Shown: positions 1 through 64,000 of the stretch, piece by piece
Numbering within the stretch: position 1 is the stretch's first letter
Layout of the letters: each line of letters opens with the position of its first letter
Source of the DNA: Halomonas sp. LBP4
GTDB taxonomy: Bacteria; Pseudomonadota; Gammaproteobacteria; Pseudomonadales; Halomonadaceae
Length of the DNA: 64,000 bases
NCBI RefSeq assembly: GCF_003202205.1
Contig: NZ_PDOG01000005.1
Span: 76,824 to 140,823 of the forward strand
Direction of reading: 5' to 3'
The notes under the pieces: generated by a model
Database searches by the model: none
What the model was told of the DNA's origin: nothing
What the model saw: the letters and a program-made list of their open reading frames with translations, nothing else
Made by a program: the position numbers and the translations under genes

Positions 1-36
1 TTCGTGCCGGGCTTTTTTGTGACTACCTCCTCGTCG

Positions 37-90
37 TGCCCCTCAAGGGCATCTCGGGGCAGGGGTGGTTGCTTGCCTCGGGGATATGCT
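37..90 (+). promoter_or_regulatory. Candidate activator box and -10 of the transfer operon
   Basis: A palindromic box at 37-51 (TGCCCCTCAAGGGCA) is followed, after 33 bp, by a -10-like hexamer TATGCT at 85-90. The same box-to-hexamer distance (32-34 bp) recurs at six other places in the window. No TTGACA-like -35 is seen, which fits an activator-dependent promoter. Transcription would start near 97 and read dsbC-traN. A CCCCAT/ATGGGG hairpin (about 94-121) lies in the leader. The role is inferred from position and recurrence. Confidence 0.55.
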
Positions 91-128
91 GAGCCCCATT
101 CCAACGTCCTCCCTCGATGGGGTATCTG

Positions 129-845
129 ATGCGAGCACTACTCACCTCTGCACTACTGGCCGGAAGCGTGGTGGCAGGCCCGGTCATGGCGCAAACGAAC
201 TTCGAAGACTTCAACTTCTCCGACCTGGACATCCGCGGTGTTGTCGAGCTTCCGATCACGGGCATGAGTGCGGTCGACAACGGCGGACAGGTATTTTTCA
301 CCTCGAGCAATGGTCGCTTCGTGATTGTCGGTGAGATCTACGACCTCTGGAAAGGTGGCTCGCTGGATACCATGAGCCAGATCCAGGACGCCGCCACCCG
401 AATCCATCTGGATGGTCTGCAGATCGACACCGCGAACCTCAATACGGTGTCGTTCGGCACCGGCGAGCGCACGGTGACCATATTTACCGACCCGCTCTGC
501 GAGCATTGCCACGCACTGACCCAGGAAGCCAAGCAATACGCCGACGACTTCACCTTCGAACTCGTAGTTGTCCCGGCACTCGGTGACCGCTCTCACGAGC
601 TGGCGAAGCAGCTGTACTGCGCAGAGGAGAAAGATGCTCAAGGCGTGGATGCGCTACTGAACGGCACCATCGACACCATGGCCACTGTCGCCGACTGCGA
701 CACCACTGGCTATGAACGCACCCTGATGACGGCAGAACTGCTGGGTGTCGACGGGGTTCCCTTCGTCATAGCCGACGATGGGCGGGTCAACCGTGGCCGC
801 CCGTCGAATTTCGCGGATTGGCTCTATGCCGGGGAGGAGGGCTGA
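129..845 (+). CDS. dsbC: DsbC-like thiol:disulfide interchange protein of the conjugation operon
   Basis: Periplasmic disulfide isomerase/oxidase-like protein, expected to help fold the cysteine-rich transfer proteins TraU and TraN encoded downstream. A signal peptide (MRALLTS...VMAQ) is followed by a DsbC-type N-terminal region and a thioredoxin fold with the active site CEHC (about residues 124-127) and a cis-Pro loop (GVPFVIA) near residue 213. An ATG at 117 is also possible; 129 was chosen because it starts the signal peptide cleanly and has GATGGGG about 7 nt upstream. Its stop overlaps the traC start (TGATG). SXT/R391 and IncC elements also place a dsbC gene directly before traC. About 238 aa. 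Confidence 0.85.
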   Translation: MRALLTSALLAGSVVAGPVMAQTNFEDFNFSDLDIRGVVELPITGMSAVDNGGQVFFTSSNGRFVIVGEIYDLWKGGSLDTMSQIQDAATRIHLDGLQIDTANLNTVSFGTGERTVTIFTDPLCEHCHALTQEAKQYADDFTFELVVVPALGDRSHELAKQLYCAEEKDAQGVDALLNGTIDTMATVADCDTTGYERTLMTAELLGVDGVPFVIADDGRVNRGRPSNFADWLYAGEEG

Positions 846-3292
846 TGGAAGTCGTCATCAACCAAGGTCGTCGCGACAAGCTGATCTCCAAGGAGATGCG
901 TGCCGGGTCGCTGATCCCCGTCCTGGCTTACGATCCGACCAACCAGCTGTTCCTGAACGATGACCAGACGCTGGGGTTCGCTTTTCTGTGCGAACCGCTG
1001 ACCTACGGCGATGAGAAGATCCAGGAGCGCGTCTCGGGCCTGCTGAACCAGCAGTTTCCGTCCGAGACAACGCTTCAGTTCATCATGTTCCGGTCGCCCG
1101 ATGTAACCAACAAGCTCAACAACATGTTGACCCTGAGAGATGGTTTCAAGCATCCGTTGCTTAGCAAGGTGGTCGAGGAGCGTGCCGAGTTCCTGCGTAA
1201 GCACACCATGGAGAACCTGCACTCAGCATCCAACAAGGGGGTCTTCGACAACGGTCTGGTACAGGACCTCAAGCTGATCATCACCTGCAAGTGCCCGATT
1301 CGTAATCACAAGCCGGATAACGACGAGATCGATGAAATGGTGCACCTGCGCACCAAGATCGAGTCGGCGCTCAAGACCATTGGTACCAACCCTCAGCCCA
1401 TGACGGCGAAAGGCTTCGTTCGGGTCATGGGCACCATGCTGAACTGGGGTCCGGGTGCGTCGTGGCGGTCTGGGCCGGATGGCTGGGATGAAGACAAGCC
1501 GCTGTGCGATCAGGTCTTCGACTACGGCACGGACATCACCGTGACGAAGGATAAGCTGACGCTCGGTGACTATCACGTCAAGGTGATGAGCGCAAAGAAG
1601 CTCCCGCCGATGTTCTACTTCGGCAATGCGCTGTCCTACGTGGGCGATATCTCAGGTGGCACCTCCTCGGTTCGTGAGAACTATATGGTGGTGACCAACG
1701 TCTTCTACCCGGTCCCTCAAAAGACCAAGGATAAGCTGGAGCAGAAGCGGAAGTTCACCATCAATCAGGCCTATGGCCCGCTGCTGAAGTTCGTCCCCAT
1801 CCTGGCCGAGAAGAAGGGCAGTTTCGACATCCTCTATGACTCCATCAATGATGGAGCGACACCGCTGCAGATCAGCTACTCCGCCGTCATCTTTGCCCCG
1901 ACGGAAAAGCGTGCACAGGCCGCAGCCACATCGCTGGCAGGCTACTGGCGGGAAAATCGGTTCTCGCTGCTGGAGGACAAGTTCGTCAACCTGCCGATGT
2001 TCATCAACTGCCTGCCGATGTGCACCGACCGGGCGGCAGTGCGAGACCTGAACCGCTACAAGACAATGACCAGCGAGCAGGCAACGGTCCTGCTGCCGAT
2101 CTTTGGCGAGTGGAAGGGCACCGGCACCTTCCACGCCGGACTTCTGTCGCGCAACGGCCAGCTGATGTCGATGTCGCTTCATGACTCGAACACCAATAAG
2201 AACCTGGTGATAGCGGCCGAGTCCGGCTCGGGCAAATCATTCTGGGCCAACGAACTCCTGCTTTCCTATCTCTCTGAGGGAGCCCAGGTATGGGTGATCG
2301 ATGCGGGCAAGTCCTACCAGAACCTCTGCTCGGTTCTGGATGGCGACTTCCTCCAATTCTCAGACGGTGCTGACATCTGCCTGAGTCCCTTCGAGTTGAT
2401 CCAGAACTACGAGGACGAGGAAGACGCCCTGGTCTCCCTGGTCAGTGCCATGGCTTCGGCGAAAGGCCAGCTGGATGAGTTCCAGATCGCCTCATTGAAG
2501 CAGGTCATGTCCCAGCTCTGGCTCGAGCACGAGCAGAAGCTGAAGGTGGACCATATTGCGGAGCGTTGCCTCGAGTCGAGCGATCAGCGTGTACGCGATA
2601 TCGGTGCCCAGCTCTTCGTGTTCACCACGAAGGGCAGCTACGGCAAGTATTTCGCCCACGACAACAACGTGAAGTTCAAGAACCAGTTCACTGTTCTCGA
2701 GCTGGACGAGCTTCAGGGTCGCAAGCATCTGCGCCAAGTGGTACTGCTGCAGCTGATCTACCAGATCCAGCAAGAGGTCTTCCTGGGCGAAAGGGACAAG
2801 AAGAAGATCGTGTTCATCGATGAGGCCTGGGACCTGCTCAAAGAGGGCGAGGTGTCGGTATTCATCGAGCACGCCTATCGCAAGTTCCGGAAGTATGGCG
2901 GCAGCATGATCATCGCCACCCAGAGTATCAATGACCTCTACGAGAATGCTGTAGGCCGCGCTATCGCCGAGAACTCGGCTTCCATGCATCTGCTCGGCCA
3001 GACCGAGGAAACCGTCGAGTCGGTACGCCGTAGCGGCCGCCTGACGCTGTCCGAGGGCGGGTTCAACATGCTGCGTTCCGTTCACACTGTGGCCGGCGTG
3101 TACTCGGAAATCTTCGTCAAATCCAAGAGTGGCATGGGCGTTGGCCGCCTGATCGTGGGTGAGTTCCAGAAGCTTCTCTATTCCACAGATCCCGTCGACG
3201 TCAACGATATTGCCCGGTATAGCCGGCAGGGTATGCCGGTCCCTGATGCCATCAACCAAGTGCTGCGTGATAGGGGGCTTGCCCATGACTGA
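845..3292 (+). CDS. traC: TraC, F-type conjugation ATPase (VirB4 family)
   Basis: Cytoplasmic ATPase that energises pilus assembly and the mating-pair-formation channel. 815 aa, the normal size for F-type TraC. Walker A (ESGSGKS) lies near residues 459-465 and Walker B (KKIVFIDEAWDLL) near 652-664; the N-terminal half matches the TraC/VirB4 N-domain in size. Start chosen at the ATG overlapping the dsbC stop, with GGAGG about 8 nt upstream; the reading frame is open further upstream but runs inside dsbC. It overlaps trbI by 8 nt, so translation is probably coupled. Confidence 0.93.
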   Translation: MEVVINQGRRDKLISKEMRAGSLIPVLAYDPTNQLFLNDDQTLGFAFLCEPLTYGDEKIQERVSGLLNQQFPSETTLQFIMFRSPDVTNKLNNMLTLRDGFKHPLLSKVVEERAEFLRKHTMENLHSASNKGVFDNGLVQDLKLIITCKCPIRNHKPDNDEIDEMVHLRTKIESALKTIGTNPQPMTAKGFVRVMGTMLNWGPGASWRSGPDGWDEDKPLCDQVFDYGTDITVTKDKLTLGDYHVKVMSAKKLPPMFYFGNALSYVGDISGGTSSVRENYMVVTNVFYPVPQKTKDKLEQKRKFTINQAYGPLLKFVPILAEKKGSFDILYDSINDGATPLQISYSAVIFAPTEKRAQAAATSLAGYWRENRFSLLEDKFVNLPMFINCLPMCTDRAAVRDLNRYKTMTSEQATVLLPIFGEWKGTGTFHAGLLSRNGQLMSMSLHDSNTNKNLVIAAESGSGKSFWANELLLSYLSEGAQVWVIDAGKSYQNLCSVLDGDFLQFSDGADICLSPFELIQNYEDEEDALVSLVSAMASAKGQLDEFQIASLKQVMSQLWLEHEQKLKVDHIAERCLESSDQRVRDIGAQLFVFTTKGSYGKYFAHDNNVKFKNQFTVLELDELQGRKHLRQVVLLQLIYQIQQEVFLGERDKKKIVFIDEAWDLLKEGEVSVFIEHAYRKFRKYGGSMIIATQSINDLYENAVGRAIAENSASMHLLGQTEETVESVRRSGRLTLSEGGFNMLRSVHTVAGVYSEIFVKSKSGMGVGRLIVGEFQKLLYSTDPVDVNDIARYSRQGMPVPDAINQVLRDRGLAHD

Positions 3293-3653
3293 CACGATCA
3301 AAGCCACCGCCCAGCGTGGCCCCGGTGGGATGACGCTGTTCACCCTCTTCGCCCTTGCCGCGATCCTGGTCATGGGGTTCTTCCTCCATCAGCGCCTCAG
3401 TGACGTGGAGGCCACCAGTAGCGATGTACCGCCTCCGGCGCTGATCGTCGATTACGACCAGGTCTTCGCGAGCTTCCCGAGTGATGCGACGGACGAGGAG
3501 ATGGAGGCCCTGATCATCAACCTGAACCAGAGAATCATCAGTCTCCAGGAGGCCGGCTACCTGGTGCTGTCCGCAGATGCGGTGCTTGGCGCACCGAACT
3601 CGCTGCGCGTTTCTCCCGAGTATCTCCTGAGCGAGGAGGGCGGTGATGAGTAA
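3285..3653 (+). CDS. trbI: TrbI-like F-type transfer protein
   Basis: Small inner-membrane protein of 122 aa with one membrane segment (about residues 16-35, LFTLFALAAILVMGFF) and a periplasmic tail rich in Asp/Glu. Size, topology and position between traC and the peptidase/traW match F-type TrbI, an accessory factor linked to pilus outgrowth and retraction. Start is the ATG overlapping the traC stop. The sequence itself is poorly conserved, so the call leans on context. Confidence 0.7.
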   Translation: MTDTIKATAQRGPGGMTLFTLFALAAILVMGFFLHQRLSDVEATSSDVPPPALIVDYDQVFASFPSDATDEEMEALIINLNQRIISLQEAGYLVLSADAVLGAPNSLRVSPEYLLSEEGGDE

Positions 3654-4158
3654 GCGCCAGCACCAGTCAACGCCACGCTTCGTCGCCAAGATGGGGGTCG
3701 TGGCTGCCCTCATCCTGACCACTGGGTACACCTTTGCCAGTCGCTACCACTTCGGCTTGGATACCCAGGAGGTGAAGTGCATTGGCGACTACAGCCTGTT
3801 TCTCGTGGATCGCCACGACCGGGACCTCCAGCCCGGGAACATCTACGCCTTTTCCGCCCAGGGCGTGGAGCCGTACTTCGAAGAAGGGACGCAGATGGTC
3901 AAGATCCTTCGAGGGGTTCCTGGAGACCACATTCGTGTCACCGAACAAGGAGATGTGTTCGTCAATGACAAGCTCATCGGTCAGGGCCTGATCCTAGCCG
4001 AGGAGGTGGGAGGTACCCCTGCCGACTTCGCTGGTGAGACGGTGCTCGACGAGGGCGCTTACTGGTTCATGGGTGAAACGCCATACAGCTTCGACTCCCG
4101 TTACTGGGGAACCGTCTCCGAGGAGCAGATCATTGGACAAGCACGCCCGATCATTTAA
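3646..4158 (+). CDS. trhF: S26-family signal peptidase of the transfer operon (TrhF/TraF-like)
   Basis: Membrane-anchored serine/lysine peptidase of 170 aa. One N-terminal membrane segment (about 14-32) is followed by the S26 fold: candidate nucleophile Ser50 (GDYSLFLV), candidate general base Lys86 (QMVKILRGVPGD) and the DSRYWG box near the C terminus. In this family the enzyme matures a transfer protein or pilin. GTG 3643 and ATG 3646 both follow a GGAGGG; the ATG is preferred. It overlaps the trbI stop. SXT/R391 and IncC operons carry a peptidase (TrhF) at this place. Confidence 0.85.
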   Translation: MSKRQHQSTPRFVAKMGVVAALILTTGYTFASRYHFGLDTQEVKCIGDYSLFLVDRHDRDLQPGNIYAFSAQGVEPYFEEGTQMVKILRGVPGDHIRVTEQGDVFVNDKLIGQGLILAEEVGGTPADFAGETVLDEGAYWFMGETPYSFDSRYWGTVSEEQIIGQARPII

Positions 4159-5383
4159 GCCGTCTCGCCTGGCTGCGGCCATGCTCCTGGCATGCACCTC
4201 GCTGTCCGTTGGTGCCGGCGAGCGAGGTGCCGCAAACCCGCTCACGGACGAAGATCTCGCCTGGGTCGAGCAGGGAGAGAAGGTCATCGAGCAGGCCCAG
4301 GACCGGATGGGCCAAGAGTCGCTGTTTCCTGACAACTACGAACGCGCTGAAGATGACGCGAAGCAGTTCTTCGCCGACCTGCGTCGCACCAACCCCACTC
4401 TGAAGGCCATGGATGCTCAGCAATCCCCGGAAGGGAAACGCTACGCTAACTACAGCACCCTGATCTTTGCCTCGTTCTCCCTCGAGCAGGAAGGGTTGGA
4501 GGACATTCTCGAACTGGCCTCTCTGGACGAGCAGATGGTCGTCGCGTTTCGAGGCATCCCCGATGACATGGAGATCGCTGAGGGGGTCCGTTTCCTTCAG
4601 GAACTGGCGCTGCAGTATGACCCCATACCCAACATCGTCCTCGATCCTACCCTGTTCCAGGACCATGACGTTTCAGTCGTCCCGACCATTGTAAGGCTCG
4701 AACAGCGCACCACCGTGGATGGTAATGACCGAGATGTCGTGGCACGTGTCACGGGCCTCTCAGACCCTGCATGGCTGGAACGTCAGATTGAACTGGGCGA
4801 GAGCGGCGACCTCGGAACGCGTGGGCCGGTAGCCGAGATTGGCGAGCGTGACCTGGTCGAGGTGATGAAAGAACGCGTCATGGCCATTGACTGGGACCGG
4901 AAGCGGGAACAGGCCCTTGAGCGATTCTGGACCAACCAGGAATTCGAATGGCTGCCGCCGGCCACACGCTCACGGACCCGTCGTCTTGACCCCAGGGTCC
5001 AGGTCCTTGAAGACATCATCGGACCCAACGGCGAGGTCATCGCCGAGCAGGGCCGGATCATAAACCCTCTCGACTCTGTTCCCTTCACCCAGGCCATTGT
5101 GGTGATGAACGCCACCGACCCTCGTGAAATGGAGCTGGTCCAGGAGGCGCTGCCCGACATTGCCAGTCAGCCTGGCGTGGCGCGGATGACCTTCATTGCC
5201 ACCGAGCTTGACGCCGACGAGGGCTGGAACAGCTACACCGCGGTCTCCGACACCTTCGATGCTCCGATCTATCTGCTCACGCCGGACGTCAAGGAGCGCT
5301 TTGCCCTCGAGTACACGCCATCGGTGATCACCAGTGATGGTGAGGACTTTATCGTGCGGGAGCTCACCTGGGAGGACGTGTGA
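4133..5383 (+). CDS. traW: TrbC-TraW fusion protein, pilus assembly
   Basis: Periplasmic F-type assembly protein of 416 aa combining two proteins that are separate in F. After a signal peptide, residues about 60-190 look like TrbC (thioredoxin-like fold ending in VSVVPTIVRL), and the rest looks like TraW (AEIGERDLVEVMKER..., IINPLDSVP). Start: no ATG gives a complete signal peptide; TTG 4133 (MDKHARSFKPSRLAAAML) has AGGAG at 4121-4125, 7 nt upstream, and overlaps the peptidase gene by 26 nt. An ATG at 4181 would cut into the signal peptide. TrbC-TraW fusions are known from SXT/IncC-type elements. Confidence 0.85.
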   Translation: MDKHARSFKPSRLAAAMLLACTSLSVGAGERGAANPLTDEDLAWVEQGEKVIEQAQDRMGQESLFPDNYERAEDDAKQFFADLRRTNPTLKAMDAQQSPEGKRYANYSTLIFASFSLEQEGLEDILELASLDEQMVVAFRGIPDDMEIAEGVRFLQELALQYDPIPNIVLDPTLFQDHDVSVVPTIVRLEQRTTVDGNDRDVVARVTGLSDPAWLERQIELGESGDLGTRGPVAEIGERDLVEVMKERVMAIDWDRKREQALERFWTNQEFEWLPPATRSRTRRLDPRVQVLEDIIGPNGEVIAEQGRIINPLDSVPFTQAIVVMNATDPREMELVQEALPDIASQPGVARMTFIATELDADEGWNSYTAVSDTFDAPIYLLTPDVKERFALEYTPSVITSDGEDFIVRELTWEDV

Positions 5384-6054
5384 TGACCAGCAGCCTGCTT
5401 GCACTGCAACCGATCGTCTGTGGGAAGACACGTTCGCACAGAGCATACGAAGCGCTGGCCCGCTTCCCCGGGCCAAACGGGCTGCGGGGTCCCTACGATG
5501 CGCTGAGGGATGGTCAGTGGGCCGCCTTGGATCGCGAGATGCTAAAGCATCTCCGTGATTGGACCCGCCTGGGCAACCGTCGAAATTCCCCTCTGTTCAT
5601 CAATCTCTCCGCTGAGACTCTCGCGAACGACGATGATTTCGAGGCCTGGCTGGAAGACTTCGATGCCTTCCAGGCCGCAGACCAGACACCGGTGACTCTT
5701 GAGGTCAGTGAGTTTGTCGACGACGACCTGCTTGACCGGCGCTGGCCGAAGCTCGCCGCCCTCAGCCATGGCATTGCCCTCGATGACTTCGGTGCCCGCT
5801 TTGCCTCCTTGGACCGGCTCAAGGGTTACCCCTGGGCCATCTGTAAGTTCGAATGCGCGAGCCTCGACGCACCAGCGACCCAGGAAGCCATGACCTTCTG
5901 CCGACGCCGAGGCATTCAACAGGTGGTCGAGCGCATCGAGTCGTCCAATGATGCGGCCCGGGCCAGCGGCGTCGACCTGCACCAGGGGTACCACTACGGC
6001 CGCCCTCAGGCGGTCGCCATCGATTACAACGTACGCAAGGTGGGGGAGGCATGA
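5383..6054 (+). CDS. EAL-domain protein embedded in the tra operon
   Basis: 223-aa stand-alone EAL domain, the fold of c-di-GMP phosphodiesterases. Visible signature residues: EAL near residue 23 (YEALAR), Asn in LFINLSAETL, Glu in VTLEVSEF, the DDFG motif (IALDDFGARF), Lys in ICKFE, Glu in VVERIES and QGYHYGRP at the end. Most metal and substrate ligands seem present, though DDFGTG reads DDFGAR and KID reads KFE, so activity is uncertain. No membrane segment or sensor domain. It starts on the traW stop (TGATG) and overlaps traU by 4 nt, so it is co-translated with pilus genes. A degenerate c-di-GMP receptor is the alternative. Confidence 0.82.
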   Translation: MTSSLLALQPIVCGKTRSHRAYEALARFPGPNGLRGPYDALRDGQWAALDREMLKHLRDWTRLGNRRNSPLFINLSAETLANDDDFEAWLEDFDAFQAADQTPVTLEVSEFVDDDLLDRRWPKLAALSHGIALDDFGARFASLDRLKGYPWAICKFECASLDAPATQEAMTFCRRRGIQQVVERIESSNDAARASGVDLHQGYHYGRPQAVAIDYNVRKVGEA

Positions 6055-7067
6055 AACGACTTCTCTGCGGGGCTCTCCTCGCGTTCGGCTGTGGCTTGGG
6101 CGCCAACAGCGCACTTGCCGCCGATCCCGGCTGCTCAAATTCCAACCTGATCGGCCCCAAGCTCGTGACCGACGTGTGCTGGAATTGCCTGTTCCCCATT
6201 CGGGTCGCCGGCGTGCCCCTGGGAGGCAGCAGCAACATGGTTCCCGAAGGTGCTGCGGATCGCCAGGTTTGCGCCTGCCAGGACAACAATGGCGTTCCCC
6301 ACCCGGGCGTGGTCACCTCTTTCTGGGAGCCTGCTCGTCTGGTCGAGTTTCAGCGCGTGCCGGGTTGTTCCTCGGTGCTCAACGGCACCCAGTTCCCGAT
6401 GGATCGCACGTTCCAGGGCATGCACGGCGGCACCGACTATGACGGTGGTGACGGTGCCTTCATGCACTATCACTACTACGCCTTTCCGCTGATGCTGATC
6501 ATGGACATGTTCGTCTCCGGCAAGTGCAACGCGGACGGCTATACCGATCTGGACCTGATGTACCTCAGTGAGCTCGATCCTACCTGGAACAACTCCGAGC
6601 TAGCCTTCTTCACCAACCCTGAAGCCGCCGCCGTAGCTAACCCGATCGCCGCCGCTGCCTGCACCGCCGATGCCGTGTCATCTACTGCCGGACGCCCGCT
6701 GACCTCGATGTTCTGGTGCGCGGGCGCGTGGGGAGCCATCTACCCGATCTCGGGACACCAGACGGGGGGTGACGACGTGATGCGCACCAGCAGCCTGCTC
6801 AAGACCCGTGTCATGGCCGCCCTTCATCGCCGTGGCCTTGCGTGGCAGACCATGGGCACCTCGGCCATGTGCGGCGGTGGCCACATTCGTCCGACTCTGC
6901 CCAAGAGCCAGTACAAGTTCAGCCTGATCTACCCACTGCCGGAAACCGAGCGTGCTCATGTGATCGGCGAGTCCACGCTGCGCTGGGGGCTGGGCAGGAC
7001 TATCCCGGGCATCGGCAACGACCCCATCTACACGATCTGGCGCTGGAATGACTGCTGCAACTGGTGA
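6051..7067 (+). CDS. traU: TraU, F-type mating-pair formation protein
   Basis: Periplasmic protein needed for DNA transfer in F-type systems. 338 aa, matching the family length. Signal peptide to about residue 23 (NSALAA), then a cysteine-rich TraU body with CWNCLFPIRVAGVPLG and a C-terminal WRWNDCCNW. Many cysteines fit dependence on the dsbC product at the start of the operon. GGGGAGG lies just before the ATG, which overlaps the EAL gene stop. Confidence 0.93.
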   Translation: MKRLLCGALLAFGCGLGANSALAADPGCSNSNLIGPKLVTDVCWNCLFPIRVAGVPLGGSSNMVPEGAADRQVCACQDNNGVPHPGVVTSFWEPARLVEFQRVPGCSSVLNGTQFPMDRTFQGMHGGTDYDGGDGAFMHYHYYAFPLMLIMDMFVSGKCNADGYTDLDLMYLSELDPTWNNSELAFFTNPEAAAVANPIAAAACTADAVSSTAGRPLTSMFWCAGAWGAIYPISGHQTGGDDVMRTSSLLKTRVMAALHRRGLAWQTMGTSAMCGGGHIRPTLPKSQYKFSLIYPLPETERAHVIGESTLRWGLGRTIPGIGNDPIYTIWRWNDCCNW

Positions 7068-7076
7068 GGTGCGGAT

Positions 7077-7583
7077 ATGACGGAGCTATGGGTCGCCGCC
7101 GGGCTGCTCTTCGCCATCGTGGTGGGGGTGGCCTACTGGGGGTCGCGGTACCCCTACAAGGCTCAGAAGCGGCTGTTCTCCAATGCAGAGTGGCACTTCT
7201 ATCAGAACCTGGATCGGGCGATCGGTGGCAGCTACCTGATCATGGCCAAGGTTCGCATCGCCGATGTGCTGACGGTACATGGGCGCAAGTCCCAGTCCAG
7301 GGGGTGGTGGCGAGCCTTCACGCGCATCAGCTCCAAGCATATCGACTTCATCATCTGTGATCGTGACAACGGCACCATCCTCTGCGGTATCGAACTGGAC
7401 GACCGTTCTCACTTCCGCGGTGACCGCCGGCGCCGTGATCGCTTCGTCAACGGCGCCTTTGAGAAAGCCGGTTTGCCACTTCTCAGGTATCCCGTCCAGC
7501 GCCGTGGGTATGACATCCACGGCTTGAGGCGTTCTGTCCTTCAGGCCATCGCTGCGGCTCGCTCTCAAGGAGGTTTCGCATGA
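7077..7583 (+). CDS. Membrane-anchored DUF2726 protein
   Basis: 168 aa with an N-terminal membrane anchor (about 4-22) and a DUF2726 domain: FYQNLDRAIGG near the start, KHIDFIICD about residue 83 and GIELDDRSH about residue 103, then a basic helix. The D...E-D pattern resembles PD-(D/E)XK nuclease-like folds, but the activity of DUF2726 is not established. It sits between traU and traN and overlaps the traN start, so it is expressed with the transfer genes. Confidence 0.75.
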   Translation: MTELWVAAGLLFAIVVGVAYWGSRYPYKAQKRLFSNAEWHFYQNLDRAIGGSYLIMAKVRIADVLTVHGRKSQSRGWWRAFTRISSKHIDFIICDRDNGTILCGIELDDRSHFRGDRRRRDRFVNGAFEKAGLPLLRYPVQRRGYDIHGLRRSVLQAIAAARSQGGFA

Positions 7584-10378
7584 CCCGCCACGGAAAGTTC
7601 TATCGTGCCATCGCCTGCGTGATGGTCATGCTGATGTTCTACATGCCCATGGCCGCTTTCGCGCAGTCTGTCGGCCCCCTGCCGAGTTCGGCGGACACCG
7701 CCAGGCATGCCAATGAGGGCCAGAGCTACGGCGAAACCATTGCACCAAGCGACATCGGCAGCTATGACAATGGCAAGGTAACGTTCCCGGGTGGGGGAGA
7801 CGTCTCCCTCAACGAGCTGTTCCCGGACGCCCAGAGCGAGGAGGGAGGGAGCTCGAACTTCCCTCACGCCCAGCCGGAGGGAAACCTCAAGTCAGAAGCA
7901 TCATCAGACCCGGGCCTGAATGCCATCGGGGGGACGGCGCTCTCGGGTATGCGATCGGAGGTCAGTCAGCCGGGCGGCCCAACCTCCATCCAGGGCATGG
8001 CCTATGAGGTCATCCACAAGGCGGGTGAGCAGTCGCGGCCGGATTTTTCCAACGACCCAATGCTCAACGCCAGCCGGGACACCTACGAGAACATCGACCT
8101 GGTGACCGAGGGGTTCTCGGACTGCAGCGTCGACGAGCAGATGAAGGAGTCATCATTCGAGGCACACGTCCCCGACTACAACCAGTGCATTCGCCGCAAC
8201 AAGCCGGAAGGCGACTGCACCATCACCCACCATATCGAGATCGACACCGAGCCGACGGACCTGGTGTTCATCATCGACCGCTCAGCGTCCATGGACTCCG
8301 AGATCGCCGCATTGCGCGAAGGTGTGAGCAACTTCGCCACCCTTCTCAGCCAGGGGCGCAGCTCCAACCTGCGGGTCGGCGGCGTTGCCATGCGCAACGA
8401 CAACCACCTGACCATGCACCGTAAACTGACTTACGACATCAATGCCTTCCAGAACTGGATAAATGGCGTGGTCACCGAGGGTGGGCAGACCAGCTCATGG
8501 AACGTGATCAACTGGACCGCTCAGAATTTCAACTGGCGCTCTGATCCTGAGGTTCACAAGGTCATCGTCATTATTGGTAACGACGATGACTGGGGGAGCT
8601 CGTCACCAGCGGTACAGAACCTGGTGGCCAAGGGCATCGACCTGTACGTCTTCCACAACAACTACACGAAGAGCTGGTACGGCACTCATGTCGATGACAC
8701 CTTCGACAGCCGCACCTTCATGCGGCTCGCCCAGTTCTTCACCGTGGTCTACGACTACTGGGCACCGGACCAGTGCATCGACGATGCTATAGCGACTTTG
8801 GAAGAGTTCTGTGATGGCTCCTACTCCCAGTACCCGACGAACCCTCGGGACTGTGTCGACATCGATGGTTTCTATGTCTGCCCCGGTGACCCGATCTACA
8901 AGCAGCTGACGGCGCCACCGATCCCCGATGTTGACCGCCTGGCGGCTCGCGTCGACGTTACACCGCTCACCTGTGACTACGATCAGGGCACCGAGACGTG
9001 CTGGACCGATCAGTACGGTGATACCCAGTGCGTATCCAGTGGCGAAGCGATCGAGGAGTGCGCTCAGTACGAGAACGACCCCCAATGCGGCTTCGTGAAA
9101 TCCGAGTGCGTCGATGGGGCAGAAGGGTCGAAGGGGACCTGTTACGTCCACGACGAGACCTGGGACTGCGGTGAGAGCTACGAAATTCCCACCCTAGAGA
9201 AGGAAGGCGAGTATACCTGCGCCGGCCCGATCCGCTGCATGGGTAGCGAGTGCTTCGACTTCCAGCCTGAGCAGAGCCAGGACTTCGCCCGGGCCACTGC
9301 GATGATGAATGCCGCACAGCATATGATCTCGGACATGACCTGCGAGGAGGGTCAAACCGGACAGGCCTGTACGATTTTTAAAGGTGATCCGGAGGAATGC
9401 AAAAAAGCTGTCAGCGGAACGGTAGACTGCTGTGAGAAACCGCAGGGTGTCTCATTAAAAGATTACCTAACACTCATTATGATGACACCCAAAATCGACT
9501 CCGCCATTATGGGTCTTGAACAGACCGATAAATTTTCAAGTATTGCTGGGGCTTATAATCATCTTCGGCAACCTGTGACTGATAGCTGGTCAACTATCAC
9601 ATCTCCCTTTACCTCTCGTCTTGAAAGCGCCACCGGGGCTTTCGACACACTCAAAGGTACAGTGCAAGATGCCATACTGGATGCTGTTCAGCCTTTGAAG
9701 GATAAATTGGCTGAGATGACGGCTGAGACGATTATGGGAGCAGCAGAGGATATCGCAATGGATGAGGCCGCATCGGCTGCAGCCAGCGAGGGTGCAGAGT
9801 CGTTTTCTCAGCAGCTTCTTGGCGAGGCTGGGGCGGCTATGCTTGGGAATATTATGTTGGCCTACCAGATATATGTTGTCTCAATGCTAGTTATCCAGCT
9901 TATATGGAAATGTGAAGAGGAAGAGTTTGAGTTAAACGCTAAGCGTGAACTCAAGTCCGCCCACTATATTGGTTCTTATTGTAAGACTAAGGTCTTGGGT
10001 TATTGTGTTGAAAAGCGTGAATCCTATTGTTCATACAACTCACCTCTGTCCCGTATTATGCAAGAGCAAGTTAGGAAGCAGCTCGACATGAGCTGGGGAA
10101 CACCAGAAAATCCAGAATGCGGTGGAATTCCAGTTGCGCAGTTGGATCAGGTAGATTGGGATCTGGTGAACTTGGATGAATGGCTGGGGATTCTTCAGTC
10201 GCAGGGACTTTACAAAGGGGCTCAGGATTTTGATTTGAGCTCGATTACAGGGGCAGGTTCGCATTTGGATATCGATGGAAATCGAAATGATGCTATCGAG
10301 AGGACGCTGGGTCGCTTTGAAGATACGGATATCGATGCCTTTCGAGCGAACAGCCGGGATGAAATGCGACTGAAATAA
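7580..10378 (+). CDS. traN: TraN-like mating-pair stabilisation protein with an internal vWA domain
   Basis: Large outer-membrane/secreted protein of 932 aa. In F-type systems TraN stabilises mating pairs through a recipient outer-membrane receptor. Signal peptide to about residue 28. A von Willebrand A domain spans about 225-395 with the MIDAS motif D233-x-S235-x-S237 (IIDRSASM). A cysteine-rich central part follows, and a typical TraN C-terminal module (GYCVEKRESYCSYNSPLSRI, then WGTPENPECGG). SD GGAGG precedes the ATG. From about 9.36 kb the gene turns distinctly AT-rich, unlike its first two thirds, suggesting recombination within the gene. Confidence 0.88.
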   Translation: MTRHGKFYRAIACVMVMLMFYMPMAAFAQSVGPLPSSADTARHANEGQSYGETIAPSDIGSYDNGKVTFPGGGDVSLNELFPDAQSEEGGSSNFPHAQPEGNLKSEASSDPGLNAIGGTALSGMRSEVSQPGGPTSIQGMAYEVIHKAGEQSRPDFSNDPMLNASRDTYENIDLVTEGFSDCSVDEQMKESSFEAHVPDYNQCIRRNKPEGDCTITHHIEIDTEPTDLVFIIDRSASMDSEIAALREGVSNFATLLSQGRSSNLRVGGVAMRNDNHLTMHRKLTYDINAFQNWINGVVTEGGQTSSWNVINWTAQNFNWRSDPEVHKVIVIIGNDDDWGSSSPAVQNLVAKGIDLYVFHNNYTKSWYGTHVDDTFDSRTFMRLAQFFTVVYDYWAPDQCIDDAIATLEEFCDGSYSQYPTNPRDCVDIDGFYVCPGDPIYKQLTAPPIPDVDRLAARVDVTPLTCDYDQGTETCWTDQYGDTQCVSSGEAIEECAQYENDPQCGFVKSECVDGAEGSKGTCYVHDETWDCGESYEIPTLEKEGEYTCAGPIRCMGSECFDFQPEQSQDFARATAMMNAAQHMISDMTCEEGQTGQACTIFKGDPEECKKAVSGTVDCCEKPQGVSLKDYLTLIMMTPKIDSAIMGLEQTDKFSSIAGAYNHLRQPVTDSWSTITSPFTSRLESATGAFDTLKGTVQDAILDAVQPLKDKLAEMTAETIMGAAEDIAMDEAASAAASEGAESFSQQLLGEAGAAMLGNIMLAYQIYVVSMLVIQLIWKCEEEEFELNAKRELKSAHYIGSYCKTKVLGYCVEKRESYCSYNSPLSRIMQEQVRKQLDMSWGTPENPECGGIPVAQLDQVDWDLVNLDEWLGILQSQGLYKGAQDFDLSSITGAGSHLDIDGNRNDAIERTLGRFEDTDIDAFRANSRDEMRLK

Positions 10379-10387
10379 TATGGGAAT

Positions 10388-10406
10388 GGCCGGACGAGAT
10401 CCGGCC
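10388..10406. terminator. Hairpin between convergent traN and lipoprotein genes
   Basis: GGCCGGA (10388-10394) and TCCGGCC (10400-10406) form a perfect 7-bp stem with a 5-nt loop just after the traN stop, followed by GAATCTTTGG. It probably ends transcripts from both sides, although the U tract is weak. Confidence 0.5.
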
Positions 10407-10416
10407 GAATCTTTGG

Positions 10417-11268
10417 TTAGATTGTCTTGATAAACAGCTGAGGTTCACCTCTTTCAAGGATCATGGGCGGTTGATTCTCTGTCGGTGACAGATAAATGTA
10501 GAACCATGACGGCATGTTGGCGGAAATCTTTGCCGCTACAGCGATAGAGGATATATCTGCCGACTCTTGAGCCTTGAAAACATATCGCATGGAACTGTTA
10601 TGGTTAGTCGCTGGATATGAGAAGGATTCAACATCTAATCCCACAGCCTGCGGTGTTGGCTTAGCCTGATTTCTCGACGGGGGGACAAGAAGTGACACTA
10701 TGCACAGCTGCTCCACTGTTGCTGCCGATTCGTATGAGTAGCAGCCGCGTTGCTCATTGACTAAAGCTAGTGTCGTGCCAGTACGGTTTGCAATTGCGTC
10801 GTGTTTGATGGTCTTGTCGGTGTAGTCTACGGAGAAGCCGAGATCCGCGGCGGACTGCTGTACTGCTTCGAAAAACCGAGTGTGCAGAATATCGTTGGCT
10901 TCATCACGATTGTTCGCTTCCGTCACCGGGACGAAGGCAAAAGCGCTATCACGTTCCATGTGCCCCGGTGCTGCAAACAGGGCGCCAGCAAGCCCTAGGC
11001 CCAGCGAGGTCCCGCCGGAGAGCCCCAGGCCCGCAGAGCTGTTGAACAGGGCCGCGTCGCTGAAGGCGTTGGTGATGTTGGTCATCGCCGAGCTGTATTC
11101 CTCGTCGCCCAGTGCGGTATCACGTGCCTTGTACAGTCCACCCGCCTGAGCCAGGTTGTAGGCGCGGCTGTTGTCCTCGCTGTACCTCGTGGTCGTGGCG
11201 GTGGTGGCACAGCCGGCTATGGTGGTCGCCAGCAGGGCAATCCCGGTCAGCTTGGTGAGAGTCTTCAT
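10417..11268 (-). CDS. Putative lipoprotein, unknown function
   Basis: 283 aa with a lipoprotein signal (MKTLTKLTGIALLATTIAGC; lipobox TIAGC, acylated Cys at residue 20). The mature part has a Gly/Ala/Ser-rich stretch (GLGLSGGTSLGLGLAGALF) and no recognised domain. An upstream in-frame ATG at 11328 would bury the lipoprotein signal, so 11268 is preferred, with AAGGGG in front. It faces traN, from which the hairpin at 10388 separates it. The 3' two thirds share the AT-rich composition of the traN 3' end. Confidence 0.75.
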   Translation of the reverse strand: MKTLTKLTGIALLATTIAGCATTATTTRYSEDNSRAYNLAQAGGLYKARDTALGDEEYSSAMTNITNAFSDAALFNSSAGLGLSGGTSLGLGLAGALFAAPGHMERDSAFAFVPVTEANNRDEANDILHTRFFEAVQQSAADLGFSVDYTDKTIKHDAIANRTGTTLALVNEQRGCYSYESAATVEQLCIVSLLVPPSRNQAKPTPQAVGLDVESFSYPATNHNSSMRYVFKAQESADISSIAVAAKISANMPSWFYIYLSPTENQPPMILERGEPQLFIKTI

Positions 11269-11382
11269 CGTCTCGTCCCCTTGTTTTTGCCCCCGGCGGG
11301 GCGTGTTGGTGTGTTCTTCTGGTTCCATTCTACCGATCGACGCGATTACGCAAGCCTTCGATATGGGAGGAAAATCAGGCCC

Positions 11383-11417
11383 AAAAAAGCCCCTTCGACC
11401 GCGGTGGGCGAGGGGCT
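11383..11417 (-). terminator. Rho-independent terminator of the DUF1845/AcaB-like gene
   Basis: On the minus strand AGCCCCT pairs with AGGGGCT, followed by TTTTTT (11388-11383). It lies 22 bp past the stop of the minus-strand gene at 11439 and is one of the clearest intrinsic terminators in the window. Confidence 0.85.
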
Positions 11418-11438
11418 ATGAATCGTCGTGACGGGCTA

Positions 11439-12242
11439 TCAGGTGCTCGACGCCACTTCGGCCGTGGCCTTGGTGGCATCGTCAGCCTTCTCCTCGGTCT
11501 TGCCGGTCTTGGTGTCCGGGGCCTTCTTGGCGCCAGCGGCGGGCTTATCCGCTTCCTTGGCATCATCCTCGTCGTCGATGTCGCCATCCACCTCGCTGTC
11601 ATGTCGATACGGCGCGGCGGCGTCCACCTCCTCGTGCTTGCCCTGGTTGTGGGCGGCCACGCGGGCACGCTTCTCGACCCCGATGATGCGGGAGGCCAGG
11701 CGGTTGAGCAGCTGCTGCCACTCGAGGCCGGCCTGGGTGCGCTGCTTGCTGGTCAGCAGGCCGTGCAGCCACAGGCTGTCGATCTTGGCCATCAGGCTGT
11801 CGAGCTTGCGTACGAGCCGCAGGAACTGGGCCACCTGGGGGGAGGTGATCTCGACGTCGAGGCTGATCGGGTTGGTGTAGCTCGGCACGTCCTGGATCTC
11901 ATGCTGCGTGAACAGCACGTCCATCTGCTGGATCTTCTCCTCCAGCTGCTCGTCAGCCTTGGCGATGTGGCCCTGGACGATCTGGGACACTTCGTCGACC
12001 TGCTCGCGGACGCCGATGATCTGCAGGATCACGTCCAGAGAGAACAGGCTGTAGCTGACCCGAGTCAGGGAGCGCTCGACCACGCGCTGTGCCTGCAGGG
12101 TGTAGACGGTGAGGTTCTGCTTGAAGACCGGGCGCGAGTAGACCGGCTTCGGCTCGGACTTCTGGGACTTCCCCCGGGCGGGGGCAGTGGTTTGTGCAGC
12201 GGCTTGAGCGCTGGGGCTCTGAGCGACGGCGGTGTCAGTCAT
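11439..12242 (-). CDS. DUF1845/AcaB-like protein, possible element regulator
   Basis: 267 aa. The middle (RPVFKQNLTVYTLQAQRVVER ... PISLDVEITSPQVAQFLRLV ... IDSLWLHGLLTSKQR ... RIIGVEKRARV) resembles the DUF1845 family, which includes the IncC regulator AcaB; the assignment is tentative. The last 60 residues are a low-complexity charged tail. Start: ATG 12242 with GGATGGA upstream; an ATG at 12257 without SD would add five residues. Its upstream region contains the palindromic box at 12326 with a minus-strand -10 (TATGGT, 12292-12287) at the same 33-bp distance as on the plus side. If it is a regulator, it could be autoregulated with the regulon. Confidence 0.6.
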   Translation of the reverse strand: MTDTAVAQSPSAQAAAQTTAPARGKSQKSEPKPVYSRPVFKQNLTVYTLQAQRVVERSLTRVSYSLFSLDVILQIIGVREQVDEVSQIVQGHIAKADEQLEEKIQQMDVLFTQHEIQDVPSYTNPISLDVEITSPQVAQFLRLVRKLDSLMAKIDSLWLHGLLTSKQRTQAGLEWQQLLNRLASRIIGVEKRARVAAHNQGKHEEVDAAAPYRHDSEVDGDIDDEDDAKEADKPAAGAKKAPDTKTGKTEEKADDATKATAEVASST

Positions 12243-12286
12243 GGCGAATCCATCCATTGTGACAGGTTTTTGGTAAACGCCTTGCC

Positions 12287-12380
12287 ACCATACCCCCGTG
12301 TCAACCATCGCCCCCTGTCGGGAAACGCCCTTTAAGGGCACGACGAGAGGGGTGTCACCCCCTGGATGATGGTTTATATT
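12287..12380. promoter_or_regulatory. Divergent promoter pair around a shared palindromic box
   Basis: Box CGCCCTTTAAGGGCA at 12326-12340. Plus strand: 34 bp to TATATT at 12375-12380, directly before leader-RNA copy 1. Minus strand: 33 bp to TATGGT at 12292-12287, upstream of the DUF1845/AcaB-like gene. The symmetrical spacing on both sides of a palindrome is the best single piece of evidence that the box is a real activator site. Confidence 0.6.
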
Positions 12381-12392
12381 GGGGGTGTTAAG

Positions 12393-12450
12393 TCGCTCTG
12401 CGGCTTGCACCTGAAGGTAGCGCTGGCCTTCCCAAACAATCAGCAATTTT
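12393..12450 (+). ncRNA. Leader-RNA element, copy 1 (short form)
   Basis: P1 UCGC-ucu-GCGG (12393-12403), P2 GAAGG (12413-12417)/CCTTC (12427-12431) closing the loop TAGCGCTGG, then the tail CAAACAATCAGCAATTTT. There is no room for the first (P0) hairpin between the -10 at 12375 and P1. The next gene starts 330 nt downstream. The rest of the 12.26-12.78 kb gap holds GC-rich hairpins and no ORF that I would call. Confidence 0.65.
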
Positions 12451-12780
12451 CCCCGCCACACCCTGTGGCACCTCTCGCTCCGGCGAGATCCCTGCGATGT
12501 CACCCTCGTGGTGTCGTCGTGTACCGAGAAGTGGTGCGTCTCACGCCCACCTCCCGGCGGCCCGTTGTTCAGGTCGTTACCCCCCCGTGGTTCGCTCAGC
12601 ACCCCTCAGCCATCTGGTTGTGGCGCTGTTGTGTCCGGTACCTGCTCGTTCTCGCTTCGGTGAGTTCGTTCCGGTGCACCCTTGCCAGACCCTCGGACTC
12701 GTCTGAGGTCATTACCTACCCACTAGGGAGGCCCACTCCCTACATGGGGGTGCCCTCCGCCTATTGATGAGGAATCTCTC

Positions 12781-13179
12781 ATGAGCAACGTTGAAGCATT
12801 CACCCTGCAAATCCTGATCGGTGGTCTGATTCTGTGTGCAGCCATCCTGTGGCTCACCGTCAAGCTGCTGGTCAAGACGGCACGACAGGCCATCCCTGTC
12901 ATTGCCAAGGGCATTGCTAAGTCGACCCCGGCCGTTTACGCCGGTGTCTCCAAGGGCGTCTTCACCGCAGCCTCTGCGGCGCGTCGCTCCGGTGTTCACC
13001 ACACGGTAGCCAATGCTGCCAATGTGGCGTCTCTGCGCTGTGTCGCTTCGCTGCAGGCCCTGGCCTGTCAGAGGAAGCAGCAGCCTGAGGAAGCAGCAGC
13101 ACCTGTCGATCTCGGCAGCTGCTGGGACCAGTACGAAGCTCCCGCCTACCAGCGGAAGGGTGTCGTGCTGTCCTTCTGA
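12781..13179 (+). CDS. Small membrane protein, unknown function
   Basis: 132 aa with one strong membrane segment near the N terminus (about 8-30, FTLQILIGGLILCAAILWLTVKLLV), then an Ala/Val-rich amphipathic stretch and a polar tail. No family recognised. GAGG precedes the start by 8-9 nt. First gene after leader-RNA copy 1 and first of three consecutive small membrane-protein genes. Confidence 0.65.
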   Translation: MSNVEAFTLQILIGGLILCAAILWLTVKLLVKTARQAIPVIAKGIAKSTPAVYAGVSKGVFTAASAARRSGVHHTVANAANVASLRCVASLQALACQRKQQPEEAAAPVDLGSCWDQYEAPAYQRKGVVLSF

Positions 13180-13251
13180 TGCTTGACTGACCCACGCCGG
13201 GACACTTCTCCCGGCAGGGGGCGGTGTCCTCTCAACCAGGAGATCGCTCCC

Positions 13252-13341
13252 ATGGATCTACTGCCGACGTTGTTGTTCGGTATCAGCATCGCATCCCTGT
13301 CTGGCGCTGCCTTCAGCTACGCCTGGGCAACCGCGGACTGA
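13252..13341 (+). CDS. 29-residue membrane peptide
   Basis: Short ORF MDLLPTLLFGISIASLSGAA... ending YAWATAD, preceded by AGGAG at a suitable distance and by the same kind of hairpin leader as its neighbours (CCCGGCAGGGGG region near 13210). It is one hydrophobic helix. Unknown function; candidates are a membrane micro-protein or a leader peptide for the gene at 13427. Confidence 0.5.
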   Translation: MDLLPTLLFGISIASLSGAAFSYAWATAD

Positions 13342-13426
13342 CCTTTGGCCTCTGGCCGTTTTCAACCCTCACGGGGAGCACTTCCCGTGATGGGGAGTGC
13401 TCCCTGCCTTGCTTGGAGCACTTCCC

Positions 13427-13627
13427 ATGGAACGCTTGACTCGTATCTACGTAGAGATGGACATCCTTGCCTGGCTGGCCATGAACAGCATCCTGATGCT
13501 GCTGGTGGGTTCAGCCCTGGTATGGGTGGCACGCCTCGCGGCTCGGAAAATCTCCTATGCCCTCTGGGAGCGTCGCATTCGTCGCATCCAGAACGGTCGC
13601 CGTGAGGAGAGTCTGCGCAGATCATGA
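13427..13627 (+). CDS. Small membrane protein, unknown function
   Basis: 66 aa; a membrane helix (about 10-34, ILAWLAMNSILMLLVGSALVWVA) is followed by a strongly basic tail (RRIRRIQNGRREESLRRS). Start chosen at the ATG behind TTGGAG rather than the upstream frame. The basic cytoplasmic tail could bind nucleic acid or acidic lipids; this is only a guess from composition. Confidence 0.6.
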   Translation: MERLTRIYVEMDILAWLAMNSILMLLVGSALVWVARLAARKISYALWERRIRRIQNGRREESLRRS

Positions 13628-13640
13628 TGTGGTGGACACG

Positions 13641-13659
13641 GAGGGGGCATCGCCCCCTC
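13641..13659 (+). terminator. GC-rich hairpin after 13427 gene
   Basis: GAGGGGGC/GCCCCCTC with an ATC loop, 13 nt after the stop codon. There is no proper U tract (TGCTGTT), so termination would be partial at best. Confidence 0.35.
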
Positions 13660-13759
13660 TGCTGTTCCCTTGCGACACCGGCCCAAGCGGGCCCGATGGT
13701 CGTATGCCCAAGCGGTGTTGTCCCGTCATAACAGCACCACTCGGACATCCGATTCTCGT

Positions 13760-13817
13760 GATGCTTCGGCATCGCAGAAGGAGGTAGCGCTGGCCTCCCG
13801 AAACAAGCAGCAACTTT
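13760..13817 (+). ncRNA. Leader-RNA element, copy 2
   Basis: P1 GATGC-UUCG-GCATC (13760-13773), P2 GGAGG (13780-13784)/CCTCC (13794-13798) with loop TAGCGCTGG, tail GAAACAAGCAGCAACTTT. A possible P0 pairs GTGTTGT with ACAGCAC upstream (about 13715-13736). P1 and P2 sequences differ from all other copies but still pair. Drives the cobS-like gene at 13909. Confidence 0.65.
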
Positions 13818-13908
13818 CGTCTGACCTTACCTGCCCTTGCCGGGAGCCCACTCCCGCAAGGGGATGGGTGTCTCTCGGCTCAAGGCCAACTTGACTGGAG
13901 ATCTACCC

Positions 13909-14922
13909 ATGACCGTTTCAGCCCCTTACCAGGAGTTCCCCGTTGCCACCACGTTTGGCCTCGAAGTTCCGGCCAAGGTGATGGCGCTCGGCTTTGCCGA
14001 TGCCAGCAACCCGCATATCCCCGCCAAGAGCGACGGTTATGCGTTCCGCCGAGTGTTCCTCCGGGAGCTCTTGGCCTTTCTGCGAGACCCGTCCGGTGAC
14101 GCGCTGTATGTCACTGGTCCGACGGGCTCAGGCAAGACCTCCGGGATCTGCGAGGTGGCCGCCAGGCTCAACTGGCCGGTCCAGCAGGTGACCTGCCACG
14201 GCCGGATGGAAGTGACCGACCTCATTGGTCATCACACCCTGATGTCCCGTGTCCCCGGAGAGACGCCTGTCATGACCTTCCAGCACGGCCCCCTCGCGGT
14301 GGCCATGCGTGAAGGACACATCCTCCTCCTGAACGAGGTGGACATGATGGACCCCGGCGAGTTGTCCGGCCTCAACGACGTGCTGGAAGGGCGGCCCCTG
14401 GTCATCCCCCAGAACGCCGGCGAGGTCATCAAGCCCCATCCGATGTTCCGGGTGGTGGTGACCGGCAACTCGGTCGGCAATGGTGACGCCACTGGGCTTT
14501 ACCAGGGCATCGCCATGCAGAACCTGGCTGCCATGGACCGCTACCGCATCGTGGAAGTGGACTATGCCAAGCCGGAGGTAGAAGCCAAGATCCTCGCCGC
14601 TGTGGCGGGGAGGCTGCCCGAGAACCTTCGTGATCGCATGATCAGCGTTGCCAATGAAATCCGTCGCCTGTTCAAGGGCGAGGAGGGCATGGGTGGCGAG
14701 ATCGCTATCACGATGTCGACTCGGACACTGGTTCGCTGGGCCAAGCTCTCGATCCGGTTCCACAAGGCGGTCAACCCCCAAGGGGAGCGCAACGCGCTGG
14801 CCTATGCCCTTGATCAAGCCCTGCTGCGCCGGGCCCGCCCTGAGGAGAAGGAGGCCATCGTTCGCATCGCGAGCGATACCTTCGGCGACCAATGGGTGGA
14901 CGGCGATCAGGGGGACGATTAA
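13909..14922 (+). CDS. CobS-like MoxR/AAA+ ATPase
   Basis: 337-aa AAA+ protein of the CobS/MoxR type. Walker A GPTGSGKT (residues 70-77), Walker B HILLLNEVDM (about 138-147), sensor-like VVVTGNS (about 183-189). Not a cobalt-chelation gene by context; with the vWA protein at 20399 it forms a MoxR-vWA pair, a combination known to remodel target proteins. Similar genes sit near bet/exo in SXT/R391 and IncC elements, where their role is unknown. ATG at 13909 preferred over an upstream frame extension; SD GGAGA. Confidence 0.85.
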   Translation: MTVSAPYQEFPVATTFGLEVPAKVMALGFADASNPHIPAKSDGYAFRRVFLRELLAFLRDPSGDALYVTGPTGSGKTSGICEVAARLNWPVQQVTCHGRMEVTDLIGHHTLMSRVPGETPVMTFQHGPLAVAMREGHILLLNEVDMMDPGELSGLNDVLEGRPLVIPQNAGEVIKPHPMFRVVVTGNSVGNGDATGLYQGIAMQNLAAMDRYRIVEVDYAKPEVEAKILAAVAGRLPENLRDRMISVANEIRRLFKGEEGMGGEIAITMSTRTLVRWAKLSIRFHKAVNPQGERNALAYALDQALLRRARPEEKEAIVRIASDTFGDQWVDGDQGDD

Positions 14923-15116
14923 GGCCCTGGCCTGCCCCCGGTACACGCTGGGCACTTCGGTGCTCGGCGTGGCCTTCCACCCAGGCTTCCGGCCTGAACG
15001 TGTGTCCCGGAAGTGCTGGGTGTCTCACGACCCCTGGCACCGAGACCATTCTTCCCATCTCATCACCGCCGCGATCCAAGTGGGCAGGTGGTAAACGCAG
15101 ATGACGTGAGGTTGAT

Positions 15117-15698
15117 ATGAGTGACGTTGCACAGGAAATGAATGCCCAGCCGGGCATGGCAGAGTGGAGCTGGCTGCTGCATCCCCCCAAGGATCAGTCC
15201 GTCATCCCGCTCAGGAAGGGGTTCATTCGCGGTGTGTTCGTTGACGCAGCCAAGCGGCTGGGCTTCAAACACGTCCAGGATGCCCCTGACGTTGAGAACA
15301 ACGATGCTGACGGGTATCTCCCCAACGTCCTGATGGACACCGGGTCGGCCCGCATCGTTGTCGATCGCAAGATGCAGGATAACGAAGTGAACCCCGACAC
15401 CCTTGAGGGTGGTGGATCGTTCACGGCAGCAGCCGGCCACAGGCCGCTCCTGGTGCTGTTGTTCCTGCAGAAGCGGTGGCGTGAGGAGTTCAACACCAGC
15501 GAGGGCGATACGATCGAGATCTGCGATGCGCAGCTTGATCTGTTCAACCTCACCAACTGGGAATCCCTCCAGCCGTTCATCGAGGCGTATCAGTTCGATG
15601 CACCGACCATGCGTGAGGATGCCGTGGCCCTGGGCCTTGTGGCTCCCATGCTGGATTACGATGCCATCGGCTGTGCCGAGATGGATGCCTACTTCTAA
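15117..15698 (+). CDS. Unknown protein of the recombination block
   Basis: 193 aa, acidic, no domain recognised. Ends in EMDAYF, one of several acidic/aromatic C termini in this block. Lies between the CobS-like gene and bet with a 194-nt gap upstream; SD GAGG. Likely part of the same functional set by position only. Confidence 0.65.
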   Translation: MSDVAQEMNAQPGMAEWSWLLHPPKDQSVIPLRKGFIRGVFVDAAKRLGFKHVQDAPDVENNDADGYLPNVLMDTGSARIVVDRKMQDNEVNPDTLEGGGSFTAAAGHRPLLVLLFLQKRWREEFNTSEGDTIEICDAQLDLFNLTNWESLQPFIEAYQFDAPTMREDAVALGLVAPMLDYDAIGCAEMDAYF

Positions 15699-15723
15699 CC
15701 AACGGCTTCGGTCGTGACCTGCT

Positions 15724-15752
15724 AGCCGCTACCACCCGGTAGCGGCTTCCCC
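15724..15752 (+). terminator. Strong hairpin before bet
   Basis: AGCCGCTACC (15724-15733) pairs perfectly with GGTAGCGGCT (15738-15747), then TCCCCC. A 10-bp stem, but the tail is C-rich rather than U-rich, so it may act as an RNA-processing or stability element instead of a terminator. Confidence 0.4.
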
Positions 15753-15754
15753 CA

Positions 15755-15788
15755 GGGGACACCACGCCCCTCGGGGCATGGTGTCTCC
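15755..15788 (+). promoter_or_regulatory. Nested-hairpin leader of bet
   Basis: Outer stem GGGGACACCA/TGGTGTCTCC (10 bp, one G-U) around inner stem GCCCC-tc-GGGGC; the SD AGGAG of bet follows 13 nt later. Clearest example of the per-gene leader seen before many genes from 12.7 to 57.5 kb. Confidence 0.6.
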
Positions 15789-15811
15789 GCTCTCTGCATG
15801 AGGAGACTGCC

Positions 15812-16849
15812 ATGAGCAATGCAACTGTCCACCAGCATCCCGCCGCTCAGAACGAGAAGCGCAAGCTGCTGACCCGTTTCGCCGAGCGATTCGAGATCGA
15901 AGAGAAGGTCCTGCTGGACACGCTGAAGACCACCGTCTTCAAGCAGCGTGATGGCTCAGCCCCGACCAACGAGCAGATGGTGATGCTCATGATCGTGGCC
16001 GACCAGTACCAGCTGAACCCCTTCACGAAGGAAATCTACGCCTTCCCTGACCAGCAGAACGGCATCGTGCCGGTGGTTGGGGTCGACGGTTGGGCACGCA
16101 TCATCAACAACCACCCCCAGTACGCGGGGATGGAGTTCGTCTATTCCGACGAGATGGTGAAGATGCCCGGCGCCAAGGTAGATGGCCACGTGTGGATCGA
16201 GTGCGTGATGTACCGAAAGGACATCGACCGCCCGATCCGGGTCCGCGAATACCTCGACGAGGTGTACCGCGAACCCTTCGTGAAGAATGGCTACACCAAG
16301 ATCGGGCCGTGGCAGACGCACATCAAGCGGTTCCATCGCCACAAGGCGATGATCCAGTGCTCTCGCCTGGCCTTTGGCTTCACGGGGATCTACGACAACG
16401 ACGAGGCAGAGCGCATCGTCGGCGGCGAGGTCGACGTGACCCAACAGGGTAGTCATAGCTTCCAGCGCCCCCAGGGCAGCGAGCAGGACGAGGCCCCGCT
16501 TCGTGAGCTCACTGATCCAGAGAAGGCGGCGATCGAGCCCATGCTCCAGAAGGCCATCCAGCGTTCCCAACAGCTGAACAACTGGACGCCGGCAGAGCAG
16601 TGGGTCCGGGAGAGCTTCCCGAGTGCCGAGCAGAAGGCGTATGCCCTGTCTCGCCTCGAGCAAGCCAAGGCCGCCACGCAGGCGGACCAACCTCCCCAGG
16701 AACCCCAGGACGCCACGGCGCCGCAGGGTTCTGCCACACCGGAACAGCAAGCGGCACCTGCTGAACCGGCCAAGCACCACGCCCCTGGTCACGATGAGTT
16801 TCCTCGCCCCGAGGATCGCTTCGATGATGAGGATGGCGTTGGTTTCTGA
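15812..16849 (+). CDS. bet: Bet/RecT-family single-strand annealing protein
   Basis: 345 aa; residues 20-205 match lambda Bet-type annealases (NPFTKEIYAFPDQQNGIVPVVGVDGW, then WQTHIKRFHRHKAMIQCSRLAFGFTGIYDNDEAERI). Pairs complementary single strands produced by the exonuclease encoded next. About 100 residues longer than lambda Bet, with a Pro/Gln-rich linker and an acidic end RFDDEDGVGF that looks like an SSB tail. SXT/R391 elements carry a comparable bet-exo pair that drives element recombination. Confidence 0.93.
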   Translation: MSNATVHQHPAAQNEKRKLLTRFAERFEIEEKVLLDTLKTTVFKQRDGSAPTNEQMVMLMIVADQYQLNPFTKEIYAFPDQQNGIVPVVGVDGWARIINNHPQYAGMEFVYSDEMVKMPGAKVDGHVWIECVMYRKDIDRPIRVREYLDEVYREPFVKNGYTKIGPWQTHIKRFHRHKAMIQCSRLAFGFTGIYDNDEAERIVGGEVDVTQQGSHSFQRPQGSEQDEAPLRELTDPEKAAIEPMLQKAIQRSQQLNNWTPAEQWVRESFPSAEQKAYALSRLEQAKAATQADQPPQEPQDATAPQGSATPEQQAAPAEPAKHHAPGHDEFPRPEDRFDDEDGVGF

Positions 16850-16916
16850 CCCCGCCCCGGGTGGAGCTCCCGCCTGACGGCGGGGCTCTGCCCTCTGATC
16901 CAGAGAGGAGGGCTAC

Positions 16917-17930
16917 ATGAAGATCGTCGATCTGATCCAAGGCGATGATGCCTGGTTGGCATGGCGCAAAGGCGGCATCACCGCCACTGACGCGGCCATC
17001 CTGCTGGACCGCTCGCCCTACAAGACGCGCTGGCGCTTGTGGGCCGAAAAGTCCGGCTTCGCCCGGGAAGTCGATCTCAGCCTCAATCCTCTGGTTCGCC
17101 GGGGGAGAGAGAACGAGGCGCTTGCCCGCAAGGCGTACGAGGAGCATGCCGACGACATCGTGTTCCCGGTCTGTGTCGAGTCATCCGTGCACCCTCTGAT
17201 GAGGGCCTCACTGGACGGCTTGAACTCAGCCAACGAGCCGGTGGAGTTGAAGTGCCCCAGCGATAAGGTGTGGGCCGAAGTGATGGCCGACGGCCGGCAG
17301 AGCCGAGCGTTCAAGCTCTACTACTGCCAGGTCCAGCACCAGATGTTGGTGACAGGGGCCAAGCGTGGCTGGCTGGTGTTCTGGCATCAGCAGCATGGCC
17401 TTGAGGTCTTCGAGATCAAGCTGAACGAGCTGCTGCTCAGGAAGCTGATCCAGGCTGCCGCCGAGTTCTGGCGGCAGGTGCTCGACCACAAGGAGCCACC
17501 CAAGGACCCGGAGCGCGACCTGTTCATCCCCGAGGGGGACGTGGCGAAGGAGTGGATCTACGCCGCGGAGCAGTATCGCTCTTATCAGACGGAGCTGGAT
17601 GAGCTCGAGGCACGCATCAAGGTGCTCAAGGGCCATCAGGCACCGCATCTGGACCGTCTCAAGGACTTGATGGGGGAATACTTCTACGCCGACTACGCCG
17701 GCGTGATGGTGACCCGCTACAAGGCCAAGGGACGTATCAACTACTCCCGGCTGCTCAACGAGCAAGCCGGCAACCTCCAGGAGGGTGATGTAGAGCAGTA
17801 CCGGAGCCCGCCGTCAGAGCGCTACCGTGTCACCGTCACGGAGTCGCTGGCGCCACGCAACATCGTCGATGAAGAGGCGCTCGCGCCACTTGACGAGGCA
17901 ATAGAAGACGTGGACTCTTGTTTCTGGTAA
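16917..17930 (+). CDS. exo: YqaJ/lambda-type 5'-3' exonuclease
   Basis: 337-aa PD-(D/E)XK nuclease, partner of Bet. Visible active-site pattern: LMRASLDG (D100), VELKCPS (E110-x-K112) and YYCQVQHQM (Q138). The N terminus QGDDAWLAWRKGGITATDAAILLD is the usual YqaJ opening. The last residues are acidic and aromatic (DVDSCFW). SD GAGGAGG. It is followed by an intrinsic terminator, so bet-exo ends a transcription unit. Confidence 0.92.
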   Translation: MKIVDLIQGDDAWLAWRKGGITATDAAILLDRSPYKTRWRLWAEKSGFAREVDLSLNPLVRRGRENEALARKAYEEHADDIVFPVCVESSVHPLMRASLDGLNSANEPVELKCPSDKVWAEVMADGRQSRAFKLYYCQVQHQMLVTGAKRGWLVFWHQQHGLEVFEIKLNELLLRKLIQAAAEFWRQVLDHKEPPKDPERDLFIPEGDVAKEWIYAAEQYRSYQTELDELEARIKVLKGHQAPHLDRLKDLMGEYFYADYAGVMVTRYKAKGRINYSRLLNEQAGNLQEGDVEQYRSPPSERYRVTVTESLAPRNIVDEEALAPLDEAIEDVDSCFW

Positions 17931-17942
17931 CTTCAAGGAAGG

Positions 17943-17964
17943 GGCGAGCAATGCTCGCCTTTTT
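17943..17964 (+). terminator. Intrinsic terminator after exo
   Basis: GGCGAGC/GCTCGCC with loop AAT followed by TTTTT, 13 nt past the exo stop codon. Confidence 0.85.
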
Positions 17965-18071
17965 CCAGAACCGCTTCGCCGCTGAGGCGATTCTGGAAAA
18001 AGGTTTCCTCTCCTCTGGAGAGCGAAAAACGTGGTAGCGCTGGCCACGTTCAACTAAACAATCAGCAATAT
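17960..18071 (+). ncRNA. Leader-RNA element, copy 3 (long form)
   Basis: P0: TTTTTCCAGAA (17960-17970) pairs with TTCTGGAAAAA (about 17990-18002). P1: CTCTCC-tct-GGAGAG (18008-18022). P2: AACGTGG (18028-18034)/CCACGTT (18044-18050) with loop TAGCGCTGG. Tail AAACAATCAGCAATAT. P0 and P2 sequences are unlike other copies yet fully paired. 85 nt upstream of the DUF3150 gene. Confidence 0.65.
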
Positions 18072-18155
18072 CCCTTCCATGACCTAGCCCATCGGGTGCC
18101 ACCACCCGACAGGGCAGGTGCATCTGGTGGGCTTCTTTCGTTAAGGAGCACCACC

Positions 18156-19568
18156 ATGATCTCTCCCTCTACTACCACTACCGCGTCTCAGATCCAGCAT
18201 CTGGACCAGGTGTGCGTGATCCATGCCGACTTCGATATCTGGAGCGGCCAAACCCGTCTTGATCCGAAGGACCTGAAGTTGGGTGTCGGGGGTGAAATTC
18301 CTCCGGAGAAGCTGGCGCTGTTGGGTAGCAAGAAGATCTGCGACCCCGCTCGCCTCAAGGGCTTCTCTCGTCTCAAGACCAAGGCTCGCCGCGTGCTGGC
18401 GCACTATGGCCTGCCTTTCATGAGCGGATGGGCGGTACCGGCCGAGAGGCTGGATACCATCATGAAGCAGCTCGACCAGATCAAGGACGAGTTCGAGAAG
18501 GTCCGCCAGACCTTCCTGACGCAGTACGACACCGCCGTTGAGGCGTGGATTGCCGACAACCCGGGCTACGAGGACATCATCCGCGCAGGCGCGATGCCCC
18601 GTAGCGTGGTGGAGAAGCGGATCGGGTTCGATTACGCGGTCTATCACATCCGGCCCGCCGGCGCTGCCTCCGAGCAACAGCTCGGCCGGCAGGTGGAAAG
18701 CCTTGGCAATGATCTCTTCTCGGAGATCGTCAAGGAGGCCAATACCTTCTACGAAGAGAAGCTTCGCGGTGCGTCAGAATTGTTGACCTCCACGCGGCCG
18801 ACCCTTCAGAAGCTGTACGACAAGGTGGATGGTCTGTCCTTCCTCAACGCAGCGTTCGACCCGCTTGCCCGTCTGCTGAACGAGACGATCAAGGGGTACG
18901 CGACGTATGCCTCTGGAGGACGCATCCTGGCGCCCTACCTGTACCAGGTGGTGGCGGCAGTGTTGATCTGCTGTGACCGGCAAAAGATCGAGGGCTATGC
19001 CAACGGCACCGTCCAGGTGCAGGACATGGCGCCCGATCCCAGCAGCCTCGCTGCAGACCAGGCTCCGGCCCCGTCTGCTGCCGATGTTGCACCGGCCCCC
19101 ACAGCTACCGAGCCGACCCCCGAACCGTCTGTCCCCGACGTTGCTGGCGCTGATGCTCAGCCTCAGTCGCCGGACCAGCCGGCACAGGGTTCAAGCCCGG
19201 TGGAAGCACCGCAACAGGCGGAGTCGCCAAGCTCGCATCGCGACAGCGATGAGAAGGAGGTGGCGTCCGAGGCTCCCGCCCAGGAGGCAGAGCCAACCAT
19301 GCCTGTGACGGAAGCCGAGCCGGCGCTGGATGCCTCACCCGAGGCGCTCCAGGCGTCGATGGATCGCTTCTTCGCTGATTTCGAGACCGACCAATCCCCT
19401 GCGCCCGACGCAGAGGAGGAAGCGGTCGAGAGCAGCGCAGTCGCGCTCCCCACGCCGGCCCCGGCGCCTGTCCAGCCAACTGCACCGGCCATGCCGATGC
19501 AGGCGGCTCCCGCTCCTGAACCGGTCCCGGTCCCGGAGCTGGATGATGACGACGACTGGGCCTGGTAA
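18156..19568 (+). CDS. DUF3150-like protein
   Basis: 470 aa. Residues 1-300 look like DUF3150, a helical protein found next to CobS/CobT-like genes on mobile elements; function unknown. Residues about 300-460 are a Pro/Ala/Glu-rich disordered linker, ending in DDDDDWAW. Start at the ATG behind AAGGAG; an upstream frame extension lacks an SD. The long linker and acidic-aromatic end suggest a flexible docking tail. Confidence 0.75.
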   Translation: MISPSTTTTASQIQHLDQVCVIHADFDIWSGQTRLDPKDLKLGVGGEIPPEKLALLGSKKICDPARLKGFSRLKTKARRVLAHYGLPFMSGWAVPAERLDTIMKQLDQIKDEFEKVRQTFLTQYDTAVEAWIADNPGYEDIIRAGAMPRSVVEKRIGFDYAVYHIRPAGAASEQQLGRQVESLGNDLFSEIVKEANTFYEEKLRGASELLTSTRPTLQKLYDKVDGLSFLNAAFDPLARLLNETIKGYATYASGGRILAPYLYQVVAAVLICCDRQKIEGYANGTVQVQDMAPDPSSLAADQAPAPSAADVAPAPTATEPTPEPSVPDVAGADAQPQSPDQPAQGSSPVEAPQQAESPSSHRDSDEKEVASEAPAQEAEPTMPVTEAEPALDASPEALQASMDRFFADFETDQSPAPDAEEEAVESSAVALPTPAPAPVQPTAPAMPMQAAPAPEPVPVPELDDDDDWAW

Positions 19569-19678
19569 GGCCCGTTCACGCGCCACCTTCGGGTGGCGCA
19601 GTCATCACCTTTCTTGCCACCCAGGCGGGGCGCCGTTCCCGCCTGGGGACGTGGCCTCGCACGCCTTGGAGACGTGCC

Positions 19679-20332
19679 ATGCGCTACGTGCACTACTACA
19701 CCCAGAAGGCCTCTGTTCCCGAGGAGCAGTGGGCCGCCTTCAAGAGCAAGCTGAAACTCGCCTTCAACAACCTCCCGGACAGCTCGACTAGTGCCGGAGG
19801 GATGTACAAGGACCGGCCGTTGGTCCTGTGCTCCGGCACGGGGCAGCAGGGGGTCCAGGAGGCAGACAAGCTGTTCGTCACCGGGCAGGGGGATGACTTC
19901 GAGGGTGAGGCCGTCTGGATCAACGGGTCCCGGCTGCTGGACCTCGATGCGGAAACCTTCATCCTGCCCAACGTGCTCGACCCCAATAACCAGGAGTGGA
20001 TGCACTGCAATACCGAGTGCAAGCCCTACGACTGGTTCGTGGTCACGGCACTGATCCTCATCCACCACGAAGCCCCGGGTTGTTTCGAGATCTCCTCGGA
20101 CGGCCGCAGGGAGCACTGGGAACCGGTCATTCGCTGGCTGGCCCCGGTCGTGGGACATGTGCTGTCGCTGCCGTCGGCAGTGGATGGAGTCGGGAATCGG
20201 TACTATCCCGACGACCAGCGCTTTTCCGATAGGTTCGGAGACGCCCTGGATGAAGAGATGGAGCCGAAGCCCCGGCCGGTTGCCGATCCGTTCGAGAACC
20301 GGTTGGTCGGACTCCCGAGCTTCTATTTCTAA
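19679..20332 (+). CDS. Unknown protein between DUF3150 and CobT-like genes
   Basis: 217 aa, no family recognised. Contains NTECKPYDWFVVTALILIHHEAPGCFEI-like core and ends in LPSFYF. Its position inside the CobS-DUF3150-CobT set suggests a shared role. SD GGAG before the ATG; hairpin leader in front. Confidence 0.65.
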   Translation: MRYVHYYTQKASVPEEQWAAFKSKLKLAFNNLPDSSTSAGGMYKDRPLVLCSGTGQQGVQEADKLFVTGQGDDFEGEAVWINGSRLLDLDAETFILPNVLDPNNQEWMHCNTECKPYDWFVVTALILIHHEAPGCFEISSDGRREHWEPVIRWLAPVVGHVLSLPSAVDGVGNRYYPDDQRFSDRFGDALDEEMEPKPRPVADPFENRLVGLPSFYF

Positions 20333-20398
20333 ACCCTTGAGGGGCACCACACCCCTCCGGGGGGTGGCCTGTCCCGCCTTTGATGCAGGAGCACCACC

Positions 20399-22357
20399 AT
20401 GAAACCCATGAAGCGACGTACCATCGAGAATGCCCTTCCCATCGTGGCTGCCGCCTACGGGCGCAAGTTCGGTGTGAAGGTCAAGATCGGTCAGGACATG
20501 GCGTACACCGATGGCAAGAGCATCGTGGTACCCAACATTCCTGAAGACTGGCCCCACAAGGATGCCCTGTGGGGTTACCTGGCGCATGAGGCGGCCCACA
20601 TCCGGTTCACCGACTTCTCGGTGGACATGGGCATGGGAACGCTGAAGCACCTGCTCAACATCGTCGAGGATGCCCGGATCGAGCGCGAGATGATCGCGAT
20701 CTATCCCGGTACCGCCCGTTCCTTGAACGAGGTGGCGCGGTACATGGCTGCGGCTGGCCATTACCAGATCCCCAACGATGACTCCCCGGCGGCCTCCATC
20801 CTGGAGGGTTTCTGTCTCTACCACCTGCAATGCCGGGTGGTGGGGCAGGACGCCATCTCGGACATCCTCGAGGCCACCCGCGTGGTGTTCGAGAGGAAGT
20901 TCCCGAGGGGGGTGCAAGTACGGCTCCATGCGCTTCTGCGCAAGGTGCCGGCCCTGAGCAACACGGCTGAGGCGATGCACCTGGCCCGTGAAATCCTGAA
21001 GATGATTCAGGAGGAAGCGGAGAAGGAGCGGGAGCAACAGCAGCAGGGCGATCAAGGTGATTCGCAGCAGGCGCAGCAACAGGCCGGCGGCGGTGATCCT
21101 GATGACAGCGCTTCCCAGGGCTCTGGGTCACCCGGTCAGGATGATCAGGGTGATCAGGATGGCGGCGACGACAGCCAGAAGGCCGGCGGTAATGGCCAGC
21201 AGGGTGACGACGCCGATGATCAGGATGGTCAGGCTGGGAAGGGCGGTGACGATGCCTCTCAGGGTGACGACGCTTCGCAACAGCGAGGTGCTGGCGCCAA
21301 TGAGGGGGATGGAGATGATGCGAACGGCCAGCAGGCCTCTGGCGATGACCAGGGGCAGGACGGTCAAGCGGACGCCTCGAAAGGGGATGATGCGAGTTCG
21401 CAGCCGGCAGGCAGCCGCGGCGCCGGGGCAAAGGATGCCCCATCTGGCGACGATGCTGCTCAGGTCCTGCAGCAGGTGCTTGCGGCAGGAGACGGCGACC
21501 ACATCGGCGATGCCCATCAGTCGCTCCGTGAGGAGCTGGATGGTGTCGCACGACGTGAGGGTGATGCGAGCTACCGCACCGTGCGCGAAGCGACCGACAT
21601 CGTCTCTCGAGACGCTGCCGGGAATGCGATGCGCGATGAGGTGAAGCGCACCACCAGTCGTATCCGCACTCAGCTGCAGGGGATGGTGCAGGCCAGCCAA
21701 CGGGTGGCCCGGCGCACCGTTCGCCACGGCAAGCGGGTCGATGCCAGTCGTCTTCATCGCCTGCAGTCCGGCGATACCCGAGTGTTCCAGCGCAACACGA
21801 CCAAGCGGCGTCCGAACACCGCGGTCCACCTCCTGGTGGATGCCAGCGGATCGATGAACCGTCAGGCCGACTGTGGCGATCGCATGTACCAGGTGGCCAG
21901 CAAGGCGGCCATGGCGATCGGCATGGCGTTGGAGGCGATCAACGGGGTCAACCCGGCAGTCACCTACTTCGGGGGCGACGGACACCAGCCGGTGTTCAGC
22001 GCAGTACGGCATGGTGAGAGGGTGGCGCCCAACGCGGGCAAGTTCACCTTCGCGCCGACGGGTACCACGCCCATGGCAGAAGCGCTCTGGTACTCCGCCT
22101 TCGAGCTGGTTCAGACGAAGGAGGAGCGCAAGATGCTGATCATCGTGACGGATGGCGACCCGGATGAGCCGGAAGCCACCCAGGCGGTGATCGATCTTTG
22201 CACCGCTAGCGGCGTTGAGGTCATCGGGATTGGCGTCGTGTCCGGTGCCATCGCGAGGTTCGTCTCGAACCACGTGGTGATCGACCAGGTCGAGGATCTG
22301 CAGAAGACCCTGTTCCGGCTGATGGAGCAGACCCTGACGGCAGAATTGGCTGCCTGA
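20399..22357 (+). CDS. CobT-like vWA protein
   Basis: 652 aa. N-terminal domain with a metallopeptidase-like HEAAH (residues 63-67) followed by VEDARIEREM; a long Asp/Gly/Gln-rich low-complexity middle (about 215-365); C-terminal vWA domain with MIDAS D481-x-S483-x-S485 (LLVDASGSMN) and TPMAEALWY, IIVTDGDPDE. This is the CobT architecture seen on SXT/R391- and IncC-like elements, partner of the CobS-like AAA+ at 13909. Whether HEAAH is catalytic is unknown. Confidence 0.85.
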   Translation: MKPMKRRTIENALPIVAAAYGRKFGVKVKIGQDMAYTDGKSIVVPNIPEDWPHKDALWGYLAHEAAHIRFTDFSVDMGMGTLKHLLNIVEDARIEREMIAIYPGTARSLNEVARYMAAAGHYQIPNDDSPAASILEGFCLYHLQCRVVGQDAISDILEATRVVFERKFPRGVQVRLHALLRKVPALSNTAEAMHLAREILKMIQEEAEKEREQQQQGDQGDSQQAQQQAGGGDPDDSASQGSGSPGQDDQGDQDGGDDSQKAGGNGQQGDDADDQDGQAGKGGDDASQGDDASQQRGAGANEGDGDDANGQQASGDDQGQDGQADASKGDDASSQPAGSRGAGAKDAPSGDDAAQVLQQVLAAGDGDHIGDAHQSLREELDGVARREGDASYRTVREATDIVSRDAAGNAMRDEVKRTTSRIRTQLQGMVQASQRVARRTVRHGKRVDASRLHRLQSGDTRVFQRNTTKRRPNTAVHLLVDASGSMNRQADCGDRMYQVASKAAMAIGMALEAINGVNPAVTYFGGDGHQPVFSAVRHGERVAPNAGKFTFAPTGTTPMAEALWYSAFELVQTKEERKMLIIVTDGDPDEPEATQAVIDLCTASGVEVIGIGVVSGAIARFVSNHVVIDQVEDLQKTLFRLMEQTLTAELAA

Positions 22358-22425
22358 TGGGTGTTCCGCCCGAGTGGCGATCAGGCTGTTCCCCGCGCAA
22401 GCGGGGGGCAGCCTCTCTTTTCTCG

Positions 22426-22479
22426 CGCCCTTGGAGGGCACGTCGGCAGCGTGTCATCGGGTCGACGACGAGCTAGAGT
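22426..22479 (+). promoter_or_regulatory. Activator box and -10 for leader-RNA copy 4
   Basis: Box CGCCCTTGGAGGGCA at 22426-22440, 33 bp, then TAGAGT at 22474-22479. The predicted start near 22487 lies just before the P0 hairpin of copy 4. Confidence 0.6.
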
Positions 22480-22492
22480 CATGATGTCTTGG

Positions 22493-22600
22493 GTTGCCAT
22501 TGCCGGTTGTCGAGAGCCGGCAACGGCAACCCTGGATTCTCTCTCCTCTGGAGAGCGATCAGTGGAAGCGCTGGCCACTGTCAAAACAATCAGCATTTTT
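22493..22600 (+). ncRNA. Leader-RNA element, copy 4 (long form)
   Basis: P0: GGTTGCC (about 22493-22499)/GGCAACC (about 22525-22531), where most copies have GGCTTTCC/GGAAAGCC; a clear compensatory change. P1: CTCTCC-tct-GGAGAG (22541-22555). P2: CAGTGG (22560-22565)/CCACTG (22575-22580), loop AAGCGCTGG. Tail AAAACAATCAGCATTTTT. A further GCGCCAGCTGGCGC palindrome follows at about 22616-22629. Confidence 0.7.
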
Positions 22601-22706
22601 CCCAACCCACTGCGGGCGCCAGCTGGCGCTTGAGCAGTTCCCCAGCCTGGCGGGCACCTTCCCGTCAGGGAGGGCGTGCGCCTGGCCACGACCAAGGAGC
22701 ACACCC

Positions 22707-23309
22707 ATGTCTGCATTCACCCCCGCACCGATACTCGTCCATGGCGCACTGACGCCGTTCCCGATCATGTGCCTGACCGTCGGCGCGGCAACGCTGCTGG
22801 AGGTCGTCGATCAGTACGATGTGCTGGATAACCTCTTCGGACCCTCGGAAGGCCTGGTGGTCGATTTCGTGGCGTCAGGCGAAGACGAGGCCAGCGAGCT
22901 GGCAGAACTCGTCGGCTATCCCGGCGCCCCGAGCGATCTTCAAGGCCACTGGCTGGTGCTGGAATGCGCCATGCCACGCTGCGAGACCGAGCTCGAGACC
23001 CTGGCCTACGCCAGTGCCATCGCGCCCTTCGCCTCATTCGAGAGCAACGGGCGCGTGACGGACCCTCGGCAAGCCATTGAGCTTTTCGAGACTGGCATCA
23101 AGGGGCTGCGCACTCGGGTCAAGGCCGAGATGCTCTCAGGAGCCATCGGTGAGGCTGAGCGTACCTATGCGGTCATGCAGCAAGTTCTGGGCCTGGCCGA
23201 GGATGCGCTGAAGGCCGAAAGCCGTGACGGCAGCCACTGTGCGCAGCACGGATCGCTGTCGGAGCGTCTCGAGGCGTTCCTGGTGGAGCGCCACAGCAAG
23301 GCAGCGTGA
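22707..23309 (+). CDS. Unknown protein behind leader-RNA copy 4
   Basis: 200 aa, acidic N-terminal half (VDFVASGEDEASELAELVGYPG) and helical C-terminal half; no family recognised. First gene of a unit with its own leader RNA. Start at the ATG after AAGGAG; the frame is open through the leader but that part is non-coding. Confidence 0.65.
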   Translation: MSAFTPAPILVHGALTPFPIMCLTVGAATLLEVVDQYDVLDNLFGPSEGLVVDFVASGEDEASELAELVGYPGAPSDLQGHWLVLECAMPRCETELETLAYASAIAPFASFESNGRVTDPRQAIELFETGIKGLRTRVKAEMLSGAIGEAERTYAVMQQVLGLAEDALKAESRDGSHCAQHGSLSERLEAFLVERHSKAA

Positions 23310-23380
23310 TCGCTGCTTGACCCTCGGAGGGCCCTACCCTCCGGGGTAGGACCCTCCGCACACATACGAAGGAGAGTCCC

Positions 23381-23854
23381 ATGACCAAGCAAGACTATGT
23401 CCCCCGCCCGCAGCTGTGCGAGGCCGTGGCGCTAGGCATCCCTGCCGATCGCCTCGAGGCCCTCCAAGTGCACTTCGAGGTTTATACCTCCAGTGACACC
23501 CGGGAGATAATCCTCGACATGAGCGCGATCGGTGAAGAGCAGATGCCCGAGCTGGAAGAGGCCCTGGGCTTCGATGCTTCCGTCCTCGGGTCGGGTCTGG
23601 TGAATCTGTGGGCTGAGTCCCCGCAGCCGCTCCAGTCCTACGCGGTGCTCTACCGTGACCCCGAGCAGTCCGTGCTCGACCCGCCCACGATGTTCCGCTG
23701 CCAAGCGGAGGATTGCGACCATGCGGAAGAGCAGTGCCTGTTTGCGAACCTTGAGGCTGATGTGATCTGGATCGTCCATGTCAATGACGACGAGATGGAT
23801 GACGTCGAGGTGATCGAACGCGCACTCAAGATGTACTACACAGCCGATATCTAA
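23381..23854 (+). CDS. Unknown acidic protein
   Basis: 157 aa; two Cys-containing motifs (FRCQAEDCDHAEEQC) could bind metal. No family recognised. SD AAGGAGAG; nested-hairpin leader (CCCTCGGAGGG / CCCTCCGGGGTAGGG) upstream. Confidence 0.6.
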   Translation: MTKQDYVPRPQLCEAVALGIPADRLEALQVHFEVYTSSDTREIILDMSAIGEEQMPELEEALGFDASVLGSGLVNLWAESPQPLQSYAVLYRDPEQSVLDPPTMFRCQAEDCDHAEEQCLFANLEADVIWIVHVNDDEMDDVEVIERALKMYYTADI

Positions 23855-23864
23855 GGAGGCCTTG

Positions 23865-24191
23865 ATGTCGCTGCTAACCAATGAGCACCTTGCCCTGGAG
23901 AGGGTGAAGCGCATGGGGGTGGACTCGGCCCGAGCACGTCTCGACCGGCTCTGCGCAGATGCAGAGGCCCGCATGCAGCAGGCCCTGGAGAACGAGCACC
24001 CCGGTGCTGTGCCGAGCGGATATACCCTGCTGAACTACATGAGCGATGCCGAGCTGGTGCTCCGGCATGAGCTCGTCCTCGGGCTGAATCTCCACATTGA
24101 TGAACAGTTGGAAGCCAAGTACCGAGTCACCGCCCGCCTGATGGCGCGGCGCCAGCAACGCCAGAGCCTACGGTCCCGCCGTCAGGCCTGA
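23865..24191 (+). CDS. Unknown small helical protein
   Basis: 108 aa, predicted helical, basic C terminus (ARRQQRQSLRSRRQA). Starts 10 nt after the previous stop with AAGGAGG, so it is translated from the same mRNA; unlike most neighbours it has no hairpin leader of its own. A TTG at 23862 is an alternative start. Confidence 0.6.
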   Translation: MSLLTNEHLALERVKRMGVDSARARLDRLCADAEARMQQALENEHPGAVPSGYTLLNYMSDAELVLRHELVLGLNLHIDEQLEAKYRVTARLMARRQQRQSLRSRRQA

Positions 24192-24288
24192 ACGTTCCAG
24201 CACACGACACGTGTGCTCCACCCACCCTGTCGGGGGCCTTCCCCGTCAGGGAGTGGCCTCCGCGCAGGTAACGGAGAGGAGGCCGGGC

Positions 24289-24555
24289 ATGGCGACTGAT
24301 CCGATGTTGGGCAAGCTGGTACCCGCCTGTGGCGGTGCCGAACAGCCTTTCACAGTGAAAGGTCGGCGTTGGCTCTACTGCTGGCACCCTAGCTCGGGGC
24401 GTCACGCCTACCTGGATGTCGATAATGATCGTGTGGTCTGGAACCGGAGCTTCCATCCGGTGACGGCACCACATCTTGAGTTCGAGGAGGAGGTCATGCC
24501 GCCCCCTCGACCTGCACCACGGGTCGAGCCTGAGCCTGACCCGTTCTACTGGTAG
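24289..24555 (+). CDS. Small protein with acidic-aromatic C terminus
   Basis: 88 aa; CGGAEQPFTVKGRRWLYCW then HPSSGRHAYLDVDNDRVVW; ends EPEPDPFYW, resembling the tails of exo and the DUF3150 protein. No family recognised. SD AGGAGG. Confidence 0.6.
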   Translation: MATDPMLGKLVPACGGAEQPFTVKGRRWLYCWHPSSGRHAYLDVDNDRVVWNRSFHPVTAPHLEFEEEVMPPPRPAPRVEPEPDPFYW

Positions 24556-24583
24556 CCCGCCGGGCTGCTGGATAACCCCCACG

Positions 24584-24614
24584 GGGCCACGCGCCCCTGG
24601 GGGAGCTGTGGCCC
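24584..24614 (+). promoter_or_regulatory. Nested-hairpin leader
   Basis: Outer stem GGGCCAC (24584-24590)/GTGGCCC (24608-24614) around CCCC-t-GGGG; precedes the SD of the gene at 24637. Confidence 0.55.
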
Positions 24615-24636
24615 TTCTTCATGAAAGGAGGCTGCC

Positions 24637-25071
24637 ATGGCTGCCAAGCGTCGTATTCGCGTGCTACGCGAGGAGGTCCAGCTTTCCCTGGACCTGAGTG
24701 CCCCGGCACCCGATGAGCGGTCATCACCGCCATCGGCCCGGGTCGTCCCGTTCCCCACACCAGTGGCGGTACCCGAAGAGCCGGCAACGCCGAAAGAGCC
24801 CGAGGCTCGTCAGGCTGCGCCACTCGTCGAGGAGAAGCCGTTCTGGTCGGAGCAGGACATTCGAGAGCTCCGTGAAGGGCTGCTGCACCACACCCTGCAT
24901 CAGTTGGGTGACCCCCGCGTGACCGAAGCCACCAAGGCTGAGATCAGGCAGTGGGTGGCGTCAGACGAAGTCGGACCTTTCTCCTTCGCCGTCTGCGCCG
25001 GTGCCTGTGGCTATGACCACGAGGACCTTCGCGAGCGTCTCCACGGTCTGCTGGATCTTATCCAGTCGTGA
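24637..25071 (+). CDS. Unknown protein with Pro-rich N terminus
   Basis: 144 aa: basic start, Pro/Ala/Glu linker to about residue 65, then a compact helical domain (SEQDIRELREGLLHHTL ... SFAVCAGACGYDHEDLRERL). Not recognised. SD AAGGAGG. Confidence 0.6.
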   Translation: MAAKRRIRVLREEVQLSLDLSAPAPDERSSPPSARVVPFPTPVAVPEEPATPKEPEARQAAPLVEEKPFWSEQDIRELREGLLHHTLHQLGDPRVTEATKAEIRQWVASDEVGPFSFAVCAGACGYDHEDLRERLHGLLDLIQS

Positions 25072-25085
25072 TGCGAAAGTAGCCA

Positions 25086-25113
25086 GGAGGGGGCATTGCC
25101 CCCTCCCGGTTTT
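25086..25113 (+). terminator. Terminator-like hairpin before leader-RNA copy 5
   Basis: GGAGGGGGC/GCCCCCTCC with loop ATT, then CGGTTTT. It overlaps the 5' side of the copy-5 P0 stem, so the two structures may compete. Confidence 0.5.
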
Positions 25114-25233
25114 CCCCGCTGCCTCTGGCTGTTCCGCATGCGGAACAGGGGTGCCGAGGAAAGCCGAGATTCACTCTCCTCTGGAGAGCGATCAGTGGAA
25201 GCGCTGGCCACTGCATAAACAATCAGCATTTTT
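25108..25233 (+). ncRNA. Leader-RNA element, copy 5 (long form)
   Basis: P0: GGTTTTCC (25108-25115)/GGAAAGCC (25158-25165) with an inner hairpin TGTTCCGC-at-GCGGAACA. P1: CTCTCC-tct-GGAGAG (25174-25188). P2: CAGTGG (25193-25198)/CCACTG (25208-25213), loop AAGCGCTGG. Tail AAACAATCAGCATTTTT. No activator box found at the expected distance. Confidence 0.65.
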
Positions 25234-25293
25234 CCCACCCTCACCGGGGTACTGCCCCGGACAGGGGCGTGCCTCGTCTCAATGGAGACGCGT

Positions 25294-25662
25294 ATGTATT
25301 CCCGCACGACCCCTCACTCGATGCAGCAGCTGGTGCTTTGCCCAGCGCAGCCTGCACCGCACGTCCTGCGCATCACCTTCGCCGAGAACGACGAGCTGTG
25401 GTGCTACGAGATCCTGCGAACCCCGCCCTCGGGGCTCAGCAGCCATCGGCTCACCGAGTGGATCGATGATCTGACCTACGCCCTCAATGCACGGCACCGC
25501 GTCGCATTGGCCAGGGAAGCCAGCGCCAAGCTCTATCAGTCGGTAGAGGAGCGCCAGGTACACGCTGCATGGCTACATGCCCATGCCGACGCCCTGACCC
25601 GCGAGGCCAAGCTGGCTCGCACCCTGGCTACTCGCCTGGGTGCGGCATGCGAGGCGGCGTAA
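25294..25662 (+). CDS. Unknown small protein
   Basis: 122 aa, mixed N-terminal part and a helical Ala-rich C terminus (coiled-coil-like from about residue 68). Start at 25294 is preferred because the ATG at 25282 overlaps the GGAG that serves 25294. First gene after leader-RNA copy 5. Confidence 0.6.
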   Translation: MYSRTTPHSMQQLVLCPAQPAPHVLRITFAENDELWCYEILRTPPSGLSSHRLTEWIDDLTYALNARHRVALAREASAKLYQSVEERQVHAAWLHAHADALTREAKLARTLATRLGAACEAA

Positions 25663-25761
25663 CGGCTGCTCGCCGACTCTGAGCAGCTCTTTCTGTCACA
25701 CCTCTATCGGAGCCGCGTCCCCGATACCGGGGCCGGCTCCTGTCTTCACGAAAGGAGCACG

Positions 25762-26361
25762 ATGATGAAATCCAGCCAGAACTCTCTCGCACAGCGGGTA
25801 ATGGGCACTGGTGGGTATGCGGTGACGCCTGACCTTGCCGAGGCACTGAATGGGGCTCGGCAAAGCGTCGCCTGTTTCATGGAGAGCAGCGATGAGACGC
25901 GTCTCGACAACTACCTTGGGGCTCGTATGGCCGTCAGCAAGCTGGTCTTCAGCTCGCGTGCCGTGCAGCTTCTCGAAGGTGTGGAGATGCCAGTGCCGAA
26001 TGACCTTGTGTCCTGGGGTGGTCCTGATCCGTCCTCGACATGGCATCAGGTACAGAGCTGGTGCAGCGGGCGTCTCCTTGATTTCGCCGGGGTAACCTAC
26101 CCCGATTGGCGAATTGCACTGTCCGCTCCCGATGGCCTGAAGCGGTTGACGGGGCTGATGGCGCTGATCGATGAGCTGCCGGAGGAGATGTTGGACCTCA
26201 AGCAGTTCGACGGTGACTGCAGCGGTTTCGAGACTCTTCGCAAGGCGATGCGTCGAGAGGCCGTGTCACTGGTGGCAAGTAAGCAGCACCTAGTGCACAT
26301 CCTGGAGCTCTGGGATGCCGCGGTGACCGCTCTTCCGGGTGACGACGCCATCGCGGCGTAA
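25762..26361 (+). CDS. Unknown protein
   Basis: 199 aa, no family recognised; globular with conserved-looking WGGPDPSSTWHQVQSW. Two adjacent ATGs (25762, 25765) follow AAAGGAG. Ends in AIAA like several neighbours. Confidence 0.6.
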   Translation: MMKSSQNSLAQRVMGTGGYAVTPDLAEALNGARQSVACFMESSDETRLDNYLGARMAVSKLVFSSRAVQLLEGVEMPVPNDLVSWGGPDPSSTWHQVQSWCSGRLLDFAGVTYPDWRIALSAPDGLKRLTGLMALIDELPEEMLDLKQFDGDCSGFETLRKAMRREAVSLVASKQHLVHILELWDAAVTALPGDDAIAA

Positions 26362-26440
26362 CCCTCACAACGTTTGTTCCCCACGGGGGCTGTCTTGGCC
26401 CCTCGGGGTCATGCGGCCCTCGCTACCCAAGGAGAATCGC

Positions 26441-27163
26441 ATGAACCATCAAACGCCTCACCGTGTTGTCGTGACCGTGACCGAGACCCGCACCTATGAG
26501 CGTGTCCTCGAGATCTCCGACGAACAGTACAACGCCCTGTGCGTTCGTGACACCGATGATCAGCTGATGGAGCTGATGGATGGGATTCAGCCGCAATGCT
26601 GCATCTCGGACACCTCCATCAACCTGGTCTCTCCCCTGTGTCCGTTGACGCCGGTCGATGATTCGCCGGTCGAGGCGACACTGACCTTGCTGATGGAAGG
26701 TGGGGTCATCCAGAACATGTCGGCGGATAAGCCGCTGCGCGTCCTGGTGGCCGATCTCGATCTGGACGAGGACAGCCTCGCCGAATACCGCGAACCCGCC
26801 GACGGGACAGTGGTCATCGGTGATGCCCTTGTCACCGATCACCGCCCCCAGGTAACTCGGGAGGCGGTGAGCAGTGAAGTGCTGGCCTACCGTGTCGCCA
26901 TGAAGCATGGCGGTGCGGTGGTCGATGCCCTGGAGAAGCTTGGCCTTTCGGAAACCGAGCTCGCTCGGGAGCTGGAGGCCTCCGCCGCTCGAGGCGCCTT
27001 GCACAACTGGCAGGGAATGGACCTGCAGAAGCCCACCGTGCGCCAGCTGCTGGTGGACGAGCTTCTGCAGGTGGCCATGTCACTACCGGTCCAGGAAGGT
27101 TTGGGCTGGAAGGACGTGTGGCGTGAACTGGAGCAGGCCAACCGCGCCTCCGCGGCGGCGTAG
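26441..27163 (+). CDS. Unknown protein
   Basis: 240 aa; beta-rich N-terminal half with TETRTYERVLEISDEQYNAL, helical C-terminal half (VSSEVLAYRVAMKHGG ... TRQ-like). Not recognised. SD AAGGAG; hairpin leader GGGGGCTGTC...GGCCCTC upstream. The frame is open further upstream but without SD. Confidence 0.6.
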   Translation: MNHQTPHRVVVTVTETRTYERVLEISDEQYNALCVRDTDDQLMELMDGIQPQCCISDTSINLVSPLCPLTPVDDSPVEATLTLLMEGGVIQNMSADKPLRVLVADLDLDEDSLAEYREPADGTVVIGDALVTDHRPQVTREAVSSEVLAYRVAMKHGGAVVDALEKLGLSETELARELEASAARGALHNWQGMDLQKPTVRQLLVDELLQVAMSLPVQEGLGWKDVWRELEQANRASAAA

Positions 27164-27259
27164 CCCCAGGAGCTGGACCTTGCATCATCATTCAACCCGA
27201 CAGGGGGACGCTCTCCCTGTCGGGGGGAGGTCTCCCGTGCACCGCAATGGAGACCCACC

Positions 27260-27784
27260 ATGACGATGTCATCACGCAACACCAAGCCTCAGCAGGCTGA
27301 TCATCCCCACTACGCCTGGCTGCGTGAGCAGCTCGACGAAGCACAGCGGGACGGGGATCAAGGCCTGATTCTGCTGCTCTCCGATGGGCTCGAGTTTGCC
27401 CAGGCATGCAATGCCGCCTGGCACCGCATCCTCGAGGCCGCCCAGGGCAACCTGGTCGGCATGGAGGTCGTCGACAAGACGCTGTCTCGTTACGCCGCCA
27501 TCCTGCAGGACGCCTCGGAGCCGGGTCGGTTCCGAGCGCAGTTCTTCGATGCCAATGGCTTCAGTGGCCATGCCACCTACAACACGCCGGAAGATGTCCT
27601 CGAGCGCCTCGTCCAAGACGGGTATCGGGAGCCGGCAGTAGGGGCCATGAATACGCTGAGCCAGACGCGAGAATGGTCCCTGGGAACCCTCATGGCCCAT
27701 CTCATTGCCAAGGTGAACGCCGGCAAGCTGACCTACCGCGAGATGCAGGACGAAATGCACGCGGCAGACGCCAGGCTCACTTGA
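27260..27784 (+). CDS. Unknown helical protein
   Basis: 174 aa, mostly helical; no family recognised. ATG 27260 and 27266 are both possible after TGGAG. Nested-hairpin leader at about 27196-27235. Confidence 0.6.
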   Translation: MTMSSRNTKPQQADHPHYAWLREQLDEAQRDGDQGLILLLSDGLEFAQACNAAWHRILEAAQGNLVGMEVVDKTLSRYAAILQDASEPGRFRAQFFDANGFSGHATYNTPEDVLERLVQDGYREPAVGAMNTLSQTREWSLGTLMAHLIAKVNAGKLTYREMQDEMHAADARLT

Positions 27785-27842
27785 CCCAACAGGGGCTCCT
27801 CCGCCGGCCGGCGGGGGGCTCCTGCCTATCATGGAGAGTCCC

Positions 27843-28166
27843 ATGCCTTACATGACGAACGTACCGCCGCAACCTGCCGTAGAGGATCACTCCTACGGGC
27901 TCTACGAGGTGACCCTCCCGGGGTTCGATGGCGGCACCGATGAGACCGATGACCTCGTGCTCTGGATGGTGCTGTCCGACGAAGAGGCGGCGGCCATCAA
28001 GCGGATGTGCTGCTGGGCGCCCAACGCCTTCGGCAAGATGCCGGGCATCGAGCTCGACGCCGCTGGCATTGATTTCGATACCCGCAAGCCTGGGCAATTG
28101 GACGCCCTGAAGGCACGGCTGTCACCGGCGCGACTCGAGCGTGACCGGCTGGCGCGGGCAGAGTGA
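27843..28166 (+). CDS. Unknown small protein
   Basis: 107 aa; GLYEVTLPGFDGGTDETDDLVLWMVLSDEE suggests a beta-strand core. ATG 27843 follows GGAG; the ATG 12 nt upstream contains that SD. Followed by an intrinsic terminator at 28189. Confidence 0.6.
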   Translation: MPYMTNVPPQPAVEDHSYGLYEVTLPGFDGGTDETDDLVLWMVLSDEEAAAIKRMCCWAPNAFGKMPGIELDAAGIDFDTRKPGQLDALKARLSPARLERDRLARAE

Positions 28167-28188
28167 CGCCTGCGACCTATCGGTAAAG

Positions 28189-28225
28189 CTACGGTACTAC
28201 GGTAATACCAAAGTGCCGTAGTTTT
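28189..28225 (+). terminator. Intrinsic terminator after 27843 gene
   Basis: CTACGGTACT (28189-28198) pairs with AGTGCCGTAG (28212-28221), inner GGTA/TACC, then TTTT. Confidence 0.75.
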
Positions 28226-28230
28226 CACCA

Positions 28231-28357
28231 AGCCCTCGCGAGGGGGCTTTCCCTTCGGGGGCGTCCGCCGCCGGCCCTGAACGGAAAGCCGAGTTTCTCT
28301 CTCCCCTGGAGAGCGATCAGTGGAAGCGCTGGCCACTGCATAAACAATCAGCATTTT
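28231..28357 (+). ncRNA. Leader-RNA element, copy 6 (long form)
   Basis: Opening hairpin AGCCCTCGCGAGGGGGCT, P0 GGCTTTCC (28245-28252)/GGAAAGCC (28283-28290), P1 CTCTCC-cct-GGAGAG (28299-28313), P2 CAGTGG (28318-28323)/CCACTG (28333-28338), tail AAACAATCAGCATTTTA. The 3' flank to the next start is nearly identical to copies 4 and 7. Confidence 0.65.
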
Positions 28358-28465
28358 ATCCAACCCACTGCGGGCGCCAGCTGGCGCTTGAGCAGTTCCC
28401 CAGCCTGGCGGGCGACCTTCCCGTCAGGGATGGCGTGCGCCTGGCCCCTACCAAGGAGTACGACC

Positions 28466-28960
28466 ATGACTGCAACGTATCTGTCCGACCTGGAATGGAT
28501 GGGCATCGATGCCTTCAGCCGGCCTGTCTGGAAAAGTGTCACTGACCGGCAGTGCTACTGCCTCGTGGACATGCTTGTCGACGACACCCCCGAGGCGCAG
28601 CAGCTGGCGCTTCAGGCCTTGATCAACGACCCCTTCATTGAGCTCTACAACAAAGGCTCAAGCGTGGAGGGAGAGCCGTCCCACCCCGTGCCTTTCCGGC
28701 AACGCCCATCGGGCCTGCGCTGCATCTTTGCGCCGGCCGGACAGGAGATGTTCGTGGCAGGAGAGCAGTACGCGACCCTTCCGGCATCCCACGCGGGAGA
28801 TGGCTCACATGACCCGAGGTGCGTGGCGTTCCGGGATAGTCTGGGAGCGCTGAAGTCCATCCGGCTCGAGCCCGGATTGCCCAAGAGCTGCCGGACGGGT
28901 GTCCAGGCATCCGGGGGTCGCAGCCTGGCGCTGTTCGAGGAGGTGCGTGATGACCGTTAA
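28466..28960 (+). CDS. Unknown protein behind leader-RNA copy 6
   Basis: 164 aa, no family recognised; the second half is Pro/Gly-rich. Start after AAGGAG. Overlaps the next gene by 11 nt. Confidence 0.6.
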   Translation: MTATYLSDLEWMGIDAFSRPVWKSVTDRQCYCLVDMLVDDTPEAQQLALQALINDPFIELYNKGSSVEGEPSHPVPFRQRPSGLRCIFAPAGQEMFVAGEQYATLPASHAGDGSHDPRCVAFRDSLGALKSIRLEPGLPKSCRTGVQASGGRSLALFEEVRDDR

Positions 28961-29273
28961 GTGGCATTTCAACGTCATCGCCAGCGCGTCAACTAAGGCG
29001 CTGGACCACCTGCCCGCCGCGGTGGGTGCCGAGACGGGATGGCAGCCGGCGTCGAGCCTCACCAGGGCCAAGCGATCGGCCGCCAGCATTGCCCACGCCT
29101 TTGCCCAGCTGACGGGTGACATGGGGTTTGAGCCTTGCTGGCGCCGGGTCACCCCGGATCGTTACGAAGCATCCTCGTCGACCGGCGAGGTTCACGTGAT
29201 CGTGGCGCGTGCCGGGTCCGGTGCAGGAGAGACCGACGCTACCCACGGGTTTCGCCGAGGTGTCGCCTCGTAA
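28950..29273 (+). CDS. Unknown small protein, translationally coupled
   Basis: 107 aa; starts inside the previous gene with GAGGAGG in front. Reads VKWHFNVIASASTKALDHLPAAVG, with a central WRRVTPDRYEASSSTGEVHVIVARAG. Not recognised. Confidence 0.55.
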   Translation: MTVKWHFNVIASASTKALDHLPAAVGAETGWQPASSLTRAKRSAASIAHAFAQLTGDMGFEPCWRRVTPDRYEASSSTGEVHVIVARAGSGAGETDATHGFRRGVAS

Positions 29274-29329
29274 TGAGGCGGCCGAAGCGGACCTGTGGCG
29301 TGCCGTGATAGTGATCTCGATCGGCTTCA

Positions 29330-29383
29330 CGCCCTTCGGGGTCACGACTAGCCAGTGGCACCCCCGCCCGGGGGTGCTATTGT
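29330..29383 (+). promoter_or_regulatory. Activator box and -10 for leader-RNA copy 7
   Basis: Box CGCCCTTCGGGGTCA at 29330-29344, 33 bp, then TATTGT at 29378-29383. The predicted start coincides with the opening AGCCC hairpin of copy 7 at 29391. Confidence 0.55.
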
Positions 29384-29390
29384 CCCTTCA

Positions 29391-29517
29391 AGCCCTCGCG
29401 AGGGGGCTTTCCCTTCCGGGTCGGTCGGTACCGGCCCTGAGCGGAAAGCCGAGTTTCTCTCTCCCCTGGAGAGCGATCAGTGGAAGCGCTGGCCACTGCC
29501 AAAACAATCAGCATTTT
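29391..29517 (+). ncRNA. Leader-RNA element, copy 7 (long form)
   Basis: Opening hairpin AGCCCTCGCGAGGGGGCT, P0 GGCTTTCC (29405-29412)/GGAAAGCC (29443-29450) enclosing an 8-bp hairpin GGGTCGGT-cggt-ACCGGCCC, P1 CTCTCC-cct-GGAGAG (29459-29473), P2 CAGTGG (29478-29483)/CCACTG (29493-29498), tail AAAACAATCAGCATTTT. Confidence 0.7.
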
Positions 29518-29624
29518 CCCAACCCACAGCGGGCGCCAGCTGGCGCTTGAGCAGTTCCCCAGCCTGGCGGGCGACCTTCCCGTCAGGGATGGCGTGCGCT
29601 TGGCGATCACCAAGGAGCACGACC

Positions 29625-30077
29625 ATGATCAATGACCCCACCACCCTCGCGTTTCTGGCGGCCGGCTTCCTCGGCAGCGAACAGGCTGACGCTGCCGCCG
29701 AGCTTGGTTTCTCCCGAATCGATGTGGTTGAACAGCTGACCACCCTCGCCCCAGCCCTGGATGCCCTCTACGAGCAGCACGGGGAAGCCTATGAAGGCTG
29801 CTTCGCCTACGACGTGGCGGAGCCGATGGGCGGTTGGTATGCCCTCTACATGGACGAGCATGGCCAGCTTCCCAGCGAGGAGGAATTCCTCGAGGAGGGC
29901 TGCCGTTACCTCGGCCTTGAGCCACGCAGCCCGGAAGCCAAGGCACTCGATGCCATCCAGGCCGTGCTGAGTGGCCAAGAGTGGAACCCCGATCACCTGG
30001 ACGCCGTGGCAGCGATCGTCCGCGGCACTGGCCGTGAGATCAAGGACTGCGACGACACCCTGGATGATGCCGCTTAA
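29625..30077 (+). CDS. Unknown acidic protein behind leader-RNA copy 7
   Basis: 150 aa, strongly acidic (EQHGEAYEGCFAYDVAEPMGGW ... SEEEFLEEGC ... KDCDDTLDDAA). An acidic small protein could mimic DNA, but no anti-restriction family is recognised. Start after AAGGAG. Confidence 0.6.
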   Translation: MINDPTTLAFLAAGFLGSEQADAAAELGFSRIDVVEQLTTLAPALDALYEQHGEAYEGCFAYDVAEPMGGWYALYMDEHGQLPSEEEFLEEGCRYLGLEPRSPEAKALDAIQAVLSGQEWNPDHLDAVAAIVRGTGREIKDCDDTLDDAA

Positions 30078-30172
30078 CCCCCGAACCGCTCGGGTTACCT
30101 GCCGGCTGTGCCGGCTTCGGTGGCCCCCGCCCCTGGGCGGGGGCCACCGCCCATGACCAAGGAGACATGACC

Positions 30173-30919
30173 ATGTCCTTTTCCCAAGTGACGCTCTCGC
30201 AGGTAGAGCTTGATACCGTGCTGGCCGCTCTTCGCCTGTTCCAGGCCACACCCCGGAACCAGGTCCCGGAGGCCATCATGGAGATCGCCACGGATCACAG
30301 CGCCTCGGCGCTTCACCCCGAGGAGATCGACGAGCTCTGCGAGCGACTGAACGTCTCCCCGGAGGAGCCGTCACGTGCAGGGCAGGGCGACTACCATCTG
30401 GTGAGCTATGGCCACGGTGAGCATGGCGAGGAAAGCCTGGCGGTAGTGGATAGCCAGCAGTTGCCGATCCTTGAAGGATTGTGCGCTGACCAGTCCATGC
30501 CGTGTGTGGTGGTAGCCGGTGGCTTGTCCGTCGTGCCCGACGACCTGGCGCGTCTTCATGCGGGGCTGGATCACGCGGTGATCCAGCTGGTCGGGATGCA
30601 GACGCTCTTCCGCTATGCCTGCGGTCGCTGTGACCACGCCTGGACACAGCTGCTGACCGGCGAGCGCTGGCGCCAGCAGTGTCCCATCGAGGACTGTGAT
30701 GGGGAGGCCGTGGCGGCATCGACCACGGATGCCGGCCTCGCGCCACCTGAGGGTGTTCGGGTCGAAGAGGTCCTCGCCCCAGGTGGTGACGGCGTTCGGT
30801 ACCGCTGGGTCTCACCCTGTGGCGAGACAACTGGCCAACCCGAGCGCACCCCTCGCCAGGCGCATTACGACGCCTGGACGTGGTTCCTCAAGGCTGATGC
30901 CTACCAGGACGTTGGTTGA
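30173..30919 (+). CDS. Unknown protein with a zinc-ribbon-like motif
   Basis: 248 aa. A helical N-terminal part, a middle beta-rich part, and from about residue 148 a four-Cys motif (YACGRCDHAW ... QQCPIEDCDG) typical of zinc ribbons. ATG 30173 fits GGAG spacing better than ATG 30167. Not recognised beyond the ribbon. Confidence 0.6.
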   Translation: MSFSQVTLSQVELDTVLAALRLFQATPRNQVPEAIMEIATDHSASALHPEEIDELCERLNVSPEEPSRAGQGDYHLVSYGHGEHGEESLAVVDSQQLPILEGLCADQSMPCVVVAGGLSVVPDDLARLHAGLDHAVIQLVGMQTLFRYACGRCDHAWTQLLTGERWRQQCPIEDCDGEAVAASTTDAGLAPPEGVRVEEVLAPGGDGVRYRWVSPCGETTGQPERTPRQAHYDAWTWFLKADAYQDVG

Positions 30920-30973
30920 GGCTGGCCGCACATTCCCGGCAGCGGTATGCTGGGGCTGTTCGATGCACGTTCA

Positions 30974-31109
30974 AGCTCACCCCTCGGGGTGGGCTTTCCC
31001 CAGCGGGTTGGTGCCCAAGGCGACAGCACGATGCGGAAAGCCAAGTTTCTCTCTCCTCTGGAGAGCGATCAGTGGAAGCGCTGGCCACTGCAAAAACAAT
31101 CAGCATTTT
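30974..31109 (+). ncRNA. Leader-RNA element, copy 8 (long form)
   Basis: A -10-like TATGCT at 30946-30951 precedes it; no good box. Opening hairpin AGCTCACCCctcGGGGTGGGCT, P0 GGCTTTCC (30992-30999)/GGAAAGCC (31035-31042), P1 CTCTCC-tct-GGAGAG (31051-31065), P2 CAGTGG (31070-31075)/CCACTG (31085-31090), tail AAAAACAATCAGCATTTT. Confidence 0.65.
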
Positions 31110-31232
31110 CCCTTCCGGCAACGTTCGCCTGCGTGTGAACCGAGCTTTCCTCGATGCTTCGGCATCTTCCCCTTGTGGGCCATCGCGCCCATTAGGGGTG
31201 CATGGCCCCGTGAACCCTCATGGAGCCTTCTC

Positions 31233-31628
31233 ATGTCTCATGAATCCGCCTTCGGGCTGCAGTGCCCGAACTGTGACGCCACGGATCACTTCGAGATCAC
31301 TGTCGAGGCCTTCGCCTCGGTCAGCGGTGATCAGGTCGATGATCTGACCGGTGGTGAGAACGACTGGTACCCGGCGAGCAGCATTTCCTGCCGCGCTTGT
31401 CGTCACAGTGGCCTGGTCTGCGATTTCGATGGCTCGCGTATCCCCGGGGAGGAGGTTCCTCCCTTCGGCTACGGCATCGAGTCGAACGGCAAGATGGGCC
31501 GTGACCGCCAGTGGCGCTGGTATCACCCAGCACCGCATGGCGGGCACGGCAATTGGTGTTCAACGGACATCGAGGCCTGTATCGATGCCCATGGCAACGC
31601 CGACTGGCCGTGTCGCACGACTGACTAG
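31233..31628 (+). CDS. Zinc-ribbon protein, paralogue 1
   Basis: 131 aa. LQCPNCDATDHFEITVEAFA ... SSISCRACRHSGLVCDF forms a split two-CxxC ribbon; the gene at 31724 has the same layout. A Trp/His-rich tail follows. Start at the first ATG after TGGAG. Function unknown; ribbons of this kind may bind nucleic acid or act as adaptors. Confidence 0.65.
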   Translation: MSHESAFGLQCPNCDATDHFEITVEAFASVSGDQVDDLTGGENDWYPASSISCRACRHSGLVCDFDGSRIPGEEVPPFGYGIESNGKMGRDRQWRWYHPAPHGGHGNWCSTDIEACIDAHGNADWPCRTTD

Positions 31629-31641
31629 CGTTACCCCCCCC

Positions 31642-31661
31642 AGCCGCCCACGGGCGGCTTT
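31642..31661 (+). terminator. Terminator-like hairpin
   Basis: AGCCGCCC (31642-31649)/GGGCGGCT (31652-31659) then TT; short U tract. Confidence 0.5.
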
Positions 31662-31723
31662 GCAACCCTAACGGGGCCCTCTCGCCCCCTGGGGTGATGG
31701 CCTCTCTCGCAAGGAGAAAGACC

Positions 31724-32209
31724 ATGTCTGCTGTAAACACCAACTGCCTGGAAGGAATGGCCTGCCCGGAGTGTGGTTACACCGAGCGCTTCAAGATCAT
31801 TGCGCTCACCACGGCCACCATCGCCGATGATGGCTGTGAGGACCATGCCGACTTCGAGTATGACGAGGACGCTCGTTGTGAATGCGTCAGCTGTGACCAT
31901 GTTGCCACTGTGGGCGCCTTCTACGGCCGACCGCCAAAGCTTGCCTTCCCTGAGGAGCAGCGCATGGCGGTGATCTCCACCGGGCATGTGACCGAAGAGG
32001 ACAGCGAGGCGATACCTCGGTTGATCCGCAACGGCACCATCAACGGGATGACCCGCGAGCATGGCTGGATGATCTCTGTCAGCAGCAACGACGGGGATCT
32101 TCCCAGGCTCCACGCGATCCTGAACGCCGCTCGCGAGAGTGGTTTCCACTGGGTGCTGCTGGACTGTGACGGTGACACTGTCGATGGCCTCGAGGTCTTT
32201 GACTGGTAG
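31724..32209 (+). CDS. Zinc-ribbon protein, paralogue 2, with DUF5983-like C terminus
   Basis: 161 aa. Ribbon MACPECGYTERFKIIALTTA ... CECVSCDHVATVGAF parallels the gene at 31233. The C-terminal 60 residues (HGWMISVSSNDGDLPRLHAILNAARESGFHW...GLEVFDW) resemble DUF5983-type sequences from mobile elements; tentative. SD AAGGAG. Confidence 0.65.
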   Translation: MSAVNTNCLEGMACPECGYTERFKIIALTTATIADDGCEDHADFEYDEDARCECVSCDHVATVGAFYGRPPKLAFPEEQRMAVISTGHVTEEDSEAIPRLIRNGTINGMTREHGWMISVSSNDGDLPRLHAILNAARESGFHWVLLDCDGDTVDGLEVFDW

Positions 32210-32303
32210 CCGGGACAGTACCTTCCCCCCCTTGGTCCACTGATCTGCTACTGCCGCCCAGTCGCCCTTCGAGGCGGCCGGGCGGCTTCCAGGAGGCATA
32301 TCC

Positions 32304-32576
32304 ATGGTTCGCTATGTGATGAATGAACACGGCCACTTCTTCGTCGTTGAGCTCAGCATCGATGAGGCAAAGCTGAGCGGCTGCGAGCTCTACGACACCT
32401 ACGACGACTTGATGGACGCCGTTTGCCGGCGTCACTCGCTGAGTCGAGAGGAAGTGGAGGCGTGTGAATACGTGGTGAAGGACACCAAAGATGGCCCGGC
32501 CATCTTCGAGGATCGAGGTTTCAGCGAACCGGTGACGGGTAGCGTCGAGGCCGCGATCAGTCAGTACATCATGTGA
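32304..32576 (+). CDS. Unknown small protein
   Basis: 90 aa, acidic, alpha/beta; no family recognised. SD AGGAGG, hairpin leader GCCGCCCAGTCGCCC...GGGCGGC upstream. Confidence 0.55.
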   Translation: MVRYVMNEHGHFFVVELSIDEAKLSGCELYDTYDDLMDAVCRRHSLSREEVEACEYVVKDTKDGPAIFEDRGFSEPVTGSVEAAISQYIM

Positions 32577-32653
32577 TGTCAGAAAGCCGTCGTTCGATGG
32601 CCTCGAGCGACGGGCGATGACCAACAGTCCCGGCAATCGGGACTTACCCCCTG

Positions 32654-32687
32654 GGGGCACACCACGCCCTCGGGGGTGGTGTGCTCC
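32654..32687 (+). promoter_or_regulatory. Nested-hairpin leader
   Basis: Outer stem GCACACCAC (32657-32665)/GTGGTGTGC (32676-32684), extended by G-U/G-C pairs, around CCC/GGG. Nine perfect pairs with a sequence different from other leaders. Confidence 0.6.
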
Positions 32688-32710
32688 TCTCTACCCGAAG
32701 GAGCAACATC

Positions 32711-33634
32711 ATGACCAAGCCAATCGGTTTCTACGTGACCTTCCAGCGCTTCACCCCTGAGTCCATCGATATGGGCGACGCGGAGAGCCGCGGCTGGTGG
32801 GACAGCGGCAACTGGATGACCGATGACAAGCCGGAGGCACCCGCCTTCATCTTCGACCCTGACCTCGACTTCGATGAAGACGAGCATCAGAGCGTCGATG
32901 ACGCCGCGGTGCAATGGGCCGTCGACCGCCTCAAGCGGGAGGGCGCCACTCAACCGTCTTCCACGGAAGACCCGGAGTGGTGGTCCACCGAGTCAGAGGT
33001 GGAGGACTTCGGCACCGGCGCCACACTGGTTCGCAGCTTCCACTTCGAAGGGTTCACCCCGGAGCAGCAGGAGGCGATCAACCGGACGATGTTCGGACAG
33101 GACACCAAGCCGATTGCGACCCGCAAGGTCGAAATCACGCTGCGTGCCCTGACGGCCATGGAGTACACCGTCACAGTGGACGTGCCTGCAGATGCCGACG
33201 ATGAGGATCTCCACGAGATCGCTCGCGAGCTCTACAGCAACACCGATGGCGGGGAGTTCCATGATGATGAGGTGACCTGGGACGAGGGCACGCACACCTG
33301 GCAGGAGGTCGACGACGATGCGTCCGAGACCCAGTCCAGCGTGCTGCACCTGACCTTCCGGATCACCGCCCCCGAGCCGGTTGCGGAAGACTTCGAGACC
33401 CTGATCAACGAGGCGGACTACACGGTCAGCCACGACCTGATCGAGGGAACGGAGATCACCGAGGTGGATGAGTCGTCACAGCGTGTCATCGTGGCGGCGA
33501 CCCTCCACCACACGGTAACGGAGCAGGGGGCCCAGGAGATCGCTCATGGGCTACACCACCTGTTCCAGGCCGCGGATGCGAGCCTCCAGTATGCATCGGA
33601 GCTCGTTGACGTGGACTTCCCGGCATGGGTCTGA
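32711..33634 (+). CDS. Unknown acidic protein
   Basis: 307 aa, very acidic (FIFDPDLDFDEDEHQSVDD; DVPADADDEDLHEIARELY). Two similar-looking beta/alpha segments (KVEITLRALTAMEYTVTVDVPA and HLTFRITAPEPVAEDFETLIN...) suggest internal duplication. No family recognised. SD AAGGAG. Confidence 0.6.
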   Translation: MTKPIGFYVTFQRFTPESIDMGDAESRGWWDSGNWMTDDKPEAPAFIFDPDLDFDEDEHQSVDDAAVQWAVDRLKREGATQPSSTEDPEWWSTESEVEDFGTGATLVRSFHFEGFTPEQQEAINRTMFGQDTKPIATRKVEITLRALTAMEYTVTVDVPADADDEDLHEIARELYSNTDGGEFHDDEVTWDEGTHTWQEVDDDASETQSSVLHLTFRITAPEPVAEDFETLINEADYTVSHDLIEGTEITEVDESSQRVIVAATLHHTVTEQGAQEIAHGLHHLFQAADASLQYASELVDVDFPAWV

Positions 33635-33784
33635 CCCTGTCCTGGTAGTGGCCTGCCAAGGGCACTACCCCATGGGGGCCATCGGCCCCCATCAACACAT
33701 TCTGGAGGCCATCCGGCCTCTTCCCCCGGCGGGGCCACTTCCCGTCAGGGGGTGGTGCCCGCCTCATCCCTGAGGAGTAGCACC

Positions 33785-34237
33785 ATGAAGCTTGATTTCA
33801 TCACCGTGACCCTGACCTGTAGCCAGTGGGCGGACCTTGAGCGCCTGCTGGACCGGGGCCATGACGACCTGTCGCACTACCTCGAGAACGGCGACCCCAA
33901 GGAAGATGGGTTCGACCCGGAGGAGGTGGCCGAGCTGGATCGGTTGAGCCAGGGCGTTGCCACGGCTGACCTGACGCGCCAGCTGGTCGCGGCTCGTTAC
34001 AAGAGCCCCTGGTCGGACGACGATGCCGCTGTTGCCAGCAAGGAAGGGTGGAACCTCTTCCGCGCCGAAGGCAGCGAGCTGACAGCGTCCTTCTGGGACA
34101 TCGAGCGTGAAGATGACCAGGAGCCTGCGGTGTTCCGTGATGACACCGAGGCCCTGAGACACGTCTATGACAAGGCGAGTGCCGGCAGTGAGCTTCATCG
34201 CCGTGCCCTTGCCCTGCACATGACGATTGCTGACTGA
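33785..34237 (+). CDS. Unknown acidic protein
   Basis: 150 aa, acidic, alpha/beta (FITVTLTCSQWADLERLLDRGH). Not recognised. Start after GAGGAG. Confidence 0.55.
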   Translation: MKLDFITVTLTCSQWADLERLLDRGHDDLSHYLENGDPKEDGFDPEEVAELDRLSQGVATADLTRQLVAARYKSPWSDDDAAVASKEGWNLFRAEGSELTASFWDIEREDDQEPAVFRDDTEALRHVYDKASAGSELHRRALALHMTIAD

Positions 34238-34250
34238 CCACTTCCCATCG

Positions 34251-34279
34251 GGGCTCTCTCCCGCTGGGGAGCTGAGCCC
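34251..34279 (+). promoter_or_regulatory. Nested-hairpin leader
   Basis: GGGCTC (34251-34256)/GAGCCC (34274-34279) around CTCCC-gct-GGGGAG; precedes the SD of the gene at 34310. Confidence 0.5.
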
Positions 34280-34309
34280 TGCTTGTCTACCCGCTGAAGG
34301 AGATGAAGC

Positions 34310-34783
34310 ATGGCCTATCGCACTTATACCGGTGTCTCCCACCATTTCGAGGTGGAAGCCATCGTGCTGGAGGGTCCCGGCAATGACGTGACCGTCGTCG
34401 ATCCTGACGTCACCACGCCGACGGAGTGGGCGGTCTACCGCCGCCCCATCGAGCCGGACGCCGATGGCTTCCGTCGCGCAGAGCACCACAGCGATGCCGT
34501 CTGCAGTGAGGCAGCTAGCCGCATTGCGGCAGAGCTGGCGCTGGAAGAGCTGACCCAGCTGACGGTTCCGCAGGTGCTGACCGAGAAAGAACGGCAGCGG
34601 TACCTTCAGGTTCACGGCGCCCTTTGCCCGATCTGCCAAGCCAGTGAGATCGAGAGCGGGGCGGCGGAGTTCCAGGGGCATCAGGTCGTCCAGGAGGTCA
34701 CGTGCCTCCGCTGCAAGAGTGAGTGGATCGACGAGTTCCGCTTGGACAATGTCTCGCTGCAGCGCCGTCGTGCTGCAAGCTAA
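34310..34783 (+). CDS. Unknown protein with CPIC/CLRC zinc motif
   Basis: 157 aa. The last third holds LCPICQASEIESGA ... VTCLRCKSEW, a two-CxxC ribbon. The N-terminal part is beta-rich. Not recognised otherwise. SD AAGGAG. Confidence 0.6.
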   Translation: MAYRTYTGVSHHFEVEAIVLEGPGNDVTVVDPDVTTPTEWAVYRRPIEPDADGFRRAEHHSDAVCSEAASRIAAELALEELTQLTVPQVLTEKERQRYLQVHGALCPICQASEIESGAAEFQGHQVVQEVTCLRCKSEWIDEFRLDNVSLQRRRAAS

Positions 34784-34853
34784 CCCTTAAACCCTCTCGG
34801 GGCGCGATCCCCGAGAGGGGATGCGTGCCCTCCCTGACTGTTGGGAGATACGC

Positions 34854-35312
34854 ATGAAAGACATGATCTACTTCAACTGCTGTGTGGACTGGGACCCGAA
34901 GGATGTCCACGTGGATGGCGGCCTCTGCGACATGATCGATGAGGAGGTTTCCATCACGCGCCGGACGTTCCTGGCCCACGTTGATCCCACCGAGCTCCAC
35001 CACGTGGAATCGATGCTGGGTTATGCCAAGCACCCTCGCCAGGGGCTGACGATGGCAGGTGACTTCCACGTCTCCTACCACCGCTCCCGGCTCCATGGCG
35101 AGTGTGTCTACTACTTCAAGCATTCGGCGATCGAGTATGTCTTCATCGATCCCGAAAGCCGCTTGAGGTCCCGCTGGCTGAACCACTACGAGTGCTCCGA
35201 ATGCGGCAACGAATGGAGCGACGAGTGGAGCTGCCAGTGTGATGACCGCTGTCCTGCCTGCGACACCAGCTGCTCCCCCATCGAATCCGATGATCTACGG
35301 GAAGCGGCATAG
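34854..35312 (+). CDS. Unknown protein with C-terminal zinc ribbon
   Basis: 152 aa. C-terminal cysteines (YECSECGNEW ... CQCDDRCPACDTSC) form one or two metal sites; YECSECGNEW is a common ribbon opening. Start after GGGAG. Confidence 0.6.
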   Translation: MKDMIYFNCCVDWDPKDVHVDGGLCDMIDEEVSITRRTFLAHVDPTELHHVESMLGYAKHPRQGLTMAGDFHVSYHRSRLHGECVYYFKHSAIEYVFIDPESRLRSRWLNHYECSECGNEWSDEWSCQCDDRCPACDTSCSPIESDDLREAA

Positions 35313-35374
35313 CGGGGGGGCAGCCATGGTCGGCCCGGGGGTGACCCCGGGCTGCACCGTGCTACTCTAGCCTT

Positions 35375-35507
35375 GGCTCCGCATCGCGGAGCCGGGCTTT
35401 CCCTTCCGGGTTGGCTAGCGCCAGCCTGGAACGGAAAGCCGAGTTTCTCTCCCTCTGGGAGCGAATCAGTGGAAGCGCTGGCCACTGTCAAAACAATCAG
35501 CATTTTT
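35375..35507 (+). ncRNA. Leader-RNA element, copy 9 (long form)
   Basis: Preceded by a -10-like TACTCT (35363-35368). Opening hairpin GGCTCCG/CGGAGCC (35375-35393), P0 GGCTTTCC (35395-35402)/GGAAAGCC (35433-35440) enclosing GGTTGGC/GCCAGCC, P1 CTCCC-tct-GGGAG (35449-35461), P2 CAGTGG (35467-35472)/CCACTG (35482-35487), tail AAAACAATCAGCATTTTT. P1 differs from CTCTCC/GGAGAG copies in a compensating way. Confidence 0.7.
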
Positions 35508-35612
35508 CCCATCCCACTGCGGGCGCCAGCTGGCGCTTGAGCAGTCCTCAGCCTGGCGGGCGTCCTTCCCGTCAGGGGCGGCGTGCGTCTGGGCTATCTG
35601 CCTGGAGGCATT

Positions 35613-37499
35613 ATGAATACCGCAATCCATACCATTCCCACCGTGGAAATCGCCCAATGGCCGAGCGTCGACTATGCACCGCACTTCGCGGGCATCGTCG
35701 AGAAGGCCGAAGTAGCGATCCGGCGCATCGGCGAGATCATTGACGCTGGCTACACCCTTTCCGGGGCGATCAGCTTCGGTAAGGACAGCTCGGTGATCCT
35801 CGTGCTGATGCTCGAGGCCATCAAGCGCCGTGTCGACGCGGGCATTCAGGTCCCCACCTGCTATGTCTCGCACAGCAACACCCTCGTGGAGAATCCCGCC
35901 ATGGATACCTACACGGAGGCGATGCTGGTGGAACTGGAGGCCTACACGCAACGCCATGGCCTGCCTGTCGAGGTGGTGAAGGTGACCCCTTCGATCACCT
36001 CGTCCTTTGCGTACAGCACCATCGGCCGCGGCAAGCTGCCGGTGTTCGCCGGCGCGTCACGTGCCTGCTCCATCGACTGGAAGCTGCGCCCGCAGCAGAA
36101 GGCGCTGAAGCAGATCCTGGCCACTCTGCAGAACCCGGGTGACCTGGTGACCCTGCTGGGAACGCGCTTCTCGGAATCCGCGACACGTGGCAACAACATG
36201 CGTGGCCGGGGCGAGAATGCGACAGACCTGGTGCCAACAGAGGGAGGTGGCTACACCTGTTCGGTGATCGCCGAATGGGAAGTCACCGACGTCTGGGAGC
36301 TCCTGATGGCCTGTGAGGGGCGCCGCAACGGCCCCTATCGGACCTATGTGGAGGACTTCTCCTGGTGTCTTGAGCTGTACAAGGACGCCAATGAGGGGCT
36401 CTGCGCGATCATCACCGGCGACGGTGGCAATCGTGCGTCGTGCGGTAGCCGGCATGGCTGCTGGAACTGCACGTCCACCGGCGATCGTGACAAGAGCATG
36501 GAGGCGATGATCGATTCGGCGCCGGAAAAGCACGGGCACCTGGATGGGGTGAACCAGCTGCGTAACTTCCTGATCCAGACCCGCTGGGACATGTCCCGTC
36601 GGGAGATCCTGGGCAGGAAGGTGTCGGAGGCGGGGCACTTTGGCGTAGGGCCGACGAACTACTCGGCCGATATGCGCCGCGAGTTGCTGCGCTACCTGCT
36701 GACCCTGGATGTGCTCGAGGAGGAGCGTGCCGAAGCGCATGATGCGGCGATGTTCCGAGGTGACATCACGGATGGCGGCCTGGAGATGATCCAGAGCCTT
36801 CGTGGCATCACGTTCCAGCACATCACGCCCAAGCAGTTGATCGCGATCGACTTCGCCTGGAGCCTGAGCCACGGGTTCGGCCATGCCTTCCCCGCACTGC
36901 GGGAATGGTATGAGATCCGTGTTCTGGGTAAGCGCTATCCCATCCCGCCGCTTGAGGCGGTGCAGAAGTCGGGGGTGCCGGCCATGTGCTGGTATCCGAT
37001 CCCTGAAGGTGAGGGGCCGGCTTACGAGGAAGGCTTGCAGGATGCCTTCATTGCCGCGGCCAACCGTGAGCAGTACCCGTCACGTCCGCCCATGCGGACC
37101 ATTCGGGACCGCTACCAGGGGAAGCCCCGGCAGGTCGTGTACTACGAAGAAGCCGATGAAATGGAGATCGATGCGGCGGAGGCCACGCTGTTCGTCGAGG
37201 CCTTTGACGAAGAGCGCTACCTCGTGTCGCAATCCTTCCCAGCCTGGGACTCAGCCAAGATCTACCTGAACCATGGGTTGATCAAGCTGGGCCGGGGCAA
37301 GGCGGCTGACTACGACGAGCTGGCACGCCGGGCGCAGTATTGGTCTCGTGTGCAGCGACGTCTGGGTGGTGACGACCTGGGGGAGTACCTCATGGCCAAC
37401 GCCATCAGCGATGCCGAGCACAAGCGCCTGCTTGAGGCGCTGGCGCCGGCACAAGCCGAGGAGCCTCAGGGCGGGCAGGTCTACGATCTGTTCGCATGA
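35613..37499 (+). CDS. DndC-like PP-loop (PAPS reductase family) protein
   Basis: 628 aa. The PP-loop SFGKDSS (residues 54-60) is the ATP-binding motif of PAPS-reductase-like enzymes. A cysteine cluster (C252, C264, C277, C283, C286, in CGSRHGCWNCT followed by DKSMEAM) matches the Fe-S signature of DndC, the DNA phosphorothioation protein. Longer than usual DndC, with about 200 extra C-terminal residues. No dndA, B, D or E gene is nearby. It may modify DNA or tRNA or act in defence or anti-defence; the specific reaction is not known. Behind leader-RNA copy 9; SD GGAGG. Confidence 0.8.
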   Translation: MNTAIHTIPTVEIAQWPSVDYAPHFAGIVEKAEVAIRRIGEIIDAGYTLSGAISFGKDSSVILVLMLEAIKRRVDAGIQVPTCYVSHSNTLVENPAMDTYTEAMLVELEAYTQRHGLPVEVVKVTPSITSSFAYSTIGRGKLPVFAGASRACSIDWKLRPQQKALKQILATLQNPGDLVTLLGTRFSESATRGNNMRGRGENATDLVPTEGGGYTCSVIAEWEVTDVWELLMACEGRRNGPYRTYVEDFSWCLELYKDANEGLCAIITGDGGNRASCGSRHGCWNCTSTGDRDKSMEAMIDSAPEKHGHLDGVNQLRNFLIQTRWDMSRREILGRKVSEAGHFGVGPTNYSADMRRELLRYLLTLDVLEEERAEAHDAAMFRGDITDGGLEMIQSLRGITFQHITPKQLIAIDFAWSLSHGFGHAFPALREWYEIRVLGKRYPIPPLEAVQKSGVPAMCWYPIPEGEGPAYEEGLQDAFIAAANREQYPSRPPMRTIRDRYQGKPRQVVYYEEADEMEIDAAEATLFVEAFDEERYLVSQSFPAWDSAKIYLNHGLIKLGRGKAADYDELARRAQYWSRVQRRLGGDDLGEYLMANAISDAEHKRLLEALAPAQAEEPQGGQVYDLFA

Positions 37500-37539
37500 C
37501 CCTCCGCGGGGCCTTGAGTGACGGCTTTTGCGGCTGAAA

Positions 37540-37593
37540 CGCCCTTGAAGGGTGCCACGGGGCCTGCCCCTGCTGGCGTCACTTGGGTAGACT
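37540..37593 (+). promoter_or_regulatory. Activator box and -10 for leader-RNA copy 10
   Basis: Box CGCCCTTGAAGGGTG at 37540-37554, 33 bp, TAGACT at 37588-37593, then the opening hairpin of copy 10 at 37605. Confidence 0.6.
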
Positions 37594-37604
37594 TCAACCT
37601 GACC

Positions 37605-37735
37605 AGCCCCCCACCGGGGGGCTTTCCCCTGCGGGTTGCCGGTGGACCATCCAGCCTGCAGCGGAAAGCAAAGTTTCTCTCCCTCTGGGAGTGAATCAGT
37701 GGAAGCGCTGGCCACTGCCAAAACAATCAGCATAT
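37605..37735 (+). ncRNA. Leader-RNA element, copy 10 (long form)
   Basis: Opening hairpin AGCCCCCC/GGGGGGCT, P0 GGCTTTCC (37620-37627)/GGAAAGC (37663-37669) enclosing CGGGTTG/CAGCCTG, P1 CTCCC-tct-GGGAG (37679-37691), P2 CAGTGG (37697-37702)/CCACTG (37712-37717), tail AAAACAATCAGCATATT. The following 160 nt to the next gene hold a hairpin leader and no ORF. Confidence 0.68.
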
Positions 37736-37897
37736 TACCTTTCGCAGCGAGCGGCCCCGCCGTGCTCTGCGTTACCACCGGTGCTACATCACCTCTCATG
37801 GTCGAGCGTGCCCCTACGCGAGACCTGAACCTCAGCCTTCACGGGAAGACATCTTCCCGGTGGGGGTGTCCTTCCTGTGATTCACCAGGAGGGCACC

Positions 37898-38128
37898 ATG
37901 GGCATGAAGCGAGCTCGCGAGCTGATGCTGCGTGCTATGCTGGATGTGGTGGATAGATCGGCTGCGACGATGTCGGCAGCATGCTTGGTGGCGGCACTGC
38001 TGGGTACGGTCATCCGTCCCGACAAGCAGGCTACCGCTTACCTGGGATCTGTCCTGTTCTTCCTGCTGGCCTGTGCGGCAAGCACCATCAAGGCCATGCT
38101 CGACATGGATACGGAGGATGAGTCATGA
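37898..38128 (+). CDS. Two-TM membrane protein, first gene of a small membrane pair
   Basis: 76 aa with two hydrophobic segments (SAACLVAALLGTVI; YLGSVLFFLLACAAS) and an acidic end (DMDTEDES). Start after GGAGG. Overlaps the next small gene by ATGA. Same arrangement as the pair at 57501/57769. Unknown function; holin-like or membrane-toxin-like roles are possible guesses. Confidence 0.65.
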   Translation: MGMKRARELMLRAMLDVVDRSAATMSAACLVAALLGTVIRPDKQATAYLGSVLFFLLACAASTIKAMLDMDTEDES

Positions 38129-38238
38129 ATGACCTGCTTGAGTTCCTGGTCGGCGTGTCTCCCATTCTGCTGATCATGTTCGGCACCCTTGGCGCAGGGC
38201 TCTATGTCCTGATCCGGCGCAGGAAGCACCACCACTGA
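38125..38238 (+). CDS. Single-TM 37-residue protein, second gene of the pair
   Basis: 37 aa, one membrane helix (PILLIMFGTLGAGLYVLI) and a basic His-rich end (RRRKHHH). Start overlaps the upstream stop (ATGA) with GGAGG in front, so its synthesis is coupled to the first gene. Confidence 0.6.
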   Translation: MNDLLEFLVGVSPILLIMFGTLGAGLYVLIRRRKHHH

Positions 38239-38391
38239 ATTCCCTACCACAGTGATCGGCCCTGCCGTGATCTGTACTTTCCACTGGCGCTGAGCGTCAC
38301 TCCCATCGCTCATTGAGCGATTTGACCCTTCCCGGCGGGCGTTGCCCCCGCTGGGGCGACGTGTGCTTGGGCATTACCCAAGGAGCATGTC

Positions 38392-38922
38392 ATGACCACC
38401 ACCCTTACTTCCGATCAGGCCCAGCGCATCCTCGAGATCCTCAGTGATGTCCATGATGAGCAGCAGCCTGACAACCCGGAGTATGCGGCAGAGGTCGACG
38501 CCCTGTGTGCTGCCTTGCAGCCACAGACGTCGCATCTCTACACCGTCGTCTACCAGAACGAGGAGGGCTACTTCTTCGAGTTCACCGCTCGAGCGGAGAA
38601 GCACGACGACGTTCTGGCGATGCTGGAGGCCCACCCCCATCTCCCGCAGGTGGAAGGTGAGCCGATCACCATCGTGGTTCACCATGCCGAGTACCTGCTC
38701 CCGACGGTGGATGCAGAGCACCCAGCCATGGTGGGCGAGCACCTCTACTACCGTGATCCCGATGACGATGCTTCCTCCGGTCTCTACCGGGTAGCCTCGG
38801 CGCCGGACCTGGTGGAGGAGGAGTGCAGCGACGAGGAGTATGCCGGTAGCGTGATCCGGCTCGTCAATGATGCCGGTGCCGAGCTCGAGGCCTATCCCAC
38901 CGAGCTGCGCCGTATCGCCTGA
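38392..38922 (+). CDS. Unknown acidic protein
   Basis: 176 aa, acidic, with an alpha N terminus and beta-rich middle (YTVVYQNEEGYFFEFTARAEKHDDV). Not recognised. SD AAGGAG. The 150-nt gap upstream holds a weak TCGCTC/GAGCGA hairpin (about 38309) and a leader. Confidence 0.6.
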   Translation: MTTTLTSDQAQRILEILSDVHDEQQPDNPEYAAEVDALCAALQPQTSHLYTVVYQNEEGYFFEFTARAEKHDDVLAMLEAHPHLPQVEGEPITIVVHHAEYLLPTVDAEHPAMVGEHLYYRDPDDDASSGLYRVASAPDLVEEECSDEEYAGSVIRLVNDAGAELEAYPTELRRIA

Positions 38923-38967
38923 CGCCTCTGCCTTGCCCCTTGCGGGCATTCCCTACTTTGCCCTATC

Positions 38968-38998
38968 GGGACACCGCGCCCGACAGGGCAGGTGTCCC
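38968..38998 (+). promoter_or_regulatory. Nested-hairpin leader
   Basis: GGGACACC (38968-38975)/GGTGTCCC (38991-38998), perfect 8 bp, around GCCC-gaca-GGGC. Confidence 0.6.
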
Positions 38999-39017
38999 CA
39001 TGTCCAGGAGACACCTC

Positions 39018-39506
39018 ATGACAACTCAGCCAACCGAGCTGTACCTGATCGATGCCCATGAATTCGATGGGACCAACATCAATCCGTTAACCCCTGATCG
39101 TCGAGTCGCCTACACCGGCTATCTCTACAACGACAAGGGGCCGAACCTGACCGTTGAGGAGTATCTGGCCCACCCCAGGACCACGGCGTTCGAATCGCCA
39201 AAGGTGGTCACCTGGGATGAGCTGGAGCCCTTGATCAAGGCGGCACACCGTCGCCTGTACACCGATAAGCCGGCCCAGTCCGTCAGCGACGACACCTACG
39301 AGGAGATGCTGTCAGCCTTGCCGCCGGCGAAGATGGGTATCCGTGAGGGCATGGAGTTCTTCCTGATGTCCGAACGCCTCACGGGTTCGATCACGGCCAT
39401 GTACGCCCGCAAGGGCGAGCATTGCCTGACCAAGTCGGTCGATCTCTACGATCACTCGACCTGGATCACACCGGCCGACTTCGCGTCGGACCACGCCGCT
39501 GCTTGA
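39018..39506 (+). CDS. Unknown protein
   Basis: 162 aa, no family recognised; EYLAHPRTTAFESPKVVTWDELEPLI in the middle. Start after AGGAG. The upstream open frame includes the leader and is not coding. Confidence 0.6.
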   Translation: MTTQPTELYLIDAHEFDGTNINPLTPDRRVAYTGYLYNDKGPNLTVEEYLAHPRTTAFESPKVVTWDELEPLIKAAHRRLYTDKPAQSVSDDTYEEMLSALPPAKMGIREGMEFFLMSERLTGSITAMYARKGEHCLTKSVDLYDHSTWITPADFASDHAAA

Positions 39507-39570
39507 CCCACCCCGCCGGGAGCCTTCTCCCGCTGGGGGGGAGGCTCCCTCATCGATGAGAGAGGAAGCC

Positions 39571-40098
39571 ATGAAGAAGCGACTGACCATTACCTACCAG
39601 GTGGCGGATGATGCCACTGGCAAGGCGCCCCACCCGGATCATGAGGAGTTCCTCGAGGAGCACGCCCAGGCGTGTCTCGCCGAGATGATCCAGGAGGGCT
39701 ACCGAGAAGGGCAGCTCTTCAACTCGCTGCGCGTGACCACGGGCGACGAGGGTGAAGAGGTGTCGCGTTGCTACAGCGCGACATGGCAGTGCCTGTACGA
39801 GGTCGTCGATGATGAGATGTCCGAGGAAGGCCCTGCCGAGGTCGCCCCGGGAGACGACGAGCAACCGCTCGAGTTCAACCAGGATACCGACTACTCCCTG
39901 AAGGATGGCCACCCCAGCTGTTGGATCACAGTGCTGGATGCCGCCAGCGTCTACGTCAGGACCGATGGTGAAGCGGTTGCTGTGGAAATCTATCCGCGCA
40001 ACCACGAGGACGGTCCCTCCGTTGTGGAGGCCTGCGCGACCATCGCCGAGATCGACGCTGTGGCAGATGCCACTGACGACACAACTGACCAGGAGTGA
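39571..40098 (+). CDS. Unknown acidic protein
   Basis: 175 aa, very acidic; beta-rich start KKRLTITYQVADD. Not recognised. SD GAGGAAG; the upstream ATG at 39556 is less likely. Confidence 0.55.
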   Translation: MKKRLTITYQVADDATGKAPHPDHEEFLEEHAQACLAEMIQEGYREGQLFNSLRVTTGDEGEEVSRCYSATWQCLYEVVDDEMSEEGPAEVAPGDDEQPLEFNQDTDYSLKDGHPSCWITVLDAASVYVRTDGEAVAVEIYPRNHEDGPSVVEACATIAEIDAVADATDDTTDQE

Positions 40099-40103
40099 TT
40101 GCC

Positions 40104-40310
40104 ATGCCCCGTGTACTGAAGAAAGCCTTGAAGGCTGCCCGTCGCCGCTTCCGTGATTCACTGCCCTACGCCTATGCGCAGGGGTGCTGGGAGCGTGCAC
40201 GCTGGGGTGACGGCTTCGGCCGCACCCACGAGACGAACGCGAGCTGGTCTGACGCCTATGACTATGGCGCCAACCTGGCGGATCGTCTGATGTTCTGGCG
40301 GGCTGTCTAG
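40104..40310 (+). CDS. Small basic protein
   Basis: 68 aa, basic N terminus (PRVLKKALKAARRRFRD) and aromatic remainder (GCWERARWGDGFGRTHE). It starts 5 nt after the acidic protein stop with AGGAG; the acidic-basic tandem may be a protein pair. Not recognised. Confidence 0.55.
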   Translation: MPRVLKKALKAARRRFRDSLPYAYAQGCWERARWGDGFGRTHETNASWSDAYDYGANLADRLMFWRAV

Positions 40311-40345
40311 CCTTGCCTGACGGCTCCCTCTTCTCAGGAAGAGGG

Positions 40346-40518
40346 GGCTTTCCCTTGCTGGCGCTGATGCCGGCAGCGGAAAGCCTGCGTCGTCATGCCC
40401 TCCAAGCGCACCACCGACCAGGTGAGGCGCGAGGTGAGGACGTAGGATGACCCTATCAGACTGGCATTGCCGGTCTCGATGAAGGTAGCGCTGGCCTTCT
40501 CAAACAAGCAGCAGATTT
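40346..40518 (+). ncRNA. Leader-RNA element, copy 11
   Basis: P0 GGCTTTCC (40346-40353)/GGAAAGCC (40378-40385), a 73-nt spacer unlike other copies, P1 GACTGGC-att-GCCGGTC (40459-40475), P2 GAAGG (40481-40485)/CCTTC (40495-40499) with loop TAGCGCTGG, tail CAAACAAGCAGCAGATTT. P1 is longer and wholly different in sequence but still paired. Looks like a chimera of the long and short forms. Confidence 0.65.
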
Positions 40519-40590
40519 CACCCACCACAAGCCGCAAGCACCGTTGTGCCCCCGGGCCGGCGTTTGCGGCATTGCCAGCAGGAGATTCCC

Positions 40591-40833
40591 ATGACCCACG
40601 ATCCCTCATTCATCGGGTTCGGTTCCCTTGATGCAGCCCTGGAGTACCAGGTCGACCATGGCGGCTGGGTGTTCGATGCCCAGGATGCGGAGGAGGCCAT
40701 CTGGTTTCCGCCGACCACACCGCCCAGCAAGATCATGCTGCATCCCGCCACCCGGGGCTTCTCGGGGCGGTTGCTCAGTGATCCCGCCGACTCCTCGGCG
40801 TTGTCGTTCCAGCCGGCGTCCGAGGCGGCATAG
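40591..40833 (+). CDS. Unknown small protein
   Basis: 80 aa, SFIGFGSLDAALEYQVDHGG start; not recognised. Start after AGGAG behind leader-RNA copy 11. Confidence 0.55.
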   Translation: MTHDPSFIGFGSLDAALEYQVDHGGWVFDAQDAEEAIWFPPTTPPSKIMLHPATRGFSGRLLSDPADSSALSFQPASEAA

Positions 40834-40936
40834 CCCATCACGCTGTAATGAGCGGTCATCGTGCGATGGCCGACTTCCAACCCCCGGGGGCCTTGTCCCC
40901 GGGGCTGCCCCTGTCATGACAGAGAGGTGATCCACC

Positions 40937-41293
40937 ATGACCGACCACGTGCTGAAGCTGGTCGAGCATCAACGTGACAGCAACCAGGAAGAACTGGAAC
41001 GGGCCCTGCACCGAGTAGGGCAGCTGGAGCGCGAGCTCGATGAGGCCAGGCTGCAACATCGCCAGCATGTCGAGCCGCTCATCGAGGCACTGAAGCCCTT
41101 CGCCACTGCCTGGGAGGGCACCAAGCCGACCCCGGACTGTACCGAGCGGGCCTATTGGCGCCGGCTTGAGCGGGCGCTTGCGGGGTTCCACTCGGTGAGA
41201 ACCCCGTCAGGAGAGCGATTCGTGCTGACGGGCGAGCACCTTCGCCAGGCGGCGGGTGCCCTGGAAGGCGCTGCACTACCCGATGTCGAATAG
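40937..41293 (+). CDS. Coiled-coil protein
   Basis: 118 aa; residues 8-50 form a heptad-rich coiled coil (QRDSNQEELERALHRVGQL). The rest is helical. Unknown role. SD GAGAGG. Confidence 0.6.
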   Translation: MTDHVLKLVEHQRDSNQEELERALHRVGQLERELDEARLQHRQHVEPLIEALKPFATAWEGTKPTPDCTERAYWRRLERALAGFHSVRTPSGERFVLTGEHLRQAAGALEGAALPDVE

Positions 41294-41355
41294 CCCCGGT
41301 CGTGCCTTCGGCACCAGGCCGATTCGGTGACCTTCGCACTCGACGAGAGCGTTCA

Positions 41356-41408
41356 CGCCCTTGAAGGGTGCGACGGCCCCTTTCCCCCACCCACCCCGTG
41401 GGTATACT
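41356..41408 (+). promoter_or_regulatory. Activator box and -10 for leader-RNA copy 12
   Basis: Box CGCCCTTGAAGGGTG at 41356-41370, 32 bp, then TATACT at 41403-41408. Best -10 of the set; a TATACTGAC also precedes copy 14 (50573), there without a clear box. Confidence 0.62.
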
Positions 41409-41420
41409 GACTGCAGAACC

Positions 41421-41548
41421 AGCCCCTTCCCGAGGGGGCTTTCCCTTACAGGTTGCCGTCGTTCAGCCTGCAGCGGAAAGTAAGGTTTCTCTCCCTCCGG
41501 GAGCGAATCAGTGGAAGCGCTGGCCACTGTCAAAACAATCAGCATTTT
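41421..41548 (+). ncRNA. Leader-RNA element, copy 12 (long form)
   Basis: Opening hairpin AGCCCCT/AGGGGGCT, P0 GGCTTTCC (41437-41444)/GGAAAG (41475-41480) enclosing CAGGTTG/CAGCCTG, P1 CTCCC-tcc-GGGAG (41491-41503), P2 CAGTGG (41509-41514)/CCACTG (41524-41529), tail AAAACAATCAGCATTTT. Confidence 0.7.
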
Positions 41549-41615
41549 CCTGTACTGCCTCTGGGCGCACCTGCCCAGACGGCATGGTGCGTCCCCTGAT
41601 CGATGGAGATGACCC

Positions 41616-41933
41616 ATGTCGCACGCAGAATCCCTCGTGGATTATTCAGAGAGCTTCCAGGCGGCGCTTATTGCGCAGGGCAAGGGCAGCAACTTCCTTT
41701 CCCTGACCCGCCTCGATGAACCCTTCGAGCGCTACGACGGTAAGCGAGCTTCCTATGAGCTCAACTACCGTTGGCTCAGCACTGACTGCCAGGAAGAGGA
41801 TGATCAGGCTTGGGCCTGTGTCCAGGGTGCCGAGTGCACCTACTGGCAGCACAAGGAGATCACCAAGCTCCTTCGCCAGCTGAAGCGCCATGACGACGTC
41901 GACCTGTTCGAGCACTTCGACCTGTTCGGCTGA
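41616..41933 (+). CDS. Unknown small protein
   Basis: 105 aa, acidic, ends FEHFDLFG. Not recognised. Start after GGAG behind leader-RNA copy 12. Confidence 0.6.
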   Translation: MSHAESLVDYSESFQAALIAQGKGSNFLSLTRLDEPFERYDGKRASYELNYRWLSTDCQEEDDQAWACVQGAECTYWQHKEITKLLRQLKRHDDVDLFEHFDLFG

Positions 41934-41959
41934 TCGTTCCTTCCCCCACCCCGCTGATC

Positions 41960-41990
41960 GGGCCACCGCGCCCGGGAGGGTAGGTGGCTC
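41960..41990 (+). promoter_or_regulatory. Nested-hairpin leader
   Basis: GGGCCACC (41960-41967)/GGTGGCTC (41983-41990) around CCC-ggga-GGG. Confidence 0.55.
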
Positions 41991-42011
41991 CGCTCGATAA
42001 GGAGACACCTC

Positions 42012-42266
42012 ATGACCACTGCAGTGACCCGCGTGTCGGTTCGCCACACCGGGGCCCCTAGCATCAAGCTGCAATTCCACCCCAGGGCGACCATGCCCGA
42101 GCGGTTGGAGGCGCGAGCAAGCCAGCTCGGTATCACCACCGAGCAGCTGATCCATCGCTTCATCAGCGATGGGATGCGTGACCACAGAGCCGACTTTTCA
42201 CCGGCTGCGCTGGGAACCTCGATCGAGGACTTCCTGGTGCAGAACGGTGTGCTGAAGGCCGCGTGA
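42012..42266 (+). CDS. Small protein, possibly ribbon-helix-helix-like
   Basis: 84 aa; a strand (SIKLQFHPRATM) followed by two helices (PERLEARASQLGITTEQLIHRFISDGM) is the order of a ribbon-helix-helix DNA-binding domain. The match is by pattern only. SD AAGGAG. Confidence 0.5.
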   Translation: MTTAVTRVSVRHTGAPSIKLQFHPRATMPERLEARASQLGITTEQLIHRFISDGMRDHRADFSPAALGTSIEDFLVQNGVLKAA

Positions 42267-42309
42267 TCTCGCCTTAACCACAACTGTGCCCACTGGGCAG
42301 GAGGACGCT

Positions 42310-42699
42310 ATGGCAAGCCCCCTCTCTGCCCTTGTGGGCGGAGTGCTGCTCGTCTGGTGGCCAGAGGACGAAAATCCTCGCCATCCAGGCCCCAAGTTCC
42401 GCCCGGGATATGTGATGGATCTCGACGTCGCCAATCGATGCGTTCGGATTGCGTATGGCACCAGCCAACGCACCGAGTGCCAAGGCGCCGGAGAGATCGT
42501 GATCACCCATGCGGAAATGCCGACGCTCAAGCTGGATACGAAGTTCTGCCTGCGGCGATCCAAGTGGATTCCGCTGGCGCCTGAGTTCCTGTCCAAGAGC
42601 CAATCTGGTGCTGACGTCGTCTACCTCGGGCCACCGCCCGTGGCACGTGCTGATGACTTCCTCAATGCGCTTGCAGAGGCGGGTCAGCTGGACGACTGA
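42310..42699 (+). CDS. PemK/MazF-like beta-barrel protein
   Basis: 129 aa: GGVLLVWWPEDENPRHPGPKF, then VRIAYGTSQ and GEIVITHAEMPTLKLDTKFCLRRSKWIPL. This resembles the SH3-like barrel of PemK/MazF toxins (KPRPxxV, VAYGTSQ). No antitoxin is obvious, though the RHH-like gene directly upstream could be one. Start after GGAGGA. Tentative. Confidence 0.5.
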   Translation: MASPLSALVGGVLLVWWPEDENPRHPGPKFRPGYVMDLDVANRCVRIAYGTSQRTECQGAGEIVITHAEMPTLKLDTKFCLRRSKWIPLAPEFLSKSQSGADVVYLGPPPVARADDFLNALAEAGQLDD

Positions 42700-42713
42700 C
42701 GCATGACTGAACC

Positions 42714-42738
42714 AGCCGGGCCCTAGGGTCCGGCTTTT
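42714..42738 (+). terminator. Intrinsic terminator
   Basis: AGCCGG/CCGGCT around CCCTAGGG, followed by TTTT. Confidence 0.7.
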
Positions 42739-42805
42739 CCCCCTGCGGGGCCTCCACCCCGCCATGGGGCGGTTGTGGCCCTGCATTCTCTGATGGAGTA
42801 GACCC

Positions 42806-44560
42806 ATGACCACAATCGTCAACACCAAGCTGGGCGAGACCCGCGGCAAGCGCCGCATCTACCTGGACGGCGCCAAGCTGGCGCGTGAAGGGTACCAACC
42901 TGGCGACCGGTATGACCTGGCCCTCGAGGATGCACGCGTCGTCATCAAGCTCCACGATGACGGCAAGTACATGGTCTCGAAGCGCCAACGCAACGGCACC
43001 CTTTATCCCGTTATCGACATCACCCGCGCTGAACTGGCGGAGCTGTTCGATGGCGTGGCCATGCTGCGAGTGCTGATTGCCAAGGGCAAGATCGTTGTCA
43101 CGGCCCACCACCAGGAAGGCAAGGTGGCGGAGCGGGTGGAGCGGCTGCTCTCGAAGATCAGGACCGGGGAGCCCCTGCGGGTCGCCTCGCTCTTCCACGG
43201 CGGTGGGGTCCTAGATGCTGGGCTTCACTCCGGGTTGGATCGTGTCGGCGTCGCGTCGAAGATCGGCGTTGCCGTCGAAATCGAATCGACCTACCTGAAC
43301 GCGAGCCTGGAGAACAATCCCGAGCTCTGGGATGACACCTCCATCCCGATCGAGTCTCCCGTGCAGCATGTCGACCTCGGTCGAAACCCACCGCAGATGG
43401 ACGTTCTGTGCGGCGGGGTGCCATGCACCGGCGCTAGCCGTAGCGGGCGTTCGAAGAACAAGCTCGAGCATGCAGAGGATCATCACGCCGCCGGCGCGAT
43501 GTTCTTTTCGTTCCTCGAGTTCATCAAGGTGCTCAACCCTGCCGTGGTGATTGGCGAGAACGTACCGGAATATCAGAGCTCTGCCAGCATGTCCGTGATT
43601 CGCTCTGTCCTGAATGACCTGGGATATGAGCTTCAAGAGCGGGTGCTGAACGGCAATGAGTTCGGCGTTCTCGAAGATCGCAATCGCCTGTGCTTCGTGG
43701 CGATATCCAAGGGGCTGGAAGGGGTCTTTGATCTGGATGCGGTGACACCGCACAAGACCAAGGAAACCTGCCTCTACGACATCCTGGAGCCTTTCGAGCG
43801 CATCGCTGAGGACCGCTGGAAGTCATTCGACTACCTCGCGGACAAGGCGACACGGGATGCCGCGGCTGGAAAGGGGTTCAAGCGCCAGTTGCTTACCGGC
43901 GCCGAGGCCTCCTGTGGCACCGTGGGGCGCGGCTACGCCAAGGCCCGCAGCACGGAGCCGTTCCTGGTGCATCCGCACGATAGCTCACTGTCACGTCTGT
44001 TCATTCCCTGCGAGCACGCTCGTCTGAAGGGAGTGCCGGAGACGCTGATTCGTGGCCTGTCGGATACCCGAGCCCATGAGGTGCTGGGCCAATCCGTCTG
44101 CTTCCCTAAGTTCGAAGCTGTCGGCATGGCTCTGGGAAGGTCGCTGCGATCCGCAGCCGGTCTTCCTCAGGACCACCTTATGGAGGTCGAGGTGCAGGTG
44201 CTGGACCCTGAGAACGACGGCACGATTGGTGGCGAAGACCTGGACTGGTTCCCCGCCACCCTGGATGTCCTCTCGGGTCGGCTGGCGCTGGTTGGCGAGG
44301 GTCGCCGCCAGGGCTGGCCGATGGCCGTCTCGCAGCATGGCGTTGAGATCCGTCTGCAAGGACAGATCATCGCGTTGCCTGTGATCAGCGGTGGTCCCGA
44401 GCCTGAATGTCCTGGCGCCTCAGTGGGCGTCTACGACGCGGATCACATCCGTGAGCATGGCGAGTCGGTCATTACCGATCTCGCCAGCGTTCCAGCCCGG
44501 CACGTTCTGGGGAAGGGCGCTTCGTCGATCGCCGGCCAGGCCTTGTCCTGTGCTGCGTGA
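42806..44560 (+). CDS. Cytosine-C5 DNA methyltransferase-like protein
   Basis: 584 aa. SAM-binding motif I VASLFHGGGVLDAGLH (about 126-141), catalytic PC of motif IV GGVPCTGAS (C207), motif VI GENVP (about 250-254), motif VIII EDRNRLCFVA (290-299), and near the end VCFPKFEAVGMALGRSL, a variant of motif X. An additional N-terminal domain (1-115, RIYLDGAKLAREGYQPGDRYDL) and C-terminal extension (about 455-584) are unusual. No cognate restriction enzyme is beside it, so it probably protects the element from host restriction. SD GGAG. Confidence 0.85.
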   Translation: MTTIVNTKLGETRGKRRIYLDGAKLAREGYQPGDRYDLALEDARVVIKLHDDGKYMVSKRQRNGTLYPVIDITRAELAELFDGVAMLRVLIAKGKIVVTAHHQEGKVAERVERLLSKIRTGEPLRVASLFHGGGVLDAGLHSGLDRVGVASKIGVAVEIESTYLNASLENNPELWDDTSIPIESPVQHVDLGRNPPQMDVLCGGVPCTGASRSGRSKNKLEHAEDHHAAGAMFFSFLEFIKVLNPAVVIGENVPEYQSSASMSVIRSVLNDLGYELQERVLNGNEFGVLEDRNRLCFVAISKGLEGVFDLDAVTPHKTKETCLYDILEPFERIAEDRWKSFDYLADKATRDAAAGKGFKRQLLTGAEASCGTVGRGYAKARSTEPFLVHPHDSSLSRLFIPCEHARLKGVPETLIRGLSDTRAHEVLGQSVCFPKFEAVGMALGRSLRSAAGLPQDHLMEVEVQVLDPENDGTIGGEDLDWFPATLDVLSGRLALVGEGRRQGWPMAVSQHGVEIRLQGQIIALPVISGGPEPECPGASVGVYDADHIREHGESVITDLASVPARHVLGKGASSIAGQALSCAA

Positions 44561-44566
44561 TCTCAG

Positions 44567-44596
44567 CCGTCGTCCCCGAGAGGGGGCGGCGGTTTT
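44567..44596 (+). terminator. Intrinsic terminator after the methyltransferase gene
   Basis: CCGTCGTCCCC (44567-44577)/GGGGGCGGCGG (44582-44592), loop GAGA, then TTTT. Confidence 0.75.
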
Positions 44597-44661
44597 CTTC
44601 CACCCTGTCGGGGGCCACTCCCGCCAGGGAATGCCTCGACATCCACGTTAGGAGAAATGCC

Positions 44662-45090
44662 ATGTGGATCGAGACGGTTGTCCGCCTGCCGCCGGAAGAT
44701 TCCGGCCTGCAGCACTCCATCATCCGGCTGCACAACAGCTGGGTGGACTCGCGGCGGATCGACAAGCGTCGGTTCTTTCGGCGTGAGCCGGTGGTCATCA
44801 TCAACCCGGAGACGGGGGACAAGGTGATGCGCTACGTCATGGGTTCTGCGGGGCTGCCGGGGGTAGGGCGCACCTCTGTGGCACTTGACTACGATGCCGT
44901 GGATGCCCTGAACATCAAGTTCAAGGAACCCGTGCGGCTCGAAGTCCGTCGTGCTCGCATGCATGAGGTGTATCTCTGGTTCTGGAACCATCAGGATCTC
45001 AGTGTCCGCCACTCCCTGCGCCTGGGTCTCATCGGTGCTGGACTTGGTGTACTGGGTTTCCTGGTGGGCACAGTGCCCTTGCTGTTCTAG
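44662..45090 (+). CDS. Unknown protein with C-terminal membrane segment
   Basis: 142 aa; soluble beta-rich part, then a hydrophobic end (LGLIGAGLGVLGFLVGTVPLLF) that would tail-anchor it. Start after AGGAG. Followed by a strong terminator. Confidence 0.6.
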   Translation: MWIETVVRLPPEDSGLQHSIIRLHNSWVDSRRIDKRRFFRREPVVIINPETGDKVMRYVMGSAGLPGVGRTSVALDYDAVDALNIKFKEPVRLEVRRARMHEVYLWFWNHQDLSVRHSLRLGLIGAGLGVLGFLVGTVPLLF

Positions 45091-45112
45091 TGGCCTTGGC
45101 CACCTGCCTCAA

Positions 45113-45149
45113 CCCCCCGCTGGTCGCTATGACCGGCGGGGGGTTTTTC
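45113..45149 (+). terminator. Strong intrinsic terminator
   Basis: CCCCCCGCTGGTC (45113-45125)/GACCGGCGGGGGG (45131-45143), one T-G, loop of 5, then TTTTT. Confidence 0.9.
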
Positions 45150-45209
45150 TTTGCGTGGACGTTCTCTCTACAACGCGGGATGACCTGGCGGCATTCGGGA
45201 GCCTGCTCC

Positions 45210-45885
45210 GTAGACACTCCCGCACCGATGCCCTGGGCCAGGTCACCACCTACACCCATGACGCCCTCAACCGGCTCACCCGCATCGCCACCGACGATCC
45301 CGCCGAGCCAGACGTCACGCTCGGCTACGACGATCCCGGCGCCGAGCATGGCATCGGCCGCCTCACCTCGGTCACCGACGGGGCCGGGGTCACCACCTAC
45401 GACTACCACCCCAGCGGCGAGGTGAAGCGCGAGACCCGCAGCGTCGACGGCGAGAGCCACACCCTGGCCTACACCTACGACGGGGCCGGGCAGATCCACA
45501 CCATCACCTATCCCAGCGGGCGGGTGGTGACCTACCAGCGCGACGCCGCCGGCCGGGTGAGCCAGGTCACCACCGAGGAGGGCGGTACCGTGACGGTGCT
45601 GGCCAGCCAGATCGAGCGGGCCCCGTTCGGCCCGATCACATCGCTGACCCGGGGTAACGGCCTCACCGAGACCCGGAGCCTGAACCAGGCCTACCAGGTC
45701 GAGCGCATCACCGTGCCCGGCATCCTGGACCGGGACTACGGCCACACCGTGGATGACAACGTCGCCACCATCGACGACCTGCTCGAATCGGCCCGGCACC
45801 AGGCCTTCGGCTACGACGCCGCCGATCGCCTCACCTCGGCCACCGGCGACTACAGCACCCTGGGCTTTGATCACCGAAAATCACC
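45210..45885 (+). pseudogene. RHS-repeat protein fragment
   Basis: About 225 codons of RHS/YD repeats (DALGQVTTYTHDALNRLTRI; VTTYDYHPSGEVKRETRS; RDAAGRVSQVTTEEGG; GYDAADRLTSATGDY) with no start signal, no RHS core or toxin tip, and an abrupt end after YSTLGFDH. The nominal frame starts upstream inside another gene and a terminator. GC is higher than in the neighbours. A dead fragment captured from a chromosomal-type RHS gene. Confidence 0.8.
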
Positions 45886-45889
45886 ACCC

Positions 45890-45942
45890 CGCCCTTAAAG
45901 GGCACTACCAGACGGTTGCCCCTCTCGCAGATGCTCTACCCT
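45890..45942 (+). promoter_or_regulatory. Activator box and -10 for leader-RNA copy 13
   Basis: Box CGCCCTTAAAGGGCA at 45890-45904, 32 bp, then TACCCT at 45937-45942. It begins immediately after the RHS fragment. Confidence 0.55.
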
Positions 45943-45953
45943 GAAGCCATCTC

Positions 45954-46010
45954 GTCCATCCGTGGACTTGATGAAGGTAGCGCTGGCCTTCCCAAACAAT
46001 CAGCATTTTC
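45954..46010 (+). ncRNA. Leader-RNA element, copy 13 (short form)
   Basis: P1 GTCCA-tccg-TGGAC (45954-45967), P2 GAAGG (45973-45977)/CCTTC (45987-45991) with loop TAGCGCTGG, tail CAAACAATCAGCATTTT. Starts about 12 nt after the -10, leaving no P0, as in copy 1. Confidence 0.68.
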
Positions 46011-46076
46011 CCTACCCGCCCTGCGGCACACCTGCCGCTAGGCAATGGTGTGTCGCCTCTATGATGGAGATACACC

Positions 46077-46676
46077 ATGTCCTACGGATTCATTGGCCTG
46101 GCCATGCGCCAGCACCTGATCCGCCGCTGGTCCCTGATGCGTTGCGTGTCCCCGGAATCTGTTCTGGAGCACACCGCGTCCGTGACCATGCTCACCCTCA
46201 TCGCCGGCACCATTGCTCGTGAACGCGGCAAGGTCATCGACCTTGAACGCCTCATGGGACACGCCGTGGTCCACGATCTCTCCGAAGTGCTGTGTTCGGA
46301 CATCGTGACCCCGGTGAAAAATGCCACGCCGGCCCTTCGAGCTGAGTTCCGCAAGCTCGAGGACGCTGCTGAGAAGCAGCTTATCGGCACGCTGCCGGAC
46401 AGCCTCCAGAACCCCATCCAGAGCTACTTCGAGCTGGAAGGGTACGAGGAGACTCTGTTCAAGGCGTGTGACGTCTATGCCGCGTTCATCAAGTGCAAGC
46501 TTGAGATCGCTGCAGGCAACTCCGCTGAGTTCCAGCAGGCATTCGACACCCTGTCGAGCACGCTGGAGGCGCTCAAGGGGGAGTGCGAGGAAATCGAGAT
46601 CTTGGACGACTGGTTCGGAGGCTCGATCGGCGTATCCGTCGATCAGCTCATGGCCCGTCCCGAGATGACCTTCTGA
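46077..46676 (+). CDS. yfbR: YfbR-like HD-domain 5'-deoxynucleotidase
   Basis: 199 aa, same length as E. coli YfbR, which dephosphorylates dNMPs. Visible: RRWSLM (R17-W18), SPESVLEHTASVTML (E31-H32), VVHDLSEVLCSDIVTPVK (H66-D67, D75), all metal or substrate positions in YfbR. On a mobile element it could adjust nucleotide pools or remove signalling nucleotides. Start after GGAG behind leader-RNA copy 13. Confidence 0.85.
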   Translation: MSYGFIGLAMRQHLIRRWSLMRCVSPESVLEHTASVTMLTLIAGTIARERGKVIDLERLMGHAVVHDLSEVLCSDIVTPVKNATPALRAEFRKLEDAAEKQLIGTLPDSLQNPIQSYFELEGYEETLFKACDVYAAFIKCKLEIAAGNSAEFQQAFDTLSSTLEALKGECEEIEILDDWFGGSIGVSVDQLMARPEMTF

Positions 46677-46724
46677 CCACCCAACCCAACCAGCCAACCC
46701 CCAGCCTCATCAGGAGAAACACCC

Positions 46725-46925
46725 ATGTCTGTCGCTCAGTTCGGAATTCCAGCCCTGCAGGACAACGGCGCCACCGCGGTGGTGCTCAACGAAGAAGGTC
46801 AGCCGGCACTCTTCATCGAGAAGATCGAGGTAGACACCTCGGTATTCGATCCACGTGAAGAAAACTGGCAGGCCCGCGTGACCGAACGGGACATTGAGGA
46901 GGCAGTCAATGCGCTCTTCCTCTGA
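46725..46925 (+). CDS. Unknown small protein
   Basis: 66 aa, acidic, FGIPALQDNGATAVVLNEEG start; not recognised. Start after AGGAG; overlaps the next gene by 17 nt. Confidence 0.6.
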   Translation: MSVAQFGIPALQDNGATAVVLNEEGQPALFIEKIEVDTSVFDPREENWQARVTERDIEEAVNALFL

Positions 46926-47163
46926 GGTGCCGTTCACCATCAAGGCCTTCGGGAATGATCGGTCCTGCCACGATGTGGCAGGAGTCGAGAAGACCCTCAG
47001 GGCCGAGTATGCCGATCAGTCGGTAGCGATCCACTACCGCAGCGGCAGGACAGGCCTGACCAAGGTGCTGTTCGTCGACGTCGATGTGGACGCTGTCCGG
47101 CAGAGCTACGGGGATCGCCCTGTAGTCGATTTTTCCCAACTCGCCTGTGACGCCCAGCAGTGA
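46909..47163 (+). CDS. Unknown small protein, translationally coupled
   Basis: 84 aa, alpha/beta (VEKTLRAEYADQSVAIHYRSGR). Starts inside the preceding gene with GAGGAGG in front. Confidence 0.55.
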   Translation: MRSSSEVPFTIKAFGNDRSCHDVAGVEKTLRAEYADQSVAIHYRSGRTGLTKVLFVDVDVDAVRQSYGDRPVVDFSQLACDAQQ

Positions 47164-47193
47164 TGGCGACGCTTGCGTTCTACCTACCCCGTC

Positions 47194-47225
47194 GGGGCAC
47201 TCGCCCCGACAGGGGGAGGTGCCTC
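47194..47225 (+). promoter_or_regulatory. Orphan nested-hairpin leader (no gene follows)
   Basis: GGGGCAC (47194-47200)/GTGCCTC (47219-47225) around CCCC-gaca-GGGG: a standard gene leader, but it is followed by only 23 nt and an intrinsic terminator instead of an SD and ORF. Probably the scar of a deleted gene. Confidence 0.5.
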
Positions 47226-47248
47226 AGCACACTGCAGCTCTGAACCAG

Positions 47249-47276
47249 CCCCGGCAATGCCGGGGTCTTTCTCTTT
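47249..47276 (+). terminator. Intrinsic terminator
   Basis: CCCCGGC (47249-47255)/GCCGGGG (47259-47265), loop AAT, then TCTTTCTCTTT. Confidence 0.7.
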
Positions 47277-47288
47277 CCCTTCCCTAGC

Positions 47289-47320
47289 GGGGCATCACCC
47301 CGCTAGGGGAATGGTGCCCC
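47289..47320 (+). promoter_or_regulatory. Nested-hairpin leader
   Basis: GGGGCATC (47289-47296)/GGTGCCCC (47313-47320), 8 bp, around CCCC-gcta-GGGG; SD GGAG of the gene at 47343 follows. Confidence 0.6.
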
Positions 47321-47342
47321 ATCATGTTGATGGAGCCCGACC

Positions 47343-48245
47343 ATGACTCACTACAACACCTTTATGCAAAACCGCCTCCAGGCGTTCGCCTATCCTGCGA
47401 CGGAGCTGGACCTCTACGAGTGTTCCGGCTTCAGCCAGGGTGATGGTGTGGCCTGGTACGGCATTCTCGATTCAGCTGCGCTGCGGGCCCTGGCCCAGCG
47501 GCAGGTGAGTGGTTGTGATGGCCATGCGCCACAACAGTCCGCCTACCAACGGCTGCGTAGCCGGCTCGAAAGCAAGCGCCTCTTCGAGCTGTTCGATCTC
47601 TATGACGGCCTTGGCCAGGAGCTCTCGCTCGAGATCTACCGCAAGGGCGACGGCCGCTACCACCACTGGAACGCCATGGGGGTGGCTTACCCCGAGAACG
47701 CTCTGGACATGGAGCAGCTGAAGGAGCTGGTCGAAGAGGACTCCTCGGAGCCGGATCTGCACCTGAAGCGCTGGACTGTCTATGAGCGGGCTTGGGACCA
47801 CTTCTTCGCCTGGCTGGAAGAGGATCTGAAGCGCACCTCTCGAGCCATCGATGGGGAGCTTCAGAACATCAAGCTGGCGGAGTATGTCGAGGAGGCCGAG
47901 GTTTGGTCCTTCGAGACGGCGCGTTATCGCTTCGAGCTCCATGAGTTCAACGATGACGACCTTGTCGGTATCGGACCCTGTGAATGGGACGAAGAAGCCA
48001 TGATGGACTTCCTCTCGACGCTGGCGGCCGACGAAGGGCGTGTCACCAACCTGAAGGCGGTGATACTCGATCGAGAAACCGGCGATGAGCTGGCCTCTGA
48101 CTGCATCTGGTACTGGTTCGTGCCCAAGAACGAGAAGGGCATGGGCTTCAACCAGGGCCGGCGTTCGGTCTTCGCCGAAGCAATCGATGAGGTGCGCCGT
48201 CAGATGTCCGCTGCCGAGGCTGGCAGCTACGCCGAAGCGGCGTGA
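47343..48245 (+). CDS. Array-family protein 1, unknown function
   Basis: 300 aa. Closest to the next gene: HYNTFMQNRLQAFAYP, LYECSGFSQGDGVAWYG, SAYQRLRSRLESKRLFEL, and FAWLEEDLKRTSRAIDGEL align with its counterparts. A C-terminal extension (about 205-300) is extra. No known family recognised. First of about eight divergent paralogues running to 54956. Confidence 0.65.
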   Translation: MTHYNTFMQNRLQAFAYPATELDLYECSGFSQGDGVAWYGILDSAALRALAQRQVSGCDGHAPQQSAYQRLRSRLESKRLFELFDLYDGLGQELSLEIYRKGDGRYHHWNAMGVAYPENALDMEQLKELVEEDSSEPDLHLKRWTVYERAWDHFFAWLEEDLKRTSRAIDGELQNIKLAEYVEEAEVWSFETARYRFELHEFNDDDLVGIGPCEWDEEAMMDFLSTLAADEGRVTNLKAVILDRETGDELASDCIWYWFVPKNEKGMGFNQGRRSVFAEAIDEVRRQMSAAEAGSYAEAA

Positions 48246-48335
48246 TGAAACAGCGGGTGCTCAGCCGAGCCCTTGCTTATTCGAGGGCCCAACTCCCGTC
48301 AGGGGGTAGGGCTCTCCTGGATGACAGGAGGTCCC

Positions 48336-49181
48336 ATGGGACATTACTCGTACTATCTGAAATGTCGACTCCAGGAGCTTGGCTACCCGGCGCTCAACCT
48401 GGAACTCCATGAGTGTTCGGGGTTTGTGCAGGGCAGTGGGGTGGCCTGGTATGGGCGCCTCACTGCAATGGATTTGCATGCCCTCGCCAGGCGCATGATC
48501 CGCGAGCAGGCCCGTTCGCCTTACGACTCTGCCTATGCCCGCCTTGTCGGGCGCAGGGAGGGGAAGAGGCTGCTGGAACTGCTGACCTTCATGGACACCC
48601 TGAAGGCCGACACTGTCGAGATCTACACCAAGGGTGAGAAGTGTGGCGACCACCACGCCTACTCGATGGGGATCGATGATCAGCTGGACTGGGATCACAT
48701 CTCCGCCATGACAACCCAAGGCCAAGGGGTTCTCGAGATCTACCAACGCCAGTGGCAACGCCTGATCCAATGGCTGTGGGACGATCTTGAGCGCACCTCT
48801 CTCGCCATCGACTCCGAGCTTCGCAACATCAAGCTCGCCGAGCGTGACGAGGGGACCGTGGTCTGGGCGCGACGCACTGCTCGTTTCAAGGTTGAGGTCA
48901 TCAAGACTCGCATCTCCGAGTTCGACCTCGAGTATGAAGAGGGCGAGTCCGTGATGGAGCTCCTCTCGGAGGTGGCCAAGGGACAGAAGGAACTGTTTGG
49001 CCTGAGCGCTTACGTGGAGACGCTGGACACCGAGATGGAGTTGGCAGGGGTGCATTCCGCGCCTTTCACCCGATCGCTCACCGACCGCTTCTTCGACGGC
49101 GTGTTGTCGGACGTGGTGTACGAGGCGATCGACGAGGCCCGTGATGTACTGAAGGAACTCGAAGCTGCCCAGGCAGCTTGA
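48336..49181 (+). CDS. Array-family protein 2, tandem paralogue of protein 1
   Basis: 281 aa. HYSYYLKCRLQELGYP, LHECSGFVQGSGVAWYG, SAYARLVGRREGKRLLEL, IQWLWDDLERTSLAIDSEL and RNIKLAE match protein 1 clearly, so the pair arose by tandem duplication. SD CAGGAGG. Function unknown. Confidence 0.65.
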   Translation: MGHYSYYLKCRLQELGYPALNLELHECSGFVQGSGVAWYGRLTAMDLHALARRMIREQARSPYDSAYARLVGRREGKRLLELLTFMDTLKADTVEIYTKGEKCGDHHAYSMGIDDQLDWDHISAMTTQGQGVLEIYQRQWQRLIQWLWDDLERTSLAIDSELRNIKLAERDEGTVVWARRTARFKVEVIKTRISEFDLEYEEGESVMELLSEVAKGQKELFGLSAYVETLDTEMELAGVHSAPFTRSLTDRFFDGVLSDVVYEAIDEARDVLKELEAAQAA

Positions 49182-49270
49182 TACCGACCGGCTCCTCTGG
49201 GGGCCGTTCACCCAGGAGCCTTGCCCCCCACCGGGGGCGGGCTCTTTTTCTACGTCCAAGGAGGCTTTCC

Positions 49271-49933
49271 ATGACGCTCACGATCGATGTCCCGGCGGAA
49301 CGCTGGGAAGAGCTCGCGAACATCAACACCTGCATGGCCGCGTCCAGCTTCGATCCGAAGAAGGGCAAGCCACTGTCAGTGAAGTCAGATGTCTTTCAGG
49401 GCCACCGCTATACGGCCTTTGGCAATGTCTTCGGCCCCTGGGGTGTGAAGCACAAGCCGACCATCTGGGCCTATCGGCTGGTGCCGGAGGCACTGTACGA
49501 GGGCGAAATGACCCTGGTCTACCACGATGAGGTCGCGATTGCCGAGGGTCGGCGTGCCCGCGGCGATCATGCAGGCCTGGTGGTGACCGTGAATGGCCAT
49601 CGCATGGTGTGTGCCGACAGGGTGGACCTGGTGTCCGGCCTGCCGGGCACGCCGCCTCTGTCACTGCCCGAGGCACAGGCATGGCGAGATCGGGTCACTG
49701 CCACGGCATTCGCCGATGACCGAGAGGTCACCTGGCATGCCTATGCGGGACACCCGGTAATCCGGTACCACACGGGACGTGGCATCTCTTCGGCACTGCT
49801 CTGGTCGATCGACGGCCGGCAGGTCACGGAGATGTGGCTGGATAGGGAGCTCGAGCTGGACCCGCCTGATAGCCTCGCGGCGGTTCCTTCGGTCCCTGCT
49901 GGGGCCCAAGGACAGCTGGGGATGCTGTTCTGA
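49271..49933 (+). CDS. Unknown protein interrupting the array
   Basis: 220 aa, beta-rich, without the array-family motifs: TLTIDVPAERWEELANIN, then GHRYTAFGNVFGPWGVKH. Ends GQLGMLF. Not recognised. Start after AAGGAGG. Confidence 0.6.
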   Translation: MTLTIDVPAERWEELANINTCMAASSFDPKKGKPLSVKSDVFQGHRYTAFGNVFGPWGVKHKPTIWAYRLVPEALYEGEMTLVYHDEVAIAEGRRARGDHAGLVVTVNGHRMVCADRVDLVSGLPGTPPLSLPEAQAWRDRVTATAFADDREVTWHAYAGHPVIRYHTGRGISSALLWSIDGRQVTEMWLDRELELDPPDSLAAVPSVPAGAQGQLGMLF

Positions 49934-50013
49934 CGTAGCGCCGAGTGGCGCTGACCACCCATCGGGTCTCGCTCCCCACTGGGAGCGGGCCCGATGCCTA
50001 TGAGGAGAATCTC

Positions 50014-50523
50014 ATGACTGCAAGTACACCTGTCGCCTTTATTAGGCGCCAGATGGAGGCGCGTGGCTACCCGATGGCCAGTATCTTCAGCTCCATAGCT
50101 TACGAGCCGGAGGAGGTTGCGGGACTGGCCCTGGAAGGCAAGTTCTACCATGTCGATCTCATCCCGCTGCTGGAGATCTGCTACCCCAGCCAGGGAGGTG
50201 ATGAAACGCCCCAGGTGAGGATCAGGAACCGGTTCCGGCAAGCCCGGGTCCGTAAGGCCCTGGACCTCATTGATCTGGCGTATCGGGGACTGTGTCTTGA
50301 CGTCTGGGTCGACCCTTCGAAGGGGCCGCTCCTGACCGACCAGACCACAGTGAACGATGACTTCGACTTCGTCTTGTGGACCGAGGAGACCGAGGAGGGC
50401 AGGGAACTGCTTACCCCCTCGTTAGCCGAGGCTCGCAGCCAGTTCGTCAAGGATCTGCGTCGACGTGTCGTTGCCGACTGCGCCGAGGTGTTCAAGGAGC
50501 TGATGGCAGTGAGAAAAGCCTGA
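50014..50523 (+). CDS. Array-family protein 3
   Basis: 169 aa. Family features: FIRRQMEARGYP at the N terminus, a strand, VRIRNRFRQARVRKALDLI, strand LCLDVWVD, and a C-terminal helix (SQFVKDLRRRVVADCAEVFKEL truncated here). Relationship to proteins 1 and 2 is by order of motifs rather than by identity. SD GAGGAG. Confidence 0.6.
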   Translation: MTASTPVAFIRRQMEARGYPMASIFSSIAYEPEEVAGLALEGKFYHVDLIPLLEICYPSQGGDETPQVRIRNRFRQARVRKALDLIDLAYRGLCLDVWVDPSKGPLLTDQTTVNDDFDFVLWTEETEEGRELLTPSLAEARSQFVKDLRRRVVADCAEVFKELMAVRKA

Positions 50524-50584
50524 GGGCGCTGGACTATCGTCCATCTCACCTGTTCCTTTCCACCCGCCGCGTTATACTGACCCA

Positions 50585-50719
50585 AGCTCACCCCTCGGGG
50601 TGGGCTTTCCCCAGCGGGTTGTCGCCCAAGGCGCCAGCTCGATGCGGAAAGCCGAGTTCCTCTCCCTCTGGGAGTGAAGCAGTGGAAGCGCTGGCCACTG
50701 TCAAAACAATCAGCATTTT
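50585..50719 (+). ncRNA. Leader-RNA element, copy 14 (long form)
   Basis: TATACT at 50573-50578 is a good -10 but no clear box lies 33 bp upstream. Opening hairpin AGCTCACCCctcGGGGTGGGCT, P0 GGCTTTCC (50603-50610)/GGAAAGCC (50646-50653), P1 CTCCC-tct-GGGAG (50662-50674), P2 CAGTGG (50680-50685)/CCACTG (50695-50700), tail AAAACAATCAGCATTTT. The 230 nt to the next gene hold no ORF that I would call. Confidence 0.68.
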
Positions 50720-50952
50720 CCTCACCGTGACCCCAGGCCTGGCCTGTAAGGTCATTCCCAAGCGACCCCGTCGCTCCGGCGCCTTGGGTGCCGTTCCTCT
50801 GTCGGTGACTCTCTGAGCTCTCCACGGCCATCCGGCCGCGGCGTCCTTGGCGTGCTCCCCAACCACGTCCCGCGTTCGCGGTGTCGTTCTCTATGGTACT
50901 GGCTCCTCTTGTGGGGTGACCGGCCCCATGCTGCTATCCAGGAGGTAGTTCC

Positions 50953-51522
50953 ATGTTCGATATCAGCACCGATGACAGCCTCTTCATCCGTCAGCGCCTT
51001 CGGGAGCTCGGATACCCGGATGGGCTGGCATTTGGCGCAGAGCCATATTCCTTCCAAGAGCCCGACGGCCCGCCGTTGGTCACGCTACAGGGGAACCTGC
51101 AGCGTGAGCGGCTGCTGGCGCTGGTCCAACTACCAGTGACGGTAGGAGGGCCGCCTTCGGCCTACCGTGAGCTCGCGGCGAAACGCTGCCAACGGGACAT
51201 GGCACTGGCATGCGATGCCTATGAGCTGTTTCATGAGCGCGATGTTCGGGTGCATATCGAAGCCGATATGTCGTCCCCTCCCCGGAACCCCGAGGAGATC
51301 GCCTTTCGTGAAACGGATCTCGCACTGATCGCTGACCTGGCGAAGAGTGTCGAGATGGGTATCAGGAGTGACCTGGTCTCTGAAGAGCGCCTGTCATTGA
51401 CCTCGCTGCAAAGGCTTGACCGAGTCTGGCAGCAGTCCCTCGAAGCTCTAGCCGAGCAGATGCGCCACGATGCGCGGATGCTGACGGAAGAGCTGTGGTC
51501 ACGTCTCGACGTGGCTGCCTGA
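50953..51522 (+). CDS. Array-family protein 4
   Basis: 189 aa. FIRQRLRELGYPDGL, strand TLQGNLQRERLLALV, SAYRELAAKRCQRDMAL, strand RVHIEAD, and a long C-terminal helix WQQSLEALAEQMRHDARMLT. Starts behind leader-RNA copy 14 with CAGGAGG. Confidence 0.6.
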   Translation: MFDISTDDSLFIRQRLRELGYPDGLAFGAEPYSFQEPDGPPLVTLQGNLQRERLLALVQLPVTVGGPPSAYRELAAKRCQRDMALACDAYELFHERDVRVHIEADMSSPPRNPEEIAFRETDLALIADLAKSVEMGIRSDLVSEERLSLTSLQRLDRVWQQSLEALAEQMRHDARMLTEELWSRLDVAA

Positions 51523-51611
51523 AGCCACCTGCCCTGGGCAGGTGCCAACCCCGATGGGGCGACCCGCCCCCTTGGGGCGGTAGTGCCCCTTTGATCGAAA
51601 GGAGCATCACC

Positions 51612-51908
51612 ATGGCGAATCCAGCCCGGAATCATGACGGAAAGCGCCCCTCGAGCACCCGGTATGTGGTGCTGCATGAACACACCTTGGGGTACATGTC
51701 CGGCTCGATGGTGGGTGTGCTGCGCTCGTCAGTCTTGCGCGGCGCCCCCTACACGCTCGAGCCGGGTGTTGTCCCGCTTCCTCGTGATCCCGCTGATATG
51801 CGAGACGCTACTCTCAAGGACTTCGAGGACTTCCGTGTCACCGTGCCACCGGACTTCGGCTATGCCGAGGCCGGATGCGCGTTACACGAGAACCAGCCAG
51901 GGACCTGA
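51612..51908 (+). CDS. Unknown small protein
   Basis: 98 aa, RYVVLHEHTLGYMSGSMVGVLR; not a clear array-family member. Start after AAAGGAG. Confidence 0.55.
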   Translation: MANPARNHDGKRPSSTRYVVLHEHTLGYMSGSMVGVLRSSVLRGAPYTLEPGVVPLPRDPADMRDATLKDFEDFRVTVPPDFGYAEAGCALHENQPGT

Positions 51909-52012
51909 GATACCTGCATGTCTTGCCCGAGCCCCCATTGGGGGCTCTTACCCCCATGGGGCGACTCGCCCCCTGGGGCGGTCGTGTCCCTTCTGCTGAA
52001 AGGAGCACCACC

Positions 52013-52627
52013 ATGATCCAAGAGACCGTAGCGGTCGAAAAACCGCCATTGCAGGCGCACCTCGAGCTCTGCCTGAGTCAGCTGCATCATTTCCCGACGC
52101 ATCTGGTGAGGGCGTTTCCCGTGTTCGACGAGGAGGGTCGGTTCGACCCCGGCGCGGGCTCCGAGACCTTCCTTGGTCTGGAGCTTGCCGGCGATCTGGA
52201 TCTGACCTCGATTGAGCAAAAGCTGCAGCAACTCCTACATCCCAACAACCAGCCCGCGGAGCTTTCCGGCTTTCAGTCGGTCCTGCTGGCTCGTCGGCGC
52301 CGGATGCTGGACAAGCTGCACATCATCGTCAACGGAATCGACGACGATGACGGCGAGCTGAAGGTGCCAATCGTGCCTTTCGTCGAGCCACCCTACGGGC
52401 CCGACTCGTGCTGCCTGGTGGTGCCATACAAACTACCGGAATGGACGGCCCACTGGCTGTCCTGGTGCGATGACCCGGGTGAGCTGACGCCAGAGGCGAT
52501 GCTTGAGGCCATCCGCTTCTGCATCAACCTGATGAACGATGAGCTTTCCGGCGTCCTGGCGGATCTGGAGGCCCATGCCAGAGCCTTCCTCGATAATCCG
52601 GCCACGCCGGCGTCTATCGCGGCCTGA
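52013..52627 (+). CDS. Array-family protein 5 (divergent)
   Basis: 204 aa. Family-like order: helix ending LHHFP, strand LGLELAGDLDLTSIEQKL, SGFQSVLLARRRRMLDKL, strand HIIVNGID, C-terminal helix AIRFCINLMNDELSGVLADL. SD AAAGGAG. Confidence 0.55.
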   Translation: MIQETVAVEKPPLQAHLELCLSQLHHFPTHLVRAFPVFDEEGRFDPGAGSETFLGLELAGDLDLTSIEQKLQQLLHPNNQPAELSGFQSVLLARRRRMLDKLHIIVNGIDDDDGELKVPIVPFVEPPYGPDSCCLVVPYKLPEWTAHWLSWCDDPGELTPEAMLEAIRFCINLMNDELSGVLADLEAHARAFLDNPATPASIAA

Positions 52628-52699
52628 CGCTCTTACCCACCCCGACCGGGGCTCTCTCCCCGGTTGGGGCGAGGGTCCCTCCTATCCCTGGAGGACACC

Positions 52700-53602
52700 A
52701 TGACCGAGAGCCAACGACACGACGAGTGGGGCGCCCTGCAGCGCTACGCTGAGCAGGTGCTCACTCGGCGCGGATTGCCTCGCATCAAGCTCGAACTGAC
52801 CTGTGATGGTGACGGCCTGCCATGTGGCATTCGTCCTGTCGGAGGGCAGCTGACGATTCCAACCCTTCGTCACCAGCTGGATCGGCTGACCGAAGAGAAG
52901 GTCCATGACATGGGCATCAGCCCCTTCCGCCGTATCCATGCGCGACGGATGCGCAAGGAGGTCAGTGCCATGCTCCACCGTGTAGAAGCGGCGGAGCCGT
53001 CGATGGCCATGGAGATCAAGACGCCCTCGCTGCCGCAGGAGCGCCCCACGCTGTCCCGTCGATTCACCCTGTCTGGGGTGCTGCCCATCGTGGAAGCTGC
53101 CGGTGGGGCTTCGATGCCGACAGAGCAGGAGCGGCTTCTGATCCAGTTCCTGGATGAGGTTCATGAACGGCTGGCGCTGGACGTCGAGGAGATCACCGGT
53201 GTGTGCCGCAGGGTCGTGCCGGCGAAAGCTGACTCAGGCGTCTGGCGAACCGTGCGAATCTATCGGACACCACGCTACACGGTGGAGATCCGATGCTACA
53301 CGTCGCACCTCGACTTCCTCGCTGAAGAAAGGCTGAAATCCTGGTCTCTTGAGCAGCTGGTCGATGACATCGACGCCATTGCGGAAGGGCGAAAGCAGCA
53401 ACGCTGTCTGCAGTGCGTTATCACACGGCGTGACACCGGTGAGGGCTTGGAAGACGCCATGATCTTCGCCTGTGTCGACGCACCTGGTGGCCGCTCACGT
53501 GAGCGTCGGGTGGTTGCCAAGGCTATCCGGCAACTCCGTAGTGAACATGGTGGCAGGGACGGCCTTCGTCCTCAGCCAGCCATTAGCGCGAGCGCGGCCT
53601 GA
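52700..53602 (+). CDS. Array-family protein 6
   Basis: 300 aa. RYAEQVLTRRGLPRIKLEL, strand VGGQLTIPTLRHQLDRL, SPFRRIHARRMRKEVSAML, strand MAMEIKTP. The C-terminal half (about 165-300) is extra and contains CVITRRDTGEGLEDAMIFACVD. SD GGAGG. Confidence 0.58.
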   Translation: MTESQRHDEWGALQRYAEQVLTRRGLPRIKLELTCDGDGLPCGIRPVGGQLTIPTLRHQLDRLTEEKVHDMGISPFRRIHARRMRKEVSAMLHRVEAAEPSMAMEIKTPSLPQERPTLSRRFTLSGVLPIVEAAGGASMPTEQERLLIQFLDEVHERLALDVEEITGVCRRVVPAKADSGVWRTVRIYRTPRYTVEIRCYTSHLDFLAEERLKSWSLEQLVDDIDAIAEGRKQQRCLQCVITRRDTGEGLEDAMIFACVDAPGGRSRERRVVAKAIRQLRSEHGGRDGLRPQPAISASAA

Positions 53603-53684
53603 GGCCGCCTCGTGGTCTCTATCCTTCCGGGGGTGCTACCCCGTAAGGGGAGGCCTCCTGGAATTCATCCCTCAGGAGGTCTCC

Positions 53685-54236
53685 ATGGCCAACGCCTTCG
53701 ACATTCCGGCGGTAACGCGAGAGCTGGTGGTCGCCGCGGGGCTCCCCGCTGACATCGGCTATGTGAAGTCCGCTGTTGAGAGCCAGCCGGCCGGTCGGTT
53801 GTATCCCGAAGAAGCAAGAATCCGCTTCCATGGGGTGCTGCCCTGGGCGGCTGTCTGCTCGCTTGCGACATTGCTCTATCAGGGTAGAGCTTATACCGGT
53901 ATCTACCCTGCCAGGGCCCGGCGACAGAACCGGTTGCTGCTCGGGCTAGCCAATGGGTTCGCCGCCAGAGAAAGCAGCATTTCGATCACGCTCACCGAGG
54001 ATGGTGATCTCCGATCGTCGGTCAGCCCCAAAGGACTGGGTGTTGTGCTCGAGCAAGCGCCTATCCAGGGCCCAATGCCCCCGGGACCAGGGATCACACC
54101 CCATGAGGCGACTAGCTTCCTGGCGGCCCTGGAATACGACATCCGTCGCTATCTGGGGCACCTGTCTGTCGCCATCCTGGCGCAGCTTGAACAGCAGTAT
54201 GCGGCCTGGCGGTTGGAATCAGCCGACAAGGCATGA
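53685..54236 (+). CDS. Array-family protein 7
   Basis: 183 aa. VTRELVVAAGLPADIGYV, strand IRFHGVLPWAAVCSLATLL, YPARARRQNRLLLGL, strand SSISITLTEDGD, C-terminal helix ALEYDIRRYLGHLSVAILAQ. SD CAGGAGG. Confidence 0.58.
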   Translation: MANAFDIPAVTRELVVAAGLPADIGYVKSAVESQPAGRLYPEEARIRFHGVLPWAAVCSLATLLYQGRAYTGIYPARARRQNRLLLGLANGFAARESSISITLTEDGDLRSSVSPKGLGVVLEQAPIQGPMPPGPGITPHEATSFLAALEYDIRRYLGHLSVAILAQLEQQYAAWRLESADKA

Positions 54237-54338
54237 GGAAGGGTAGATGCCAGCGGACTTCTGCTGGCGCGTACCCTCACTGACCAGGCGCCGAATCCCT
54301 TCTTGGGATGCTGGCGCTTACAACCCAAGGAGGTTGCC

Positions 54339-54956
54339 ATGACACACGATGACGCCGTCAGGCGCATGAAGAACCGGCTTCGCCTGTGGGGCTTCCCCGC
54401 GGATGCGAAGACAACACGACTGCACTACTTCCTGAAGCTCGATGACCCTGATCAGGAGCCCTTCGTGAGTATGCAGTTCCAGTGCCACTCAGCGGCGGTT
54501 CTCCGACCTCTCATGGCTCGGATTTACCGGCCACGTCGTGAGACGTCCGCCTTCCGTCGTCTGTACGTAGCTCAGCAGGAACGGGGCATGATGAGCCTGC
54601 TCGGGATCTTCGACCAGGACCATGCCGCAGCATGGGAGCTGGGCATCTTCGTCAGCCATGCACCGGGTATCTTCACCGGGAAGTGGAAGACGGAGACTGC
54701 TCAACCCCTGATGGAGCTGGTGCCGACCCAGACGGCCGGCACCATCGAGGTGCTCGTCAACCAGGCCTACCGGTCGATTGGCGTCAGCTACCCTGAACGC
54801 GCCCGCACACTTGGGGTCGTCTGGGGGCGCTTCCTGCGTGATCTCGAAACCGAACTCGAGGACACCGCGGGGGCTCTGGTGAGAGAGCTGGTTGAGAGCC
54901 TGGAGCGCTCTGGAGAAACGGCCGTCACCGACGTGCCGATGACCGCCGCCGCTTAG
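54339..54956 (+). CDS. Array-family protein 8
   Basis: 205 aa. VRRMKNRLRLWGFPADAK, strand SMQFQCHSAAVLRPLMARI, SAFRRLYVAQQERGMMSLL, strand LGIFVSHAPG, C-terminal helix VWGRFLRDLETELEDTAGAL. SD AAGGAGG. Last of the array. Confidence 0.58.
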   Translation: MTHDDAVRRMKNRLRLWGFPADAKTTRLHYFLKLDDPDQEPFVSMQFQCHSAAVLRPLMARIYRPRRETSAFRRLYVAQQERGMMSLLGIFDQDHAAAWELGIFVSHAPGIFTGKWKTETAQPLMELVPTQTAGTIEVLVNQAYRSIGVSYPERARTLGVVWGRFLRDLETELEDTAGALVRELVESLERSGETAVTDVPMTAAA

Positions 54957-54973
54957 GTAGGCGAGTAGGGAAG

Positions 54974-54995
54974 GGGGCTCTTTGAGCCCCTATTT
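54974..54995 (+). terminator. Intrinsic terminator at the end of the array
   Basis: GGGGCTC (54974-54980)/GAGCCCC (54984-54990), loop TTT, then TATTT. Confidence 0.7.
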
Positions 54996-55016
54996 CCCCA
55001 CCCGAGGCCTCTTTAC

Positions 55017-55109
55017 CATGGCTCGTGATCGTGCCATGCTAATAGGGCTTCTCTGCCTCTGGCAGTGAAACGAAGGTAGCGCTGGCCTTCCCAAACAATC
55101 AGCATTTTT
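55017..55109 (+). ncRNA. Leader-RNA element, copy 15
   Basis: A short P0-like CATGGC (55017-55022)/GCCATG (55033-55038), P1 CTGCC-tct-GGCAG (55053-55065), P2 GAAGG (55072-55076)/CCTTC (55086-55090) with loop TAGCGCTGG, tail CAAACAATCAGCATTTTT. P1 shows another compensatory change (CTGCC/GGCAG against CTCCC/GGGAG). Confidence 0.68.
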
Positions 55110-55174
55110 CCTACCACCCTACCGCGGGCACATGCCCAGTAGGGAGTGTGCTCTTCTTCATTGGAGGCACACTG

Positions 55175-55336
55175 ATGAACTCCCATACCCCCTATCGTCT
55201 TCGTTACCAGGCTGGTCTTGTTGCCCCCGGCGAGTATCTTTTCGTCCGGTGGTTGAATGAGCTTCAGCGCGTAGCGATTGTGCGATCTGTGGAGCGGCGT
55301 ACCGAGCATGTGCTCAATGCTGCTCATCTTGCTTGA
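55175..55336 (+). CDS. Unknown small protein
   Basis: 53 aa, basic; YRLRYQAGLVAPGEYLFVRW. Start at the ATG after GGAGG. Behind leader-RNA copy 15. The 200 nt that follow hold hairpins (including CCCTGAATCCC and GGCTTCAGGG) and no gene. Confidence 0.5.
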   Translation: MNSHTPYRLRYQAGLVAPGEYLFVRWLNELQRVAIVRSVERRTEHVLNAAHLA

Positions 55337-55540
55337 TCTCTGACCTGCTGCCCTGACGCCACCCCTACGCTCCTGCGTAGGCGGCATATTGGGCACACAT
55401 TCTGACCCCACCCCCGCCGGGAGGCACTCTCCCGACAGGGGGAGTCCTCCTTGGTTCCGGTGTCGGGGTTTCCCTGAATCCCGCACCGTGCCGGGCTTCA
55501 GGGAAGCCTCGATCCCGGCTTCTTCGCCAAGGAGACTGTC

Positions 55541-56938
55541 ATGAACGACAACACCTACTTCAAGACCGACGACGTGCGCGAAGCAGCCACTGGTCGCTGG
55601 CCCCTGATTCTTGGGGCGCTGGCGCCTCAGCTGGAAACTGCTATGCGCAAGCTCGGCCGCCATGTGACCTGTCCGGTCCATGGAGGCAAAGACGGCTTCC
55701 GTCTCTTCAAGAAAGACTTCGCCGAGCACGGCGGGGGCATCTGCAACACCTGCGGTCCCAAGAAAGATGGATTCGAGCTGCTGATGTGGCTCAACCACTG
55801 GGACTTCCGGATGGCCGTCGAGGAGGTGGGCAAGATTCTTGGAGTCGAACCCCGCCATCGCCGGCCGACTGGGAATGCCTCTGGCCCGTCTCGCAGCAAG
55901 TCCTTCAAGCAGCAGCATGCTGATCGCTCGAGCAGTCCGGCACCGGCAATCGCCAGGCCTACCTCGAGTGCTCCATCGGCAGCTGGCGCTGTACAGGCGA
56001 CCTCAGTTCCTCGCATGGCCTCGGCCGAGAGCAGAGAGCCTGAGGTATCCACCGCCCCGGCCTCTAAGGTGGTCTCCCTCGAGGAGCGCTCACCCGAATG
56101 GCTCAGGGAGCTTCAGGAACGGACGTCGAAGCAGTCCCAGGTCGACAATGCCAAGATTCAGGAGCGTATCGAGCGCGTCTGGTACGAGGCAGTTCCCATT
56201 ACCAGCCCGAGTGCACTGCCGGCCATGAAGTACCTAGCCAGCAGGAAGATCGTACTCCGCAACCTGGGCGTCCTACTTGAGGGCGACTGTGTGCGGTTCC
56301 ACCCCGGCCTTCCGTACTTCGAGGAAGTCGAGGAAACGATCACGCAAGAAGGCAATGAAACCACCATCACGAAATGGAAGAAGAGGGGCGACTACCCCGC
56401 GATCATCTGCGCGATTCGTAACGTGGATGGCGAGATCGTCACGCTTCACCGCACCTACCTCTCCCAGTCTGGCGGCAAAGCCAGAGTAGAGAGCGCTCGA
56501 AAGATGATGAGCGTCCCGGACAACAAGTCCGTCGTAGGTGGGGCCATTCGGATGGGCACACCGGTGGATGGCGTACTCGGTGTTGCTGAAGGCCTCGAAA
56601 CCGCTCTCAGCGGGTTTCGTGCCACAGGCATACCGACCTGGTGTTTGGTCAATACAACCCTTCTCGAAGGGTTCGAGCCGCCCCAGGGCGTCCATACGGT
56701 CATCATCTGGGCCGACAAGGACAAGAGCCACGCAGGTGAGCGCTCAGCCAATGTGCTGAAGACTCGCCTCGAGGCTCAAGGCCTTAGAGTCGTGGTCCTG
56801 ATTCCGCAGCAGCCCATTCCTGCTCGTGCCAAGGGTGTCGACTGGAATGATGTGATGCGGACCCAGGGTTTGCTCGGGTTCCCGAACCCCAGGCTCCTGC
56901 GTCAGCAGGTCAACCCACAAGCGCTGGTGAACAGCTGA
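55541..56938 (+). CDS. Toprim primase-like protein with N-terminal zinc motif
   Basis: 465 aa. Zinc-binding primase-type N terminus (C44-P-V-H47 ... C68-N-T-C71), a Ser/Pro/Ala linker (about 108-175), then a catalytic part with Toprim motifs VAEGLETALSG (about 347-357) and IIWADKDKSHAGE (about 388-400). Resembles plasmid and phage primases that make RNA primers on incoming or replicating DNA. SD AAGGAG. Confidence 0.8.
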   Translation: MNDNTYFKTDDVREAATGRWPLILGALAPQLETAMRKLGRHVTCPVHGGKDGFRLFKKDFAEHGGGICNTCGPKKDGFELLMWLNHWDFRMAVEEVGKILGVEPRHRRPTGNASGPSRSKSFKQQHADRSSSPAPAIARPTSSAPSAAGAVQATSVPRMASAESREPEVSTAPASKVVSLEERSPEWLRELQERTSKQSQVDNAKIQERIERVWYEAVPITSPSALPAMKYLASRKIVLRNLGVLLEGDCVRFHPGLPYFEEVEETITQEGNETTITKWKKRGDYPAIICAIRNVDGEIVTLHRTYLSQSGGKARVESARKMMSVPDNKSVVGGAIRMGTPVDGVLGVAEGLETALSGFRATGIPTWCLVNTTLLEGFEPPQGVHTVIIWADKDKSHAGERSANVLKTRLEAQGLRVVVLIPQQPIPARAKGVDWNDVMRTQGLLGFPNPRLLRQQVNPQALVNS

Positions 56939-57013
56939 TGCTGTCGCTGGTGACTGACTCGCCTCCTTTCTCTGCCGATAGGCAGGGGAGGGAGGTCCAC
57001 TAAGGAGATTGAT

Positions 57014-57322
57014 ATGAATACCCATGATTTTCCCCGAGGATTCGGGTCCTATCGCGAGGTACATACTCAACCAGGTGCATGCCTCGATGATCCCTTCTGC
57101 CCGCCTACCGGCTGGAATGGAGGGCGCCAGGAGTACGTAGCGCTCATGCAAGAGCGCTGGAATGATATGGATTGGGGGCAATGTCTGCGTTTAAACGTGG
57201 CCATTGCCATGAACAATGCCGTGACTGCAGATGGGCCGTTCGCCGATGTGGCGGCCGACCTGCTCAGCCAACTTCTTACCCAACGGGGTGGGATAGCTGA
57301 TATCAAGGTCATCAAGCACTGA
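57014..57322 (+). CDS. Unknown small protein
   Basis: 102 aa; GGRQEYVALMQERWNDMDWGQ and NNAVTADGPFADVAADLLSQ. Not recognised. SD AAGGAG. From here to 59.3 kb the DNA is visibly more AT-rich. Confidence 0.6.
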   Translation: MNTHDFPRGFGSYREVHTQPGACLDDPFCPPTGWNGGRQEYVALMQERWNDMDWGQCLRLNVAIAMNNAVTADGPFADVAADLLSQLLTQRGGIADIKVIKH

Positions 57323-57440
57323 AATGATCCGCACGATTGCGGTTAATCCACCAGCAACGTTGGAATTCCCATGGTGCTGAGTTATTCGGGTATGAAGTTG
57401 AGTACCCATACAGCTGCGATAGGTTCGCAGTTCAACCCTC

Positions 57441-57476
57441 GGAGGGGCCTGACCCCTCACGGGGGAAGGCTTCTCC
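57441..57476 (+). promoter_or_regulatory. Nested-hairpin leader of the second membrane pair
   Basis: GGAGGGGCCT (57441-57450)/AGGCTTCTCC (57467-57476), 10 bp with two G-U, around CCCC/GGGG. Rightmost member of this leader family. Confidence 0.55.
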
Positions 57477-57500
57477 TTATTTATGAAAAAGGAGACGCCT

Positions 57501-57764
57501 ATGTTGCTCAAAATGAAACGCAAATTACTTCGCTGGTTAAAAGCTCGCCCTCCAAAAGTCGGCGCAGGGACTATCAAGGTGGTTGCAGGGGACCTTCGCA
57601 AGATTGGTCTTGGTGCAATGTCCGCAGGGCTTGTCGCAGTCTTCAATCCGACCGGAAGCTTCACCATAGCTGGTGCCGCCTTCCTGTTCGGGGTGGGGTT
57701 CGCCATCTGGGCAGTAGCCATTGCGCTGCATGCCCTGGCAGAAAGAGTTAAACTCAAGGAGTAA
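57501..57764 (+). CDS. Two-TM membrane protein, first gene of a second small membrane pair
   Basis: 87 aa; basic N terminus (KMKRKLLRWLKARPPKVG) and two hydrophobic segments (LGAMSAGLVAVF; IAGAAFLFGVGFAIWAVAIAL). Start after AAAGGAG. Layout parallels the pair at 37898/38125 without obvious sequence identity. Confidence 0.65.
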   Translation: MLLKMKRKLLRWLKARPPKVGAGTIKVVAGDLRKIGLGAMSAGLVAVFNPTGSFTIAGAAFLFGVGFAIWAVAIALHALAERVKLKE

Positions 57765-57768
57765 TACC

Positions 57769-57894
57769 ATGAGTTCCGCATTCTATCTTACGGTAGGAGC
57801 ATGCGCTTTACTGATTCTCTCGGTAGGAGGCTACTTCATCATTCAGGCTTTACGGCTGTTGGTGAGAGACGACTGTCATGACGAAGAACAGTGA
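57769..57894 (+). CDS. Single-TM 41-residue protein, second gene of the pair
   Basis: 41 aa, one membrane helix (FYLTVGACALLILSVGGYFI) and an acidic end (DDCHDEEQ). Starts 4 nt after the upstream stop with AAGGAG. Followed by an intrinsic terminator. Confidence 0.6.
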   Translation: MSSAFYLTVGACALLILSVGGYFIIQALRLLVRDDCHDEEQ

Positions 57895-57910
57895 CTCAGT
57901 GGTTGTAACA

Positions 57911-57941
57911 AAACGCCAGGGATAACCCCTGGCGTTTTTTT
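57911..57941. terminator. Bidirectional intrinsic terminator
   Basis: ACGCCAGGG/CCCTGGCGT stem with TTTTTTT after it on the plus strand and an A/T-rich flank usable on the minus strand. Lies between the membrane pair and the convergent MvaT-like gene. Confidence 0.85.
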
Positions 57942-57945
57942 ATCT

Positions 57946-58323
57946 CTAATCCTCGACTCGGACAAGCCAAGACTCCACGGTTTCGTCGCCGAATTCTTCC
58001 TTCCAGGCCTTTAATGTTTTCTGATTCCCTCCGCGAGTTTCAACTACCTCACCCGTATTAGGGTTCTTATAAACCTTCAACTTCCGTTTGCGACGCTGAG
58101 TCTGGCGTTTAGATCCACTCTTGTTGGAAGCGGCACCGCTGGGATCAAGCAACGCAAATACATCAGCAGCGGACTTGTCGAATTCCTTCATCAGGCTGAC
58201 AAGCTTGTCCTTGAACTCCAGCTCTCTCTGGAGACGTTGGTCGGACTCCAACTTTGCCATTTCTTCCTTGAGGTGCTGGAGCTGTTGCTCCATCGCCGTA
58301 TACTTGGTGATCAGTGAGCTCAT
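57946..58323 (-). CDS. MvaT/Pmr-type H-NS-like xenogeneic silencer
   Basis: 125 aa. N-terminal coiled-coil oligomerisation part (QQLQHLKEEMAKLESDQRLQ) and a C-terminal DNA-binding part (VYKNPNTGEVVETRGGNQKT, then LKAWKEEFGDETVESWL) typical of MvaT/MvaU/Pmr. Such proteins coat AT-rich DNA and silence it; plasmid-borne versions limit the cost of the plasmid to the host. Minus strand, convergent with the membrane pair. Confidence 0.88.
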   Translation of the reverse strand: MSSLITKYTAMEQQLQHLKEEMAKLESDQRLQRELEFKDKLVSLMKEFDKSAADVFALLDPSGAASNKSGSKRQTQRRKRKLKVYKNPNTGEVVETRGGNQKTLKAWKEEFGDETVESWLVRVED

Positions 58324-58526
58324 GGCGTCATACCTATCTGAATGAATTGAAAGCTGGCGTCACCGTTATACAACAGATACATGTAGTATGGAACAGCGGG
58401 ACATGCACATGACGCTTACAGCCGGCCCTTGCATCCTCAGGCAAGCCGGTATACTGGAACCGAACCGACAACCACGGGTGGCTGTAGGAAACTCGACCCC
58501 ATCCGGAATAACACAGGAATATCAAC

Positions 58527-59255
58527 ATGATGCAGATAGAAACCCGAGCCATCGACCTTTCTGACCAAACTGTTTCCGTTGCTTGGTGGACCGGCTACTC
58601 TCGCCATGGTGTCTTGAATGTGACACTCCCTGACATCGTCCAGGATCTCGAGATCGCTGCGGAGCTGGTAGCCCTAAGGCACTTACTGTTTGAGGAGCAA
58701 GTCTTCGACAGGGTTCCCTCTTCCAGCAAAGGATATTCATTGAAGGTGTCGAAAGGGGCGATTAAGAAACTTGTCCAAGGAAGGTCTTCCAAGAAGCACT
58801 TACTTCCCTATGCTGCTTTCCTGAGGCAAAGAATGGAGGGTGTCCACATTGATGTAAGCCGAAACTCAGAATGGGTAGAAATGGCCCGTGATGGTGACAG
58901 TCGTGATATAACTGTCAGTATCAATGATTTAGATATCCATGAGTATCTCGACACTCCCGCGCTGGGTCGGATTTACATCACGCGGCATGCAGTGAAACGC
59001 TACGAAGAGCGCCATCCTGGAGACGAGATGAGCAACCCCTGGCGCAGCCTTACAACCAGGCTTTTGAACCCGAACTTGATACGAGTCGAGATCCCTAGGA
59101 AGGCACTACTTCATAAGGCCATGCGCCACGGCAGGGCCGATAACGTCGAGGCCTGGGGGCATCCTGACAGCCGGTTTGTATATCTGGTTGTGGCTGATAA
59201 TGGCCGCAAGACGCTCGTCACTGTATTCCGGAAAGGCGCTAGTCAGGGCAAGTAG
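58527..59255 (+). CDS. Unknown protein
   Basis: 242 aa. VAWWTGYSRHGVLNVTLPDI and EIAAELVALRHLLFEEQVF near the N terminus resemble an RNase H-like opening by pattern only; the C-terminal part has ITRHAVKRYEERHPGDEM. Not assigned. ATG 58527 or 58530; SD AGGA. AT-richer than average. Confidence 0.65.
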   Translation: MMQIETRAIDLSDQTVSVAWWTGYSRHGVLNVTLPDIVQDLEIAAELVALRHLLFEEQVFDRVPSSSKGYSLKVSKGAIKKLVQGRSSKKHLLPYAAFLRQRMEGVHIDVSRNSEWVEMARDGDSRDITVSINDLDIHEYLDTPALGRIYITRHAVKRYEERHPGDEMSNPWRSLTTRLLNPNLIRVEIPRKALLHKAMRHGRADNVEAWGHPDSRFVYLVVADNGRKTLVTVFRKGASQGK

Positions 59256-59798
59256 CAATCAGCTATATACCGTTAGCTCAACTCCACAGAAGTTAGGGGC
59301 TACCGAAATAACCCGGGCATAACTGACACTTCCTGGTCAGCACAAAGCATGGGTTCCGATCGATGGCGAGGAGCGGTCATGACCGACGCCGCCTGGCATA
59401 AGCCTCCGTAGACGCGGTCAACGGCCACCAAAAACGCGCTTCTACGCGAAATCCAGGGCACTACACCCCTGGTGGCGGCTCAGATTTGGCGTAGCGCCCG
59501 CCAGATTGTGTGTGGATAGTCACCTAAGCCACTGAATAGAAATAGAAATGGCGAGCATAGACTGCTCAGATACGATGGCGATCGACTGGCCGGACGAAAG
59601 CCCCGGCAGGATCACAGACCCGTCGGTCACGAAGTGGTGCGCCCAACGCGCCCAAGAGGGTAGGTGACAGGCCTGGAGGGTTCGTCTACCCTGTATTCAA
59701 TATTGATATAATACCTGTTATAAATAGATTGAATTAGCCAGAGAGCAGGGCACCTGTCAGCCTGGCTCCATGGCCCCCAGCGGAATGAGGACTTCGTC
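59256..59798 (+). other. 543-bp gene-free region before the recombinase gene
   Basis: No ORF that I would call. Contains a CGAGGAGCGGTCATGACCG segment with a GGTCATGACC palindrome (about 59375-59384) and an AT-rich block at 59695-59735 (CAATATTGATATAATACC, with TATAAT near 59706) that looks like a promoter or operator for the recombinase. An att or res site could lie here, but no repeat pair was found. Confidence 0.4.
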
Positions 59799-60968
59799 AT
59801 GGACGATGACCACCATGTAATTCCTGCGGCCAGCCACTCGCCGTCATCGGTACCCACCACCGCCGTTCACATCACCCATGGCCACCGGGTTGTCGATTAT
59901 GACGAGATCCCGATTCGGATCTCACCGGTCCCGCTGCCTCGCGGCAAGAATCCGGCGTTCCGTCACCTCCGTGCCCAGGCCGCCCAGACCTCCCGGGTCA
60001 GCAAGCGCAGTCAGCTGAACCGCGTGGCCCTGATGCTCGGCGCCCCGAAGCCACCGAAACTGTCATTGGATGGCGACTCTCGAAAGGTCCACCCCGAGCA
60101 GCTCTTCCCCATGGACTATGTCCACTGGGAGGACCTCACCCAGGACATCGTCAGCGACATCATCTTCAACCTCCAGCGCAAGGCGGAGGCAGAACGCGAC
60201 AAGGACCTGAGCCCCGCAACGCGCAACACCTATCGCGCCCTGCTGCGCGGGGTCGCCCAGGAGGCCTGGGGTCTCAAGCAGATGGCCTATGAGGACGTCG
60301 AGCGAATCCGCTCGGTCAAGGCACTGAAGTACAAGCGGCTGCCCGGCGGCCGGGCCCATCCCGAACAAGTGATACGTGCGCTGCTGGATGTATGTGATTC
60401 GGTCGATTCCGCTCTACACTGTCGAGACGGCCTGATGGTAGCCCTCTTGGCGTCAACCGGCATGCGCCGCGCAGAGCTGGTGGGGGTGCAGATCGAGGAC
60501 ATCGATGAGCGCACCCGCGAAGTGAAGATCACCGGCAAGGGCAACAAGGACCGGGTACTCGAGATCCCTGCCAGCGTCTGGGATCGCCTGGCGGATTACC
60601 TTGACCGGTACCGCGGGCACCAGCCGGGGGCACTGTTTACCCCCATCTGGAACAACCGCGACACGCCGCGCATCACCAAGAAGGGGCTGAGTGAATCGAC
60701 CATCAACCTCCGTCTGGATACCATCCGCGAGAAGGCAGGGAACCTGATTGGTGTCAGCATTGCGCCCCACGATCTACGGCGGACGTTCGCGACGGACCTC
60801 TACAACTCGGGCATGACCATTCGCGAGATCCAGATCCTGCTGGGTCATGCCTCAGCCATCACCACTGAGACCTATCTCTTTGACGAGAGCAGCGAATACC
60901 GGAAAAAGGCGGCCAAGATAAACGCCAACCGGTTTGGTAAATCGACGGGAATGCGAGGGGAACCATGA
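59799..60968 (+). CDS. Tyrosine recombinase
   Basis: 389 aa. Catalytic set R223 (TGMRRAEL), K250 (GKGNKDR), H324 and R327 (PHDLRRTF), H350 (LLGHAS) and Y359 (TTETYLF) is complete. The C-terminal domain is XerC/D-like, with a long N-terminal part before the core-binding domain. It could integrate the element or resolve plasmid multimers; no paired att repeats were found in the window. Overlaps the next gene by ATGA. Confidence 0.9.
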   Translation: MDDDHHVIPAASHSPSSVPTTAVHITHGHRVVDYDEIPIRISPVPLPRGKNPAFRHLRAQAAQTSRVSKRSQLNRVALMLGAPKPPKLSLDGDSRKVHPEQLFPMDYVHWEDLTQDIVSDIIFNLQRKAEAERDKDLSPATRNTYRALLRGVAQEAWGLKQMAYEDVERIRSVKALKYKRLPGGRAHPEQVIRALLDVCDSVDSALHCRDGLMVALLASTGMRRAELVGVQIEDIDERTREVKITGKGNKDRVLEIPASVWDRLADYLDRYRGHQPGALFTPIWNNRDTPRITKKGLSESTINLRLDTIREKAGNLIGVSIAPHDLRRTFATDLYNSGMTIREIQILLGHASAITTETYLFDESSEYRKKAAKINANRFGKSTGMRGEP

Positions 60969-61267
60969 AGATGGAAGCGAGCTTTGATGTCCTGCTTGAG
61001 ACGGACATGTTCGTGATGATTGCTGACCGTGATGACGGCGGTAGATCGGTCGCCAATGACGCCGAGAACGTGGTTCAGCGCGTCAGCAACCTCCTGGGTG
61101 GCATTGGTAAGCGGCGCCTCTACTACCGCGACTCGCTGGGCCGATTCAACGAGCTCAAAGTTGCCAACGAGCAGTTTTCAGGCTTCGCCACCTGTACCGA
61201 ACACCAGCAGCGAACCCTGGCCGATTGGATTCACCATTACCAGCCTTCCAAAGTGGTGAGCTACTGA
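60965..61267 (+). CDS. Unknown protein co-translated with the recombinase
   Basis: 100 aa, ATGA overlap with the recombinase gene. FDVLLETDMFVMIADRDDGG start; not recognised. A recombination accessory factor is possible from position only. Confidence 0.6.
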   Translation: MKMEASFDVLLETDMFVMIADRDDGGRSVANDAENVVQRVSNLLGGIGKRRLYYRDSLGRFNELKVANEQFSGFATCTEHQQRTLADWIHHYQPSKVVSY

Positions 61268-61405
61268 TCCCTAGACCTTCCCATGGCGGACATGGCTAGC
61301 TCTGTACCGGCTGGTTGACGTTCGCCCCTGAAACTGTCCGATCTTTCCGGTTTGTGGCATGGGGGTAAGCCCCCGGCCACGACCTTATGTCTTCGCAAGG
61401 CCATC

Positions 61406-61684
61406 ATGCACTACATTGCTACCTGGTACGCCGGCTTCAGTCTCATCGCGATCATGATGTTCTGGTGGGATAAGGCGTCTGCACAACGCGGCGCATATCG
61501 CACCGCAGAGACGAAGCTCTTCACGGTGTCATTCCTTGGAGGTTGGCCCGGCAGCTACCTTGCTCGCCATCTCTTCCGGCACAAGACCCGGAAGCCCGGC
61601 TTTGGGAGGAAACTGGCCTTTACCTCGATCGCTAACCTGGTCCTCGTTGCCGGTATTGGCCTGATCCTACCTCGGGGAATGTGA
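61406..61684 (+). CDS. DUF1294 membrane protein
   Basis: 92 aa with hydrophobic segments at both ends; FWWDKASAQRGAYRTAETKL and FLGGWPGSYLARHLFRHKTRK are the DUF1294 signature. Function of the family unknown. Start chosen at MHYIATW. Confidence 0.8.
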   Translation: MHYIATWYAGFSLIAIMMFWWDKASAQRGAYRTAETKLFTVSFLGGWPGSYLARHLFRHKTRKPGFGRKLAFTSIANLVLVAGIGLILPRGM

Positions 61685-61773
61685 CCTCTCCGTACTGACG
61701 ATACGGCGAGGCTTCTCTGCGATCATTTCACGCCTTTTTCAAGAGTGATTTGGTGTAAATGCTGTTCATCGCG

Positions 61774-61793
61774 CTATACTGTTGGGACATACA
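61774..61793 (+). promoter_or_regulatory. Promoter region of the Tus-like gene with a Ter-like sequence
   Basis: TATACT (61775-61780) is a plausible -10. It runs into TGTTGGGACATACA (61780-61793), which shares TGTTGnnAC with the E. coli Ter core (TGTTGTAACTA). In E. coli, TerB overlaps the tus promoter and autoregulates it. Similarity is short and could be chance. Confidence 0.3.
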
Positions 61794-61810
61794 GTTCTCG
61801 GGAGGCGCCG

Positions 61811-62683
61811 ATGAACCGTCAGTACAAGCTCCTGCACGACATCGAGGAGGCCTTCGACCAGGTCGTTGAAGCCTCCGGTGAACTCGTGGAGATCTGTCGA
61901 GCACATCCCGGCGAGGCATGGGCCCTGGACGCCCCGCGCCCCGACGCCGACTGGTTGGCGTCCGCCCTCCTTGACTTCTGGTACATCGACGGCCAGGACG
62001 GTCGAACCACCCGGCCCTATGTCGGCCTCATGGCCGCGTCAGAGCCGGTAATGGAGGCCGTAGGCCGCGTGAATGCCGCGAAGCACACCTTTGCCGACAC
62101 CCTCGCAGCCATCAAGGACGAGGACCAGCGGATGATCGCAGAGCTCAAGGCCTCTCTCCCGTACCGCCACCCGTACCTGCATGACCACATGAAGGGGTCG
62201 GGCCTGGCACGCCTGCACCTGAAGCAGTGCTGGCGCCACATCCCCGCGGCCGAGCAGCCTCTGCAGCGGGTACGGCTGGCCTGGTACACCAGCGGCCGGT
62301 CGATCCGCCGGGTCACCATACGCGAGGCAGAACAGATGCTCATTGGCCTGGGTGCCGAGCAGCCGCACGTCCAGATCCAGCTCCGGGCCCTGGCCGGTCT
62401 GCCATCCAGCGAACCGCTCGCCCAGGTGCAGCATCAGGCGCCGCTGATGCGGGTGAACCTCTTCTACGAGGAGCCGCTGCGCGATGGCCGGATCCGGCGG
62501 GCCATGAACCTCGCCCTGCCCCTCTTCATCCCCAGCGAGAACGGGAAGCTACCGCATCACAATCAGCCCCCTCCGTTCCCGCCGGAGGAACGTACCCGCA
62601 AGGTGCGGAGCGATGAACGCCTCGAGCAAGAGCCCTTCCTGCGGTCCCTGAGGATCTACCGCTACAAGGGCGTGGCCGCCTGA
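61811..62683 (+). CDS. tus: Tus-like replication-terminus-binding protein
   Basis: 290 aa against 309 for E. coli Tus. The order of segments matches Tus: HLPG/CWRHIP-type helix, VRLAWYTSGRSIRRVTIREA (Tus: LRFGWANKHIIKNLHRDEV), APLMRVNLFYEEPLRDGRI (Tus: QPIARVWYKGDQKQV), and FLRSLRIYRYKG at the end (Tus: LRLIIPRLHLYV). Tus bound to Ter sites blocks replication forks from one side. A Ter-like sequence overlaps its own promoter region. SD GGAGG. Confidence 0.72.
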   Translation: MNRQYKLLHDIEEAFDQVVEASGELVEICRAHPGEAWALDAPRPDADWLASALLDFWYIDGQDGRTTRPYVGLMAASEPVMEAVGRVNAAKHTFADTLAAIKDEDQRMIAELKASLPYRHPYLHDHMKGSGLARLHLKQCWRHIPAAEQPLQRVRLAWYTSGRSIRRVTIREAEQMLIGLGAEQPHVQIQLRALAGLPSSEPLAQVQHQAPLMRVNLFYEEPLRDGRIRRAMNLALPLFIPSENGKLPHHNQPPPFPPEERTRKVRSDERLEQEPFLRSLRIYRYKGVAA

Positions 62684-62897
62684 CCCCTGCCCTTTTTCCC
62701 ACGCCCTCCGACTGTTGCGGCGGGGGCAAATCCTCCAGGGCGTCATGTCGCGGCCTCCCCTGTTTTCGACCTGCATCAGCGACAGGATGTCGGGTCACCC
62801 CCACTGGGTCCTGGCCGCACCTCCACGATCCCCATCTGGTCGAAATGGGCCACCATGTTCGCCAACTTTACGCAGGCTGGTGGCTGAACGCCTGGGG

Positions 62898-63491
62898 TTA
62901 TCTCAGCTCTTCGGGCAAGAGGTCATCGGTGTTTGCTGCCAAACAAAGTGGCTCAATTAGGCCGTAGGTTTCGCCCTGACGCAGCTTCGCCTTCCAGTCG
63001 TCGCAGGTCGGCCAGCTTTCGCTCTTGCCGAGAAGATAATCCATACGCGACCAGAACAACTCGTAAACCGCCGGGGTGTTCACGATGTTCTGCATTGTGG
63101 GGATTGTGCTCGTGGAGGCGCCACCCCTTCCTCCTATCATGCCATGCACTGCCCCCGACTGTATGGATGCATAGACGGTGGCGTCGAGACCTGTATCAGT
63201 CGGCTCAGTCGCGATTTGCCAGGTATGAGTGCCTTGTGTGAAGGATAGAACGAGATAGATCATCCAATTGCGCTGGGCCACCATCGAATGCTCGCCAGGG
63301 TACGCAAAGGTCGTGTCATCACCATCCGAGAGCGTGAAAAGTCGCTCCGCCGCTTGATAGAACTCCCGCTCTGTGACGCCTTCGTAACTCCTCTGGGTCG
63401 TGTTGATAAACTCATCACGGCTCATGGTCTTCTGGTTAGCCGCGCACCCCGCCAGGGCCAACGCCAACGCACATGCAATCCACCTACCCAT
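62898..63491 (-). CDS. Putative lipoprotein, unknown function
   Basis: 197 aa with a lipoprotein signal (MGRWIACALALALAGC; Cys16). The mature part (SRDEFINTTQRSYEGVTEREFYQAAERLF) is mostly alpha/beta and not recognised. The IS fragment on its upstream side begins about 30 bp from the start codon and may have displaced its promoter. The 62.69-62.89 kb gap shows no gene. Confidence 0.7.
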   Translation of the reverse strand: MGRWIACALALALAGCAANQKTMSRDEFINTTQRSYEGVTEREFYQAAERLFTLSDGDDTTFAYPGEHSMVAQRNWMIYLVLSFTQGTHTWQIATEPTDTGLDATVYASIQSGAVHGMIGGRGGASTSTIPTMQNIVNTPAVYELFWSRMDYLLGKSESWPTCDDWKAKLRQGETYGLIEPLCLAANTDDLLPEELR

Positions 63492-63522
63492 TCCCCGTCC
63501 CCATACGTTTGCTTACGTGTTC

Positions 63523-63977
63523 AACCCGGGTTATTCACCAGGCGGGCCTGAAAAAGAAGAAGGCGAATGGTATTCTCAAACGGAATCAGTCAGTTCCGGA
63601 AAGAACACGATTCCAAGAGGCCATTCGCCATGGGTGAAAGCGTATCTCCCTGGACTTCCTCCTGCAACGGCTCTGTCAGCGTCCAACAGAGTGGCCACTC
63701 CACGAGCAGTGATTCTGGCGCGTTACTGCTGCGCGAGGCCCTTGATCGCAGTGGCGTCATCGACGCGTTGGAAACTCACCTGGTCGATGCCCGCGATCCG
63801 CTACGTATTCATCATTCGCTGGCCAGTCAGCTGAGTACGATCATCGTGCAGCGGGCCATAGGGTGGATCGATCTGAGCGACACCACCACGCTACACAACG
63901 ATCCGCTGTGGTATCTGGTCTGTAGTGATCTTGCCCAGCATCAGTGGACACCTCGATACTGGTCCAGCCTTGTTTGA
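63523..63977 (+). mobile_element. Truncated IS1380-family insertion sequence
   Basis: CCCGGGTTATTCACCAGG at about 63525 is a plausible left end, followed by the 5' part of the transposase gene. The element does not continue as an intact copy to the window end. Confidence 0.6.
63567..63977 (+). pseudogene. IS1380-family transposase, broken N-terminal part
   Basis: 136 codons: ALLLREALDRSGVIDALE and RDPLRIHHSLASQLSTII and GWIDLSDTTTLHNDPLW are typical of the IS1380-family N terminus. Family likeness stops around residues 120-128 (CSDLAQHQ), and the frame ends at a stop after WTPRYWSSLV. The DNA from about 63945 (TGGACACCTC...) looks foreign, so another insertion or a deletion broke the gene. 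Confidence 0.75.
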
Positions 63978-64000
63978 AATAAGCCACCCTGTTGGCCTCC

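Follow-up and report, generated by a model that had tools for sequence, protein, structure and literature searches.

A repeated, covarying RNA element and a candidate Shine-Dalgarno gate ahead of genes in IncC-type plasmids and their relatives

The window analysed here, the whole 64,000-nt stretch of Halomonas sp. LBP4 DNA, carries fifteen copies of a short multi-hairpin element (Table 1), nine of which are near-identical to one another and stand ahead of unrelated genes. The original prediction had placed fifteen plus-strand copies at these positions, and this is borne out: the conserved tail, AAACAATCAGCATTTT, gives 15 matches in the window at three mismatches or fewer, all on the plus strand, where 0.13 would be expected. 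Two copies have the tail variant AAACAAGCAGCA. The near-constant loop, AGCGCTGG, is found in 15 of the 15 copies, and the stems that had been listed for the last two hairpins, P1 and P2, are all present, together with a further P1 stem, GTCGC/GCGGC, containing a GU pair, in the copy at 12391. A third hairpin, P0, had been described as not always present; by reading, it lies immediately 5′ of P1 in 11 of the 15 copies, and one of its forms (CCCTATT/AATAGGG, in the copy at 55052) was absent from the earlier list. The copy at 40460 has a P0-like hairpin about 75 nt farther upstream, and no P0 of the kind adjoining P1 was seen on reading at 12391, 13759 or 45953. A covariance model built from nine of the window copies (R1) finds all fifteen; its only other matches at E≤1 on the 249-kb contig, one on the minus strand of the window (12.8 bits) and one at L044 (12.1 bits), we judge to be chance. 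An exact pattern matches 24 loci in this genome; by reading, L012, L020 and L024 appear genuine, and the remainder are judged to be chance.

Table 1. Element copies with their computed gate segments, and predicted AcaCD-type operators, in window numbering
Feature	Position	Strand	Gate P4	Gate S	SD arm	Predicted AUG	Remarks
AcaCD-type operator	12326..12341	+					33 nt before −10-like hexamer
Copy 1: P1, P2/pseudoknot, tail (short class)	12391..12456	+				12781 (next ORF)	335-nt leader; −10 hexamer TATATT, ending 10 nt before the core; gate p 0.11
Copy 2 core	13759..13823	+	13834-13862	13863-13886	13890-13910	13909	AAA ATPase
Copy 3 core	18008..18078	+	18082-18119	18121-18139	18143-18160	18156	DUF3150
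AcaCD-type operator	22426..22441	+					1 mismatch to pattern; 32 nt before −10-like hexamer
Copy 4 core	22541..22606	+	22646-22669	22671-22687	22692-22706	22707	
Copy 5 core	25174..25239	+	25238-25266	25266-25282	25285-25297	25294	
Copy 6 core	28299..28364	+	28404-28428	28429-28446	28451-28467	28466	
Copy 7 core	29459..29524	+	29563-29587	29588-29605	29610-29626	29625	
Copy 8 core	31051..31116	+	31169-31198	31203-31215	31218-31227	31233	
Copy 9 core	35448..35513	+	35546-35581	35582-35596	35600-35611	35613	PAPS-reductase-like; gate p 0.10
AcaCD-type operator	37540..37555	+					GCCCT-N3-AGGGT; 32 nt before −10-like hexamer
Copy 10 core	37678..37743	+				37898	165-nt leader; SD hairpin in MFE
Copy 11 core	40460..40524	+				40591	Exception: MFE without SD hairpin
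AcaCD-type operator	41356..41371	+					GCCCT-N3-AGGGT; 31 nt before −10-like hexamer
Copy 12 core	41490..41555	+	41560-41579	41579-41598	41605-41621	41616	
AcaCD-type operator	45890..45905	+					31 nt before −10-like hexamer
Copy 13 core	45953..46016	+	46018-46043	46044-46059	46066-46078	46077	YfbR
Copy 14 core	50661..50726	+				50953	237-nt leader; gate p 0.37, not significant
Copy 15 core	55052..55115	+	55117-55144	55144-55158	55163-55173	55175	53-aa ORF

The element is common to IncC-type plasmids and their relatives, an aspect that the original prediction had missed. Covariance-model searches found 74 copies in 16 of the 19 sources searched, and copies occur in IncC plasmids and in plasmids of Halomonas KO116, Pseudoalteromonas, Aeromonas and Vibrio; 44 of the copies found by our second model, R2, match it by construction because R2 was built from them. 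BLAST with one copy as the query matched 725 plasmid records. The region of ICE R997 that was examined has one low-scoring copy, placed ahead of the gene that opens the ssb-bet operon. Model searches gave no credible copy in the distant DUF3150 plasmids L101, L102, L103 and L109, and at the loci of G251, G281 and G294 (L071-L078) the best R1 match had an E-value of 0.038 and R2 found none at E≤0.001. Consistent with the earlier claim that no known family is involved, Rfam release 15 has no match at its gathering threshold in the window or in L079, L099, L060, L104, L105 and L108. The candidate family MH_s15 was rejected, at 33.3 bits against a gathering score of 123, and its match follows a generic terminator-like hairpin. 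As far as the open-licence literature shows, the element is undescribed.

The pattern of sequence variation indicates that a structured RNA is being conserved. The covariation sample comprised 71 parsed copies from many plasmids (3 of the 74 could not be parsed and were left out), which the collapsing of 24 duplicates reduced to 47 distinct rows. Over these rows, 7 of the 14 annotated pairs and no unannotated pair covary above a tree-based null, and the significant pairs are 7 of the 9 that make up P1 and P2 (E<0.05). All four P2 pairs are formed in 71 of the 71 parsed copies. Furthermore, the P1 and P2 pairs of these copies include 35 GU and no AC combinations, and it is therefore the gene strand that acts. 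The covarying stems that had been read as the signature of a structured RNA thus withstand both the tree-based null and the collapsing of near-identical copies, the step at which the signal might have been lost. With its covarying P1 and P2 and its conserved loop and tail, the element has the conserved folded receptor domain ahead of a gene that is expected of a riboswitch or leader RNA.

It is also worth considering the complementarity between the P2 loop and the tail, which had previously gone unnoticed. It is likely, but not proven, that GCUG in the loop pairs with CAGC in the tail as an H-type pseudoknot with an A-rich crossing strand. The first four pairs are standard in 280 of 284 cells, and changes on both sides are seen as ACTG/CAGT (KO116 plasmid, L060:5859) and as GCTA/TAGC (L060:156 and L099:31169, and also, outside the 280/284 count, in ICE R997). 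An A-C mismatch occurs in 4 of the 71 copies, and the fifth pair is formed in only 29 of 71. None of the five reaches significance when covariation is assessed over the 47 rows (E-values of at least 7.4), and a targeted tree null gave P=0.044 and 0.15; these pairs are too conserved for the covariation test to detect. The palindrome AGCGCT in the loop is reminiscent of retroviral dimer sites, but a kissing-loop function was rejected because IncC-type copies carry 7-nt loops, TAGCTGG. A resemblance to the RfaH ops sequence, which is GGTAGCG, was dropped as well; nine window copies read GGAAGCG.

Promoter signals are uneven. A strong −10-like hexamer lies near the core in 19 of the 71 copies, at 8–12 nt before it in 18, and 52 have none; wherever a −10 was found, its position is outside the core. 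Within the window, sigma-70 scans are weak at most copies, and only 3 of the 15 have a best promoter that surpasses shuffled sequence at the 0.05 level, one being the copy at 12391, which lies behind an operator. Five of the 15 window copies stand behind predicted AcaCD-type operators, 31–33 nt before a weak −10-like hexamer; judged by sequence, these candidates have the constant spacing and the pattern of the AcaCD operator, GCCCT-N3-AGGGC, here with AGGGY as the second half (PMC4605294). The contig encodes homologues of AcaC and AcaD, as found by tblastn; the plasmid AcaC was missed by a Pfam search for FlhC. A search of the same type for NusG domains in this genome gave two matches (contigs C60 and C1) and none on the element's contig, which is weak evidence because of that miss.

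A gate at the Shine-Dalgarno (SD) sequence downstream of the element had likewise been overlooked. By computed pairing, a segment S has two alternative partners, the SD/AUG region on one side and the loop plus 5′ arm of a hairpin, P4, on the other. Among 56 leaders (15 of the 71 copies being omitted), the pairing of S with the SD is better than shuffles (p<0.05) in 35 and that with the upstream strand in 46, and the nested fold has S paired with the SD region in 43. When each leader's own P4 strand is compared with those of other leaders, its pairing with S stands out strongly (z −13.7, n=52, with 19 of 71 copies omitted; p=1e-4, n=11 inside the window), and the P4 loop alone gives z −6.8; the own-partner test misses 0.05 in two plasmids, L104 (p 0.066) and L060 (p 0.060). 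An earlier definition of the P4 loop was discarded: it gave no signal (z −1.4) because the fold had mis-assigned P4, and the strand and loop values above use P4 as placed by folding the full leader.

Of the genes that immediately follow the element, 22 of 25 have a gate, against 51 of 92 among the region's other genes and 3 of 55 controls. A gene was scored as following the element when it lay within 150 nt of a core, and one with a longer leader was scored as lacking a core. These genes, from L079, L099, L104, L105 and L108 (controls from L079, L099, L104, L105, L106 and L107), were hand-picked from annotation tables and are a sample, not an exhaustive set. The corresponding window counts, in which internal genes were taken at mechanical ORF starts, are 12 of 15, 10 of 23 and 0 of 6. 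The gate is specific to the region and commoner after a core (22/25 against 51/92, Fisher P 0.0025, optimistic like the other gate P values because copies within one plasmid are not independent), and it is present also without one. The order core, gate, SD, AUG holds in 52 of the 71 copies. The gate lies at least 8 nt after the tail, as a separate module, and the tail-to-AUG distance has a median of 84.5 nt, exceeding 140 nt in 7 of 64 leaders with a maximum of 335 nt. Complementarity between core and gate is not in excess, own against permuted partners giving z of 1.9, −0.5 and 0.6. In terms of computed pairings, then, the leaders possess the mutually exclusive expression platform of a riboswitch or leader RNA.

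Taken together, we think it somewhat probable that the copies are leader RNAs in which a pseudoknot module and an SD gate control translation; the transcription units that they precede would belong to the bet-exo/cargo region of a conjugative plasmid related to IncC and SXT elements. By default, S would hide the SD and translation would be off; with S held by P4, the SD would be free and translation on. Where the element heads a unit, P1 plus the pseudoknot would serve as the receiver for a protein, a small molecule or a ribosome and would bias the gate. Inside units the gate is often preceded by a stop codon, and there an arriving ribosome may bias it (translational coupling). As part of this reading, the leaders would be transcribed, at least partly, from ordinary double-stranded-DNA promoters.

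The main rival to leader RNAs of this kind is put-like processive antitermination, in which the P1-plus-pseudoknot RNA, produced just after initiation, would bind RNA polymerase and allow it past the many GC-rich hairpins of these units, the gate being separate. HK022 putRNA is described as about 70 nt long with two stem-loops, putL lying just after PL and acting on terminators 10 kb away (PMC9378689), and the element is similarly a folded cis-acting RNA of roughly 60–70 nt with two neighbouring structures that can be near the 5′ end, where the −10-like hexamer sets P1 in 18 of 71 copies. The pLS20 conjugation operon employs antitermination by RNA plus protein (PMC8955417), and the lack of excess core-gate pairing would suit such a mechanism, as would the single low-scoring copy before the ssb-bet operon in the R997 region. 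However, put differs from the element in being built of a pair of bulged stem-loops that include a short triple helix, and the word “pseudoknot” is absent from the main text of PMC9378689. For an effect that is processive, as many as 15 copies, mostly 1–5 kb apart, would be superfluous, copies seemingly without their own promoter would have to load on an already elongating polymerase, and the tail-to-AUG spacing also argues against this function. R2 finds no match in the HK022 genome at E≤5; hence membership in the put group, with which the original prediction had compared the element, is not supported, and put-like function is retained as an unlikely rival. We find it quite improbable that the element instead acts autonomously at the 5′ end, its pseudoknot protecting the mRNA or docking the 30S subunit or S1 with no signal involved. 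S1 has an affinity for pseudoknots, and both the inference that 18 of 71 copies are 5′-terminal and the absence of excess core-gate pairing agree with this idea, but it would leave unexplained the conserved sequence of loop and tail and the excess of gates after the core.

Two further explanations place the function in DNA. The suggestion of a single-stranded-DNA promoter or priming site (Frpo/ssi-like) used on T-strand entry draws on the hairpin arrays ahead of conjugative-element genes, a likeness to the leading regions where such promoters lie, and on a primase gene downstream. It has become very improbable: the GU bias in P1 and P2 favours gene-strand RNA, the −10 boxes and AcaCD-type operators upstream of some copies indicate double-stranded-DNA promoters for part of the set, and by reading the short, GC-rich stems of the 15 window copies contain no −35/−10 elements. 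In addition, the best R2 match in the 40–70 kb region of F (9.7 bits, E 0.38) is not credible, and on the contig MobI and the array are separated by about 79 kb or more. DNA-level repeats, that is, recombination or cassette sites spreading modules, would account for near-identical copies before unrelated genes, but the compensatory stem changes, the GU bias and the recurrent order of core, gate, SD and AUG make this scarcely credible.

It is informative to set the leader RNAs proposed here beside known systems. preQ1-I and SAM-II are small pseudoknot riboswitches with translational platforms, and the element resembles them in placing a likely H-type pseudoknot, its crossing strand rich in A, ahead of a platform that hides the SD; unlike them, it has a separate P1 hairpin, a detached gate, many copies per replicon and no Rfam match at gathering score. 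It shares its gene region and operator type with the AcaCD/SetCD regulon of IncC and SXT/R391 elements, whereas the available parts of the accounts of that regulon describe regulation as transcriptional activation and do not mention leader RNA structure (PMC4207636, PMC4344509, PMC4605294). We hesitate to go further; nonetheless a more sweeping idea, tentative and rather doubtful, is that RNA governs the entire half of IncC- and SXT/R391-type elements that is not concerned with transfer. With one class of pseudoknot receptor at unit heads and an SD gate before the majority of genes, one signal would open or close the translation of dozens of genes for establishment, recombination and cargo at once, for instance when the element reaches a new host.

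Much research is devoted to IncC and SXT/R391 elements, which carry drug resistance. If the proposal is true, a leader present up to 15 times per plasmid and a region-wide SD gate would amount to an unreported post-transcriptional layer, one that could be tested against transcriptomes already recorded and with straightforward reporters, and the dozens of sequence-diverse gates would be a natural set for studies of RNA switching and translational coupling. Together, the repeated leader and its gate suggest that self-transferring plasmids are controlled at a level not yet described.

Matches to the 3′ tail occur 15 times in the window against 0.13 expected, confirming all 15 copies listed by the original prediction, and the loop AGCGCTGG accompanies every one of these tails. 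A covariance model of the kind proposed with that prediction, built from nine copies (R1), retrieves 15/15 and additionally matches four other loci (L012, L020, L024 and L033). The single match to R1 at E ≤ 1 in the rest of the 249-kb contig (12.1 bits) was judged to be chance, as was a minus-strand match in the window (12.8 bits). L033, an IMG/VR contig of 4487 bases, carries copies very near in sequence to those whose cores start at window positions 13759 and 18008, and is plasmid DNA sitting in a viral collection.

The window is a section of an F-type conjugative plasmid, with the gene order TraC, TrbC, TraU, TraN, then RecT, YqaJ, DUF3150, CobT-like VWA, C5 methylase, YfbR, Toprim primase and integrase. 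Because tblastn finds homologues of MobH, TraD, TraFHG, MobI, ParM, AcaC and AcaD on the contig, we regard it as an IncC-like element. An EAL-domain protein is encoded in its conjugation operon and also in those of the Vibrio (L099), Shewanella (L079) and Edwardsiella (L100) plasmids.

The family extends beyond the window. Five dispersed repeats in a Pseudoalteromonas plasmid of similar gene order represent this element in a version whose loop has 7 nt. A search with one of these copies matched 725 plasmid records, of which 715 are predicted to be conjugative. The closest plasmid by DUF3150 among 275 genomes of the family is NZ_CP011054 of Halomonas sp. KO116. A later model built from 44 copies (R2) finds 74 copies at E ≤ 0.05 in 16 of the 19 sources searched, and none in three more distant relatives (L101–L103). 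In the Shewanella IncC plasmid outside L079 (the L106 and L107 regions) there is one weak match (19.1 bits, E 0.006) and a second only at E 0.99. The SXT/R391-type integrative and conjugative element R997 has one low-scoring match (14.9 bits, E 0.13), ahead of the first gene of the ssb-bet operon; every part of the core (P1, P2, loop and tail) can be recognised by eye in this match. Among whole genomes the element is rare: counting its own genome, it is present in 5/275 of the family and 1/369 of the class sample, and R1 was positive in 1/195 relatives, namely that same genome.

Copies found by model R2 (E ≤ 0.05), by source, and features located in the window
Feature	Source	Window position	Copies	Placement
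R2 copies	Window		15	
R2 copies	KO116 (L104, L105, L093)		12	
R2 copies	Vibrio L099		11	
R2 copies	Shewanella IncC L079		8	
R2 copies	Edwardsiella L100		8	
R2 copies	Aeromonas L081		6	
R2 copies	Pseudoalteromonas L060		6	
R2 copies	Comamonas L080		2	
R2 copies	Six further sources		one each	
P0/terminator-like overlap	Window	Core starts 18008, 25174, 28299, 29459, 31051, 35448, 37678, 41490, 50661, 55052		Upstream of core
EAL-domain protein gene	Window	5380-6054		Within conjugation operon

Parsing into P1, P2, loop and tail succeeds for 71/74 copies, and the P2 pairs are complete (4/4) in 71/71. In an alignment of 47 distinct rows, tested against 150 null alignments in which each column's substitutions were re-placed on the tree (R-scape style, own script), 7/14 annotated pairs reach E<0.05, all within P1 and P2, and no column pair outside the annotated set does so; computation thus bears out the covarying core stems originally described. 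Summed over all annotated pairs there are 55 GU and 6 AC combinations, and P1 and P2 alone hold 35 GU and 0 AC, a bias that marks the gene strand as the active one, in RNA form.

The remaining 20 GU and all 6 AC belong to the loop-tail helix. GCUG in the loop faces CAGC in the tail, and these four pairs are standard in 280/284 cells. Loop and tail change jointly to ACTG/CAGT in KO116 copies and L060:5859 and to GCTA/TAGC in L060:156, L099:31169 and R997 (the last outside the count), and four copies have A-C in place of a standard pair. With a crossing strand of AAACAA or similar between the helices, loop and tail are likely arranged as an H-type pseudoknot. We stop short of calling this proven because a targeted tree null gives P=0.044 and 0.15, values limited by loop and tail columns that scarcely vary; in the general tree-based null, 0/5 pseudoknot pairs are significant (E 7.4 or more). 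In the nested RNA fold of the leader at window 45935-46095, the loop-tail helix GCUGG/UCAGC replaces P2, and for that copy a helix without P2 would be the alternative to the pseudoknot.

Downstream of the core lies a second module. An AUG is found within 140 nt of the tail in 57/64 leaders with an assigned start (median 84.5, n=64; 7/71 leaders have none), and the usual order before it is a hairpin (P4), a segment (S), and then the Shine-Dalgarno sequence (SD). At L079:38131 and L060:841 a plausible SD-AUG about 80 nt past the tail can be read upstream of the annotated start; the former would start a small unannotated ORF. S has two possible partners, the SD/AUG region (in L099:13119, GGTGTTGCTCC with GGAGTAACACC) or the P4 loop and 5′ arm, and it pairs better than dinucleotide shuffles with the former in 35/56 leaders and with the upstream partner in 46/56. 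Nested folding, which excludes pseudoknots, favours the closed state, placing S with the SD region in 43/56 and upstream in 4/56, at a median SD opening cost of 7.35 kcal/mol. The strongest test of this gate is a partner swap, in which P4 strands paired with their own S at -15.2 kcal/mol versus -10.0 with the S of other leaders (z -13.7, n=52). Taken plasmid by plasmid, the swap gives p 1e-4 in the window (n=11) and a range of values elsewhere (L099 p 5e-5; L079 p 0.0014; L081 p 0.0026; L100 p 0.043; L105 p 0.044; L060 p 0.060; L104 p 0.066), and the P4 loop alone gives z -6.8; an earlier partner test in which P4 was wrongly defined gave no signal. Both the gate pairings and their exclusivity are results of computation.

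So is their regional concentration. The gate is significant ahead of 22/25 genes directly after a core, 51/92 other genes of the same region (R997 included) and 3/55 control genes; a separate count in the window gives 12/15, 10/23 and 0/6. It is a property of the whole region, with a higher frequency behind cores than at other genes (Fisher P 0.0025). In 41 intergenic gaps of 45-110 nt, pairing begins a median of 6 nt past the upstream stop codon; where a core precedes, the median distance from tail to P4 is 19.5 nt (n=52). In the Proteus R997 element (L108:14998-25255) several genes in the bet-exo operon typical of SXT/R391 have the gate ahead of them; a single core was found there, before the first gene, and the gate is significant in 5/11 core-less genes.

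Transcription may start at the element. A strong -10-like hexamer, sought within 45 nt upstream of the core, is present in 19 copies and lies 8-12 nt before the core in 18/19 (10/12 KO116 copies, the first copy in each of the window, L060, L079, L081, L099 and L100, and also L083 and L085); messages from these copies would begin with P1. A second class, as read by eye, usually has P0 in between, its 5′ arm overlapping the 3′ side of a preceding terminator-like hairpin, and many of its members are without a clear promoter. In ten window copies the overlap, again as read, takes in either the 3′ side of that hairpin or its T-stretch, and the two hairpins would therefore be mutually exclusive. The box CGCCCTTnAAGGGYRC precedes five window copies, with a -10-like hexamer 31-33 nt after it; taken by themselves, most of these promoters score weakly against shuffles (p 0.025 to 0.31). 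The core of the box, GCCCT-N3-AGGGY, is the AcaCD operator, footprinted in SGI1 as GCCCT-N3-AGGGC (PMC4605294); AcaCD promoters of pVCR94 are described as class II (PMC4207636). An AcaCD homologue would be expected to bind the window boxes.

The original prediction knew of no described family, and indeed neither the window nor six other loci match Rfam at gathering score; searches of an open-licence paper library likewise turned up no description of this RNA. P1 of L105:16456 and several other KO116 copies holds CGCTCTTTA, which we take to resemble phage boxA; since it was not seen in P1 of other plasmids, the likeness is probably coincidence.

The single-stranded DNA promoter that the original prediction offered as an alternative is unlikely, given that the GU bias identifies the gene strand as acting in RNA form. 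The main rival is that the core RNA itself acts in put-like antitermination. This agrees with the 5′ placement of some copies and with the absence of any excess complementarity between core and gate, although up to 15 copies per region, some seemingly inside units, fit it less well.

Translational control by element and gate together is most likely. In the cell the gate would keep the SD hidden by default. Within units, a ribosome finishing at the upstream stop codon could perturb P4. Where a unit begins, the core would sit in that position instead and serve as the receiver, presumably of some trigger, through a coupling between core and gate.
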